This document shows, piece after piece, positions 1 to 64,000 of a stretch of 64,000 nucleotides of DNA. Under the pieces are notes generated by a model. That model was not told where the DNA came from. It ran no database searches and worked only from the letters and a program-made list of their open reading frames with translations. The DNA is taken from the NCBI GenBank assembly GCA_018902385.1, contig JABSSW010000020.1, positions 666,982-730,981 on the forward strand, written 5' to 3'. Position 1 is the stretch's first letter. The number at the start of each line of letters is the position of its first letter. The DNA is from Physcia stellaris (lineage: Eukaryota; Ascomycota; Lecanoromycetes; Caliciales; Physciaceae). The translations under genes were made by a program, and so were the position numbers.

Positions 1-1923
1 AACGATCATTGTTTTCGAAATTGCGTTTATCAAAATTGCGTGAAAAACACGCGCGCAATTGATGTTGTTGTAAATTTATTGATTTCGACTTTTCAAAAAA
101 CATGCAATGTAAATCATTCTCGATGATTTAAAATTTCGAAATATGTGATAAAAAAACGAATCGACAATGTCTGAATGCAAATTTCGATTTCTTGATTGAA
201 ATTCACTTTTTCTATTTCTTGTTATGTTTTTGTTTTTAATTTTTTTCTTGACGTGATGTTGAACAAGATGTAAAATAGCGAAAATCGAAAAATGAATGAA
301 ATGTCACGTGAACGATCGATCAAATGTTTCGATCAATGACGATTGACGTGTCGATAAAATAATTAATTCGTATCGTACATAATTAATTGACGCATTGAAG
401 TGATCATTTGAATAATCGTTTTCGTACATAATTAAATGATCGATTGTCGATAAATGTAAATAAATTGAATTGACATTTTTCAATTTTTTTGTTTCAACGC
501 AAAATCGTGTAATTTTTTTTTATTGTTTTAACGCGATCGATCGATGAGTTTTTTTCACAATCGTTTGCTCATTCGCAAAACTGATGATCGAATCTTTGTA
601 AATTTTCTTTATTGTTTTAACGCGATCGAACGATGAATTTTTTTTCATTGTTTTAACGCGATCGAACGATGAGTTTTTCTCATTGTCGTTGATTTTCGTA
701 ATTCGTATCGTGATCGAACGATGCGATTATGAATGCGAATTCGCGTACGAAAAAATTCAAATTTTTAAGAACACAACAATTCACGACTTGTCAAGTCGAA
801 TTGTTTTGTCAAAACAGTTGCAACATCATTGTCACGAACAGCATACGCTAATTCGAATTCATAATTTGTTAAACAAACATGAACAATGACTGCATTTAAT
901 TGCGTGTAATTTTTAAATACAAACAAATCGAAAATTTTGATATGTGCGATGTCAAAACACTAAACTCAATAGAAACGCATTAATTTTTTTTTTTTCGTCA
1001 AATTATATCAATTGATTTTTGCGCATTTATCATTGCGAAAATTGTATTTTTCAACATTTACAAGTTTTTTGTTTGCGAAATCAAGCGAATACATTTTTGT
1101 TGTTTGAATTTTGACGTCAAATTTCAATTCGATTGACATTTATTCATTTTTCGAAATTTTCATCGTAAATTCATTGTCGTTTCACAATTTTGAATAGTTC
1201 AACGCAACGTTTGCAAGTTTAGTTCGAGCGTTAACGTCATCGTAAACGATAATTTCAACAGACAATATTTTTTTCGCACTAATATTAACATTTGACACGA
1301 TAAAATTGTTAAAATTGTTTGCAGAATTGATTGAAAAATTGATCAAATTTGAAACGACGAAATTAATCGCGATCGCATCGTGCAAATTTTCATAGTTAAT
1401 CGTCATAGTCGCGTCAACTGTCATGATCGAAACATCAAGTTTCAATGTTTGTTTGAATCAATTTTTAGAAACAAATTTATGAATATTAGCAACTAAATGA
1501 GCGTATTTCGAATTAACTAAATAACATTTTTTTTTTCGTATTTTTGTACGAGTTTCAAACGCGTATTTTTGAAAATGTAAACATTTTCAGAATTGACGTT
1601 GTTCGTTTCAATCATTTCTGTATGTGCATCAATAATATGAAAAAATACGTTTTCATTTTGATTTAAACGTTCAATTCGCGAAAACGTGAATATAAAATCG
1701 CGTTCAGCAAATAAATTATTTTTTTCACGTAACTTGAAAGAAATCGTAAAAGTTGATTTAATTGATATTTTAATAATTTCGTTGACACGAGTCACGCGTT
1801 TGATTTGTGAATTTGCATTGATGACATTGAATTGTATTTTAATGTTTTTGCAATTTTCGATGATAACAATCTGTTTATTTACATTTATATTCATTCGTTT
1901 TGAATTCAATATATCATTGTCAT
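1..1923 (-). mobile_element. Ty3/gypsy element A, downstream part (protease/RT linker), mutated
   Basis: Minus-strand reading frames at 1517-1909 and 1182-1445 can be followed with few stops. They resemble the region between the aspartic protease and reverse transcriptase of a group of ascomycete gypsy polyproteins (segments such as YIFKNTRL and KLANVALNYSKL; recognised from memory of the family, not searched). RT itself would lie to the left of the window. The part upstream on this strand lies at 8481-10430, beyond the inserted LTR element. If that element is skipped, the minus-strand frame runs on from ...KIFFD into NDILNSKRMN, which supports one interrupted element. The sequence is very AT-rich and holds stops, so it is dead. 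Confidence 0.6.
522..678. repeat. Three imperfect copies of a ~32-bp motif
   Basis: The motif attgttttaacgcgatcga followed by (t/a)cgatga and a T-run occurs at about 522-553, 611-642 and 647-678, all in direct orientation. It lies inside the AT-rich relic and is either local duplication or a structured part of the transposon. Confidence 0.6.
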
Positions 1924-2183
1924 TGAAATGTCATGCATTGATATGATACTAATACATAATTACACGAAAATATCGAAATGAAAAGCAAATACATGAAAAC
2001 TCGACAAGACATATGTAAAAGATTGATCATAAACGAAGTTCGATTCTGTCATTCGATGTGATAAAATAAAAATGTTAATTCTAATGACGATTCTGTCATT
2101 CGATGTGATAAGATAAAAATGTTAATTTTAATGATTGATCAGATGTTGATTTCAGATGTTGAAATCGATGCACGTTCGTCACA
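1924..2183 (-). repeat. LTR of element B (3' LTR on the minus strand)
   Basis: It aligns over its whole length to 8221-8480. The differences are mostly transitions: AG versus AA and CT versus TT, and a few TG versus TA. It holds an internal ~45-bp duplication around the motif cgatgtgataa(a/g)ataaaa, which appears twice in each LTR. Confidence 0.8.
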
Positions 2184-2341
2184 TTATTTCTCGTTTTCTT
2201 TCAACTTCGTTTCGAAACGATAATTTATTGCTTTTTTTTCTCATCGATCGACAAGATACGTGATCTTGATGATCTGATTTCTAGAAATGTACAATTCATA
2301 ACGAATGCGACAGTCGTCGAAGACGTACAGAAATCTGAAAT

Positions 2342-2377
2342 GAAAACGACGAAAACGACGAAAACGACGAAAAAGAC
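2342..2377. repeat. Four tandem copies of a 9-bp unit
   Basis: gaaaacgac is repeated three times exactly and a fourth time with one change (gaaaaagac). On the minus strand it encodes a VVF tripeptide repeat inside a decayed frame. Confidence 0.8.
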
Positions 2378-3481
2378 ATGCAAATCTTTCAGAAAACTTG
2401 CGTCTGAATGAAGATGTGAAAGAATTATTAAGACATGAAATATGCGAAAATATCGCGTCATTTCGTATGATGAAAAGACGTCTTTTCTGACAGATTTTTG
2501 AGCATGCATGCGAGATTCGTTAGTAAATAATACAAATACAGAGTAAAAAAAAAAAATGAAAACGTTTTCGAATTTCAATCCGAAATCTGATTGCGAAACA
2601 TGAGTCGTGATACTTGCGAGTAAATGATATGATAAATCATTTGAAAATATCTGAAATTCAAAAATCTTAAAGCAGATTGATCGAAACGAGAAGATTTTTC
2701 AATGCTTTGCATTTGATGTCGAATGCAAATTTATGCGAAATATTTGAAATCGAAATCATCGCAACTGATAAAAAAACTGATTTGCAATCAATTCGCTGAA
2801 AATGCAAACGATAACGTAAATGATAAAATGTAATGAAAACATTAATGTAAACGTTGAATTTTTGCAACATCAAGTCGATTATACGATGAAATGAGCAATT
2901 TCGTCATGTTAATAAAATCAACGCAACAACGATTAACGCATCGATATTTGAACGCATGCGATAATCGATGTGTACGATTCATTCAATAAAACATGTATGC
3001 AATAAATTTTCTGAAAAGTAAATAGTTTTTGCGAATCTCATAGATAGCTTCGTTGATCATTAGTAAACAATTAAGAATTTTGTTGAGAATTTTGTTGACT
3101 CATTTGTATGTAACATTCTGATTTCAGACAATTGTTTATTCATATATTTTGCATGACATTTATCTTTTCAGCGTTCAATAAAATCGAACGACAGTTTCTG
3201 AAAATGTTTTTGACACGATTCAATTCTTTATGCGTCGTAAGTTCTGATTGTAAACAACGTGAAAACGATAGTATCGAAATAAAATCGCAAAAAAACAATA
3301 GAGTTCGTCATGAAAATAAACATCTAATGAATAAACGACGTCTATTGACTGATTGTAAACGATACAGTTCATTGTTTAATCATTTCTCAAAGCAAATTCA
3401 TTTTTTCATTTTTTCATCGATTGACGATTCGAAAAGTATCGTTGATTAAAACGTAAATAATTGAATCGATCATTGCGAAAA

Positions 3482-4018
3482 TTAAAATGATCGAAACAAA
3501 TGCAACAAACGTGATCTGAAATCGAAAATGAAAAGAACGACGAAAACGTAAATCGTGATTTGATGCAAAAAATGTTTGTCATTTTGTATGATTTGAAATG
3601 AACGATTTCTCAAATCGAGTAAAAACAAAAGAAAAACAATGCGAATGAATTTCGCGAACGTATGTTGTTGAAAATTTTTCGATTTTGAATTTTTCAGATT
3701 TTGACTAATCGATATTTTCTGATTGATTGCAGACATGAAATAAAAAATTATTCGTGATTGATGCAACAAGAAACGTGATTGACGAGATAAACGAATGTCG
3801 AAACGTTACGAAAAAGCAAATTTTTCTTGATGTTGACGTAAATCAAACGATTTAGATTTTTCACGAAACATGCGACTGAAATCATCAATAGTGAAATAAG
3901 ATTTGATCGAGCGAAATTGACGAATATCGAAACATTGCTGAGAAGAACGACGATTATAATGCTGTCGCAAATCAAATGATTTAAATTTTTCATCAAACAT
4001 GCGATTCAAATCATTCAT
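3482..4018 (-). pseudogene. Element B frame with duplicated TIDD...FDLRQH segment
   Basis: The minus-strand frame at 3806-4018 holds two related stretches: RMFDEKFKSFDLRQH and RMFREKSKSFDLRQH. The second is preceded by IKSYFTIDD, and a Q-C/R-F-D-I-R-Q-F segment lies between them. A further frame continues to 3482. This looks like the C-terminal, low-complexity part of a gag-like transposon ORF known from leotiomycete elements (recollection only). No catalytic motif is visible. It follows the C2H2 modules on the same strand and probably belonged to one long ORF with them. Confidence 0.45.
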
Positions 4019-4194
4019 AATGAGATATGATTTTTGAAAATAAAATTTTTGATGTTTTCGAACGAAAATTCGAGAAAATGTAAACGAAAAAATAAACGAA
4101 CATTTGAACGTTGCAATCTTCGTTCGTTTTGATGCAATTTCGAATGTCGCAAAAAGAAAACACGAACGCGTTGATGCGATGACTGATTCGAAAA

Positions 4195-6178
4195 TTATTG
4201 AAAATTAGAATTTTTGACTTTTTGATGTTGCAAAAAAATAAAAAATTTCAACGAAACAAACGAAACAAATGAGCAAACGACTGTTGATTTCTTTGCGATT
4301 TTGCATGCAAATTCGAATGCGAAAATTCGAAAATCAAAATTTTTGACAAATTTTCGAACATGATGTTGACGTATATGCTCGTGAAATTTGTTATTGAAAT
4401 TGAAAATCTGATTGCAACGTCGACACGTTGTTGTTCTTTTCGTTGATTTTGATTTATGCGAAACGAATGACGTTTTTTTGATTTCGCATACGAAATTGAC
4501 TGCATTGATAAAAAAATGAAAATTGTTGACGAATTGATCAATAACTTTTTCAATTTTTGTTTGTCTTTGAGATTTTTGATCGATCAATTCGATTTGTTTT
4601 TGAATTTTCTGTTCTCGTTGATGTGCACAACGAATGAATTGTTGTTTTAATTTTTGATGTAATGTTTCATGACACGAAAAAGATTCGAGATAATGCTTTT
4701 TGATTGAAAAAACAACGATTCGACAAATAAAACAATTTTTCTTGAAAATTGAAAAAAACGAAATAAGCGAAGCAAACGAGCATTGATTTGATTCATTCTC
4801 GATCAATTTCGATATAAATTCGAGTGCTCGTAGTTGAATTCGATGATCGACATTCTTTGTAAAAACATTTGTTGAATTTTTCGCGATATCGCACGTTAAA
4901 TTGATTGTATCGTTCGAAAAATAAAAGTTCTTGACGAATTTCAAAACTTCATGATTGCGAATATGCTCGTATAATTTTTTGTTAAAGTTGAAATTTTGCT
5001 CGCAAAATTTGCAAATTGTTCGAATATTTGTGACTTTTTAATTTGATACGCTTTTCATGAATTTTGATGTTATCTTGAATGTTTCAATCGAAAAATTCGA
5101 ACTTTTCGACGAAATGATTTCGAAAGTTATTTGATTTCGTGAAGTTCGTAAAACGAACGTTTCAATGACTGTTAATTTCTTCTCGATTTCGCATATTGAT
5201 TTGATTGTATCGATTGAAAAAAATGAACAAAATTTTGAAAATTTTTAAACAGAAATTTTTTGAAATTTTGATTCGAACGTTTGAAAAAATGATGAACTCG
5301 ACAAAATAATTGAACATTGAATTGATATGTTTTTCATCAATTCTGATAAAGTTTCTGATGTATTAAACGCGAGAAGCGAATTCATCGATGAAATGACTGT
5401 TTCGAAAATCAATGTTGATTCAAATATTTGCTTTGATGTTGCAATAGAAATTTGCAACTCTGTTCGCAATTTTGACGAATCAGAAAAACGTTGAATAAAT
5501 GCATTTTTTTGTTGATTCTGATATGTAATCAAATGTAAAAGACGAGAGATATGAACTTTCTGATGCAATGACAGTCTCGAAAATCATGACAGATACGAAT
5601 TTTTGTCTTGATATTGCAATAGAAAGTTTTTGCGAAACAGATGAACATGCAATTATCGACATTTTTTTTGTTTCACATATCAAATTGATTGCATTGATCG
5701 AGAGATGAAAATCTTTGACGAATTTCGAAACTTCGTGAATGCGAATATGTTCGTACAATTTCTTGTTGAAATTGAAATTCTGTTTGCAAATTTGCAAATC
5801 ACTCGAACGCATGTGAATTTTTAATTTGATATGTTTTTCATCGATTTTGATGCAGAATTGAATGCACGTAACTGAAAATTCGAGCATTTTGATGAAACAG
5901 ATTGCAAAGATGTTTTCGTTTCTGATGTCAGATTTTTTTTTGATGTGACGAAAATCAATGATTCAACGAGCGTGATGAATGATTTTTTCGATTTCGCACG
6001 TTAAATTGATTGTATCGTTCGAGAGAAACGAACTGTTGACATGTTTTTTCGCATGCAGTTCGCGCACGTGTTCACGAAACTTTTTTTTGAAATTGAAATT
6101 TTTCTCGCATCGCATGCAGATTATTCTGAAACAATTAGCTAGTTTTGCAAACGAAACGTCGGCGAAATCGACTCGCAA
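4195..6178 (-). pseudogene. Degenerate ORF with at least four C2H2 zinc-finger modules
   Basis: Reading the minus strand, fingers of the form C-x2-C-x12-H-x3/4-H appear near 6105 (CMRC...EHVRELH), 5010 (CKFC...EHIRNH) and 4420 (CRRC...EHIRQHH). A fourth, near 5790, keeps one Cys and the His pair (ICKQNF...EHIRIH). Each finger is followed by a conserved tail ending in a motif like INLTCEI(E/A)K; five such tails can be read, one without a finger. The repeated finger-plus-tail unit suggests a modular nucleic-acid-binding protein. Frames are broken by stops and shifts, so it is not functional here. It is the main recognisable content of LTR element B. Confidence 0.6.
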
Positions 6179-8220
6179 AATCTCAATTCATTCATTCAAG
6201 AATGCTGATTTCATGATGTTTTGTTTATCGTATCAAATATCGAACGTTTGATTTCATAAACATGTGAACAATAAGTGAAGCAGATTTGACTTTCGATATC
6301 GATGCTGACATTGCTGAAAATGTTGCAAAAATTTCGCGATCTCATTGAATCGTCGATTTTCGCATGTGAATGTTGAATCGAAAATATCGATATTTTGAAA
6401 CGTTGATGTTGACTTTGCAATTTTTCGATTTTCAAAGCTTTTGACTTAGTTCGTTTAGCATTTTTGACTGCGTTGACTTTAGTTTTTTTCGCAATTTTCA
6501 GAACATTTGATTTTTGTTGTTCTTGTTGTTTTTGTGAATCAGATGAAGTAAATACTGTTGAACTCTCGATGATTTCGCATGTGAGTTTCGATGCAGAAAT
6601 TGAAAAAAAGACGAATTTTGTTGATTTGCAATTGAAAAAAAATGCATTCGTTAAAGTTATATCGAATTCATGCAGAAAGATGAAATTCGGCTGATTTTTG
6701 AATCAATCGAAAACAGAATTTCAAAGACAATCGATCAACAGAGCAAGCAAGTTGACTCTCGATGTTGATATTGAAATTGTTGAAATCGTTGTAAAATGTC
6801 TGTGATTTCGCAAAACACTTCAAATTCTGAATCATTTTGTGTGAGTTTCGGATCGAAAAGATCAAAAAATGAAAAAATGCAAGTTTGACAATTTCATTCG
6901 CTTTCGGATTTTTCGTTTTTGTTGTTTCGAAGTCATCGCGAATGCGAGAAAAAAAGACAATTTGTTAAAAAATTAAATAAATTCGCAAAACTGATTTTCC
7001 GAAATGTAAAATGATTCGAATACTGAATGCTGAGAAGAAATTCTGCAAAAGTGATTTGAATTTTCTGAATTGAAATGATATTGACTTTATCGCAAAAAAT
7101 TCGAAAATCAGAACTAATTGCTAAACAAACAGATGTGATTTTGATATGTTCTCAAGCAATTCAAATGATGCTGATATCGAATGCTGAAACAAAACGTTTT
7201 AAAAGATTTTTGATGTTTCGAATTAAATGATTTTCGATGCAAAATTTCTGAAAACTTGATATTGAATCTAACATCGAATCAGAAGACAAATGATGATTTG
7301 CTAAATAGATAAATAGAAAATCAAAAATTCTCGAATGAAAAAGTGATTGCAATAATAATCGTTGATTGAGTGTTCGAAAGTTTTTTGACTCGAGATATTT
7401 TGCTTTTCTTGACGTGATATTCAGTTCGCTTCCGAAATTTTCTGATTGAAATATTAAAGCAATCGAGTAAATAGAAAAAAATGATTGAGTTGTCAATAAA
7501 GTAGATACGATTCTGAAAAATTCTCGAAAAAAATAGATGATTCGGATTCGATCGAAAAAACGAAAATTTTTTCGAAAATTTCTGATCGAATAACGAAATT
7601 TCTGATTCGATCGTTGTTTTGAAAAATTGATATTGAATTTATCGAAAATATTGAAAAATGAAATGAATTGATGAAAATCAATAAATATGTTTTCGAATTG
7701 ATTTTCGAGCGAAAAAAATGTTTCGAATATTGATGATCAAAAATCTGATTTCTGATTCTGTCACACGATGTGATGTTGATATGATGTTTTCTGAACTTGA
7801 TGATTTAGACTTGATTTATTGATATGTAATGATGTCACAAGTGATTTCGAACGTCGTTTTCATGATTTGTCGTTAAATGAATGCGTATCAACGTTCGAGA
7901 ATATCAAACAATCGTCGTTTCGATCACAGTTTACAACTATCTCGTCGTTTCGCTGAGTATCGAAATGATTTTTTCGTGAAAATTCACACTCGAAATCTTT
8001 GCTTTCTGAAAAGTGATTTGAATGAAGTAGAATTTCGTTGCTCTCATTCAAATCGTTTAGATTTTCGATTTCACGTGAACAAAATTACGTCGTTCTCGTT
8101 GCACGTCTAGAATTTAATTGATGACGTCTTAAATTTTCGCGTTGATTTGAAATCTTGTTTATTGAATAAGTTGTCGTATTTCGAGCAGCTTGAAAAAATT
8201 AAAATGATTTCGATATAATG

Positions 8221-8480
8221 TGAAATGTCATGCATTGATATGATATTAATACATAATTACACGAAAATATCGAAATGAAAAACAAATACATGAAAATTCG
8301 ACAAAACATATGTAAAAAATTTGATCATAAACGAAAGTCGATTCTGTCACTCGATGTGATAAGATAAAAATGTTAATCTTAATGATTGATTTTGTCACTC
8401 GATGTGATAAAATAAAAGTGTTAATTTTAATGTTTGATCAAATGTTGATTTCAGATATTGAAATCGATACGCTCGTCACA
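8221..8480 (-). repeat. LTR of element B (5' LTR on the minus strand)
   Basis: This is the direct partner of 1924-2183. Read on the minus strand it begins TGTGACGAGCG at 8480. The interior that follows starts CATTATATCGAAATCATT, and the same internal start follows the LTR at 56834-57050. That ties the two elements to one LTR family. Confidence 0.8.
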
Positions 8481-10430
8481 TGTCAAAAAAAATTTTTGTT
8501 TTCAATTTTTTCATTATGTAAATTTGTCGAATGAACGTGACGATCGCATTTTCGTCATTAATCGAAATTTCGAAAATTCGAAAAATTAATGAAATATGAT
8601 TCGTCGTGATTACAACGACGTTTTCAATGTCGCGAATTTTGAGAAATTTCATAATTTGTCGCGCATGAATTTGATAATCAAATATTTTTGCATCAAAAAT
8701 TTACGATCGATTAAAAATGCATCGCATTCGATATCGACGCACATATCGATGAAAAATTGTTTTATGTTTGTTTTCATCGTGACGTAACGTCACGAACGAA
8801 ATTCGAAATTGAATCGTGTATCGATTTTGACATTTGACTGTATGATAAATGTTTGATAATTATAAACATTTTTCGTCGACGATGTGTCAAACTTAATCGA
8901 AACTGTTTGACACGAACGCAAATGTCGATGAAATTTGTTATTAAAATAAAATTTCGATTGACAACGTTTGCGTGAATAAATTTTTGTTTGTTTGATTGAA
9001 ATATTCAGAAAATATTCGAATGATTCATGAATCACATAATTTTCATTAGATTTCTGAGTTTCGAAATGCTTTTCGTCATGATATTCATCATTTATCATAA
9101 ATATCGTTGACGCGTTTTCAATATTCATGTTGTAATCATTTTGATAATTTTTTTCATCGATTGAATAATTGTTTTTTGTTTTTTTTTTCGCAAAATACGC
9201 TCGTCGATATGATGTTTTATTTTGATTAAACGTTTCATTTTGATTGAAATAAGTATTTTGTTTTGACGAAAACGAAAATGATGTTGAAAAATCAACAAAA
9301 TAGTTATTCAAACGTAAAAATTGCGAATATTGAAATTGCGAATCGAACGTGTTTCGATTTTTTTGAATTTCGTTTTGTTGCGTTTGTTGAAATCGATATT
9401 GTTGATTTTCGTATGAACGTTTTTGCATATTTTGTGTCGATTGTTGTCGATTTGAATAATTTGATTGATATGAACGCTGTTGAGAAATATAAACGTTATT
9501 TTGTTTTTCAAATTGATACGATATCGAATATTGAATTTGACGTGATTGCGAAAAAAATTCATTGAAATTTTCGTAATTTACACGTTCATTGATAGCAAAA
9601 AAAATATTATACGAATCGAATAATGTTGACAACATTGATAATTGAAAACGATAATTGAATTGAAAACGACGTTCGTTTTCGAAAAAATGATAAAATCGAT
9701 ATCGATTTTCGATGTTTCATCATATTTTTTTTTTATCATCGAATTGTTGAAAAAACTCATTCATTGTAATTTTTTCTGTCGATTTAATCAAATCTCGTCG
9801 AAATTTCAATTTCAATTCATTGTAAATTAAATACAATTGCGAATAAATTGACATCATTGTCGATTTAATATTTTTAATTACAATTTTCGCGAAATCGAAT
9901 GATTCGCAATGTCGACGAACATTTTTTATCGTGTATTTTTTTTTCGTGATGATCGTCAACGTCGTTGACGACGATTTTTATAACGTTTTAACAACAAACG
10001 TTTTCATTTTTTTACGTCATTTTCGAATTTGATCAATTGTTTTTGATCATCGTTGATTATTTTTGTGTATCAACGTAACGCGTGATCACGCATGCAATTA
10101 TAAAAATTTGTTCGAATCACGTCGACATCTTTGAACAACGTCATATTTTTGATTTTTTCAATGTAAAAATGAACATTTCGAAAATATGTATTTTTGTTCG
10201 AATGTTCGATCGAATTGTTTGTGATGACGTTCTTTTTTTCGTATCACGAATCAAAAAATTTTGTTTTTTAAACATTTCATTTGACGTCATCATCATTGTC
10301 AAAAAATTCGATTGAATCTGATAATTCGACGAGTTTTGAAATTTTGTTTGAATATCGTTTCGAATATCTGTAATCAATGTTTGAAAAATTTGTCATTGTT
10401 GTTGCGTGAATTTCGTGTTTTGTCAATTGT
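8481..10430 (-). pseudogene. Ty3/gypsy element A: gag and start of aspartic protease, mutated
   Basis: Minus-strand frames at 10141-10377, 9720-9959 and 8790-9635 form a gag-like protein: a hydrophilic N-part, a segment ending MNEFFQQFDDKKK, then a long Gln/Asn/Tyr/Ser-rich stretch and a zinc-finger remnant (CQSKF...HRHLRSC). At 8790-8481 the frame reads CVDIECDAFLIDRKFL, which fits a retropepsin active-site region where D-T-G has become D-I-E. The frame stops at 8481, where LTR element B begins, and resumes at 1923. The many surviving CAA glutamine codons are notable for DNA this AT-rich. Confidence 0.6.
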
Positions 10431-12660
10431 TATTTTCGTTCGTCATATTTGAATTGAATGCGAAAATAAATTCGATATTTTTGTGTTTCGAGAAATAATA
10501 TTTAGCGAAACTATGATGTTGTTTCGTCGTTGAAAAAACGACGTCGACGAAATGATTTGAAATTTACGACGTAAATTTTTCGAAAAATGAACGTAAAAAA
10601 TATCAAAAAAATATTTGCAATCGTCGATTTTAAATCAAAAATGAATGACGTAATTCGATCATTAATTCAATCGAAAAATGATTAATTGTTTCGATACGTT
10701 TCGATGACGATCACGAAAATTTTAAAATTTTTGCGAAAACGAGTTTTGTCGACGATTCATTTTGTTGAATAAACAGTGTTTGTCGAAATTGAATGATTAA
10801 TAATTGACAACGATGTTGATTTAAAACAATTAATTACAATATTGTTCACAGTAATTTTTGCAAATGTATTGACAAAATAAATTGAATCAATTGTATCGAT
10901 GTAATCGAATAATTCAAACGCAATGCGAATGATTTGTGATGTGAAAACAATCAAAATGATTTAAATGAAAATGATATGTCGTATTGAGATTTGAAATAAA
11001 ATGATGATAAAAAAAAAAAAAAAAAAAATTGAAATTTTCAAGACTTGTTGAACAAATTATTTGTTGATGAAAAGACAAATGAAATCGTTAAATTGAATTG
11101 TTCGAATCAGACAAAAATTCGATGATAAATTAACATTCAAATGCGTCGTCATTGAACGATGACAATGCGAATTTTCACGAAAAATCGAAATGTTCTGAAT
11201 ATTTGAATGAGAAATCAGTCGTCTTTGCTGAAAATTGTAAAAAATTGAAAAGATTTGATTGAAATTTTTATTTTCAATTAAATATTTGTTGTTGATGATT
11301 GATTTCGATCGACACGTCGAATCGAACGAACAATAAAGTTTTCAATAACGACAGCGAAAAGAATATTGATGAACAAATGATTTGCGTACAAAATGCAAAA
11401 TTGTTCGAAAATTGATACGTTAAAAAACAAAAAATGATGTCGTTTTGTTTACGTACAAATTATCGTTTGAATGATGTTATCAATTGTTATGCGTAAAATG
11501 TGAATTCATTGATTTAGAAACTATGAGCGACAAAATGTCAATTTATGTACAGTAATTGCGAATCAATTGTTTGATCATCATTCATTTAATATAAAACGAC
11601 GACAGAATCTTTGTCAAATGTTTTGCAAAAATATTCGATTTAATTTCAAATCATTCAATTTGATCTTGTGTCATAACATTTGACGACGACGAGAAAATGC
11701 AATGAAACGAATTGATCGAATTAAAATTGAAACAAACGAACACAAATAAAAACAAAAAAGAAATTTTTATTCGAATATGTCATGATCGATATAATTTTCA
11801 CGAAATTTTTTTCAAATCGAATCGATTTTTATCAAATGTTTTATCAAATGTTTTATTCAATATTTTATCGAATGTTTTATCGAATGTTTCATCGAATGTC
11901 TTCATGCGCGAATCATTTTCGCAAACATACATCGATGCAAAAATTGCAAATTCGAACTTTTGAAATTTTAATAAGTCAAAAAATTTCGCTGAAAAAACAA
12001 ACTCGATTTGTATGACATATTTTCGATATTTTCGTCGCAAATGATCAAATCAGTCAAAATTTTGAAATCAACATATGTACATAATATTCAGAATGATCAA
12101 TATCAAAACAAATACATTCTGATATTCTATTGCGTTATATTCAATCGAAAATCATGATATGTTTCGAAAATATGATCAAATGATTGCAATTTTTGCAATT
12201 CAAACTTCATGTTTGACATTGAAACTTTTCAGTTATGAATTTCAGATTTGCGACACTCTTTTTCGATTTAGTTAGTTCAAAATTTATTTGACGATCAATC
12301 ATCAAAAATGTAATTTGTTGTTGCAATTGATTTGCAATTTGCACATCAATCAACAATCAAATATAATTTTCATTTATTTAATCAAAATTGTAAAGCAGAA
12401 TGAGCGCATTTCAATGTTGCAAAAATAACAAAAATCGATTCATTATCGCAATAGTTTTGAAACTTGAAAAATCATGTTAAAAATGTGTTTGTAAAACAAT
12501 TTCGCAACAACGTTTGCGAAACAACAATGTCATATTCATCATAATTCAATGCGCACTCGCTCGATTTTCGATATTTTTGATTTTTTGAATAGTATTCATT
12601 TCGTGTTTCAAAACAAGTCTTCGAATGTATGATTTACTTACTGAATTAAAAAGCTATTAA
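10431..12660. other. AT-rich transposon-derived DNA without a supported gene
   Basis: No frame here resembles a protein I recognise. It probably holds the 5' part and 5' LTR of gypsy A, but I cannot place them. A 20-nt A run lies at 11009-11028. Base composition switches to GC-balanced at about 12660-12730. Confidence 0.6.
11827..11898. repeat. 12-bp minisatellite, six copies
   Basis: Six head-to-tail copies of ttttatcRaatg (the third is ttttattcaata). On the plus strand it encodes a repeating LSNV tetrapeptide and on the minus strand FDKT, so both strands stay open. No flanking gene is recognisable. Confidence 0.85.
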
Positions 12661-12951
12661 GGTGCGAAATCGATGAGATCGCAAGGAATTCTGATTTCGA
12701 TGCGGAAATTTCGTAATTTTATCAGATTTGACTCTAACCCTAAGAGTTCTCGACAAAGTTTTTTTTAAAAAAACTTCCGGGCCTACTTGTAATAGAGAAC
12801 TTCATTGGTCAGATGCAGGCTACTCCTATGTGGAGCCCAGCTTGTTGAAAGCTAGGAGTGAATTAAAAGAATTGGCTGCGTATCGTAGGATGACTATCTC
12901 CTCTCACCCTTCGATTCGCTACATCTTCCACCTTGGCCAGTAGAAGCTCCC

Positions 12952-14418
12952 CTAAGCTCGAGGATGATAATTATACCCTGGGTACTGATTGAACAAGCTC
13001 TGATTGAACGTAGTCAAGGCGGGACAACCCAAGCCTGAAAGTATGGGCGACACATATTGGTTCACCAGCGCCACAGCCGGCCCGATGTTCTTGTATATGT
13101 CACTCAGCACGCTGGGTAGGCCTTGCTGGAGAGCTTGGAACGTGAAGCATTCAAGGTTGTTGCCTTGAAGCAGATTGGCTGAGGTGTAGACTCCACCGGT
13201 CAGGTCACCTGGGTTGACGCCGACGAAAGAATTGGCCGTGCCGGTGTTCCCTCCGACGCGGACGACGTCAGGGTATTTGGCGGCTAGGATCGCAACATCG
13301 GCCTAATGATGTTCATCAAATATCATAGTGCTTGTAGGTAGACTACTTACAAAAGCTACTGTGGCATCGTAAGGATTAGAAGCTGGCCGGCGGTACCAGT
13401 TTAGCGGGATCTTCTCTTGTCCCTTGTTCCACACATGCGCACCATCCGCACCGGTGACGGCAAAAAAGGATTTCAAGACCTCTCGCGTAAGAAATCCGTT
13501 CTTGTTGTCGGCCGAGTGGTTCGACATTAAGTTGACGATGAAGTGATGAGCGGCCGGAGGAACAAGTCCAGCAAACGGCTACATTACAAAGGTCAGCAAG
13601 TAATGGGAAGCCGAGGCGTGTCTGGAAGAGTCTTACTGCTTGAAAGAAGTAGGGATTGTTCTGGACAGAGAAGTCATGGACCTTCTTATTGTGGTCCCGG
13701 AGGTTGTCGAGCCTGAGATTCGCCGCCCGATTGTAGATGTCGTCGAATCTATCAATTTGGAGAGATACTGCATCTCCACCGTTCAGGTATGCATCAGCCT
13801 ATGGAGTGAGCAAGAAATCTTTGCCGAGAGTTTTGACTACCTACGCGGCCGGGTGATGCGTCACTTTCATACTTGTTGTGGGAATATGATATACCGCTGG
13901 GGTTGGAGAGCAGATTACCCAAGAGAGCGGGGACGTAGGAACCTCCAATGGACCAAGTCCCACTTGTCGGATCTCCCGTCAAAGCTACAGCAGCGGCAGA
14001 AAGCACAGCAGCGAGATCGTTACCAAGACCATAGGCCTGAGCAAGACCAGTGACAGCTTCAGCGAACGTATTAGCTTCTGAACAGAGTCTTCTGCATTCG
14101 AGAGAACTGACATGCAGCAATAGTAGTAATGCCACTTCTTGGGAGGAAACCATGATTGGCTGCCGCATTCAATCCTGGACACAGCCCCCTCTTGTCACCA
14201 GCCTTTGGGGCGATGAATTGATGTGGGCTTCCGGGCCTCACATCGACGAACTGCTCAGCGGCATTGAAAACCAGACTGTCGATTGGACCAGAGTTGCCTT
14301 CGTTCTGGCTAAGGGGAAGTGCTCGATCATGAATATCAGCCCGGCCATGGATGTCAGCCATCCCAGGCAGAGACACCGCCATGGAGGCAAGTCCACTGAG
14401 GACGAGAAGTAGCATCAT
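12952..14418 (-). CDS. Heme-thiolate peroxidase (chloroperoxidase / aromatic peroxygenase family), secreted
   Basis: Predicted 425-aa member of the Peroxidase_2 family, which uses H2O2 to halogenate or oxygenate organic substrates outside the cell. Proposed exons: 14418-14112, 14074-13845, 13798-13637, 13578-13351 and 13302-12952; all phases agree. The start is the second of two adjacent ATGs, giving an N-terminal signal peptide (MMLLLVLSGLASMAVS). The proximal heme-ligand motif is RGLCPGLN with Cys80 (usually PCP, here LCP), followed by ANHGFLPRSG. The acid-base region reads ESDASPGRAD (Glu172 to Asp174), the E-x-D arrangement of this family with Ser where many members have His or Gly. The first intron would be only 37 nt (14075-14111), unusually short, so that junction is uncertain. 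The gene lies 0.3 kb from the AT-rich boundary. Confidence 0.85.
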
Positions 14419-15412
14419 GTTTGGAAAGTGACGAGCCTTGAGTGAGCCGAAATGTTCGGGCAGAAACCAGTGCTTTGGCCTCAAACTTCATCCGGCATTG
14501 TCAGAGTTTATAGAGTATGTCTTTCTGGTGGGGAACGCAAGATTCCGATACACACATGAGATGTCTCTGCATTAGACCACACTTTGAAAGATTACCGTGT
14601 CAATCTACACTCCAAAGTACCTGATTGAGAACGCCCCATAGCACGCGATAGCCTTGCTTCTCGCTTCTTTTCTCCGTTATGACGGGAGTGGCGTGAGGTT
14701 AAAAGATTTGTAATGGAGCACGTATGTTAGGGAGACTAACAGTGTCTTGAGGAGAAAAGTGCCCTGCTAGTCCATGACCTAGTATCCCATGGTCTGGTGT
14801 GGTGCTATCCTGCCTCCCATGGATCGCCATCGATACACCCAATATGATGATACGCTTACCCGTGTTTGGCACAAAGCATATGAAGACGACATGTAGACGG
14901 TATGAAAATGACATGGAGGAAACATCATCTTCTGCTTTCGCTCCATGTCGGGTAACGTGGGTGTTTCCTAAAAAAAAGCACCACTTGCTACCAAGACCAT
15001 GGAATAGAAGGCTGATGAAGCCTGCAGTAATTGAGCACCGAGTCCCAGCTCAGCCTGAGTACCTGCATTTGATCTAGCTCCATCTGCTGAACCGGTCTTT
15101 CATGCTGCATCGCATATGGATCATGTGGCTGTATAAGTTCCTCTAGGGGCGGTCTTGCTCTTCCTGGATGGTCAAATGGGAAGCAGCCGCTAGCCGCAAA
15201 GACAGGATAACAACGATTCTTCAAAGAACCTCGAGACTTTCATAATGTTTGTACTGGCAGGCGATCCACTGAATCTCCCAGCTTGACAAGGGTTGGACAT
15301 CTGGGATCACGATTGAATGACGGAGAAGTGTAGCAGGGCTGCCCTCCTTTACACGCGCTAGATCCTGATTTCGAAAGCCATTCCTAGCAAGTACGCAAGC
15401 TTACGGACGAGC
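14419..15412. other. Intergenic; no supported gene
   Basis: This holds the upstream region of the peroxidase gene. A 78-codon minus-strand frame (14988-15224) has a Gln/Pro-rich segment, but no domain and no convincing splice partners. Confidence 0.5.
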
Positions 15413-15770
15413 CTAGCCATTGAAGGGTCGATAGATGGCCAAATTCGACGTGCTTTCTTTTGAGACTAGCACTCGAATTAGGACATCAGAAGCGAGTTCG
15501 TATGTGCCGTACTTGAATGTAGCTGCCAGAAGGGAGTTGAAGGTTGCATAGTCATCGATTTGGAATGGCCCAGACGACAGTCCATCCCGTCCCAAACTGT
15601 GAAGCGAAGATGGCTTCTTGAGGGGTGTACTGGGAGTGGGGGTTGGGAGGTTTAGAAGCTTGGCCGCGATCCTGCAATATTGCCATTACTGGCATGAAAG
15701 GAACAACTGTCTTCATGTCAGAATTGCAAGAAGGTAACAGCAATGTTATTACTTACAGAATGACGAAAAT
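15413..15770 (-). CDS. Possible small hypothetical gene
   Basis: A minus-strand frame ending in TAG at 15413 reads as ordinary protein (DDYATFNSLLAATFKYGTYE) for about 60 codons but lacks its own ATG. A plausible 3' splice site (cttcacag) lies just upstream. Further up, an ATG opening MLSIFVIL is followed by a good intron (gtaagt...gacag). The pieces may form one short secreted protein, but I could not join them in a single frame. No family is recognised; it could also be a decayed gene. Confidence 0.25.
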
Positions 15771-16962
15771 ACTCAGCATGGGGTGTAACAAGGCCAAAGA
15801 GACAGGGTTCCAAAGGACTGATATGGAGTATGACGATCTTGGAGTATGACGATACTTAAGTCTGAATACTCATACTCTCGTGCGTTCGTGTTTGCGATTG
15901 CGAATTTTCAGCGTGATTCAGGATCTCCAGCAAAGTCTAAGTCCTTTTCAGCGAAGCCCACAGTCTCCCAGCGAAGCTCAGAGCCTCCACACGGTTCGCG
16001 TTTAAACTCCCGATTTGCAACGTGCTAACTCGATCTGTCATGTGTCAGAGAAGAGGGGTTTCTGACATATTCGTTTACAATGGGGGCCTAATAGGCCATG
16101 CAGGAGTATTGGATCCAACATTCTGGGGGAGGAAGACCGTATTGTTATTCGTTTTCTGGAGAGGTCTCCGACGCCTCCTCCGTCACCAGCCGTTAGGTGG
16201 TGCCAAGCATCTAGGGCTGATCACTTGACAGCTCGCTTGTGGGCCAATCAGAATCTAACGTTCAACCTCCTTATGGTCAAAGGCAGCTGTGAGCTGATGG
16301 ATCTACACTCCCTTTGACTACACTCAAAATCGACTATGATCTCCTCCCTACTGCTCACCCTCAAACACGGGCCTGGGATTTCTCCAACTACTCAATGGGG
16401 ACGAAAATGTAGTAGAAAAGGCCGAATAGATCGAGGAGATAAGTAAGCTGCGTAGGACGTGAAGGCAAGGAGTGGCACTCTTTGCGAATAACGCCACGTG
16501 TGATCACATTTCAATTTTTTTCATATTGGAAATATCCTGATCTACTGATGCGTCTGCGAGCATATGTGCAACCATAGCTTGGCAGGGCTGGAGCTTTGAT
16601 GTACGATAGATAAGGTAGGTATTCTAGGTAGATGTCTTTGAGATCCTGCATGAGAGCCTTTTTCAAACCAGAAATTTATGGAGTCCTCCGGTAATTGATT
16701 CTAAATGATTCTTGAGAATTTGGTCGATTTTTGGTGTAGAACAGAAGCCTTCCCAGAAGCTCTTCCACTACTCTGGATCCCTCTAGAAGAACTATCAAAT
16801 CGAGCGAAGACGAGTTGTGAGAACAGTAACAGCGAGAGCAAGTGTAGTAAAAGGGGGCTGTGGTGTATCAGCTGCCTGAAATCACAAGCATACCCTCAAC
16901 TCTCGCAAGTCCGCTTTCCCTCTGCTCCAAATATCGCTCTATGCAATCCCTGATCCTACTCT
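15771..16962. other. Intergenic; nothing recognised
   Basis: Short frames only. The plus-strand frame at 16705-16953 has no domain or splice support. No RNA gene was recognised. Confidence 0.5.
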
Positions 16963-17091
16963 CTAGGTCTTATCCATCGAATCCACCTTGCGGCAGTCTT
17001 TAGGTAACCATTCCCCACAGTTTCGACACCAAATCCACTCGAGGCCATTCCAGATACGGCAATTAGGGCATTGACGGCCCCAGTGTGGCAT
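16963..17091 (-). CDS. 42-aa zinc-ribbon-like micro-protein
   Basis: The ATG at 17091 opens a 42-codon frame ending in TAG at 16963. It is rich in Cys and Trp: MPHWGRQCPNC, then 10 residues, then WCRNCGEWLPKDC. The two CxxC pairs separated by about 13 residues fit a small zinc ribbon or rubredoxin-like knuckle. There is no signal peptide or membrane segment. I do not know its function. The short length makes chance possible, but four ordered Cys in two CxxC pairs is not typical of random sequence. It could also be one exon of a larger gene. Confidence 0.4.
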   Translation of the reverse strand: MPHWGRQCPNCRIWNGLEWIWCRNCGEWLPKDCRKVDSMDKT

Positions 17092-17930
17092 TTTTCTTAG
17101 TTTGTGGGGGGTGGGAGATGCTTGATGCGATTTGAGATTGCCAATTGGCGAGATAGATGCGGGAAGGTGGGCAGAGTGTTGGTGGTACTCAGGTATCGGG
17201 GTATGGGAATAATTCTAGGCAGCCGGAGATAGTTTGGATACTGCTGTAGGGTGATATGTTCTAAAGGATGTCGGCTTCGGTAGTTGAGGACCGGGTCGTA
17301 TGGTTGTTGGGCTCGATGGATTGTTTTTGATAGTGAGAATGATAGCTTTTGGTTATTGGAAGAAGGAGAGAGGAGGGTTGATGCTCTTATAGTCAGCTAA
17401 GAACCACTTGCAGTGAATACTACGTTGACAGATACAAGAAGACAGATAGCTTGAGCTAGAGATCGACGATAGAGTCATCTTTGGGTGGACTCGCAGAGTC
17501 ACTCCTGAAGGGAAGAGTGCCTGGATGGCGTCAATATGAGTGAAGTACAAAATGTGATTGTGCACTGTGATCTGCTGAAGGATGGAATACAAAAGGAGTG
17601 TGTCTACGGACTTGTAAGATCGAAGAGTAGTACTCGCATGATTTTGCGGATTGAGTAATCTCTCAGAACTTGAAGGTCCTCAGCCCTTGTACGCCACCAC
17701 TTGCCCGACATTAGAATGCTGTGTTAGTATTATGAGGGCGACGACACGCTGTGACAAAGAGGCAGAGGCCAACTCATGGAATGTGGATCCTGGGCTCGAT
17801 ACAACATCGAAAATTTCAAGTAGCTGCGGCCAACAATGCAGAAGTCTGAAATAGCAGACGGTCCAAGTCACTCTCTACCTTATGATTCAGCTGACTCTGT
17901 CATTGCAGCCTCATCCTCAGTGTTCGTCCC
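17092..17930. other. Intergenic; nothing recognised
   Basis: This is the downstream flank of the F-box gene. It holds short overlapping frames on both strands with no domain content. Confidence 0.5.
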
Positions 17931-19463
17931 CTACGCGCCGGCATCCTCTTCGCCCATATCCTCATCGTCGGTACCCATTTCACTATCAATCTCAGTGGGA
18001 CTGTAGAATGTACCCATTTGCGTGAAATCGTGCCATCCCTGAGGACCTCTAAGATCTTCCACTTTCTGTCTAAGCGCCGTTTTCTCCGTGACAGGTAGCC
18101 AGTGTGCTCTTAAGATCCACTTTTCAAGGAGCCTTAGATGCTTGCTACGGAGTCCGCAGTCGAACGACCAGAACACTTCGTGGAGTTGCAGTATTTCGGC
18201 ATGCTCGAGACCCGGGTAAATCAAGTGTCTGAATACATGATCACCCATTTCTGAGAGTTTGCGAAGACATAGCGAATGCAGTCTAGGAAGAGCCATCTGC
18301 AACTGGAGAGCAAAATCAATCCACGATTGTCCACTTTCTTCCACAATGTACATGTCAATTAACACTAGATTCTTGATGGTCGATGAATGACGGCGGAGGA
18401 ATTCCAACAGATCAAATGTATTTACAAACCAGAAGCCCGACAGGTCGAGACTCCGAAGTTGAGGCCAAGAGTTTGGAAATAGTATTTGCCATTCCTTCGA
18501 CGGTCTATAGGGGCTTGGGGACGAAGATGAGTTCAGCTTCAGCGAGCGAAGCTGCTGTGCTAGAGCCAACAATCCTGAAAGCCCTCTCAAGATCTGAGAC
18601 TCGGTGGTAGTCGTTCCCGTGGTACGTGTTCCTGTACTGATATTAATGGTGTTGAGATTTCGCATGACATTTGCACAACACCCTATTCTTCCCAGTGGAG
18701 CTAGGAATAGCCAAAGTCTGATCAGAGACTCGCTTGAGTCATGGATTGTGAAGGTCAGGTCTCGAATTTTTGGCCTGCTGCCGTCACAGCCACACATGGT
18801 CTGTATTACAGGAGAGATTATGCCAGCACTGTAGTCTTTGGTCCTAGGCAGACATCCAACCTTCACATCCCAAGACATGGGGCCATCACGAAGGTACCAA
18901 TAACCGAGCTCCTCATATTCGGCTATCAAATGTCCGGCACAAGATTCGGAGTAATCAATAGGATTGTTGAGGGTCAAAGGATCGACGAGGACCATCCAGT
19001 CCGTATATACGAAGGATGAAAGATTCACTAGCATTCGTGATGCTCGACGCAAAGCGTTCAGGTCCTCGGAACGCGTGCGGATTATTTCCTGTTCGAGGAA
19101 GAGGCGGCGATACTCTAAATTAGCTACTTCGACTACCTTTGCGCTGTACACTCTTCGCAAAGGACAACAGCGGCAGAGATGGCGGCTGACTGGAGAAAGG
19201 CGTTGTCGCTCATCGGTGAAATAGCTAGTATCGTAAAGTATCTCTGTTACGCTACGACAGAATATTGGATGTTCCACAATTTCCTTGAATACAGCCAATG
19301 TCTTTGGTCGTAACGCAAAGTAAACTCTTCTCATCAGTAGGTGAGAACTAGCAGCATGATACTTTCGGTTCACGAGACGTAGGTTCTTTATATGTAGAGG
19401 TAACAGGAAGGAAAGGACTATATTTAGCACTTCTGGACGAAGTTTTCCAAGGATGTCGTCCAT
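17931..19463 (-). CDS. F-box-like protein
   Basis: Uninterrupted frame of 510 codons. I chose the internal ATG at 19463 (MDDILGKLRPEVLNIVLSFL) because the F-box starts there; the frame stays open 30 codons further up to 19553. Residues 1-45 fit an F-box (LRPEVL..VLSFLLPLHIKNLRLVNR), the segment that binds Skp1 in SCF ubiquitin ligases. The rest has weak leucine-rich character (LRSLDLSGFWF, LHSLCLRKLSE, AEILQLHEVFW), fitting a substrate-recognition region. The C-terminus is acidic (DSEMGTDDEDMGEEDAG). Such proteins are numerous and fast-evolving in filamentous fungi, and the target cannot be inferred. Confidence 0.75.
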   Translation of the reverse strand: MDDILGKLRPEVLNIVLSFLLPLHIKNLRLVNRKYHAASSHLLMRRVYFALRPKTLAVFKEIVEHPIFCRSVTEILYDTSYFTDERQRLSPVSRHLCRCCPLRRVYSAKVVEVANLEYRRLFLEQEIIRTRSEDLNALRRASRMLVNLSSFVYTDWMVLVDPLTLNNPIDYSESCAGHLIAEYEELGYWYLRDGPMSWDVKVGCLPRTKDYSAGIISPVIQTMCGCDGSRPKIRDLTFTIHDSSESLIRLWLFLAPLGRIGCCANVMRNLNTINISTGTRTTGTTTTESQILRGLSGLLALAQQLRSLKLNSSSSPSPYRPSKEWQILFPNSWPQLRSLDLSGFWFVNTFDLLEFLRRHSSTIKNLVLIDMYIVEESGQSWIDFALQLQMALPRLHSLCLRKLSEMGDHVFRHLIYPGLEHAEILQLHEVFWSFDCGLRSKHLRLLEKWILRAHWLPVTEKTALRQKVEDLRGPQGWHDFTQMGTFYSPTEIDSEMGTDDEDMGEEDAGA

Positions 19464-19926
19464 GGACGTCTTATTGATCTGTAGGAAGATTAGTAGATAG
19501 CGGTGAGCTGTCATGAGTGAACTGTGGAGAAGACAGACAGTTTTGAAACGCACAACAGTCTCATTCCTTTTGGTGATAACTGCTAGAAGAATTCCGGCTC
19601 GAACGATCGCTTCTTATTGACATATGTCCATCTGGATATAAGTCTGCTGATCAAATTTGATAAGAAAAAATAGACACCGCAGTTATCGAGGGATGCCGAC
19701 AAGAGGACAAGAGTTGGAAGACGTAGAAACCTTGGCTGCGCTGGACTTGCCGAATTCGTTTGGTCTGCGCCGAACACCGTATGGGTCTCAGTCGTTACTT
19801 CCTTGTATACGCCCTTTCCTCACGTCTTTCCACATGGGAATCCCAGGTTCGGGTGACCAGTGGTGTGCAAGACCTGGTATCCTTCTGACCCGGCACGCCA
19901 TTCGAGACTACTGGCTGATATAGGGA
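19464..19926. other. Intergenic between F-box gene and CEM1
   Basis: This serves as the F-box gene promoter and the 3' region of CEM1. No other feature is seen. Confidence 0.5.
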
Positions 19927-21566
19927 CTACGAAGGGCCATATTGCTTGTACCGTCTGAAACACAGACTCGCGTTTGTCCCCCCAAATCCAAAGCTGTTCG
20001 TCAAGACTACATCTACGTCGGAGGTATTCTGTGCCCTCAACGGGATGTGATTGAATCCTAACTTGTCTTGCTCGCTTTCTTTCTGAAGGTTGAGTGTCGG
20101 AGGAAGGATGCTCTAATCACTGTCAATGCTGTTGTAGGTGAAGTGGAAGTACTCACATCTCTCATTGCAAGCACACTCCACACAGCTTCTACACTGCCGG
20201 CGCCTCCCAATAAATGGCCAACTGCACCTTTCGTACTACTGACATTGATATCCTGGGGATGCTTCTTGCCTTCCCCTAACAGATTTCCACCGCCAGCTCC
20301 AGATTGCTGCAGCATCAGAGTTTCAATTGCCCTGCTTTCTGCAATGTCTCCCAGCTTAGTAGAAGTCGCGTGAGCGTTGATGTACGAAACGGAGCGTGGA
20401 GGAAGACCAGCATTACGAAGGGCAAGGCGCATAGCTCGAAAAGCCCCATGACCAGATTCTGGAGGTGCAGTCATATGGTGAGCGTCAGAGGAAGACCCGT
20501 ATCCCGCTAGTTCAGCATAGATGTGCGCTTTGCGGGCGATTGCATGGTCGAGAGCCTGTATCGTTAATCGCAAACGAGCAGCCATCACTGAACCAATTCC
20601 ATACCTCTAGCACCATGACGCCAGCGCCCTCACCAATGACGAAACCGCTTCGTCTAGCATCCCATGGTCTCGAAGCCTCCTTTGGTGAATCGTTGAAGTC
20701 TACTGTCAGTGACCTCGACCTCTCGAAGCCAGTGAAGGCTAAAGGATGAATACATGATTCGGCTGAGCCAGCTATCATCACGTCTGCGTCACCAAAGGCG
20801 ATGAAGCGGGAAGCATCCCCAATAGAGTGAGCGCCCGTCGTGCAAGCCGTGGTCACGGCGTGAGATGGGCCCTTGAAGCCATATCGCATGGAAACATGTC
20901 CAGCAGCGAGGTTGATGAGAAGCTTAGGGACAAAGTAGGGAGACACTTTCTTGGCGCTCTAATCCATATGAGTAGAGGGTCGTCAAAGGAGAGGAGGGGG
21001 ACTCACACCTTTTTCGGAAAATGCCAGGGAGGTATTGTAGACTTCTTCGAAGCTACCGATTCCGGAGCCTAGACAGACGCCCTATCGCTATGAGCAACCT
21101 GACACATGATGTACGTGAGGATCATCTAGCGTACCGTCATTTCTTTTTGGTGCTCCTCCTCAGGATGCCATTGTGCATCGTCTAGTGCTTCTTGAGTCGC
21201 GGCCATAGCATATTGCATGAACTTCGACATCTTTCGCTCATCCTAAGAATATATGAGTATTTCCTCAACATCCATCTCCACATCATAGTTTCACATCTTT
21301 ACTAAGCCAATCGCTAGCCTGCCATCCTCCATCTTGTTTCCTGCCAGTCGGCACGAGACCTGCGACCTGACATTGCTGCAGATGAAAGGTATCTCCTAGA
21401 CATTTTGTAGACACGAGACCGCTCTTGCCGGCTATAAGGTTGGTCCATGATCGCTGAGCACCTAGGGAAATTTAGTCTTGAACAGATAGATGGAGCAGAG
21501 TAAGGGGGCGTTACCGACACCCAGTGGCGTCACAGCACCTAGACCAGTGACCACAACCCTTCGCAT
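19927..21566 (-). CDS. CEM1: Mitochondrial 3-oxoacyl-[ACP] synthase (beta-ketoacyl synthase II type)
   Basis: Condensing enzyme of mitochondrial type II fatty acid synthesis, which extends acyl-ACP with malonyl-ACP and feeds lipoic acid formation. Seven exons: 21566-21515, 21461-21295, 21242-21135, 21081-21007, 20958-20605, 20555-20157 and 20112-19927. They give 446 aa, the family's normal size. The N-terminus [18 protein letters not shown] is the classic KAS start. The nucleophile is Cys173 ([10 protein letters not shown]); the two catalytic His are His314 (NAHATST) and His366 ([10 protein letters not shown]), with Lys361 between them. The glycine-rich NSFGFGGTN lies near the end. Introns are 44-53 nt. 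No long targeting presequence is visible ahead of the KAS core, so mitochondrial location rests on homology. It is head-to-head with MRPL17. Confidence 0.92.
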
Positions 21567-21761
21567 TGCATCTTACAAGACGGTACCGAATTTAGAGGTC
21601 AATGTTCCATACTATCAAAGCAGTACAAGTCGAGATCGAAATCTCGTGAACTTGAAGCTCTGATTTCCACAAAGAGCCTAGCGCAATATTTTTCCCCAAG
21701 CTCATCTCGCTGCAAGTATCTCACCTCAAGAACTTCAACGCCAACGTTTCAATTGCCCTCC
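21567..21761. promoter_or_regulatory. 195-bp divergent promoter, CEM1 / MRPL17
   Basis: The two start codons face away from each other with 195 bp between them, so one short region must hold both promoters and 5' leaders. Both products work in mitochondria, so shared control is plausible (inference). No specific factor site was assigned. Confidence 0.6.
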
Positions 21762-23071
21762 ATGTCGCGCAGTCACAATGTAGCCAGGCGAATAGCCTCA
21801 CAATCACGTACGCCAACTTTCCTTCCTCCACCACGAAAGCTAACATCACGCCAGGACCCCGTCCACCACCGCAATCCACATCCTCAATCTGCCTCCCCTG
21901 CCTCCTCTCCCTCCGCCACGCCTCCACCGCAACCGCGCCCTCCCCCTCCCCAGACTCACCACCGACACCAACTCCCCCTCTCCCCACTACCCCCCAATAA
22001 CCCAAACCCAAACCCACACCCTGCACACAACCCTCCTCCTCTCGCGCGCCCCACTCCTAACCCGCGCCCTCACCCCCTTCGAAACATCCTACTTCCTCTA
22101 CCAGCGCCGCCTCAACGAGCGCCTCTCCCTCCCCTTCAGCCGCTACTTCTACTACCCGCGCGGCACCCCCGGCGAAACGGCCTACAAGCGCTCGATCCGG
22201 GAGCGACTGACGCCTGCGCGCGACATTGGGAAGTATGCGGCGTATAGTGAGGAGGGATGGGATGACGAGGTGCGCGTGGGCGATGGGGTCGGGGAGCGGG
22301 AACGGGTTGTTGAGGCGCTGGTTAGGGAGGCGGAGGGGTTTTTGAGGAGGGATAGTGATATTGGGGGTGTGGAGGGGGTGGAGGGTGGGGGGAAACGGAG
22401 GGGGGAGGAGGTGCCGAAGCCCGTGGGGAGGGTTAGTGAGGCTGATAGGAAGGGGGATTTGAGGAGTTTGTCGAGGAGGATGGAGAGGACTTTGTATTTG
22501 CTTGTGCAGAAGGAGGGGAAGGACAAAGGGAAGGAGGGGGAATGGGGGTTTCCGAGGAGCAGGTTGGGGCCGAAGGAGAGTTTGTATACTGTGAGTTTAT
22601 ATCACCCCTTTTCTTTTCTTCTACTCTTACGAACTGGAAAGAGTGTCGGATTAATTACATCCGCTTGAAGAACTTCCGCCAATTGCAAACAAGGATATAT
22701 CACTAACATCCACCCAGGCCGCAGAACGCACCCTCGTCCAAACCGGCGGCGTCAACATGAACACCTGGATCGTCGGCAACTGGCCCGTCGGCCACCAAAT
22801 CCTGACCTATCCCCAACCCCTCACCTCTACCCCACCGTCATCATCCCCACAGTCATCATCACCCACCCCCGCCACCCCACCGCCATCCCCACCACAAATC
22901 CTCGGCGAAAAATCCTTCTTCATGAAAGCCCGCATCCTGGCCGGCCAAGCGAACCTCCAGAACAACGCGCTCGGGCTGCGGGATTTCAAATGGCTTGCTA
23001 AGGAGGAGGTGAAGGAGGTGCTGGATCCGAGGGAGTGGAATGCGGTTAGGAATTGTTTGAGTGAGCGATGA
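21762..23071 (+). CDS. MRPL17: Mitochondrial large ribosomal subunit protein mL46 (yeast MRPL17), one-base frameshift
   Basis: Component of the mitochondrial 54S subunit, with a Nudix-like fold. Exons: 21762-21807, 21855-22590 and 22718-23071, with good donors and acceptors (second intron gtgagt...cccag, 127 nt). Family hallmarks read clearly: LLLSRAPLLTRALTPFE, YLYQRRLNER, TPARDIGKY, EADRKGDLRSLSRRMERTLY and TGGVNMNTWIVGNWPVGHQ. The N-terminal exon encodes a presequence-like RHASTATAPSPS, but its frame hits TAA at 21998 directly after a C6 run (21990-21995), while the conserved body is one frame over. One extra C in the run would join them, and total exon length is one base short of a multiple of three. 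For an essential-type gene a sequence error is likelier than a real lesion. A Ser/Pro insert interrupts the C-terminal half. Confidence 0.88.
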
Positions 23072-24236
23072 GAAGGGTATGGATGAGAGGGGGCGAGCTG
23101 GCCAGTGGCAGAGAGGTGCCTTCGGAAGGTAGCGGATCGAAGCCATGGATGACGGGCTATGGGGGGGGGGGGTTAGGCGGAAGAGAAAGAGGAGGTGGAG
23201 TAGGGTGCTATGGTTAACATCCTCATCCTCATCAAAAACAAAGACCATCAACGCACTACCGATATTGACTCCGACTGCACAATCCTCTCGCTACCTCCTC
23301 TCCCTTCGAGCGATTTGGTAGATCCTCTGGACCTTCCTCCCCCCCACCCACAGATTTCTCAAATCAACATCTTCCCCGCACCGATCCTGAGCTACCGTCT
23401 CCTCGTGTCCTTGCGGAGTATACAAGGGAGGGCTATGGAGGATATATGTGGAGCACCATGGTAGGGTGAGAAAATCAAAAGAAGAATCTATGATCCGCAT
23501 CGCAAGAGTAAAATGAGGGTATAGATATAGAGTAGGTATACATAGTCAAAGAAAGCATCAAAATCTACATACTTTCTCAAATCGAATATCATCAGTGTTA
23601 ACTCCTCCAACCAAATCACTAAACACAAGCGCCACCTCCCCTCCCCTCTCCTCTCTTTATCCTACTCTCAATAATTAAATTCGTCCACTTTCTCATCTCG
23701 GAGCCTGTCAAACCATTCCTTTTTTGGCTTTACTTTACTTCTACTCTATCTTTTTTTTTTTTTTTGGGAGGGGGGCTTTATATACCAGCATCACCAACCT
23801 CATCGTACAATATTTCCATAACGTACGAGACAATGCAGTTCCGTGCCCCTCCCATCGTTGCCTTTTATCTAGATAATCTTCCCATCATCTCCTCCCCACC
23901 TCTAAGGACCTCATCCAATCACAGACTGTACTGCAGACAGGGGGTTATGTTCTCCGCACGCTTCTACAAACCAGAAAGGCTTTGAAAAAGGAGGACTGGT
24001 GTAGTGGGGATATGGAGGATGGGGTAGAAGTAACAACTAAGACTGACGAGCAGTGGTTGGGACGAGAGCCAAGTTTTAACAGTTGTGTGAAGGCTTGAGA
24101 ATGGATGAGATACAATGTGTTCGTCTTTGCACCGATATGCCGGGGTCTGTCGTAAGGCTTCAAGGGTTGTGCGACCCTTTGTAAAGGTAAAGTATCCTAG
24201 CAAGGACTTTGGGTGTGTGATTTACCATACTGATTA
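23072..24236. other. Convergent intergenic region with homopolymer tracts
   Basis: This is the 3' flank of both MRPL17 and the nickel transporter. It contains a G10 run near 23162, a T run near 23750-23765 and T/C-rich stretches. No gene is supported. Confidence 0.55.
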
Positions 24237-26217
24237 CTAAGACACAACCTGTTCTCCAACCTTATAGTCTATCGGCGTTTCAGCTGGAGAGTGCTGAGGT
24301 CCATTGTGTATGATCGCCTGGCCTTGTTCAGGATCCTTTGTGGGTTGATGCGAAGGTAGCACATCTAGGTTCAGTGTCTCTTCTACAGGCCGTGAAATCT
24401 CCGCCTGCCGATGGACTCCTCTGATCCCGTCGATCCGTCGTCGCCAGGGTTTGTAGAGCGCAATACTCAAGGCCCCGAAGACGATGAAGGAAGCACATAT
24501 CGCGCCACCTACATGCACACCTGGTCAGCGCCCTATTACATCCCATCCCATCCCTTCGCTCCCCTAGAGATATAGAAGTCTTCAGATCCAGAAGGAACAG
24601 GATTGGCCTCTTACCGATAACATCATAATGATCACCCGCAACCTCGACTCCGTCCCAAAAGCGTCCACTCGGCTGCGCAACATTAAGTATCAGAGACAGC
24701 AGCTGAATAACCCCAATAACGATCGCCACAGCGACGGTGATAACGGTGAGTACGATCGAGTAGTAGAGTATCGCGATCTGGTCTTTGGCTGCAGCTGTCG
24801 AAGTATAGAGAGACATCATCAGGGCGCCGTCGATGGTGTCTAGGAGGCACATTCCGACTAATCTTCTGTTAGATCCCTCCTAGCATTATAGCCTTGGAAA
24901 AGAAGTCGACGAAGGAGGGAGAATGACGATGTTTTGGACTTACCGGTGAAGAGCACAGGGAAAATTAGGATCAGCCATATGCTTGTGCCTTTCGCACCTT
25001 GGATGGATGCGATGCCGAGGAGGGCGACTTCGGATGAGGTGTCGAAGCCGAGTCCGAACATTACCCCTAGGGGTACATTTTCCATGGTCTGACGAGATTA
25101 GAAGTGGATTGATCGTGGGAGATTGGTGTTGCAAGGGAAGTACCGGTCAATGAGCTTGAACATCTTCTTGAAGAGGAAGAATAGGCATCCTGCGCCTTGG
25201 AGTTGGAAGGTTTCTTCCTAAGACTGAATGTCAACGTCTTTGCTCTCTCAAAGTCCGATTCTCAAATGCTTAAAGTTTGGGATTGGTACGCGGTAGTAGC
25301 TCTCTCTTATAAACATTACACAATGGTATCGTCATCGCCATAGACAGACAATTGACTCAATGGGCGAAAACTCACCTCTTCCGGAGATGTGCGGATAAGT
25401 CTCCTCATCTGCTGCACAAGCTTATAGCAGATATAGAGATTCAGGATCCCCAGAATGATAAGGAATGCTGCAGATACAGAGGTTCCAATAATGCCTCCAA
25501 TCCTGCTGAAGGCGCCGAATTTATCGCTGATAGCGGAGGACGTGGCAGCGACTACGATTGAGGTGACGATCACGATACTATATCAAAGAATGAACTGTCA
25601 AAACCTCGAAGGCGGTGAAATTTCTCCTTCGTCTAGTGATGGGAAGGGATGGCAAACTGGTAAGAGAACATGATTACCATACGTCGAGTGGCCTAAAGAG
25701 AAAAAGGTCCCTACAGTAACAGGACGCTGGCCCGATGCCACCAGGCGGCGAGTCATGAGATCAATGGCCTTCTTTACCTTTAGTATGGCACTATTTATTG
25801 AATTTCGATCTCATGTTACCGAGATATGGTCGGCGTCAAGAGCATGTCTGGATGTGATTCAGTCAGGATTGATGCTCGCTCTCAGGATTGCAAGCTTTGT
25901 ACCTGAGACCTAGCGTGTAAGCCAGCACCGCAGTGGATATCAGAGATCTGTATGTCGCCTCTCAATACGACGACCGATCAGACATCACGGTCTGAGGTCC
26001 ATACCCATGAAAGTGCTACACCGATGTTTAGTTCACTAGATGCTCAGCGACGAGATAGGGGAATTTATCTTACCAGGAAAATACCACAGCCAGTCCAGGC
26101 TGCCGCATTGGCCAACACCAGTAGGAGAATGATAGCAACAGCTGGGAAGGGCAATTTCCGTAGCCATGGTGTACGATGGTGGATAGTTGCAGCACCTTTG
26201 ATGAGCCTGTGCTTCAT
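24237..26217 (-). CDS. nic1: High-affinity nickel/cobalt transporter (NiCoT family), one-base frameshift
   Basis: Plasma-membrane Ni2+/Co2+ uptake protein, in fungi mainly supplying urease (the symbol follows fission yeast nic1). Nine exons: 26217-26074, 25958-25903, 25847-25820, 25768-25683, 25577-25376, 25217-25144, 25088-24944, 24857-24615 and 24508-24237; about 416 aa. The family signature [10 protein letters not shown] (H-x4-D-H) spans exons 2-3. It is followed by SLGHS and the second signature [13 protein letters not shown]. Several hydrophobic helices are obvious ([29 protein letters not shown]), and the tail is hydrophilic. In exon 7 the conserved PWKMYP and [10 protein letters not shown] lie in frames one base apart, separated by a run of four G on the plus strand (25070-25073). 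The gene therefore lacks one base, most simply a run-length error. The first intron boundary is the least certain. Confidence 0.85.
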
Positions 26218-26776
26218 TCTCTGTATCTTTAGAGGAAAGCTTTGTTCCCACTAGTAAAAGTTAGCCATCATGGAAAGAACAGTAAGGATGTAATGCAGTG
26301 AAGATAGTAGAAGTCAATCCGAGCTTGACATTTATTGCCGGGTCGAGGTCGAGAATGAAGGTGCGTAGACGTCATAGCTAGAATGAGGACATAACTATTC
26401 CCAAACACCAATACTATCGTACTCGGCGAATCACGGCAATTGGTTGCAACTTGCCCAGACATCGTAGATAGCTTTGGTGATTCATAGTCTACGCTTGAAG
26501 CATTAAGTTGTGGTATCTAAGTAGTCTATCGCTGTGAATTTTAAAGCGCCGAATGTCGAATCCTATCGCTAGCCCAGGTCTCCATGAACTCCACTCGTGC
26601 TTTGCATGGTTCTCGTAATCCGTTGAAGCTCGCCCAGCGAGTCGTGAAGCAGATGCATCCCTCCTGCCGTGAGGTCCCTTTCTAGATCTAGCCGGGTATC
26701 GCCGAAAACCAGAAATTGCAAATGGCAACGCCTAAATCGAGTGAAAATAAAGCAGTAAATAATGGAGACGCAACTC
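26218..26776. other. Intergenic, or 3' exon of the Sec7 gene
   Basis: This is the nickel-transporter promoter and the 3' region of the Sec7 gene. The Sec7 frame ends ...GYGV with TAA at 26777-26779, but gtaagag at the stop and a tttag acceptor downstream would allow a last exon running to TAG at 26569. Confidence 0.4.
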
Positions 26777-29700
26777 TTACACTCCGTACCCCAGAGCCGA
26801 ATCCCCTCGTTGGTGACTGATAGATCCCTTTGGCTCTTCACCAAAGGCTGCACTTGTCGATCCACCTGGAAGCGAAGATTGTTGAGGCTCTTCAGCGACA
26901 AAGTCCTCGAGCTTACTCTTCGCAGCACCGTCTTCACCGTCATTGGCTTGAGCAACGCTTGCCGTACTGGCACTGACTGCTGACACTGGTCTTGCATCTG
27001 GCGCAGGTACCGACTGCGTCGATCCTTCATCGTCCTCGATTGCCGACGGAACCACGAGCTTCGGATCTTCTCCCAGTACAGACTTGCGTAGTTTCAATCG
27101 CTCTTCTGCCGATGTCTCCGGCCAGTCAGAGCCACCGAATGTAATAACAGACGCTTTCTTCCCATGTACGGTAAAGCTGCCGGTGCCACGGGCCAGACCT
27201 TCACTTTCACCTACAGATGTACTATCTTCAGCTGCAGCGGCACTCGATGCAGAGTCCTTGCCTTTCTTATTGCGGTGATGACCAGAGTGATGTGACTCGC
27301 GTAATGTTCGCTGAAGGCTACGGCGCACTTTTGGTCTGCCCTCGCTTAGAGGTACCTCGGACGTTTTGATGCTTTCTTGATCTTGATCCCTTCCAGCATC
27401 GCTTGGAGTATCAGGACGCCTTGCCTTGGTAGTAGGACTATCAGGTAAGATAATACCGGCTTCTTTGAGAACAGCCTGTTCATCGTCGTCAACGCTTGGT
27501 GTGGGGGTAGCAAGCCTCGTCGCCATTTCTGCTAGACTGGCTACCCGTTGAGAACTCTGGACACTGACTTGAGAAGCTTTATGGGTGAGTGTTGGCTTGG
27601 ATAGGGTGTCGGTGGCAGCGCTAGGAGACTTGACCGAAGATCTCGATGCATCGAATGATAGCGGAGGTATCTCCCACAAGCCTTTGGATTTATATGGATT
27701 CGGAGGGGACGCTTGGTTGTTGGAACGAAAGATATCGTCCATGCTCATGGACTCACCCGGAATTGGCTGAGTGGACGGCCGCACTACATGATGACTCCGT
27801 GGGCTAAGCTGGGGACTTACGATGTCACTGGTATGCGATTCGCGCCTCATCTGTTCGGGATCGACCGGCGTACGAGCTGTATGCTGGGACAATTCCTTCT
27901 TCAGACTTCCGCCCATGGACTTGAGTTCCTCTTCAAGATCCAAGGTGAGGATGTCTTTATGGCAGCGTGTTCGCCACATTTCCATCCGAGTCCATTTAAT
28001 CTTTGCTGCCATCCCACCCGCTGCAAGAACGATCTGCTCCCTTGTCCTATTTTGTATGGGTGCCAATATCTGCAGATGCCTTGCGTTCCTCAATTGCCCA
28101 TCTAACTGTTTGTTGGACAATTCTAGCCTTCCTTCTGCTTCAACAATGCGCTGAGCTATGATCTGCCGTCTGGCTGTCTGAATTTGCTGAGCGAGCTCTT
28201 TGTCGATTTTGCTCCTCTGAATAGTGACTTCACCAGTAGCGGTCTGCACTGTTTCGCTAGACTTGGAAGAATCCATTCGGCGCATGCCTCTTGATTTCTG
28301 ACCGTCATAATTACCGCCTACCAAGCCCCTCATGCGTACACCAGCAGTCTTGAAAGTTGAGGCGTAATTAAGCTTGGCCAGCCAATCGTTCATGTCAGTC
28401 TCATTGTCAGCCAAGAAAACTTCTTCGAAGCCACCGTGACGAACGAAAACCAATGCGTTCTTGTGCTTTTTGTATGTAGCATCTGTTAGAGCCACCGCAT
28501 CTTCAGTAGACATCATGACATCTGGCTTGAACTGTTCGAGTGGTGGCTTGAATATTACGGGCGAACCTCCAAGGCCATTTCTATGGTGAGCCTCTTGTTG
28601 GTGCATCAGAGACTTGATCCATGCGGTATTTCGGAAAAAGTACAGTTGTGCTCCTGTAAGGATGGCTCCCCACTCTTGCCATGGCGAGCGCGCCTTCTTC
28701 TTTTTCATGTCCTTCCGCCAGAGTATCCCTACCTTAGTCACCTTGATATCAACCACACCTGGATGGGCTTCAGCCGGATTTGCCATCGTCTCAGGTGACA
28801 TAAAGGCCTCAGGGCGGGATCTGGAGGATAGTATCTGGAGAACACCTGATCTGAAGAAAGTACTGTGTAGATCGGCCAGGTTTAGTGAAACAGCTGTACC
28901 AAGATAGCTATATGGATCATCAAGGGTCATTGTATCTTTCAGCGAGGGACGGAGAGAATCTAGCCTGTTATCCAGTATCAAAGTATAGGGGTCAACTGGC
29001 TCCCTTGAATTTCGACCAATGGGATCAGTGTTACCCCGGTTGAATAAGCCTCTTTTCGGTTTCGCAATCACTCGCTCCCCGTTAATATCGAGGTCATCTT
29101 CCACGTGTATGAATGGCGTATAGGATATATTGTCATAGAAGCATTCAAGGATCTCTTCAGCGACGCCTTGACCTTTAGCGTTCTTGGTGTAATCTGGCTT
29201 CTGCATTTTATGCTTGTTGTTTCGATTGAATACATCGGTATGCAGGATCAAGATAGAGAACGCGATGAAATAAGCCTCATCTGTGGCACTATGTATTAGT
29301 ATCAATGGCACCATGCATTTCATCCAGTCGACTTACCTGGAGAAGCGTAGATCCCCGGGTTGCATTCGTGATAGCGATTGGCAAATGACTGTATCACTCG
29401 ATCAATTTGCTGAGTCTCTTTAGGCAATTCAACCTCCATGAGCAGTTTCCGAATAGACATGTCAATAGGGTCGCCAAAGAACTTAAAACCACGCATGTAG
29501 CTCCGTAGAACGTTTTTGAAGAATTCGTCATCTGATTTTGATAGGATAGTAGCCACTGCACCACGACTGACAGCCTCTTCAAGCCGGGCAAGATACTTTG
29601 CAGGTGTATCACCATCTTGCCGCTCGGGTATCACAACAGGATCTCTACTGATACTCAGTGAGTGTGAGTTAGAGCCAGTAGACATAGGGGTCCCCGGCAT

Positions 29701-31142
29701 GGGTGGATGGTTCATTCCAAGGCGCAAATGCTGGGGCTCTGAATTGTGACGTAGACGCGAAAGATTCAAAAGGCCGCCAAAACTTGCTCTTCCAGTGGTA
29801 GACGATGAAGTTCGGCCTGACGGAGGCTGAGGTGGTGCTGGCAACTCATCATCGGTAGCTCCCCTCAAAGACCCCTTTGTCGACGTCCTACCCTTCTTGC
29901 TAAGACGCATTGGGGGAGCATGGACAGGTGATGTCCTCCCAGATCTCGAAGGACGTCCTCCAGAACGTGAAGCTGTCATCGAATGTCTAGGAGATACCTG
30001 TACACTTGGAGGGAAATGCATTGCATCGATCCCCGGGGCTGGGGAGAGCATAGGGCTTGAGACATTCAGACTACTACCTCCATCCTGATGAGACCGACGA
30101 ACAGTTGAACTCGGAGGGTCATTCGAAGCACGCCGACGTGTTGGTGAATCAGACTCAGATGGGTGGCCAGGCGAAGGCGGGAACGAGCGGTCAGGTGGAG
30201 GGATCTTTACAGGGAGAGGGAAAAGTGGTCCTTTGTTCTTCTTGCGTCGGGGTAGACGGAAGAAAGTTGTGGTAGTTGACACGGTGTGGGTTGTGGTCGT
30301 TGCATAGACATGATCAGTACTGCCATTGGATGACTCCGATAGCCTGTTGATAGGCAGTGCGAGTGTACTGTTGGCCTCCTCACCATAAGCGGGGGGTGCA
30401 TATATGCCATGCGAGTCTGCATGCTCTGGTCGCGACCTAGCGGACCCATCGAAAGTTATACGAGAAGCACCAGCGCTGTGGCTAGTCGTTAAAGGCTCGC
30501 CTTGGGTGGAGTCAGGAAATCGATCGAACAGGGAGAGACGAGACGATCTGGATTGGAGCGGTTTTGAGCTATCTGAATTGTTCTTCTGACGGCGTGGCAA
30601 CGTTAAGGTCTTCTTTTTCGGTGGTGCCGCGTCCCCAGTCGGTGCAGTGGTAATAATGGCAGGTGCTAAACGAGGACGTCGTCAGCCAATGATGGGTATG
30701 CAATGCATTCGTCCAATTGTCAACCGAGCTATCACAGACAATGGCATCCCAGCTTCGCTCAACTCGGAATTTGCTTACCATTTGGCACTGGCGGAGGAGA
30801 AGAAGCGGCTTGTGCTTGCTCTTTGGCAGTTCTGGAGAGTTGGGAGTCGGAAGCGTGCCGAAACTTGAGTATACTGAAGCGTTGTTGTCGAGCATTCGGC
30901 AAAGGGGGGCTTGGAGGTCTTTCTCCAAAAGAGGCATCGTTGGCAGCACCGGCAGGATCAATGGAGTTCCGGAGTGGTGAAGGTGAAGCAGATCGTACAT
31001 GGCTTAACGAATCCATCGGTCCGTCGTGGCTCTTCCTCATCTCCTGCGCACCGTCATTATTAATATTCGCCGGATCAAGGGTACTATGACGACGCAAAGT
31101 TGTGTCGCTCGGCCGAGCGACGCGAAGTCGACTCCAGGGCAT
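26777..31142 (-). CDS. Arf guanine-nucleotide exchange factor, Sec7 plus PH domains
   Basis: Predicted 1398-aa protein that activates Arf-family GTPases at Golgi or plasma membrane. Exons: 31142-30779, 30665-29337 and 29280-26777; phases agree. A long Ser/Pro-rich N-terminus is followed by the Sec7 domain at about residues 470-650. The catalytic glutamate region reads LPKETQQIDRV (usually LPGEAQKI; Glu kept). It is followed by FANRYHECNPGIY and, across the intron, DEAYFIAFSILILHTD, the conserved substrate-groove helix. A PH domain (about 740-880; KVGILWRK...WQEWGAILTG...VFVRHGGFEEVFLADNETDMNDWLAKLN) and a coiled coil follow, then a disordered C-terminus. The layout and size fit yeast Syt1 better than Yel1. 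The frame upstream of 31142 has an in-frame stop. An S/T-rich open frame at 31084-31530 could be an extra 5' exon but I could not splice it in. Confidence 0.88.
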
Positions 31143-31650
31143 TTTCGATGAAAGTCGGTGGTGAAGTTGTCATTTGGGGCTGATTCACACGGAGTCTTCC
31201 AGCTTTGGTTGGCGGAGTGTTGGAATGAACGTGGTACGAGGAGTGATGAGTTGGATGAACGAGTGACGTAGGACCTGTGTGGGGTGTGACCTGGAGATGA
31301 AGCTTCTGCCAGAGAGAGCTGTCAGGACTATGGATGCTGGATGCTGTGGAAGCCGATCTAAAGTGAGAAGGAGAGTTGGAGAGTCCCTTGCGTGTACGAG
31401 GTGAGGTACGTACTTGAAGAAACCCTGGATCCTTCTCCAATCTCAGCCCTGTTTTGGCCCCTGCTTGGCTCTTTCCCAAAGAGGAAAGAGCAACTTCCCC
31501 ACTCGTCCCAACCTGGCTGCGGAGGCGCATCGCTTGAAGAACATCAGGCAGAACTCATCGATCATAAACATCAATTGGCATACATCTTATCAGTACCTGC
31601 ATTCTCGATTCTCAGTGTTCTATCTATCCACTGCAAGCCTCATAACCAGC
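31143..31650. promoter_or_regulatory. Divergent promoter region, Sec7 gene / ECM14
   Basis: 508 bp lie between the proposed starts. An open minus-strand frame covers it (31084-31530) but is taken as 5' leader or chance. No specific site was assigned. Confidence 0.45.
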
Positions 31651-33474
31651 ATGCGTCAATTGCATAACCTCTTTGCCCTCGGGCCCTCATTGCTGCTCTG
31701 GTGCTTGCAGGTGCATTTGGCTAATGCCAACATAAATCCCCCAGTCCTCACATACCAGAGACATTTCCACAGTCGCACATACCCCAGTACGTACACCGAG
31801 ACCAAAGACATAAATCCATCTTGTCACGATGGCGGGACGGCCTCATCAAGAAAATCTGGAGCGTTCCACAGATGGATTGCCATATGAAAGGACCCAAGCA
31901 CCCCTCAAGAACAACACCCCCTTCGATCGTGCTATCGAGATATGGTGGAGACGTTGTTCTAAGGTTCAAGATCCGAACTGCTGATGAGGCGGCGGCCTTA
32001 GCTGACGCCGTGGACGTGCTCTTTCTCGACGTATGGGAATTTACCACGGAGTGGGCAGATATTAGGCTCTCGAAGGATGTTGTGAGTTCGATCACCATTC
32101 GGTCCATACTTCAAAACAATTGACGTCAAGTCTTAGGTACCCTCGCTACTCGGTCTTCTACCGTCCTCCCTCCGAGATGCCCATACCCCTCTAATGCACG
32201 ATCTTGCTCAAGCAATTTACGAATCATACCCCTCGCTCACCTTCCAAGATCCTTCAGCCCCAGCTTACGATGACCATCGGTCTTTCAGCCCCAGCTTGCG
32301 GCCCTCCACCCAGACCAACATCTTCTTCCAAAATTACCAGCCCCTCTCCGTCATAACCCCCTGGATGCGCCTCCTCCAATCACTCTTCCCCTCTCACGTC
32401 CGTATGCTCAACATCGGCCTTACATACGAAGGCCGCGATATTCCTGCTCTCCGTGTCGGCGTACACCCTACAAACTCCGAGAAACCCTCGGAAAAACGTA
32501 AAACCATAATCGTAGCCGGCGGTTCCCACGCGAGGGAATGGGTCAGCACCAGTACGGTCAACTACATAGCCTACACCTTCATCACCGAATATGGCAAAAA
32601 CAAGGACGTGACCAAGCTCCTTGAGCAATTCGACTGGATCTTTATTCCCACCATGAACCCGGATGGTTACACCTACACCTGGGAGTCGGACCGCCTCTGG
32701 CGCAAAAACCGGCAACAGACCTCCCTCCGCTTTTGCAAAGGGCTCGATCTGGATCGCGCGTGGGGGTTCGAATGGGACAGACAGGCCTCGAACTCAAATC
32801 CCTGCAGCGAGAGTTTCGGCGGCGAGGAACCGTTCCAGGCAGTAGAATCCCGCCGCCTGGCGAATTGGGCGAAGAACGAGACGGAGAACAACAACGTCAC
32901 GTTCTCCGCCTTTGTCGATTTACACAGCTACAGCCAGCAGGTCCTATATCCGTTCTCCTACTCCTGCACCGAAACCCCGCCCACACTCGAAAATCTCCAG
33001 GAATGCGCCATCGGGCTCGCGAAAGCGATACGCCTCACCAAAGGGTCCATCTACGGCGTCACCTCCGCGTGCGAGGGCAGCGTCATGGCCTCTGACCCTC
33101 TGTACCCAAAAGACAAGTCCGCGTGGCCTCAGCTCGAGTCCTCGGGCGGCTCGGCGCTGGATTGGTTCTATCATGAATTGCGAGTGGCCTATAGCTATCA
33201 GATCAAGTTGAGGGATACAGGCAGCTACGGCTTCCTGCTTCCGGCTAGCGAGATCGTGCCCACGGGTAAGGAGGCGCTGGCGGCGGTGCAGTATCTCGGT
33301 AGCTTTTTGCTTGGGGATAAGGGTATTGAGAAGGGGCTTGAGGATTGGCGCGGGGAGGGTATGGAGAGGGTTGTGGGCTTGAGGGAGGAGATGGTGGAAG
33401 AGGAGATCGAGATGGAGGTTGGGGAAGTGGAGACTGATGATGATGAGGGGGTTCAGTGGGAGTTGAAGCGGTGA
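31651..33474 (+). CDS. ECM14: Inactive metallocarboxypeptidase-like protein (M14 family)
   Basis: Secreted or vacuolar M14 pseudo-peptidase linked in yeast to cell-wall integrity. Exons: 31651-31710, 31773-32081 and 32137-33474; 568 aa. The start gives a hydrophobic signal peptide ([13 protein letters not shown]). A carboxypeptidase propeptide-like segment precedes the catalytic fold. The zinc ligands are present: His254 and Glu257 in GGSHAREW, and His386 in VDLHSYSQ. Substrate-side residues follow family pattern ([17 protein letters not shown]). The general-base glutamate, normally in SYxxELRDTG, is replaced by Lys480 in [14 protein letters not shown]. This Glu-to-Lys change is the known hallmark of ECM14 orthologues, so it is ancestral, not a local defect. 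The tail is acidic. Confidence 0.93.
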
Positions 33475-34672
33475 ATTTGGGATTAGGGGCTTATTAGATT
33501 GAGCTTGGACAGGGGTTTTGGACGGTGAAAGGCGTGTTTGGTGCACTGTTGGACGGTGAATGGCGTTTTTGGTGCTTTGTGGGATGGGAAGGAGAGCATG
33601 GTCTTTGGTTTTTGGCCTTCTGCTTTTTCCCCTGGGTTTTTTGGGGGTGTTGTACAGTGTAAATACTATCTCTATCCCCATTCACGGGTCTCCGTAGAAA
33701 TGGTAGAGGCTGCGTAAATTACCTTTTCACCTAAAGCACATTTTTAAAGAAAGAGGCCGTGTCCAGCTAGGAAGTTTCTTATATTATTCTTCCGTTCGGA
33801 TACAGTTCTTTCTGCGGTGCAACTTTCCTTCTTCTCCTTCTTCTCCTGCTGAGAATGATAGTGTATCGGTAGGTAGTATGTACATTTCCGTCTCTGGGTC
33901 TTGATCTTCTTCACTACGTCGGGTGCTTGATGGCTCTGAAATTGTCGCTACTACTTAATGATGAAAGAGTTGTTGTGGTGCGTGAGCTCATGAGTGGTGA
34001 ATTTGAGATGGTGGATGGTGGATGGAGGAGAGATCCAGGGTTGACGATATGGTTGTGATACAGATATTAATGTCAAAACAAGGGTGGTTACTTTGCGGTC
34101 AGATAATCCGCGAGAAGTATGGAGTTGATGGATTTTGGGATGGATCTTTACATATTAATATTGACGGAGAAGCGGACGACACGCATATCTCGCTTCTATT
34201 TCATTTCTCATTTCATATTGCAATCTATTGCTAAGTATCTGAATCTCGCTCGCACATGATAAGCTCCATCCATTCCCATATGTCCAAACACAAATCTCCT
34301 CCCCCCAACCACCCCCCATTCCTGGATTTTTAATCTTATGCGTACATACAGTTCCCTTCCAAATTGTGAAAAAGATACTCATACTTCGAACAGAACAGCC
34401 CCGGTAAGCATACAAGCAGAGTAGAGCAGAGGCCTATGCAAATCGAACAGAACAGAACAGAACACTCTAGCAAACATGGGTAAGGGTAAAAAGGAATGCC
34501 AGCATTCTCTGCTATTTCTTCCTTCAAGGTTACTGGTTAGATGAGACAACAACACACAAAAAAAGAGACTCGTTAAAAACCCCCTTTCCTTTTCCTTTTT
34601 CTTGTTTTCATACAGCCTCCCCCAATTCCCCGTTGACGCCGTCACCAAGGTCAGATGCATTGCCGCAGTCGC
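33475..34672. other. Convergent intergenic region
   Basis: This holds the 3' regions of ECM14 (+) and the Pumilio gene (-). It includes a short imperfect duplication near 33519-33560 (ttggacggtgaa...ggcgttt) and a cagaacagaacag tract near 34450. No gene is supported. Confidence 0.55.
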
Positions 34673-37600
34673 TCAGTACCCATTCGGTCCACCGCCGCCT
34701 CGTCGATCAACCCCGTTCGGCATGCCCATCCTCTGCTGCTGTTGCTGCTGATGCTGCATCGATATCCCGTGCGGGTACATAGGAGGACCGTAGCCATATC
34801 CCTGGCTCAAGGGAGGACTAAAATCCTGAAACGTGCCGAACTGCATCGGACTGGACATCGGGCGCTGTTGCTGTTGTTGGAATTGCAGGTTCCGCAGACT
34901 CGTCGCATCAAGGGGTCCCCCGCCGTAATAGAACCCTGCGGGGGAGATGCCGCGGGTGATGTTGTTCGCGAGTGGGTTGGGGTAGCGCTGGTCGAGCTGG
35001 GGAGAGATGAAGCCGGGGTTGAATTGCTGTTCGTAGGCAAGGGCATTTGGGTCGATCGCTGAAACGCCTGGTGGGACGGCGACTCTTTGGCCTTGTTGTG
35101 GAAAGTTTTGGCCGTTGGCATATCGGTCCATGTCTTGCTGGTGGCGGCGGTTGTTGTGCATGTTGTGAGAAGAACCAGGGCGAGAGCCTTGGTGTGATCC
35201 TGCGTTGCTGTTGCTGTGGTGTTCGCGATCTCCTTTGCCGGTGCGGCCGGACATGCCTACTTCGTCCATGAGGCGCTTGTAGCCTTGTGATGGAGATGCT
35301 TTGAGTGAAGTGAGGACGTTCTTGATGTGAGATACTACATCAGTTCTCAAATTCTCATCGAGGAACGGAGTGGTAAGGATCTTGTAGACTAGACTTGCTC
35401 CACAGGCATGGTCGCTTAGAATATCCTCCAGAACCTTGTCGTTCTCGGAGAAGAAAAGAGCTTGAAGGATTATGTCTCTGGCTTCTGGCTCATTTCTCTG
35501 GTTGATGACTTTGAGAACCGTCAGGTAAGCGACCTTGTGGGTGCATAGGTGGACTAGATGAGGCACTAGACGAGGAGCTAGAACTATTCGACGGCGTGGC
35601 AGATTGCATGTATCCAAAAGCCAGGTCAACAATAGAGCGCCATTAGCATTGGTAGCTAGTTGGACACTGTGCAATGAGATAGCCGATGCCAGCATCCGTT
35701 GCTGATCCTTTGTGGCATTGTGACTTTCTAAGCAAGCTCTCATTGCTCGAGCACCAAAACGGCCTTGTGCTATATCCCACATGCGACTGAGCATTGTTTC
35801 GAAAACAAAGTTGTTGTATGGATATCCAAATCGAAGGCAGCATTGAAGAACATAATTTCCGTATTGATCCAAGAATAATGGCACAGTGTAGGGTCGGAGA
35901 CTGTCAACAATGATCTCCATCTGCTCCGGTACTCGAGTAACATCGATGATTTTCTGGGCAGCCCATGTTCCATTCTTGTGCACACCAATTTCGGCCAAAT
36001 GCGGAGCAAGCTGGCGTAGCATCTGCTCTCGAGTAGGCTCTGAGCAAAACTCGAAGAGCTTTTGCACGACCGTGTTGCCAATATAATCAGCAGCTAATTC
36101 GGCAATCTCAGGCAGCATCTGCATAGCAGTGTCTTCGAGTTCTGCAAGGGTGATTGCATTGTTATCGATGCGTTTTCGAATCTCTCGGAGTTTGGGAGCA
36201 TCATGTATCCTTGTGTGGCTCGCTTCCGGCACTGGGGGTATCTCGTTCTCGAGATGAGTGAATGCAATAGCAGCATTGATACTGTCGGCGATCCTTTGAC
36301 AATCGTCATTAGAAGCACCAAACTCGGGAACAATCTGCAGCATCTCATCTCGAAGATCTGGTAAGCTTGGTACTTGAAGTGCAGCTTCAGCGCTTTGTGC
36401 ATGGACACCATTGGGACCCACTCCATTGACGCCATTAGTATTTTGAGGGTCGCGACTGCGAGAATTTGCATGATCCGGACTTCTCGATGGATGAACACCA
36501 TTATTACCGGGCGTCCCATTGGTAGAATGTTGTTCTTTGGCATACCCAATTTTACATGGTCCAGCTCCTGGGAAAATTTCTTTGCCATTCAGATGTAGCC
36601 TGGCAGTCGTTGCGCTTTCTAGTGACTCAAAGTTGACAAAGCCACAATTCTTCTGCACTAAAACACGCGAAGTATCAACCTTGCCGTAAGGTTCAAATAT
36701 TTGGGTTAAGGTGGACGGTGTGGTAGAGGAAGGAATGCTGCCAAGCCACAATGAGCGAGTCGGGCCGTCCTGATTCTCATCGTTTGTTTCCAAGTTCGAT
36801 CGAGCTGATAAGTTACCCAGGTTGAGAGCCTGCACGGCCTCTGGGAGCCCAGTGTATTCCATGCCATTTGTCAGACCTAGGTTGGCAGCAGTCATGCTGT
36901 TTTCCAAAGGTGATCTGATGTAGCCAAGCCCAGAAGATAGCAGTGGTGTTGAAGGCGAATCCAGAACTGTTGTAGTCCGAGCGCGTGGTCTACTTGCGCT
37001 TGCCTGGTTGGCGAATGCCTGGACAGCAAGGTTGTGTTGATGGATCTGGGCCTGTGTGGCCACATAGGCCGCAGCAGTTGAAGCTGCGTAATCATCCTGA
37101 TCCTCCTCTTGAGCGTACTTTTCCTTGGCGTTTACGGAGTACGACCTGAAGCGATTTGGATTTGACTTGATAGACAGATAAGGGGTAAGAGAAGCCGGGA
37201 TACTCATCCTGAAGCCTGGCGGAACTAGCGAAGCTTGGGACTGCTGAGGAGTTTCTGCAAGGCCGAGGTAATCAAGAGTCTTAACGTCCGTATCAGCAAG
37301 ACCGTCTTTGGAAAAAGAAGATTGAGCTGGCGACTCTGGCGGATCGGATCGGATGCTTTGTAATGTAGATGCTCGTTCCCGTCCAGTGCCCCAAGATGTT
37401 GAGAAAAGCGAATTCCCAAACGCGTTTGAAGGCTCGACGAATGATGTCCGTTGGGGCATAGAACCAGCCCTAAGACGTGATAGTAAAGCGGATGTATCCC
37501 TTGGGGTTAACACGGTAGGTTTAGTAGTGTTGGTCCCAACGTCTTTATTCTCCGTTGGGGCAAAAACGGTTGACTTGAAGGGACTTGTGGCTGGGGTTGG

Positions 37601-38160
37601 CTTGGAGCTCTTGGTCTGGGACAGCGCAGGACTGGTCAGGCCTGAGGCGGTACCTCCAGGAAATCTCGAAGGTACCGTTCCAGCCCGAGCTCTACGTGTG
37701 GGGCTTAAAAGGTTATTGTCCGCGGGTGGCGCAAAGTCTGGAAAGCCATCTTGACTTGGTGACTCGGGGATTGTTTCTCGTAGTGGTGTAGATCCTCCAC
37801 TTGCTGGTGGGCCCCAGACAGGCGTGAGTCCTTCTTGGGCTTGTATCTCTCGAGCCCTGCAGGTGTAATCAGCAGAGATTCTTCTCAGAAGACTGATGTC
37901 TTTCTGGCCTACCTTTTAGAATAGATCCTTCCGCCAAGTTCATGGGATGGAGAGCCAGCCCCCAACCTTGTATTGCCTGTGGCGCCAGCCATGCTACCGA
38001 CTCCACTTGGATTTCCAAAAGGGGAACGCATAGGATTGCTCATGGTAGGCTCGATAGGTGAGGTGTCCGCAGTCGATAATCCAGACTTGATTTGATTTGC
38101 GGATAGTTGCGGAAGGTAATTGAGATTTAGGTGGTGATCAGGCTTCGGTGAAGGGGCCAT
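34673..38160 (-). CDS. RRM-Pumilio (PUF) RNA-binding protein, Puf1/Puf2 type
   Basis: 1143-aa post-transcriptional regulator that binds mRNA 3' UTRs. In yeast the related JSN1/PUF1 and PUF2 proteins prefer mRNAs of membrane and mitochondrial proteins. Exons: 38160-37913 and 37856-34673 (56-nt intron, gtaggc...tgcag). The N-terminal third is Ser/Pro/Thr-rich. An RRM lies at about 450-520 (RSLWLGSIPSST, GKVDTSRVLVQKNCGFVNFE). PUF repeats follow at about 630-955 (AADYIGNTVVQKLFEFCSEP, HKNGTWAAQKIID, FLDQYGNYVLQCCLRFGY, GARAMRACLES, DHACGASLVYKIL). The C-terminus is low complexity with glutamine runs (FQQQQQRP, QHQQQQQQR). The RRM-then-PUF order is what separates this subfamily from classical Puf3/Pumilio. 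Confidence 0.93.
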
Positions 38161-39682
38161 TATCGATTACAGCTTGTCGGTTCACACCGAGGCTCCGGCA
38201 CTGGAATAGGGGTAAGGTGAAGGAGTTGGAGGAGGAGGTCAACACTTGGTTGGAAGGGAATTGGCGCAATGGCGAGCGAATCAGGGCGATGACGGCGCGA
38301 GAAGATCGAGCCGCGTATGTCAAGACTTCAGTACCAGTGAAGCCCAGCTTCTTCCCGGTCAGCGTCGTGGTATCTGGAACAAATTGATGGAATGGTGAAG
38401 CGGGAAGTGTACAGCCTCAATGTTCGGCGGATGAAGGTGTTGCTTCAATTCCGACTTGCAACGACCCGATTAGACACTACCGCACAATTACGGTCTCTGC
38501 GATCGCTTGTTAAGAAGTCCTCAAGGTGATTAATGGAGGGGTATGAGGATAATAAGTGCAATCGTTATGCAGTGTGGTCGGCGGTCAATGCACCAAGGTC
38601 CTTCAGACAGCTGAAGCTTGAAACAGAAGTTGGTTTTTGATCTCAGACTGGCCGCCTTGATGGAAGTGAAGAGGGCAGATGTGATATCTTGCTTATGCAA
38701 AGAATAGAAGGGTATTAAATTACGTGGGCGATGACAGAGTCAACAGAGAGCAGATATACGAGATGGCGAGAGAGTGAAGATGGTGAGGATGACATTCGGA
38801 GGGAACAGAGACTTCGACCAAGTGTGAAATCCAGGAGTCAGCAAGGATCATCGCAGCCCTAGAGCCCAGACGCAGCCGGCTATTCTGTGCATATCCACCG
38901 ACCACACAATGACAATGTGCTGCCTTAAGTTTCCCAGGTACTCGTTATATTGATTAACATATCAACTAGGTACATGAAACTGGGGTGGATGATGCTTGAC
39001 ATGATTCATGGAGCCATTCATACTGGGCCGGAGAGTGCCGAAAGCATTTCAAGGGTCGCGAGAAAATTAGAATTTGTATCATTGTTATCCATACACACTC
39101 TTGCTGGCTTCCATTAGATGCCCCGGCCTCTACTAGGATCTGCTTCTGGCATCAGCTGCGGGAAGGTCCAAGGCCTCGTAAAGGTTTGAGTCTTCCGATG
39201 CCTAAAATAATGCAGGATTCACATTGTGATCACTCGAGCGTTTTATACCTGAGTTCGACACTGGCATTCTCTTGCATCACTGTAAGCTCTTTATCAAGGA
39301 GTAGCCCTTGGATTCGTCGCGAGGGGGCGAAATCAGGAGCAGTGGTGGTGTGAAGAGACACGTCTCCTCAAGTCCTCATGCCATGAACGCGGATAGCGCC
39401 TGCAGTATACGCGGCCCCGCAGTGAGTGAATGAGGAATAGCGCGAGACGAAGGCAGCTAGGGACATTAGCGGTTTTCTGAAACAACCGATCAAAACGCGC
39501 TTCCAAAGTCCAAACCCAAGGCCTGCTCTGAACATGGGGAAACGAAACGCTGGAAAAAAAGACTGATAATACCGGTGTTACTGCGTCACTATAGTACCTG
39601 CTGGTACATCAACCTACAGAGTCCATCTACCCCAACTATTCCCTCCGTCTGACATGACTTATCTTTTCAACGAGCAATCACC
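38161..39682. promoter_or_regulatory. Divergent intergenic region, PUF gene / VPS72
   Basis: 1.5 kb separate the two starts. I see no ORF with protein-like content and no tRNA. The length suggests long 5' leaders for the PUF gene, as is common for fungal regulators (inference). Confidence 0.5.
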
Positions 39683-41423
39683 ATGCCCGATGATAGCGCC
39701 CACTCCACATCAAGTGAAGCGGAGGATGACTCTTCGGCCGCGGATAGTGACGTGGAATCCGAGCCCTCTGTGGAGCTACTCGTGACCTCAAGAGCAAAGC
39801 GTGCCGGAGCAGGCAATCGCATCCAAAAATTGATCGAACAAGAGGAAGATGAGCTTGCGGAATACTTCAATAAAAACGCAGAGGACATCGCCTCCGACGA
39901 AGACGTTGATTTCGAAGGCGACGAAAACGAGGCTGCATCCGACGCTGAGCTCGATACTTCGTCCGATGAAGAGGACCAAGGGCCTAGTAAAACCGAGGAT
40001 GATCTTGAGGGCGAAAAGCTATTGCAGAAGCAGGAAAGGGCGGAGAAGCAGAGAAAGCGAAAGACTGAAGCTGGTTTCAAGCCCGGTGGTGCCCCGCGCA
40101 AGAAGACCAAATTTGATCCGAGTTCGATCCCTGCAGCACAGCCAACCACACCCGCACCAAAGCCCAAGAAGAAGTCTGAACGAGTTTCATGGATACCTGC
40201 CACCGACGAAGGGCCTGTGCGGTCTTCTTCTCGAAAGCAAACCGTGCAAAATAAAGAAGCCATACATCTACGCATGGCCGAAAAGGAAAAGCAACGAGTC
40301 AAGCAGATGAAGCACATGGAAGAGGCAGAGAGGAAGAGGCAGGCTGCCAAAGCTCCTCCCATGACTCAAGCCGAGCGGATGGCAGAAGCCGCTCGCACGG
40401 AGCGCAAGAATGCGAAGAGTCTCAATAGATGGGAAGAGTCGGAAAGAAAACGTGCCGAGGCCCAGAAAGCCAAATTGGATGCTTTACATAATCGGCAGCT
40501 TCAAGGTCCAGTCATTGCATGGTGGAGTGGGCTTTCGAGATGGGTCAATGGCAAATTGAGTCAGGTTGGCGTCCGGGAAATCAGAGCAGTGGAAGAGAGC
40601 GGCCTGCCCAAGGAGGTTGAGAACAGTAATGCCGCTACCAACACAAATGGTCAGGATGGTCTTAGAGCTACTGACCACTCGAGATTGGCGGCAACTACCC
40701 AGGACCAGGTATCAAACTCACAAAATGTAGCGGATACTCCACAGCCAGAAAACTTTCGCCAGCCTACAGCTGCAAATTACGAGCCTGCGCCTGGCCTCGG
40801 ATTTCTAGATGGTATACACTACTATGCTTCCTTACCACCACAGCCCGTGAATAACGTCAACAAGAATAACGAGGAGCTCTCATTTTCGACTAGCGACCAG
40901 GGCTCTCTTCAGCATCCTGAGCAAATTGGACCTGACCCTATTGAGCATCCAGCAGCATTCGTGGAGAAGTCTTTGTCACCGCTGCGCCTTGAGCCTGTGG
41001 CGCCGATACCGCGGGAGATCCCACAGACGCCTATGATCGAGTATGCAAGTCGAAGTCTTGTCGCGCTACGAAACATTGACGGCAATGCATTGAACCTACC
41101 AGAATTGCAGAGCTCAGTGCTGTTGAAGAAGAAACCGCCGAAAGTTCAAAGTGAGTGCTTTTCATTGCTTTCAATGTCGCTATCCTTAGCGCATGTGGCT
41201 GACTTCACTGCCAGAACCAACGCAAGAGCTCTGTGCGATTACGGGATTTCCTGCGAGGTTCCGTGATCCGAAGACCGGTCTGCCGTACGCAGATTCGTAT
41301 GCCTACCGAGAGATTCAGAGACTTCGTAACGGTGGATCCAGGTGGAGCAGCTTGCTCGGCTGCTACGTTGGCTCCACCACGGCTGCCGCACGAGGTGTAC
41401 CCGAACGGTTTCGAAGAACATGA
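39683..41423 (+). CDS. VPS72: YL1/Vps72, H2A.Z-binding subunit of SWR1 chromatin remodeller
   Basis: 558-aa nuclear protein that delivers H2A.Z-H2B to the SWR1 complex. Exons: 39683-41150 and 41215-41423 (64-nt intron gtgagt...gccag). The N-terminus carries the YL1 histone-binding signature (SRAKRAGAGNRIQKLIEQE) followed by acidic tracts (DEDVDFEGDENEAASD), a lysine-rich linker and a heptad-like charged region (AEKEKQRVKQMKHMEEAERK). The second exon encodes the compact YL1_C domain: CAITGFPARFRDPKTGLPYA, then YAYREIQRL. Both conserved ends are in frame with the predicted splice. The divergent middle is Pro/Asn-rich. Confidence 0.93.
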
Positions 41424-42610
41424 GCGTTGCAGATTGAAAAGTCCATTCGAGGCCTGATACGATCTTCATCCCATAGTACCCGTCGGTTCCCCTACTCACT
41501 TCCCTGTAACAGCAGGTGGACAATGCACGCACTGGTTGCAAAAACGTCTCATGCACCAGCAGCGATCTGTCGCTAGCCTACAGCCTGGTCAGACGATCTA
41601 CTCCTCTTATCTACATACCGAGATCTTGATGCCTCATGCAACCGCAATTCACCGTTTAGCTAAGGGTAAACGATGTTTCTGCGTTTTGAAATATTTCCAA
41701 CGGTGTAAATCCGGTTGTAAGCGGAACTTGCAGTCCAAAGCGCCACGTAAGGCCCTACGATGTACTCCAGATCTTCGCATCATCCTTCCGACAGGAACTA
41801 TCTCGGCCGTTGGAGAATAGTGGCTAGTTGCATGTGGTTGGCTGCATCAGGTACCCGTGATCCCCTTTGGGTTAATCCAGTCCGAATGGCACGGTTAGAA
41901 TTAGGGAGGAGTGTACACGATGGGAGAATTGAATCACGTAGAAAAGGGGGATTATCAGTCATCAAGATCCGAGGGCATCGACGAGCAAGCGCAGGTGATA
42001 GAGCGAAGGCTGTGAGGAGGCGGATGACCTCGGGTGTGTCAGTTGCAAAGGAGTGGACTCGAGAAATTCAATGTAATCATATTGCCCTGTGATTCCACCA
42101 TCTGTACAAAGACCCAAGGGGAGATGGAAGATCCAATGAGGAGATGATTGGGAGGGCGGTATGCTGCCATTCTTATCGGGAGAGCAGGGATGACCCGTTG
42201 TTGTTATCGAGTCTCTTTATCACGAGCTTGGAACGTCAACAGTTGCAAAATCACCCAATTGCCTCCGCCATCGGTTCCTACCGCTTAATATTGCTCGATG
42301 AAATACTCCTACATTTATTAATATTCCCTTCCCTATCCTTCTCCTCCTGAACTACCCATTCCCTTCCCTTATTCTTTCTCCTGCACTCTCCCACCGTTAT
42401 CGCAACAATGCATGTGGAGTGAAACAAAGGCATCTGATAAGCCACCGTTCACTCTGTCCGTCATCTTCTCCGATATGCGATCTTAATCCTTGAAACCGTC
42501 ATCTGTGCACAACTTCAACCCGGTGCCGGACCTTGCACCACAGCTGTCCTCGCTCGGACATTATCCACCAAGCGGCTCTAGGGGCAGCAATCACTGCTGC
42601 CCTTATAACC
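41424..42610. other. Intergenic upstream of the Ecl1-type gene
   Basis: Only short frames are present. A CT-rich stretch near 42310-42400 could be promoter or leader. Nothing else is recognised. Confidence 0.5.
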
Positions 42611-43698
42611 ATGTCCTCAATCCATCCTACTCGTACTTCTCCTGTCGCTCATCATACGAAGAAGACTGTCCTGAGGGCTGCTCGTTCAGCTCCGGTCTCC
42701 AAACCTGCTCTCAAAGGTAGCAAGGTGAAGCCTGCCAAGAGCGAAGAGGACCTTGTTGACAGCTTCGACGACGAAGACGACATGGGCTGCAGCTTCTTGC
42801 AGTTTTGGTACGCTGCCATCTACTATCTCGCTTAAATACAGTCTGACTCATCAATGATAGTGCAATGTGTGAAAAGCAGATTGTTATTCCGAACAACTCG
42901 ATCCTATATTGCTCCGAAAGGTAGTCCTATCTACCTGCCTTCCTAAACCATGCTTGAACATCCACTGACAAGCTCTCCTGCAGCTGCCGTCGAAAAGACG
43001 CCCAGGTTCACGACAACGACCCCTCCTTGTCACTTCTCTCCGCATTCCCAACCTCCCCAAGCTATGAAGTCGATGCAGAATCGGATTTCAGCACCCGCAC
43101 AATCCTTCCCAGCAAGCTCCCTACACCGCGTCCTCTTCTCACTAGGATACCGCCTGTCGCACATGATGGCAAGTCGGATCTTGATCCCACCGAATGGAAG
43201 CCCTCTGAAGGAGGCCCCGCCAAGGGAAAGCCGGGTGGTAAAGAAAAAGCGGCTACATGGAGACCTAAAATATCTCACCGACCTAGCAGTGAGGCTTATA
43301 GCTACCTGTCCCAATACCATCGTTCGGCTCCGACTAGCACTCCTCGCTTGGGAACCACTCACCGGAGCACGCCAAGCTTGAGTCATACACCTACTACGAC
43401 CGCCAGCTCTGACGATGGTATGGTTGGTACGCCGGCCGAGATCTGTAATGGGTCACTCGTCCCTCGGGGTAATAGCTCGTCTCTCAACTCTGATGAAGAT
43501 GTGGTCACACCTAAAATCGCTTCCATCGTCAGTACTACTCAGCTTGAGGCTGTGAAAGGCGATGATATGGAGAACACCCTTGTCAATGGCATTAGCTATG
43601 ACAAGAAATGGGTTCTTGACAACAAGACTTCTGCAACTGGTAGGCTTAAGAAGCTATTGGGACACGGTGGGATCGACGACATGACATTCACAATGTAG
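42611..43698 (+). CDS. ecl1: Ecl1-family lifespan regulatory factor
   Basis: 323-aa protein with the fungal life-span regulatory (Ecl1) motif. In fission yeast, small Ecl proteins extend chronological lifespan and respond to sulfur and zinc limitation. Exons: 42611-42807, 42861-42920 and 42984-43698. The motif is split over all three exons: CSFLQFC, AMCEKQIVIPNNSILYC and SESCRRKD. Cys66, Cys69, Cys83 and Cys87 are the likely metal-binding set. An acidic patch (DSFDDEDD) precedes it. The Ser/Thr/Pro-rich C-terminus is much longer than in the yeast proteins, as in other filamentous ascomycetes, and ends in a conserved-looking basic patch (TGRLKKLLGHGG). Correct frame across a 60-nt middle exon supports the model. 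Confidence 0.88.
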
Positions 43699-44832
43699 CC
43701 AACAGGAGAGGAGGGTGTGTTCGGTCCGCGAGACACGTCAAGATATTTGGGTCGGTACCATTGTCCGATCTCGCGCTCTCTGGCAAATTCCCCTCCAAAC
43801 CCTTGCGCTTTGCATGTTTGACGATCCGAGGCAATGGGATTCGATTTTAAGTGATGCTATTAATTTCTTCTTTGAACAAGCCGAGGTGAGGCGGTCTTGA
43901 TATTTCGTTAAAAGCGATTGAGATTTCGTGGGTTGAATCTGATGATTAGATCAGGATATTCGGCTAGCGAACAAAAGCAATCGAAGTGCGTCCGAGTTGT
44001 TCTCTTCGTCCAAGTCAATGGCATATAACCTAATATGTCACTTATATTCTTATCATAATCTTTTCTTAATGGTATCCTTGTGCGAAGATGTTGTGATTGC
44101 TGCACTAACCTTTCCTGGCGAATTTCTACTTCGTAGGTTAGTGTGGTAGTTGACCCAGTTAACAACTCGACAACGAGTTCTCTAGCGATTCTCTTCCTAT
44201 TTACTGGCTATTTCACCTTGTCAATAATCCTGTCCTGGGCTCATACGCTGTGTGGGCTACATGATTCGCCTGGATACGGAGCTTTTGTCGTCCATCCTCA
44301 TCCTTCGAATCCTTTTGGCGTTGTGGCTATGGACGAGGCTGAATGACGCGTGGTCGGAGAATTTAGCCATCGACAACAAATCGTCACAGGGGGTGGCGAA
44401 TATCATGAGCACAGTCGTTACTGCCGCATGTCTTGTTGTACATGAAAAGCTGGCCACATCTCCGTGAGATTCTCTGCACAACACCCCCATCTCATCGCCT
44501 TCTACAATGGCCCCAACGACCTGCTGCCTATTGTCAAGGCCCAATTTCAATCCTCTCTTACTCCTGTTCGTTCTCGACTCTAATAATAGGACTGATTGAC
44601 GGAGGTTGTTCTCCTTTATCTTCCTTTAATCTGCAGTGCCTTGCTTGAATACGGATCTCGCTGTCAAGTAATGGATCACATATGCACAGCCGCTACACCT
44701 TGAGCTTTCGAAGTATTCTATCATTTCCCGTGCCCTTCATAGACGTACCTTACCAGGGAGCTGATAGTACATTCCAAACATACATACACTTTGCCCTCAC
44801 CCAAATGCGAATCTACCATTTCCGATCTAATC
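43699..44832. other. Intergenic; nothing recognised
   Basis: Short frames only on both strands. This is the upstream region of the Cys-rich membrane protein gene. Confidence 0.5.
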
Positions 44833-45742
44833 ATGATCTACACTATCCACATAAGGCTGTTACAGGCTTTTGCACTCTTCTATTCCGCAGCTGCTTTTTG
44901 TTACTACCCCGACGGCTCTGCAGCTAATCAGGACACACCTTGTTCTTCCACGGGGAACAGCACCTGTTGCGGGTCACAATATGCCTGCTTGTCGAATAAC
45001 ATCTGTGCAGCTGTGAGTACCACAGATGATCCAACGGCTAGTACCGGATATGTACGAGGCAGCTGCACAGACAAATCATGGACCGCGGGCGCTTGCCCCA
45101 TGTTCTGCAGTAACGGTCAGTGATGAAAGCTCTCCCCTCTCAACCGTAGCGAACGCGATGGATATTGACAGCAGTGCAGAAAGTCCGAATGGCGGGGCAG
45201 GGATTATTAAGTGCAGCAACGGTAGTGCTGAAGATACGTACTGTTGCACCAACAGCCTCAGCGTTTGCGACTGCGATAGCGGGGTCGGTGTCCTCCGATT
45301 CAATGGGAACCCCTCGGTTTTGACAACGATTGGGGTATCTACAGCGTCTCAATCGGACACTTCAACCAAGGCTGTAACCCCAGCACCTACACATCCTATT
45401 CCCGTCTCTTCCTCTACCCCTACTCCTACCCCAACCTCATCGACCGCTCCCACAAACAATGCCCACACCACAGCCATCGGCGCCGGCGTCGGCATCCCAC
45501 TCGGCCTCCTCGCTCTGGCCTTCGTCTCTCTCTTAATATATCGCCATCACAATCGCACTCGGCTCCAGGAAACTCATAACGCCGCAGCTCGCGCCATGCA
45601 AACATCGAATAGCTTCTATGGTTCCATCCCCGTGGCCCTGGAGCTCGGTTCTGCGCCTGAAGGGATTGGGAGGGAAGGGCAGTTTGAGGTCGAGGGCACG
45701 GTGCTGGTTCCTGAGTTGGCGGATGGGCGGTATCGGCGCTGA
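44833..45742 (+). CDS. Cys-rich secreted ectodomain with single membrane helix, function unknown
   Basis: 281 aa in two exons (44833-45115 and 45180-45742; intron gtcagt...tgcag, with 45200 as an alternative acceptor). Layout: signal peptide ending near AAAFCYYPDG, then a Cys-rich domain (PCSSTGNSTCCGSQYACLSNNIC, written here as spaced motifs PCSS, CCGSQYAC, NNIC, plus CPMFC, KCSNGS, YCCTNS, CDCDSG), a Thr/Ser/Pro mucin-like stem, a membrane helix (AIGAGVGIPLGLLALAFVSL) and a basic stop-transfer (RHHNRTR). The cytosolic tail is about 70 residues long. Such architecture is common in ascomycete wall-sensor or surface proteins. I know no assigned function, and it is not a WSC domain. Confidence 0.75.
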
Positions 45743-48048
45743 GGAGAGGAAGATACATAGATCGGTATGATAGGAAATAGGAAATGGGAAATGGGGCTTG
45801 GAAGTGGGTCATTATCGGCAAGGGGGGGCTCGATTCCCTTTGTGTATGTTTCAGTCCAGCGGCTTTTTAGCTGCTTTGATACTCATATCATGATGAATGC
45901 TGATATAGATCTGATGATTACGAGCCCCCCCGTGGGAATAGAGAATCATCGAGTTGCGCGCGGGATGCGCTTCTTGTGGTTTGAGAGGAGGGCGAGGCGG
46001 GAGGGGCGAGGCAGGAGGGGCTGAAGATGAAGAAAGGACGGGAGAAATGAATAGCTGGACTTTTCAAACCCTCCAAGATAAGGAGATTTACCTTAAGGCA
46101 TGGATGACTCTTTTTTTTTGGGAAGTATGAAGAGGGAGGGAGTGGGGTTGGAGCTGAGATCTTCCATTTTCGAAACTCGGGATTGCTGTTGTATCCTAGG
46201 TGGTGAAAAATAAAAAAGAATGCTAATTATCCGTTGGAATTAGAGGGGGCGGGGGTGTGCATCTTAAGATCAAAATATGTAAGAATCCACTTATGACGAA
46301 AGGAAAGAAAAGGGGGACCTTTTTTTTTGGGGGGGGTTCTCTGGGTGTTGAGTGCAGTTTCGTTGAGCATAATTCAGTAGTAATTATTTCCATCTGAGAT
46401 CTCGCTTCGAATTTTGTTTTGAGGGGATTTAATGATATAAATACCGAGGGACTCTATATCTATATCTATATCTATATCTAAGCTGCCAGCCAGTAGTTGC
46501 ACCTCAAAAAACTGCTCATGAACTTTGCTTTATTCTCTCTCGCAACGAGACGATGAACTCGGTTTCAGGGCTGTTGATTGTCGTTGGGGTTGACGTATGG
46601 GATTCCTGAAGTATGTACTGTGCTCGAGCATTGGAGGTGATTCGTGTAGGAAGATTTGGGATTAGAGGAGAGATGAGGGGGAAAGAAGAGGATGGAAGGA
46701 TATTTTTCTTCGTTGCCGCGATACGGCTAGCGAGGACTTTTTTACGTGGGAATGTTTATGATATGACTCAAGATACGGATCTGATGTAACTCAAGTGAAG
46801 TCCGAGCAGTCACCGGACAATCCCTCGATATTCTCACTCCCTGTTCAATATTAATGTATCGGTTTCAGCCTTTGTTACTTTATTTTCAAGGAAGTGGAGA
46901 AGGCATACCTTGTCTCGCATATTGGAAAGTAATTCGGCTAAAATGGCTCGACCTCCAGCAGCTATTTTCTTCTACTGAAAGTGACCAGCCGTAACAGGCG
47001 GTGGCTTTCTGGTCTTCTGCCATTCCAGTCACTGTTCTTTGTATCGCCAAGCAAAGTTCATGACATGAACGAAGCCTATGGAAGGCTATCGGACAATACG
47101 AAGCCTGTCGTCCGACCTCTGCTTCTGTCGCAAAAGCACCAGAACAAAAATCGCTCGCTGAAGTTGATGGCCGCTGACAGCGGCAATGGGAGGGTGCCGC
47201 CCTTTCTTTTGGCGTGGGGCTGGAGACTTCGCCCAGCACAGTCTGACGTACCTAGAGAGCTTTTTGGGGCCCGTTCGGTGCATGGGATACTTTGCAGTAA
47301 GACTATTCGCTATAATCCTGACAGTAAGGCAAAGATAATTTGATGTAGATAATGGCGGTTTGTAGATGTGCGTGAGAAGCTCAGACGTTTGGTGTCCGAC
47401 AGAAGTGAAGGGTGTGATTTCAAGTATGCTGTCTTCCAAGGTCAACCTAGAGCAACAAAAGAACTTCAACCCTGCCTTCAACCCTGCGCAGAAAATCCAT
47501 TGTACATGAGACTTGGGATTACTTAAATTCTTCTTAGATGATCTTCTAGAGAATGTTGGCATGATCTGCTACCAAGATCTAATGCCCTAACGTTACAAGG
47601 CTTCGAAGTCACATAACAAGAAGAAGGCATGGAAAGAGGGCAGGTGGCAGAGCGCAAGACTCTCCCCAAGGCCTGGCCCTACAAGCCTAGTTCTTTGACC
47701 ATAATTGACCTCACTCTTCGTCTCTTATAAGACAATGAGACGGTCTGCGTCTTGTTTGACATGTGTCTTTCGTTGAACAGTGACCTCAAGAAGCGATTCC
47801 GATCACGAATGATAATTTATCCAATTACGAAACACGAGACTAGTGCCTTGACTTGATATCTCAGGTTAGTGTCGAGGCACTTCATGCTATCAATCAAAGC
47901 CCGCTCGACTAGGGTACATGAGTCGGATAGCACAAGACCTAGGGATTCCAGGATTCCTGCGACAAGGCGCTGGCAGCTCGCCTTGAGGGAGGTCGTCTCT
48001 TCTGAGTCAAGCACATGCATGGCTAAACCGCAAAACTTATTGAAGCAT
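45743..48048. other. Long intergenic region, GC-balanced
   Basis: It includes purine-rich and T-run stretches (46110-46130, 46320-46345) and a microsatellite at 46453-46480. Two open minus-strand frames (46886-47239 and 47086-47562, up to 158 codons) overlap in different frames. They show no domain or splice support and are not called as genes. Confidence 0.5.
46453..46480. repeat. Hexanucleotide microsatellite (tctata)n
   Basis: About 4.5 perfect copies of tctata in an intergenic region. Confidence 0.9.
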
Positions 48049-49273
48049 TCAGGAGACTTTTGCGATCCATTTCTCGAGCAGATTGATAACCTCCAGATTA
48101 TTCTTTTCCAGGAACTGCAGGTGTCCGTTTCCATGGATGCCTTCTTCTGCAAGTTTCAGGTGTTCCACCTTTACACCAGCTTGCCGAAGAAATTGCACGA
48201 TGAAATCATCGTATGGAGCATGAGAGCTTGCCTCACCCGTCTCCAGTAGAACAGGGATATTGAGTAGGTTTACAAGTTTCCACGCTGGCTCTTGCTGGAG
48301 TATGTAGGTTGTGCCATCGGCTGTCTCGTGTGTTTCTGTCTGCAGGGGGTCCTCGTCGTCTGACACAACGGAGACTGGCGGGTCATAAGTAAGCGGAATG
48401 TCAGTGATCCCAAACGGCTTGACCTTGGAGCCTTTGACGATGGTGCTTTGGAAGGGGGGACCAGAAGGCTCGATGGCTACAACAGCTTTAACAAGTTCAG
48501 GACACGCGTCTGCCCACAGCCAACCGTGGGTTCCACCCTGAGAATGGGCTACCAGAATAGCAGGGCCAATTTTCTGCAGCAGGCAGGCTCCTGACTTGAC
48601 CATAAGAGCTTGTTCCGCCGCATAATCCGACAGGGAGGGCACCAGACTAGCGTAATAGGCGTCGAAGACCGGATCGCCTACGCGGCCTGAGCCGGGCCAT
48701 TGTTTATGAAGAGCAGCTTGTGACCAGAGATCAAAGTCTTGGCAAGCGGTCCAGCGTTTCTCGGCGAGTTCTGCTGGGTAGATGATGGTTGAGCCGCTGG
48801 ACGGGTGGTAGGAAGAGCGACCTCTACAGGTCAAGTCGATGAGATAGATCATATAGCCTTGATCCAGAAGCCATGATGCCCAGCCCTTCCGACCATCGGG
48901 CGTATTAAGAAAATTCTAGGCACGGAAACGTCAATTGATTTTATCCCCAAAAATGTACAATTTGATCGACGGAGAAGAGATTGAATACATAAGCCTCTTT
49001 GCATAGTCTTAGCGACAACACGGCTCCCCAGAATCCTGGAGACAACGAGCAATGGACGGGAAAGGGGGTTCAGGCTCACAGTGCCAGTCTGCCCTGCTCC
49101 GTGGATGAACACCAGAGGCCAAGCATGAGTGATACCATTCACGGTGTCAACTGCTCGACATACATTTGTCCAGTCATTACATGCTGAGCCTCGCCGTTGT
49201 CAACATAGTGGCCACCCACGTAGAAGTAGGAACGGTGAGACGACGACTCTATTGGCATGGAACGCGTACTCAT
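48049..49273 (-). CDS. Alpha/beta hydrolase, one-base frameshift near the N-terminus
   Basis: About 353 aa in two exons (49273-49080 and 48915-48049; intron gtgagc...cctag). The start MSTRSMPIESSS leads into YFYVGGHYVDNG and GQMYVEQLTP, a conserved opening of a fungal esterase/lipase-like group. Then come PLVFIHGAGQTGT (oxyanion loop), WLLDQGYMIYLIDLTCRGRS, the nucleophile elbow VAHSQGGTHGW, and a C-terminal GIHGNGHLQFLE holding the likely catalytic His. The substrate is unknown. EQLTP and VNGITHAWPLVFIHG lie in frames one base apart, with TGA at 49139-49141. One base is missing between 49142 and 49143 (CACC then GTG). It is either a sequencing indel or a real null allele. The gene ends 0.2 kb from the inverted-repeat block. 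Confidence 0.8.
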
Positions 49274-49499
49274 GGTGGAGGTATTGTCGAAGTAAGTTGT
49301 GAGACGACGGAGAATTGGCCGTAGACGCTATGAGATATCGTATCTCCATCTCCAAGTTTCTCACAAGTCCAGGTATTTCCACAACTTGCATGATTCACAG
49401 CATCTCAGACATGTGATGAGCGGATCGAGAAATTCACATTACAATACTAGCGCGAAACAGGCCCCCACTAACAAGAAAGAGACCATTTAGTTCTAGAAA

Positions 49500-49540
49500 G
49501 TCGCTATTTGCACATCCCCTTTTACTGCGTGCAATTTCCC
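49500..49540 (+). repeat. Left arm of 41-bp inverted repeat
   Basis: It matches the reverse complement of 50762-50802 except for a few positions, where this arm has T and the other C. The core is gctatttgcaca...tactgcgtgcaat. It lies exactly at the switch from gene island to AT-rich DNA. Confidence 0.8.
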
Positions 49541-49939
49541 GAAATGATTTCGATTTTATCGATAAGCTATCGATAAAAAAATTTTAAAATTAATTTTCAA
49601 CAACGTGTTGTTTCATTCAATATGACGACGATGACAATTGCATTCGTCGAAAATTTTCGCGATTCGAATATATTGAAATCGTTGATTTTATTTCGAACGT
49701 ACAGATTTTTTTAATCAATTTTTTTTGTGCGATTTTCATCATTTCAATTTATTCGATCGTTTATTTTTTATCTCGAATTTTCGATGTTTGATTCGTTTTT
49801 CATTTCATATTTTCAACAACGATTTCAATTCGATTTTTCGATTTCGATTTAATCGTTTTCAAATCAAATGTACAGTCAATGATTCAATCAAATGTACAAT
49901 GAATTCATTTCGATTCAAAACATTTAACAACAACGAAAA

Positions 49940-50416
49940 TGTCAAATCACAATTATTTTCATATATCATCATACGTTATTCATTACTGTGAGATTTCACT
50001 TTTGATACAAGTGATTAGTTTTACAGTTATGAACTCGGATTTCGCTTAAAGTTAGCGTACAAAAACACGAACGTCGCAAGTTCGAATTCTACACAACGCA
50101 TCGAAAAGTCAATTATTAGCATTCAAACAGAGTCGTACAACGAAACGATATCAATATTAGTCAAATGATTTGATTGACTAAACACGATTTCGTATCGAAT
50201 TTCGTTCGCACATAGCGACATAGTTCATACAAACGAGAAAGACTTATCATTAATATTTCGCTACAAGTACGTTTCATCACGCTATATTCGATACATTTTA
50301 ATTCATCGAAGTTTAATTAAGTTGAAAGAATGTGTCAAATCACAATTATTCTCATATATCATCATACGCTATTCATTACTGTGAGATCTCACTTTTGATC
50401 GATGATTAGTTTTACA
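49940..50416. mobile_element. TRIM-like miniature LTR element (477 bp)
   Basis: Direct terminal repeats of 86 and 84 bp (49940-50025 and 50333-50416) start TGTCAAATCAC and end TTTTACA, the TG...CA ends of LTRs. The flanking pentamer gaaaa occurs at 49935-49939 and 50417-50421, a perfect 5-bp target duplication. The 307-bp interior codes for nothing. A purine-rich stretch (gttgaaagaa) precedes the second repeat, as a polypurine tract would. A box-B-like gttcgaattc lies at 50080-50089. The repeats differ by three C/T changes, all where C precedes T, plus one short indel. It must have been mobilised by another element's enzymes. Confidence 0.8.
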
Positions 50417-50761
50417 GAAAACAAAACGAAATCAAAACGAAAAAGCAAACGAAAAAAACACAAAGCGAATTAGAAAATAAAAGAGAAAATTTCGAAAATT
50501 TTGACGATTTTGACGATTTCGAGCTTTGCGAAATCAATATCGCGATCATACATTGTTGCAAAAATTTCGAATTCGAACGAATTGATTTCTTTGTAATAAT
50601 TTCGATTTCATTGATCGAAAACGACAATGTATTTAACATGCGAATTGATTTGATGAATACATAATGAAATTTTGATGTGAAACGCATTCAAATGTGATTC
50701 TTTTTTCATTTTCTTGATATTCGAAAGTTTCGTTTCGTTTTTCGAAAATCCTAATCTCAGG
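50417..50761. other. AT-rich filler between TRIM and right inverted repeat
   Basis: It contains short (gattttgac)-like repeats near 50500-50520. No gene is supported. Confidence 0.5.
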
Positions 50762-50802
50762 AGGGGATTGCACGCAGTAGAAGGGGGTGTGCAAATAGCG
50801 GC
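50762..50802 (-). repeat. Right arm of 41-bp inverted repeat
   Basis: This is the unmutated-looking partner of 49500-49540, at the edge of the second GC island. A related but longer copy in the same orientation lies at 53986-54031. Confidence 0.8.
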
Positions 50803-50899
50803 TCCCTTACTTAAACCATTAAGAGTCTGGGACCAGTACACCATGCATTGTGACGTGACCACGGTACAACTCGACGACCGTCTCGATCGGCAAGCATTG

Positions 50900-50998
50900 T
50901 ATAGAAAAGGCGTTCAGCAAGGCATCTATTCCGAGCATGAGTCCATTCTATGTAGAAGGCGTCCGGCGTATATAGAAGGCGTCCAGCGTTGCATCTAC
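50900..50998. repeat. Imperfect ~30-bp repeat, three copies
   Basis: The motif tagaaggcgtccagcg(tt)gcatctat recurs at about 50900-50929, 50949-50968 (short) and 50969-50998. Confidence 0.6.
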
Positions 50999-51265
50999 GG
51001 TGTGCAGGACCCAGGTAAGCATATAAGACGACTACATTTAATCATGGTGATACCTTCCGCTATAGGGCAAATATTACAGACACGCCGCTTTTTACGAACA
51101 TGAACCTCAGGCCAGACCATCCCTAGTGTCCTTTCCCTGATTGTCCTTCACAGGCACCCAACCTATCGATCTCAGAGCCTGGGAAGCTCACATCCAGCCA
51201 CTCCCGCTGAGACTCGCTCATCGTCGTGCTATCCTCCCTCAGATCTCTCCGATCAGACCACTCGC

Positions 51266-52614
51266 CTAATTCAACGTGATGACGCCCCCACCAGGAGAAA
51301 GGGCTGTGCGGCTGTCCTCCACAGACGGCAATCTCCTCGCTCCAAGCGGTGGTCTGATTTTGGGATTATTTCCGCCCTTGCGATTCTCCAAAGCTACTAT
51401 AAAGGGCGCGGACTTCCCTTTCCTTGAGGAGAAGGCTGCGATCGGACCAACAGTAACGAGGCGGCTGAGAGGTGTCATACACGGAATGCAGGCGCAGACT
51501 AGACCTATGCAGCATTCGACTATTGTCCAGAGGAGAATCTCTGTGTTATGATCTGACGTTCGCAGTCAGTAAGTCTCAAGGTATACAAACGCTTGTCAGG
51601 TATCAGGTTCAGCTTACAGGTTGAATCTGACGAATTGTCGACGGCAAAAACATAGTAGATCTTGACAATGCTGGCACCGCACACACTGGTAAGATGTGCG
51701 TCAGCTTGTGAGCGAAGTTCCGTGAAGGTGCTTACTTACAAAGCACCAAGTGAGAATAAGAAGAACAGACCGAGCTTCCTGGACCGCGACATTTGGAGTG
51801 GCCAAAGGGCAATTCCCGGAAGAATTAATATCAAAAAGTCGGAAAGGGAGCTGAAGGTCTGTGGGGCGGCCTGATGGAAGACATGTGCCCTCGGTTGGCG
51901 GGTCAAGACCCACGAGCTTGTAAGTTCGGTCCCAAAAGAAGTATATTGGGTCGCATTGGTAAATGAAGACGATCAACGAGGGAATAAACCAGAGTACCAC
52001 GTACAATCCCACACACCACATTGCAATTCTTACTCGACGAACCATCGTCGCAAAAACTCTTCGATAAAACAGCAGGAGCGAGATTCGGATCAGAAAGAGG
52101 TCTGGGATCCATAGTATTGACATTGAGTAGCCCGTCTAGCGTTAGTGTCAAAATCGTACTTAGTGTATCAAAATCTTGCGCCCCCTTACCTTGAATACGT
52201 TCACGATATTTCGAGGTAGATCAGGATCGTTACGTTCCACTGCTAATACATGCTTTCCTAAACCGTAATGGACAGCTGGAGTGAGACGTGAGCTAGTCTT
52301 CACCGCAGAGATAGTCTTCAGTCCACCTACATGCAATCAGATCGCCACAAAGAGCGAGGGCAATGATCTGCCAGATCATTATCAGGATGAGAAGGAGAAA
52401 TACAGCCAGTACTATAGGTGCGTACTAAAGCAGCGAAGATACAGTAGTCGTCTGCAGTGAAGGACGCTTTGACGATGCGTTGGGCTATTAGTCGGAGCGC
52501 AACAGCAACAGAGCTGACAACTATCAGCACGATGGTGGCAGCAACGGTTTGCGGTCCCTTGTCCTCATCAATATGAGCAAGCTGGTATTCATAGGCAGGC
52601 GTCTGATTGTTCAT
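51266..52614 (-). pseudogene. Fungal rhodopsin-fold (SAT4/PTH11-like) integral membrane protein, probably broken
   Basis: The gene order on the minus strand matches the Fung_rhodopsin family of seven-helix fungal membrane proteins. The start is ATG at 52614 (MNNQTPAYEYQ). Next come a first helix (VAATIVLIVVSSVAVALRL) with FTADDYCIF, then VHYGLGKHVLAVERNDPDLP, SILWIPDLFLIRISLLLFYR, YQCDPIYFFWDRTY and GTCLPS, then SLSDFLILILPGIALWPLQM, SRSRKLGLFFLFSLGAL, ASIVKIYYVFAVDNSSDST and VECCIGLVCACIPCMTPLS. Two joins fail. After DDYCIFAAL the next helix (VLAVFLLLILMIW) continues only if 13 bases are skipped. Between CLPS and the SLSDFL segment the frame changes without a splice site. Other introns have good gtaagt-type donors. 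It sits in a small GC island inside transposon DNA. Confidence 0.65.
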
Positions 52615-53985
52615 TGTGAAGGCCAAACGTTGGTGGCTACGGGCTAGGAACTCTAAGATACGTTGAGAGGGTAGTCATTAATCTTATATTGGCTAAGACG
52701 GCTGTCGTTGAAACAGTTTTGGTATTATGCTTCTTGGTTGTGCCTGACGCTCTGCTGGTCTTGTGTCTTGCATGAGGCTGATTGAGCAACCGGTTGTCGG
52801 ACTGTTCCGCAAGGCACTGCAGCAAATCCCCTCTATCTGTGGAGATATCCCGGAAGGCAGGGTCGATCATCGATTGATTACTGGCTCGTGGCATGGTGGA
52901 AGTGGACATACTGCACTGCTCCAACTCATCACACCCGAGATTCAGTTGTGCAAGCCGCCTAATGTGGGGAGAACTTTCCTCACCACGATTGTTTATGCTT
53001 GATATCGTAGCTTCTCGACTCAGCCTAAAATTCCGAAGCTGGCACGTCCGAGCGGGTTTACACAGAATCAACCACAGATTTCAGCGATTATCATCATGCA
53101 AGATTCGAGCCAGAATGTTACACTCTGATGCCAAGGACTCGCCCTGCTATGGCGATTCTCGCATCAATGCCAAGAATCCAGTCGGCTTCTATAGAAGATC
53201 AGGAGGTGTTTTCATGTCTGTGTTGTGTGACCCGGGGCAGAGGGCAAAACAAGCAACGGATCAGCAGAGGCAGATCAATGTCTCCTTTTGGAGACATCAA
53301 TTGTGCGTCGAGCCTAGGGAAGAGATGTGACTTGTAAGTCGTGGGACGTTGCCAAGACGGATTGGGGTGAATCGGATTGTTCCATATGCTCAGTCTAGCC
53401 GCGCGAATCATACGTGATCGCGATCCATCCTGAACAAGGCAAACAAGGCGTCCAATGCACGAGGAATATGCCTACATAGTAACGCAACTGCTCACTCTGG
53501 ACCCTGCTACTGACGTGGAGAATGCATTCCATCGGAATTGGGGCTTATGCAGCATGCGCTGTCGCTCTTCTTCCCGTTTCGGCATATCCAATGCACGTAT
53601 GTTGACGTACTCGTGGTCAGCAACGTCTGCACGGGTGCCGCAGGTTCACTGCATATGTTTCGTAAGCCATGGTCAGCGCTGAAGGCTATTGCCGGGCCAA
53701 GTGAAAGCGCTTCGGGTGATCCACAACCAGGCAGCCTTTCGAAACTTCCATCTCACATCTACGGATACCACTGACCAGAATGTCGGAACCTCTGCGCTAT
53801 TACGACAACGTCCGTGGATGGTCGTCTCAGTTTCGTGTGCTCGCATGTCGCACACTGATTCGATTGCCTCCATCAATGCCTTTCCGTCATTATCAATGGT
53901 CCAAGAAGATCATACACAGTACTCGTCGCCCATGATCCCGGCTTACGAATGCTGCGTGGACGGTGTGCTGATCATGTAGGGTGGT
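52615..53985. other. GC-balanced DNA with uncertain coding content
   Basis: A 144-codon minus-strand frame (52637-53071) and several plus-strand frames of 75-145 codons overlap. I recognise no domain in any of them. They may be decayed genes. Confidence 0.4.
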
Positions 53986-54031
53986 GGATTGCAGCCCGCG
54001 TCCGCACTAGGTATTGCTGTGTGCAAATATC
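53986..54031 (-). repeat. Diverged copy of the inverted-repeat arm
   Basis: Its reverse complement shares ATTTGCACAC, then TGCG and TGCAATCC, with the 50762-50802 arm, but has about 10 extra bases inside. It marks the point where GC-balanced DNA ends. Confidence 0.45.
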
Positions 54032-54419
54032 TTTAGAATTCTTGACGTCAAAATGTGAAAATTCCATATCTCGTTTCATCAATTTCTACAATACAAAGTG
54101 TAATAATGTAGAATTTACAATATATATTGTTTCAATATGTTGTTACATATATCAATTTTCAAATCATTGTTAAATTTTGTTTTGATACAATTGTGATTGT
54201 TCTGATATTGAACATTTGAAATTCAAAATATCAAGCTTTGAGTTAAAAAGAAAATCACTATTCGAAAAATACATTTTACTATTTGAAAAATAAAATTAAA
54301 ATTATCGAATTTCGAATTTGCAACGTCGAAAAACAACGCGATTTTTTTCAATCAACATCATTTTTCATGTTTTGCAATTAAATCATTATATTTTCATCAA
54401 ATCATTGCGCAAATCGAAA
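54032..54419. other. AT-rich DNA at the island edge; no gene
   Basis: It could hold the terminal repeat of the following transposase element, but no matching end was found. Confidence 0.4.
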
Positions 54420-55770
54420 TGAAACACGATAATAATCAACATGATATGTTTGACGATTTTTTTATTTTTGAAAAATTCGAAAACATTGACGAATTCATGC
54501 AATTTTTTTCGTTGAAAAATGAATATGACAACAATGAAAATTTTTTCGAAAATTTCAACGTTTTTATCAAACGTCAAAAATATGCTGTCAATATTACAAA
54601 AACAAAAAAAAACAAAACAAAATTAAAAAACAAAATATACATAAATTGTACGCGAAAAAAAAAATTTGCGAACACGAATATTGACAAACGCAATGTCGTT
54701 TTCAAACGCATTGATTGTTTTTTCAAAATCGTTGATATATTCAACGAAATCGATAAATAAATATTGAAAAAAATTGTTGATTCGAATCACATTCACGAAA
54801 ACGACGACGAAAATTTTCACGCAAAAATACGTCGTTATTTCATGAATTTTGTTGTACGTGCAAATATTAAACAACAACATTTCGACGACGCAATTTCGAA
54901 ACAAATATTTTTTTTCATTCGAAACAAATACGATGAAAAAAATTTCAATAATTCGATTATTGATTCGAAAAATGTATACAACGTTTTGAATCGAATTCGT
55001 GAAAAAAAATTAAAAAATATAACAAAAATTCAAATATTGAACGTAACGTTTCATGCAAATCAAATTCAATGATTCGTACGAATTAACAAAAATTTCGTCA
55101 TTGACGAAATGCAACATTTTTTTTGAATTAACAAAATATCGATGAAAATGTTTCGAATCAATGACGAAATTTTGTTGTTAAATTGTACATACAAAATCAA
55201 TCGTTACAAAATGTCGTTGTGTGTTTTGAAAAAAATAATTTGTTTGAACATTTTTTTTTATTCAAACATGTGTTTGATAAAAAAAAAAAATTGAAAAATT
55301 ATCAATGATTTATCAAAACGATTAAAAAATTTTACAAACATTTCGACATTTTTTTTTTGATATATGATTTTCAAACGATGAATCGAATATTTTTTTAACA
55401 ATCAAAATCGAAATATCGTTGAATGCGATACACATTTTATGCGTTTGACATATGAACAACAACGTATTTAACAATTGCAAAAAACATTTCGTTATCGTCG
55501 AAAAATGAATAATTTTTTATGATAAAAAAAAATATCAAAAAAAATTGACACAAAATTTTTGATACGTGTAAAACATTCAGAATTCAGATCAACAAAACAT
55601 TGCGAATCGAATTTCGATAAAATTATATCAAACAATTCGATCATCGAAATTCGATAAATTATGAAAACGATCAATTTGATCACGTCAACATCAAATTTTC
55701 GATTGAATTCAACAAATTTATATTTTCGAATAAATTTCGAAATGTGTGTACGATTGAGCAAATTGACTGA
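54420..55770 (+). pseudogene. MULE (Mutator-like) DNA transposase relic
   Basis: Plus-strand frames 54420-54760 and 54764-55072, then broken frames, follow the layout of fungal MULE proteins. First is a FAR1-like DNA-binding start (YAVNITKTKKNKTKLKNKIY, then a Cys/Lys-rich stretch and NEIDK), next VDSNHIHENDDENFHA, resembling the HNH-like end of that domain. A helical linker (NVLNRIREKKLKN) leads to the catalytic-core entry LLLNCTYKINRYKM at about 55175. There the expected first catalytic Asp (LLxDCTYKTN) is Asn (aat at 55181-55183). Further on, stops and shifts prevail. No terminal inverted repeats were found. Identification is from remembered family patterns. Confidence 0.6.
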
Positions 55771-55924
55771 CTATATAAACAAAAATCTGTAAAATAGTTA
55801 ATTTTGCAATTATTAGTTTAATCATACAATCGTTTTTGTTATACATTTCTGATGTCACATTTTTTGAATTTTATATTTTAATAATTATCATAATTCATAG
55901 ATTAACATCATTCGTGTATACAAC

Positions 55925-56833
55925 ATGTCTACATTTTTCAACAGTATAAATATTTTTACGAATTTTGAAAATGAATTCATTTTGAATTCATCAAAATTCG
56001 ATGTTATCATGAAAAAATATCGAACATATATTCAACAACAACATGTTCGAATGAAAGCATTACAACGTGCATTTGTATTTTCGATCGTTCAGATTTTTGT
56101 TTTTAAAAAAAAATCGTTTTACATTAAAATAATGAAAAACAAATCAAAACTATTTGTTGAAAATAATTATAAAAAATGAATTCAATACGTTTGAAAAATG
56201 AAAAATCAATTCGACATGAATCAAGTGAACGATTACGTCAAAAATCTTGACAAAATTAAGTTTTTTTTTGTTGTAATTTTTTTAAAAAGAAAATTTATCG
56301 CACAATTATTTTGAAACGTCAAAGTCAAAAACAATTCGAAAATCAATTACATTTGAAAGAAATATGTCGATTTTCTTAAAAAAAATACTAAAAAAGTTTT
56401 CACTAAAAAAAAAAATAATTTCGAAAAATATAAAAATTATAAACAACAAACAAATCAGACAATAAAAAATTACGATGCACATCGCATCGTTTTGTTTTCG
56501 AATTTACATGAATTTATGAAATTTTCATCAACAATAAAGTTGCAAAATTTCGTATTGAATTTAATTCAAAATAATCAAAATTCTTAAATCGAACAAGAAA
56601 TTGAAAACGACAAAAAAATAATTTTGAAACGTTTCAAACAACGAGAAAACTTTCAACGCAAAAAGCAACGCAATGTCAATCAAAATAAATTTGATAACGA
56701 TTTTAACAAACGCAAAAAAAATGAGAATAATTTCGATGAAAACGAAAACAACAATCGTCAATTTAATAGAAATCGACGAAAAAATCGAAAAAACGATAAA
56801 AAATTCAAATTCGATAATTTTAATCGTGAATCA
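55925..56833 (+). pseudogene. Lys/Asn/Arg-rich transposon ORF remnant
   Basis: Frames at 55925-56179 and 56624-56833 are strongly charged (KQRENFQRKKQRN, NNNRQFNRNRRKNRKND) and look like the C-terminal part of a gag-like or transposase tail. The second is cut at 56834, where an LTR begins. It may be the end of the MULE protein or another element. Confidence 0.35.
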
Positions 56834-57050
56834 TGTGACGAGCGTACATCGAATTCAACATTTGACAGAATTAACATCGAACTAACATCGTTATTTTATC
56901 ACATCGAATGTTAAAGTCGAAATTCGACTTGACGCATTCAAGAAATCAAATCTTTTACATATGTCTTTGCAGATTTCATGTATTTGCTTTTCACTTCGAT
57001 ATTTTCGTGTAATTATGTAATAATACTATATCTTTGCATAGCATCTCACA
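56834..57050 (+). repeat. 5' LTR of gypsy element C
   Basis: It begins TGTGACGAGCG and ends GCATCTCA (TG...CA). It aligns, in the opposite orientation, to the LTRs at 1924-2183 and 8221-8480, including the block acatatgtc...tttcatgtatttg and cgatattttcgtgtaattatg. The interior then starts cattatatcgaaatcattt as in element B. The 5 bases before it are aatca; the partner target site lies beyond the window. Confidence 0.75.
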
Positions 57051-57915
57051 TTATATCGAAATCATTTCTTCTTCATGCTCGTTCATGATACGCGAGCATT
57101 CAAATAAACAAAACTTTTTACAGTTAAATTCAGTGAACGAATAAAAACATAATAGATTCAATTTGATTTTGATCATTCAACGAAAGCAACGAAACATAAT
57201 AGACTCGTTGTGAATTGAAAGAAACGAAACATAATAAATTCGTTTGTTTTGTTTTAAAGAACGTTCAGAACAGACGAATTCACGCGATAGTTTCGATTCA
57301 CAATACAACAAACTTTTTCTTTTTTATCATTTTTGACGAAGCATTCGTGCTTGAAAATCAGAAAATCATTGAATCAGAAAAAACATCAACAAACAAACAT
57401 TTTTATTCAACATTCATTTGCTTCATCATAAGCAAACATTTAAAAATTTCACTCAACATCACATCGAATTTGTCACTTTAAATGAAATTCAATCATCAAG
57501 ATTTACTTAAATCATTGTTTTGCTCATTTTTTTTTTTTTTTTTCAACAATTATTCGATTTTCGTTCACAATTATGATTTTTTCAAATTTTCTTTTCGAAA
57601 TCAATCTGAAAAGTCGATTATTGCTTAGCGAAATCACACAATTGAACGTGTATGTTTTTGATCGAATAATCACAAATTTCGAAGCAACATATCATCGACA
57701 TTTTTTTTGTTTTAAATTTTAGTCAAAATGACGATGAATTTGATGAAAATAAATCGTTCAAAATCGTTAATTCGATAAACATTTTTTCGAAACAACAATT
57801 TCAATCAATGATCGTCAGTCATCTCGACGAGTTTTGAATTATTTTCGAAATTTTTCGACGAGATCGAGATCGAAAAATGATCGTCATTCGAGTTTGAAAT
57901 TTTCAAATAAAAAAC

Positions 57916-58929
57916 ATGAAAATCAAAATTTCGAATCATAATAAAAAAAAATATGAAATCAACGAGATTTTGCGTATCGTCAAAGTCGAAATCTTTGCTG
58001 TTCAAATTCAATGTAATGAATTTTTCAAAATTCAGCGAATTCGTGAAAATAAAAATAAACAACGAAAAAAAATTGTTAAATTATCAAAATCTGAAAAATT
58101 TTTTAATTTCGAAAAAAAATTTCGTTTTGAATTTAAGAAACGCTCGTTCAAACAATCTGATTTTTTTGTTGAAAAATTTCGTTCTGATTTTAAAACACGC
58201 TCGTTTCGACATTTTGATTTTTTTACTTTTTTTGAACATAAGAATTTCAATACATTCGAATACATTCGTTACGATATTTGAAAAAATAAATGCATTGATA
58301 AATTGAAAATTAATTTCGACTGATACGTCAATAAATTCAAAAAAATTTTTTGCAATTATTGATTGAACAAAAAAATTTGCGAAACATATCGATATTCGAC
58401 ACGAAATTAAACGCAATTTTTTCGAATCAATTGATAAAATCTTCAAGTTTTTGAACGACATTTATATCGATGTTGATCATTTTCGAAACGTTCGTCGTCA
58501 ATACGATAATTTAAAAATGAAATTCATTGAATTTTTCAACGAATTTTATTTCGAATTTCTTCTTTTAATCAATCAATTGCTCAAAAAAATGAGACGAACA
58601 AAATTCACGATTTCGAAAAAAAAATCACAACAAAACTTCAACATGTCGACGTTGTCTTGAACGATTATGAAATTTTTGACGATTATTTTCGCAAATTTCA
58701 AATCATGAATAACAAACATCGTCGCATCAAAAACAACGATGTTAAAATTAACATTTTTTTCATTAAAAACAAATCATCGATCAATCAATTAAATTTTCGA
58801 ACTCGTCGTAATGAACAATACATAAAAAATTTGAAAACTAAATATACGACTTTTTTAAAAAAAAAAACGTATAAAATTGTCATTGTTCGTTTTAATTTGT
58901 CTAAATTGAAAAAAATGTCGAAAATGTGA
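57916..58929 (+). pseudogene. Gag of element C
   Basis: The frame at 58451-58660 carries the capsid-like segment RRQYDNLKMKFIEFFNEFYF followed by EFLLLINQL. The next frame (58657-58929) has LNDYEIFDDYFRKFQIMNNKHRR. Both resemble gypsy gag (retrotrans_gag type) proteins. Proline and serine positions expected in gag read Phe, consistent with C-to-T change at CC and CT. Frames upstream (57916-58281) are Lys/Phe-rich and uncertain. Confidence 0.55.
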
Positions 58930-59509
58930 TGAAAAAAATCATTGATAAAAAAAATGCATTTTTGACAAATCATTTGATAATTGAATCGACAATTTGATTA
59001 AACAAAAAATGTTTAATTTGCAAATCATTTTTTTGATCAACGATAATTTTTCAAACATCGACGACGATAATATAAATTTCGATGTTTCAATCACATTCGA
59101 CGTTGAATCGAAAAATTAACAATTTTTTTCGAAAACGCGAAAAAATTATCAGAATTTGTTCACGAAATTTTAGCATAACATCTTTAACGAATTTCATTGT
59201 AAATTTTTAATTAAAAAATAAATCTGTTTTCGAACGATAAAAAAATCATAATTCATAATTTAATTGATATCGATGTTTTTGAATACGTTTTCATTAATGA
59301 AGAAATTGCGCAAAAAATATGTCATAAATTAAAATTAATTTCAATTTTTTGTCGCGATTCAAAAGAGTTTTTAATTTCGAAAAAACGAAAATCAAATTTA
59401 TTATTCATCAGATATTGTTCAAAATGACGATACAAAATCATTCAGAATTTTTCGTCTCATTGTTTATCATCAGAATAAAACAACATTCGCTGATTTTAAA
59501 AAATCTTGA

Positions 59510-62500
59510 ATGAACAAACATGAAATAATTTTCAATATGATCAACGACGAATGTTATTTCATTTCGAATCATTGTGATCACGTTGAAATTTTTTTTTTGT
59601 TATCACGTTCGTCTATATTTCAGAAATTATTTAATTCGAACAAGCATTCGAATAAAACGTTCTATTTGTCATTTTCGAAACGATTTTTAACGTCGTTTTC
59701 GTCGACAAACGTTCAAAAATATCAAATATTGCAAAAACGATCAGTCTCGACATTTTTTCGAATAATTTTTTTTCGTTTTACTGTGAAAAACTCGAAGAAG
59801 AACGAACAATCAATAAAAAAATTCTTGAATTCAAACTTCAAATATGTCATTGAAGAAATAAACAAGAAATATTCATCGAATAAGTCGTTCAAAAAAAAAC
59901 GAAAAACGAAAATCATACGTGAAACTCAAAAATCGAATCTAATTAACGCTTCGATAAGAAAATTTGACATTTTCAAGAAATTTGCACGTCGATTTAATCG
60001 ACGATCTAAAATCACAATTTCGAAAATTGAAAATGACGAACAGAATTTCGATTTTGATATATCATTAAACGTGACGTTTATCGACGCGACGATTTTTCAA
60101 TTTTTAACAAAATTTAAAAAAAAAAAAAAAAAAATCAAGATTTTTTCGTTGATTATGAAGAAATTAAACGAAATTATTGACAACGTCAAAAAAAAACTGA
60201 TCAAAATAAAAATTGATTTTGATTTGAATTTCAAAAAAATTTTTAAAATCATGAAAACAATCGTCGAGAAATTGAAACGTAAAATTTTTGAATTTTTTAA
60301 ACGTTTCGAAAGTGTATTCAATTCGAAAAAGACAAACAAATTATTTTTTCATAAATTTTACGATCACAAAATCGAATTGATCGAAAATTCGAATCAATTG
60401 TTTCGAAATCGAGTTTATTTTTTATCGTTCAAGAAACTCGAGACTCTTCAGAAATATTTACACGATAATTTTCAAAAAAAATTTATCAATTCAAGCAAGA
60501 CGCTTTATGTTTCGTTTATTTTATTCGTCGTCAAATCGAATGAACAATTTCGTTTGTGCGTGAATTATCGAAAATTGAACGTCATAATCAAACGCAATAA
60601 TTATTCTATTTCGTTGATCGAAAAATTTTCGCTAAAATTATCGATTGCAAATTCTTGTTCAAATTAAATATTATATCGATTTTCAACAAATTTCGAATGA
60701 ATTCACAAAACGAAAATTTCATTATTTTCATATGTTCGTTAAATATTTACAAATATCATGTATTGTTTTTCGATTTTATCAATGACTCGATCAATTGACA
60801 ATATTACATGAACGATTTGCTGTTTAAATATATTAATCATTTTTGTCAAATGTATTTGAATGATATATTCATTTACAACAAAATTCGAAAACAACATTAA
60901 CGACATTTCATTCAAATTTTTCAAAAATTGAAAGAAATTGATTTTCAAATCGATATCAAAAATGCGAATTCTTTCAAACGAAAATTTCATTTTTAAAAAT
61001 CATATTATCGACAGAAAGTTTACGCATGAATTTCAAAAAAATGCAAAATATCGTCAATTGAATTCGCTCAACAGACATCAAAAAAATGCAAACGTTTGTG
61101 AATTTTTGCAATTTTTATCGACGTTTCATTAAAGCGTTTTCGAAATTCGTCAAGTTTTTAATTCGAATGATCAAAAAAAAATTGATTTCGAATGAATCGA
61201 TTTCGTTAACGAAACATTCGAAATTTTGAAAAAACAAATAATCGAAATTTCAATTTTTCGACATTACGATCGCAATCGTAAAATTATTTTGAAAATCGAT
61301 TTTTCAAATTGATGTTTAAATGAAATTTTATTTCAATACGACGACGACGAAATTTTTCATTCGATGATTTTTTTCAACAAAAAATGATTTTTGTCGAATG
61401 CAATTACGAAATATATGACAAAAAAATTTCTGATCATTATTCGATGTTTGAAACATTGAAAATTCGAATTCGAAAATATTGACGAATCAATCGAAATCTC
61501 ATCGATCACAAAAGTCTGAAAATTTTTATGACAAACAAAAAATTCACTTTTCGTCAAATACGTTGAATCGAAATTTTAGCGAATTACAACATCAAAATTC
61601 AATATCAATTCGAAGTCAAAAACGTCAAAACGAATGTTTTAATTAAAATGTTTGAATTTCGTTTCATCGAAAATGACGAACGTGAACTCTATAAAAAGCA
61701 AATTTTGTTGTCATTTTTTCGATTGCAATTATGTTCGATTGACGCGCAAAACGATTTATACGAACGCGTCATGCAAATCAATCGAAACGACGAAAATTGT
61801 ATTAATCATCGTCAAATTTTGATCGATGAACAGATCATCAACGAAAAAGTAAATTTGCAAAATTGTTTCGAACGAAACGAAATTCTTTTTAAAAACGAAA
61901 ATCTGTGAATGTCAAACAGACTAAATTTTATGATTGAAATAATTCGTGACGTTCACGATCAATTTTTCTGTGCACATTCGAACATGAATCGTATTGAAAA
62001 ATTCATTAAACGTTATTATTATTGATTTAGTATGAAGTTATTCATCAAACGTTATATTCGTAACTGTCACAAATGTCAACGATCGAAATTTTCACATGAT
62101 GATCGTCACGAATTGTTAATTTCATTGTCGATTTTTAATCAACGATGAATTGATATATCGATGAATTTCATAATTGAATTATCTGATTTCAAAAACAATA
62201 ATGTCATTTGTATTATTATCGATCGTTTAATCAAGAAACGTCATTACGTTTTTTGCGTGATTAATGACGATGATTTAACAATTCAAATCTGTGTCAAAAT
62301 ACTGTTTCATTATATATTTCGTACTCATGAATTATTTTCATTCATTATTTCAAATCGAGATGATCAGTTCGTAAATCGAATCTGAAAGATTTTCTGTAAA
62401 CGATTAAGAATCAAATGTAAATTGTTCACTGTTTTTCAATTTGAAATCGATGATCAAATCGAGCGAACGAATCAAAATATCGAAATTCGATTGCGTTTGT

Positions 62501-62760
62501 ATTGCAATTATCGTCAAGACGATTGAGTTGATTGAATTGATATCGTGAAATTCGCTGACAACAACGATGTTTCAACAATCATCGAATTCATTTTATTTTT
62601 CATTAATAAAAATTATCATTTTCGAATGATTTTTGAATCAAATTTAGAAAATTACGAAATCACTAAAGAACGTCTGTTGATTCAACAAGACGAATTCATT
62701 GTCGAAAAATGAATCGTATCATCGAATACGTCAAAATCAACGTTGTCGATGCAAAACAAA
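59510..62760 (+). pseudogene. Pol of element C: reverse transcriptase, RNase H, integrase
   Basis: The longest frame (59510-60667, 385 codons) ends in the RT N-terminal core: KLETLQKYLHDNFQKKFI, LFVVKSNEQFRLCVNYRKLN. The RT active site lies at 60853-60864 as YLND, where YLDD is expected. RNase H-like sequence follows (IEISIFRHYDRNRKIILKID; NYEIYDKK). Integrase starts near 61930, with the zinc-binding end RYIRNCHKCQRSK at about 62060, then DISMNFIIELS and IISNRDDQF, where IISDRG is expected. Trp positions are TGA (for example NQR-stop-IDIS). Many frame-keeping Gln CAA codons persist. It is inactive. Confidence 0.75.
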
Positions 62761-64000
62761 AAATAATTGCTCAAATCAACAAATTTCGTTTTTTTCAATA
62801 AATTTTGAAATAAAAAATTACGTTTGATTGAATCGTCGTCACATAAAACAATTCGCTCGTCAAACAAATGAACGACAAAAATTGAATTCATACAAAATGA
62901 TCGAAAAAAAATTTCGTTTATGAATTGAAACTGCTCGACAATATGCACATTCATTCAATTTTTCATTTTGATTGTTAAAAAAGAATTCTAAAAATTCGTT
63001 GAAAAAACAACATAACGATTTTTCAAAATCAATTATCGCAAACGAAATGTTTGAATGAAAATTCGATGATGTATTACAATTTCGATATCATTATTATCGT
63101 TTTCAATATCGTTGCAAATGATCGAATTGAAATTTTCATGATCGAATCTGATATTATGTCGACGATGACGAATTTGAAAATGCTCAAAACATCGTGAATG
63201 TTTTTCACGAAATTAATTCAAAAACAGCGAAATCTGTTTTGCGAAATGACTAAATCATGAATTTTATTGTTTATGATCGATCAAAAATTGTCATCGAATT
63301 CGTTACAATTCATTTTCAAATTGATTTCAATAATTTTTTTTTTGTCATTCGCTTCGTTATCATTTCGCGTTGTTTACAGTCAAAATTTACGTCGCATGAA
63401 AAATGAATCGTGTCAAAAACATTTTCAAAAATTGTCGTCAATTTATGACAATGAATAATAATGTAAAATGTTATGCAATAAATTAAATAAACAACAAATT
63501 GTCAAAAAAATTCGAACATTTACGAATTTCTCAACAAAATTCTCAATTGCTTATTAATGACACGCGAAACTATTTGTAAAATTCGTTCAAAATATTTGTT
63601 TTTCAGAAAATTTAATACATGCACATTTCGTTAAATGCAATGTACGAATCAAACGTCGTATATGCGATAACAATCAACGTGTTAATCGTGATGATAAAAA
63701 TTTTATCGATTTGTTCAAATTGTTCGTCTCGTGATATCAATTTGATGTTGCAAAAATTTTCAAGATTGTTGACGCGTTAAGTCAAATTTACAATTTTTAT
63801 TTATTAAAGTTCGTCGAAACTATTTTTGACGAAACGTAAACCGAACTGATTTTTCAAAACATGTCATTACATTCACGCTTTATCGCATGCAATGTACACA
63901 CGAATTTTCGCATACGCGAAAATATCAAAACGTTAAACATTGTTACGACGATTTCATTAACATGATCAAATTGTTTATTTCATCGTAAATCGATTTGATT

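Follow-up and report, generated by a model that had tools for sequence, protein, structure and literature searches.

The window, which is the whole 64,000-nucleotide stretch of Physcia stellaris DNA that was analysed, consists of a gene island between two AT-rich blocks, with a small block of altered DNA inside the island. Its features are as follows:

1..12660, unstranded: AT-rich hypermutated block (CC 3, GG 5 in 12.66 kb)
1004-1929 and 8481-9198: matches to L038 (contig C60) at ∼91% identity
4195..5037, minus strand: open relic frame of 280 aa that lacks Trp, Pro and Gly and matches nothing in Pfam
8790..9716, minus strand: Gln-rich relic frame of 308 aa with 34 Gln (31 CAA and 3 CAG), without Trp, Pro or Gly
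12661..54099, unstranded: gene island with normal dinucleotides except in the small block; Sec7/PH, PUF/RRM and other genes
49540..50750, unstranded: small hypermutated block within the gene island, limits approximate (∼49.5-50.75 kb)
49940..50417, unstranded: short repeat of 478 bp, nested and bounded by direct terminal repeats; CC+GG is 1 in this copy
54100..64000, unstranded: AT-rich hypermutated block (CC 1, GG 0 in 9.9 kb)
56476..56833, plus strand: fragment of a repeat; identity to the beginning of L032 is 92%
59033..62490, plus strand: region of a mutated retroelement; identity to L021, which is an RVT_1 locus on C57, is 89%
59510..60667, plus strand: open relic frame of 385 aa that lacks Trp, Pro and Gly and matches nothing in Pfam
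60853..60864, plus strand: reverse-transcriptase motif reading YLND, TATTTGAATGAT (TAT TTG AAT GAT)

Gene DNA is spared (gene islands being taken as single-copy) and the blocks have discrete edges, ∼100 bp wide at 54.0 kb and ∼300 bp wide at 12.6-12.9 kb. The small block is a repeat that is uninterrupted elsewhere in the genome and is here split by the nested short element. The initial annotation had placed a gag relic at 8790-9635. The open, Gln-rich frame is present, although it lies on the minus strand and runs to 9716, and its identity as gag is unconfirmed, with no match in Pfam. The change of the motif YLDD to YLND, also described there, is seen at position 60853, as expected when a G that follows G turns into A. 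One protein of the window was searched against a plasmid collection and gave no match.

Dinucleotides were counted in the AT-rich blocks and in the gene island, and the depletion of CC and GG in the blocks is confirmed. Positions 1-12660 and 54100-64000 together hold 9 CC or GG dinucleotides where ∼852 are expected from their own base composition, so that the depletion persists with composition controlled, and positions 1-1000 hold no CC and no GG. The first block has 3 CC (210 expected) and 5 GG (321 expected), with observed/expected ratios of 0.40 for CT, 0.36 for AG, 2.78 for CpG, 1.17 for CA and 1.43 for TG. The second has 1 CC (184 expected) and 0 GG (137 expected), with ratios of 0.28 for CT, 0.27 for AG and 3.33 for CpG. 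The gene island (12661-54099) gives 1.00 for CC, 0.97 for GG, 1.06 for CT and 0.84 for CpG. Per kb, with the small block at ∼49.5-50.75 kb left out of the island, CC+GG falls to 0.6 and 0.1 in the first and second block versus 124 in the island, and CT+AG to 39 and 26 versus 136, the loss of CT being less complete than that of CC. The densities of CpG (57 and 53 versus 51) and of CA+TG (135 and 121 versus 138) are close to those of the island. An index that captures this pattern, (CC+GG+CT+AG)/(TC+GA+TT+AA), is 0.08 and 0.05 in the blocks versus 0.91 in the island. The composition is thus as the initial annotation had read it, with CC/GG nearly gone, CT/AG scarce, and CpG and CpA/TpG abundant. 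Its forecast that standard RIP indices would be negative also held, as none of 42 RIPper-style windows in the AT blocks and none of 305 500-bp bins scored positive. Genomes with heavily destroyed repeats can therefore be overlooked by surveys that rely on TpA/ApT and CpA indices.

The same signature is seen at other places in the 44-Mb genome. Among the 305 bins examined, CC was depleted in 122/122 low-GC bins and in 0/173 normal bins, and 24 of the 30 RVT_1 loci examined are mutated. In 150 scored RVT_1 matches (140 with stops) there are 250 TGA, 33 TAA and 3 TAG stops. The dominance of TGA (250/286) agrees with the conversion of Trp TGG to TGA proposed from the window; a change of GG to GA turns TGG into TGA. 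An rDNA relic has lost nearly all of its CC (CC+GG 8 in 3,000 binned bases). One retroelement copy, L005, is unmutated, and its flanks are mutated as far as they were read, 2.96 kb on the left and 0.59 kb on the right. Two further elements, L006 and L007, are 95% identical over 3.5 kb and both unmutated, and their differences have no CpY bias, suggesting that a long duplication may escape or that the process has not yet met it. Short repeats may escape. The 478-bp element has a CC+GG of 1 where it is nested in the longer mutated repeat, but five further copies, read from eleven rows listed, retain 14-32; two of these five are partly hit, and two overlap as neighbours. Eight 5S matches were recorded as scores (57-89 bits) rather than as sequences.

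The spectrum of change was obtained by aligning copies from a few repeat families of this one genome. L005, which has normal dinucleotides and terminal repeats that are 99.5% identical, served as the reference, and the direction of change was inferred from composition. In the cleanest pair, L005 and L022, C had become T at 428/430 CC, 447/458 CT, 25/439 CA and 0/408 CG sites, while T-to-C change occurred at 1/1672 sites and transversion at 1/3,464 sites. This amounts to ∼900 C-to-T changes versus two other substitutions (indels left out of the count), a ratio that is specific to this pair, since the other ten copies show 9-23 transversions against L005 (97 in L017), with changes of.035-.147 at CA and.025-.072 at CG. 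For the 11 mutated copies pooled, the values are 97.3% at CC, 86.2% at CT, 7.3% at CA and 3.5% at CG, and the 5′ neighbour has a small effect (.955-.983 at CC and.825-.900 at CT). Both strands are mutated in 11/11 copies, with a strand difference in a few (for example, CT.67/.82 in L018), and of 107 C-to-T changes private to one copy, 42 are in L015. The order of contexts is shared, with one copy each, by a second retroelement family (L007 versus L067 over 1 kb: CC 123/130, CT 119/148, CA 7/122, CG 4/134) and by the DNA-transposon family DDE_1 (L040 versus L066: CC 221/278, CT 184/301, CA 20/294, CG 18/310).

The alignments support the context order CC > CT >> CA > CG, and more strongly than reading of the window could. 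Rather than falling mainly at CpA, the changes largely obey the rule drawn initially from coding relics, that C becomes T before a pyrimidine, and the preferred target is CC and not the CpA of canonical RIP. The few CA changes in the cleanest pair favour CAY (20/184) over CAR (5/255; Fisher p = 9e-5). Shared ancestral differences are disfavoured as their source, and the near identity of the two copies otherwise makes a genuine weak leak more likely. Decay of methylated CpG can be rejected, given the absence of CG change in this pair and a CpG density in the blocks at least that of the island. In two of three partly mutated copies (L010 and L021, but not L024) the residual CC is clustered, forming fewer runs than in all 2,000 shuffles.

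A search for orthologues of RID and DIM-2, suggested by the initial annotation, found candidate members of both families, namely two RID-like genes and one DIM-2-like gene. In the RID/Masc1 family, EQT or EET replaces ENV in the C5-methylase domain. The RID-like genes on C5 and C6 match PF00145, and their translations read EQT and EET, respectively. The DIM-2-like gene on C3 matches 9bap_A in two stretches with 608.6 bits; the entry is labelled only DNA (cytosine-5-)-methyltransferase, and we take it to be Neurospora DIM-2. Of the mating-type genes, a MAT1-1 alpha-box gene alone was found.

These repeats display C-to-T change on both strands of repeated DNA, one of the features of RIP in the broad sense. 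We consider it very probable that the AT-rich blocks are old transposons struck by a repeat-directed, RIP-type C-to-T mutator with the inverted context CC > CT >> CA > CG. Such a mutator would act on both strands and in bursts, a character that the cleanest pair shows, with the 3′ neighbour picking the target: nearly every C before C and most before T would be changed, C before A at a few percent (mainly in CAC and CAT), and C before G, judging from that pair, spared. The rDNA relic would be a target beside the transposons. We infer that repeats are recognized by homology during the sexual cycle and that the lesion is made by a methyltransferase of the RID/DIM-2 class, whose CpY specificity would set the context. 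On the narrower proposal, a RIP-class defence whose rule has been overturned (CC > CT >> CAY > CAR > CG, with CpG protected) by the specificity of one methyltransferase, perhaps the divergent second RID-like protein on contig 6, we place even chances.

Slow decay is an improbable alternative. It would have a DIM-2-type enzyme methylate silenced repeats at CpC and CpT while the fungus grows vegetatively, with gradual deamination of 5mC and no RIP burst. The assembly does contain a DIM-2-like gene, and the cited parts of the literature offer precedents: Dim2 of Zymoseptoria tritici promotes mitotic C-to-T change at CA, and CC is methylated in that fungus, after CG and CA (PMC8016269), while Neurospora DIM-2 prefers CpT according to a review (PMC13297926). 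However, ∼900 C-to-T changes beside one transversion and one T-to-C change need a process far faster than background, and the clustering of residual CC is as expected of episodic action.

C-to-T hypermutation of retroelements would also be expected of an AID/APOBEC-type cytidine deaminase that attacks element DNA or cDNA in single-stranded form. The context of such enzymes is fixed by the 5′ neighbour, whereas in these repeats the target depends on the 3′ neighbour, with little effect of the 5′ neighbour at CC and CT; both strands are affected, as are DNA transposons and the rDNA relic, and we regard this origin as highly improbable. That CC and GG are simply missing from AT-rich DNA, through composition or assembly, has the AT-richness of the blocks in its favour and is of negligible probability: the blocks' own composition predicts ∼852 CC/GG where 9 are seen, CpG and CA/TG stay near island level, and the site-by-site changes in aligned copies refute it.

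The repeat-directed mutator proposed for P. stellaris offers a direct handle on what determines the sequence context of RIP, as a natural variant that prefers the least favoured dinucleotide of Neurospora and spares CpG, beside two RID-like genes. If the rule is indeed overturned, the same system may go unnoticed in other fungi that are classed as RIP-poor, because standard indices score such mutation as negative. The effect on codons also differs, as stops are mostly TGA, Gln codons are kept and dead frames stay open, which could mislead gene prediction.

Canonical RIP of Neurospora crassa resembles the P. stellaris process in the C-to-T change of both strands in repeats, the sparing of genes and the presence of RID-like and DIM-2-like genes, a likeness drawn here from sequence. 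Its preference, given in the cited part of PMC5496416 as CpA>CpT>CpG>CpC, is inverted in P. stellaris. Signatures of the CpT type are described in the sections cited for Magnaporthe, Botrytis and Sclerotinia (PMC4352252), Anisogramma anomala (PMC10998396) and some Colletotrichum truncatum families (PMC6180176), and among alignment-based results for RIP-capable control fungi CpT/ApG is the sole dominant context named in the portion cited (PMC7882544). These fungi are alike in that CpT is targeted, sometimes chiefly, and in having RID/Masc1-class genes, more than one in some species. In the species-level results of those sections, however, CpA is also targeted and CpC is not listed as a signature, whereas in P. 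stellaris CpC is the leading target and CpA nearly escapes. Some loss of CpC in repeats is shared with RIP in Stagonospora nodorum (PMC2621366) and Monilinia (PMC8959702), where the cited passages describe repeats depleted in CpC/GpG or carrying double changes from CpC to TpT. A CpC-preferring RIP was not found in the parts of the literature compared, and PMC12543289 (PLoS Biol 2025, on kingdom-wide RIP signatures) or Clutterbuck 2011 could already describe one.

Dim2 of Z. tritici provides a parallel in methyltransferase-linked mutation of repeats, but the mutations fall at CA and its CT sites are almost without 5mC in the data cited (PMC8016269). The hypermutation of Rhizoctonia solani AG8 is discussed as possibly RIP-like in the pages cited, where it is, in contrast, CpG-biased and genome-wide, although Table 2 gives CpC changes the shortest spacing among the four dinucleotides (214 bp over the whole genome; PMC4014442). 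MIP of Ascobolus is likewise repeat-directed and involves a Masc1/RID-class gene, according to the part cited of PMC13297926. MIP modifies repeats without mutation, however, and is ruled out in P. stellaris because the sequence itself is changed.

The window (C20:666982-730981, C numbers being contigs of assembly GCA_018902385.1, 44 Mb in 147 contigs) reaches the contig end and holds a gene island of normal composition between two AT-rich blocks:

1-12660: left AT block; pieces of it match the locus L038 at ∼91%
∼49.5-50.75 kb: third small block
54100-64000: right AT block
59033-62490: part of the right AT block, 89% identical to L021, an RVT_1 locus on C57

These copy matches cover parts of the blocks only. 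The block edge at 54.0 kb spans ∼100 bp and that at 12.6-12.9 kb ∼300 bp. In the two AT blocks CC occurs 3+1 and GG 5+0 times (9, against ∼852 predicted in total from base composition). The observed/expected ratio is 0.27-0.40 for CT/AG and 2.8-3.3 for CpG. Per kb, the island has 124 CC+GG and 126 TT+AA, against 0.6/0.1 and 326/368 in the blocks, while CpG (57/53 versus 51) and CA+TG (135/121 versus 138) stay close to the island. Hence, C has been lost from the blocks mainly before a pyrimidine, which confirms the depletion described in the initial annotation.

The mutation spectrum was read from repeat copies aligned to unmutated relatives. The main reference, L005, is a retroelement copy with normal dinucleotides; it is part of an element (C52:252957-260314) with long terminal repeats that match at 99.5% across 400 bp, and the DNA read on either side of this element is mutated. 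Eleven mutated copies, comprising every fetched locus aligning to L005 at ≥68%, were compared with it.

C-to-T changes at CC, CT, CA and CG, in that order
L005 to L022 (cleanest pair): 428/430, 447/458, 25/439, 0/408
L005 to eleven copies:.973,.862,.073,.035
L007 to L067 (1 kb): 123/130, 119/148, 7/122, 4/134
L040 to L066 (DDE_1): 221/278, 184/301, 20/294, 18/310
L032 (L019 family):.830,.624,.200,.116

The L019 family is more diverged and keeps the excess at CC and CT over CA and CG, but with more background. Among the eleven copies, the 5′ neighbour has little effect at CC and CT. CCC (.921) lies below other CCN (.983-.990), and both strands are mutated with some differences (L018, CT.67/.82). 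T-to-C differences are.03 at TA and TG and <.004 at TC and TT. Private changes number 74/2751 at CA and 18/3343 at CG, and L015 alone holds 42 of the 107 private C-to-T changes. In L022, CA is changed more than CG (p=6e-8) and CAY (20/184) more than CAR (5/255; p=9e-5), a weak secondary target.

The L005/L022 pair differs by ∼900 C-to-T changes against two other substitutions (T-to-C, 1/1672; transversions, one in 3,464 sites), which marks a mutation burst in this pair rather than slow decay. The other ten copies show 9-23 transversions, except L017 (97). The reading put forward in the initial annotation is supported, as a process of the RIP type acting in a CpY context. Canonical CpA-type RIP is rejected by 25/439 changes at CA versus 428/430 at CC. 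The standard RIP criteria used were positive in 0/305 500-bp bins, which were taken from the window plus nine further stretches, some adjoining elements and some arbitrary. CC+GG was ≤6 in 122/122 of these bins below 36% GC, in 3/10 intermediate bins and in 0/173 at ≥42% GC. RIPper-style windows were positive in 0/42 cases in the window's AT blocks.

In an RVT_1 search, 150 of 527 candidates were scored, all of them matches, and 140 contained in-frame stops (TGA 250, TAA 33, TAG 3). Nine of ten DDE_1 matches likewise had stops (TGA 44, TAA 3). TAG and TAA would be the stops favoured under CpA-type RIP. Of 30 RVT_1 loci whose DNA was read, 24 are decayed, with CC+GG of 0-6 within 2.4-3.5 kb in 20 and 11, 15, 35 and 100 in the other four; L005-L008, L019 and L033 are near normal. 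Nine profiled DDE_1 loci comprise four saturated, one normal (L040) and four mixed together with their flanks. Residual CC is clustered in the partly mutated copies L010 and L021 and unclustered in L024. An rDNA relic on C41 (L039; 28S, 5.8S and 18S matches) has CC+GG of 8 within 3,000 bases. This hypermutated locus (C41:45899-46052 and surroundings) is the sole 5.8S match reported in the assembly, and no intact rDNA was seen among the 39 of 2644 5.8S candidates scored.

Some copies are unmutated. The retroelement copies L006 (C5:1166521) and L007 (C12:60312) share 95% identity across 3.5 kb, neither is mutated, and their differences are free of CpY bias; this pair argues against a simple rule. 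At least 38 further family members, at 70-82%, are more diverged; one kb of one, L067, was compared. Short repeats seem to escape. Five copies read of a 478-bp element (eleven matches listed besides the window's) retain CC+GG of 14-32; two are partly mutated and two are neighbours on C22 overlapping by ∼85 bp. The window's copy (49940-50417), nested in a longer mutated repeat, has CC+GG of 1 and differs from L056, another copy, by CC to TC at 28/30, CT 26/59, CA 3/61 and CG 2/54. It carries two 75-nt direct terminal repeats, 393 nt start to start, and the host repeat halves are contiguous on C6 and C94 with a 5-bp overlap, as from a 5-bp target-site duplication; the element looks like a miniature LTR element. 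Eight 5S matches gave 57-89 bits, as search scores only.

A PF00145 search found three DNA methyltransferase loci:

C3: DIM-2-like gene, 608.6 bits to PDB chain 9bap_A
C5:498855-499792 (L003/L004): RID-like gene, EQT motif
C6:791557-792528 (L001): RID-like gene, EET motif; two TGA inside the match, probably in introns

Identity between the two RID-like proteins is 40% across 174 residues. The assembly also has a MAT1-1 alpha-box gene. RID/Masc1 genes are confined to Ascomycota in the survey excerpted from PMC4352252.

Published contexts, as they appear in the portions of the sources available, are varied. The signatures given there in PMC4352252 are CpA, CpT and CpG, with CpC absent. RIPCAL defines a CpC class, and S. 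nodorum repeats are CpC/GpG-depleted, yet CpA to TpA is dominant; it also reports strong CpT in Neurospora Tad1. Alignments of RIP-capable control fungi are dominated by CpT to TpT (PMC7882544), and some C. truncatum families prefer CpT. A. anomala shows CpA plus CpT; in Monilinia, CpA changes are accompanied by double changes of CpC to TpT, and in Z. tritici the Dim2-linked changes are at CA. R. solani AG8 is termed CpG-biased; in its Table 2, however, the shortest spacing is that of the CpC changes. The CpC-first order can be claimed as novel only to a limited extent. The order printed for T. reesei is CpA~CpG CpT>CpC, and that for N. crassa is CpA>CpT>CpG>CpC (both PMC5496416). With CpC first and CpA nearly spared, P. 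stellaris inverts the N. crassa order, as given there, in its main feature.
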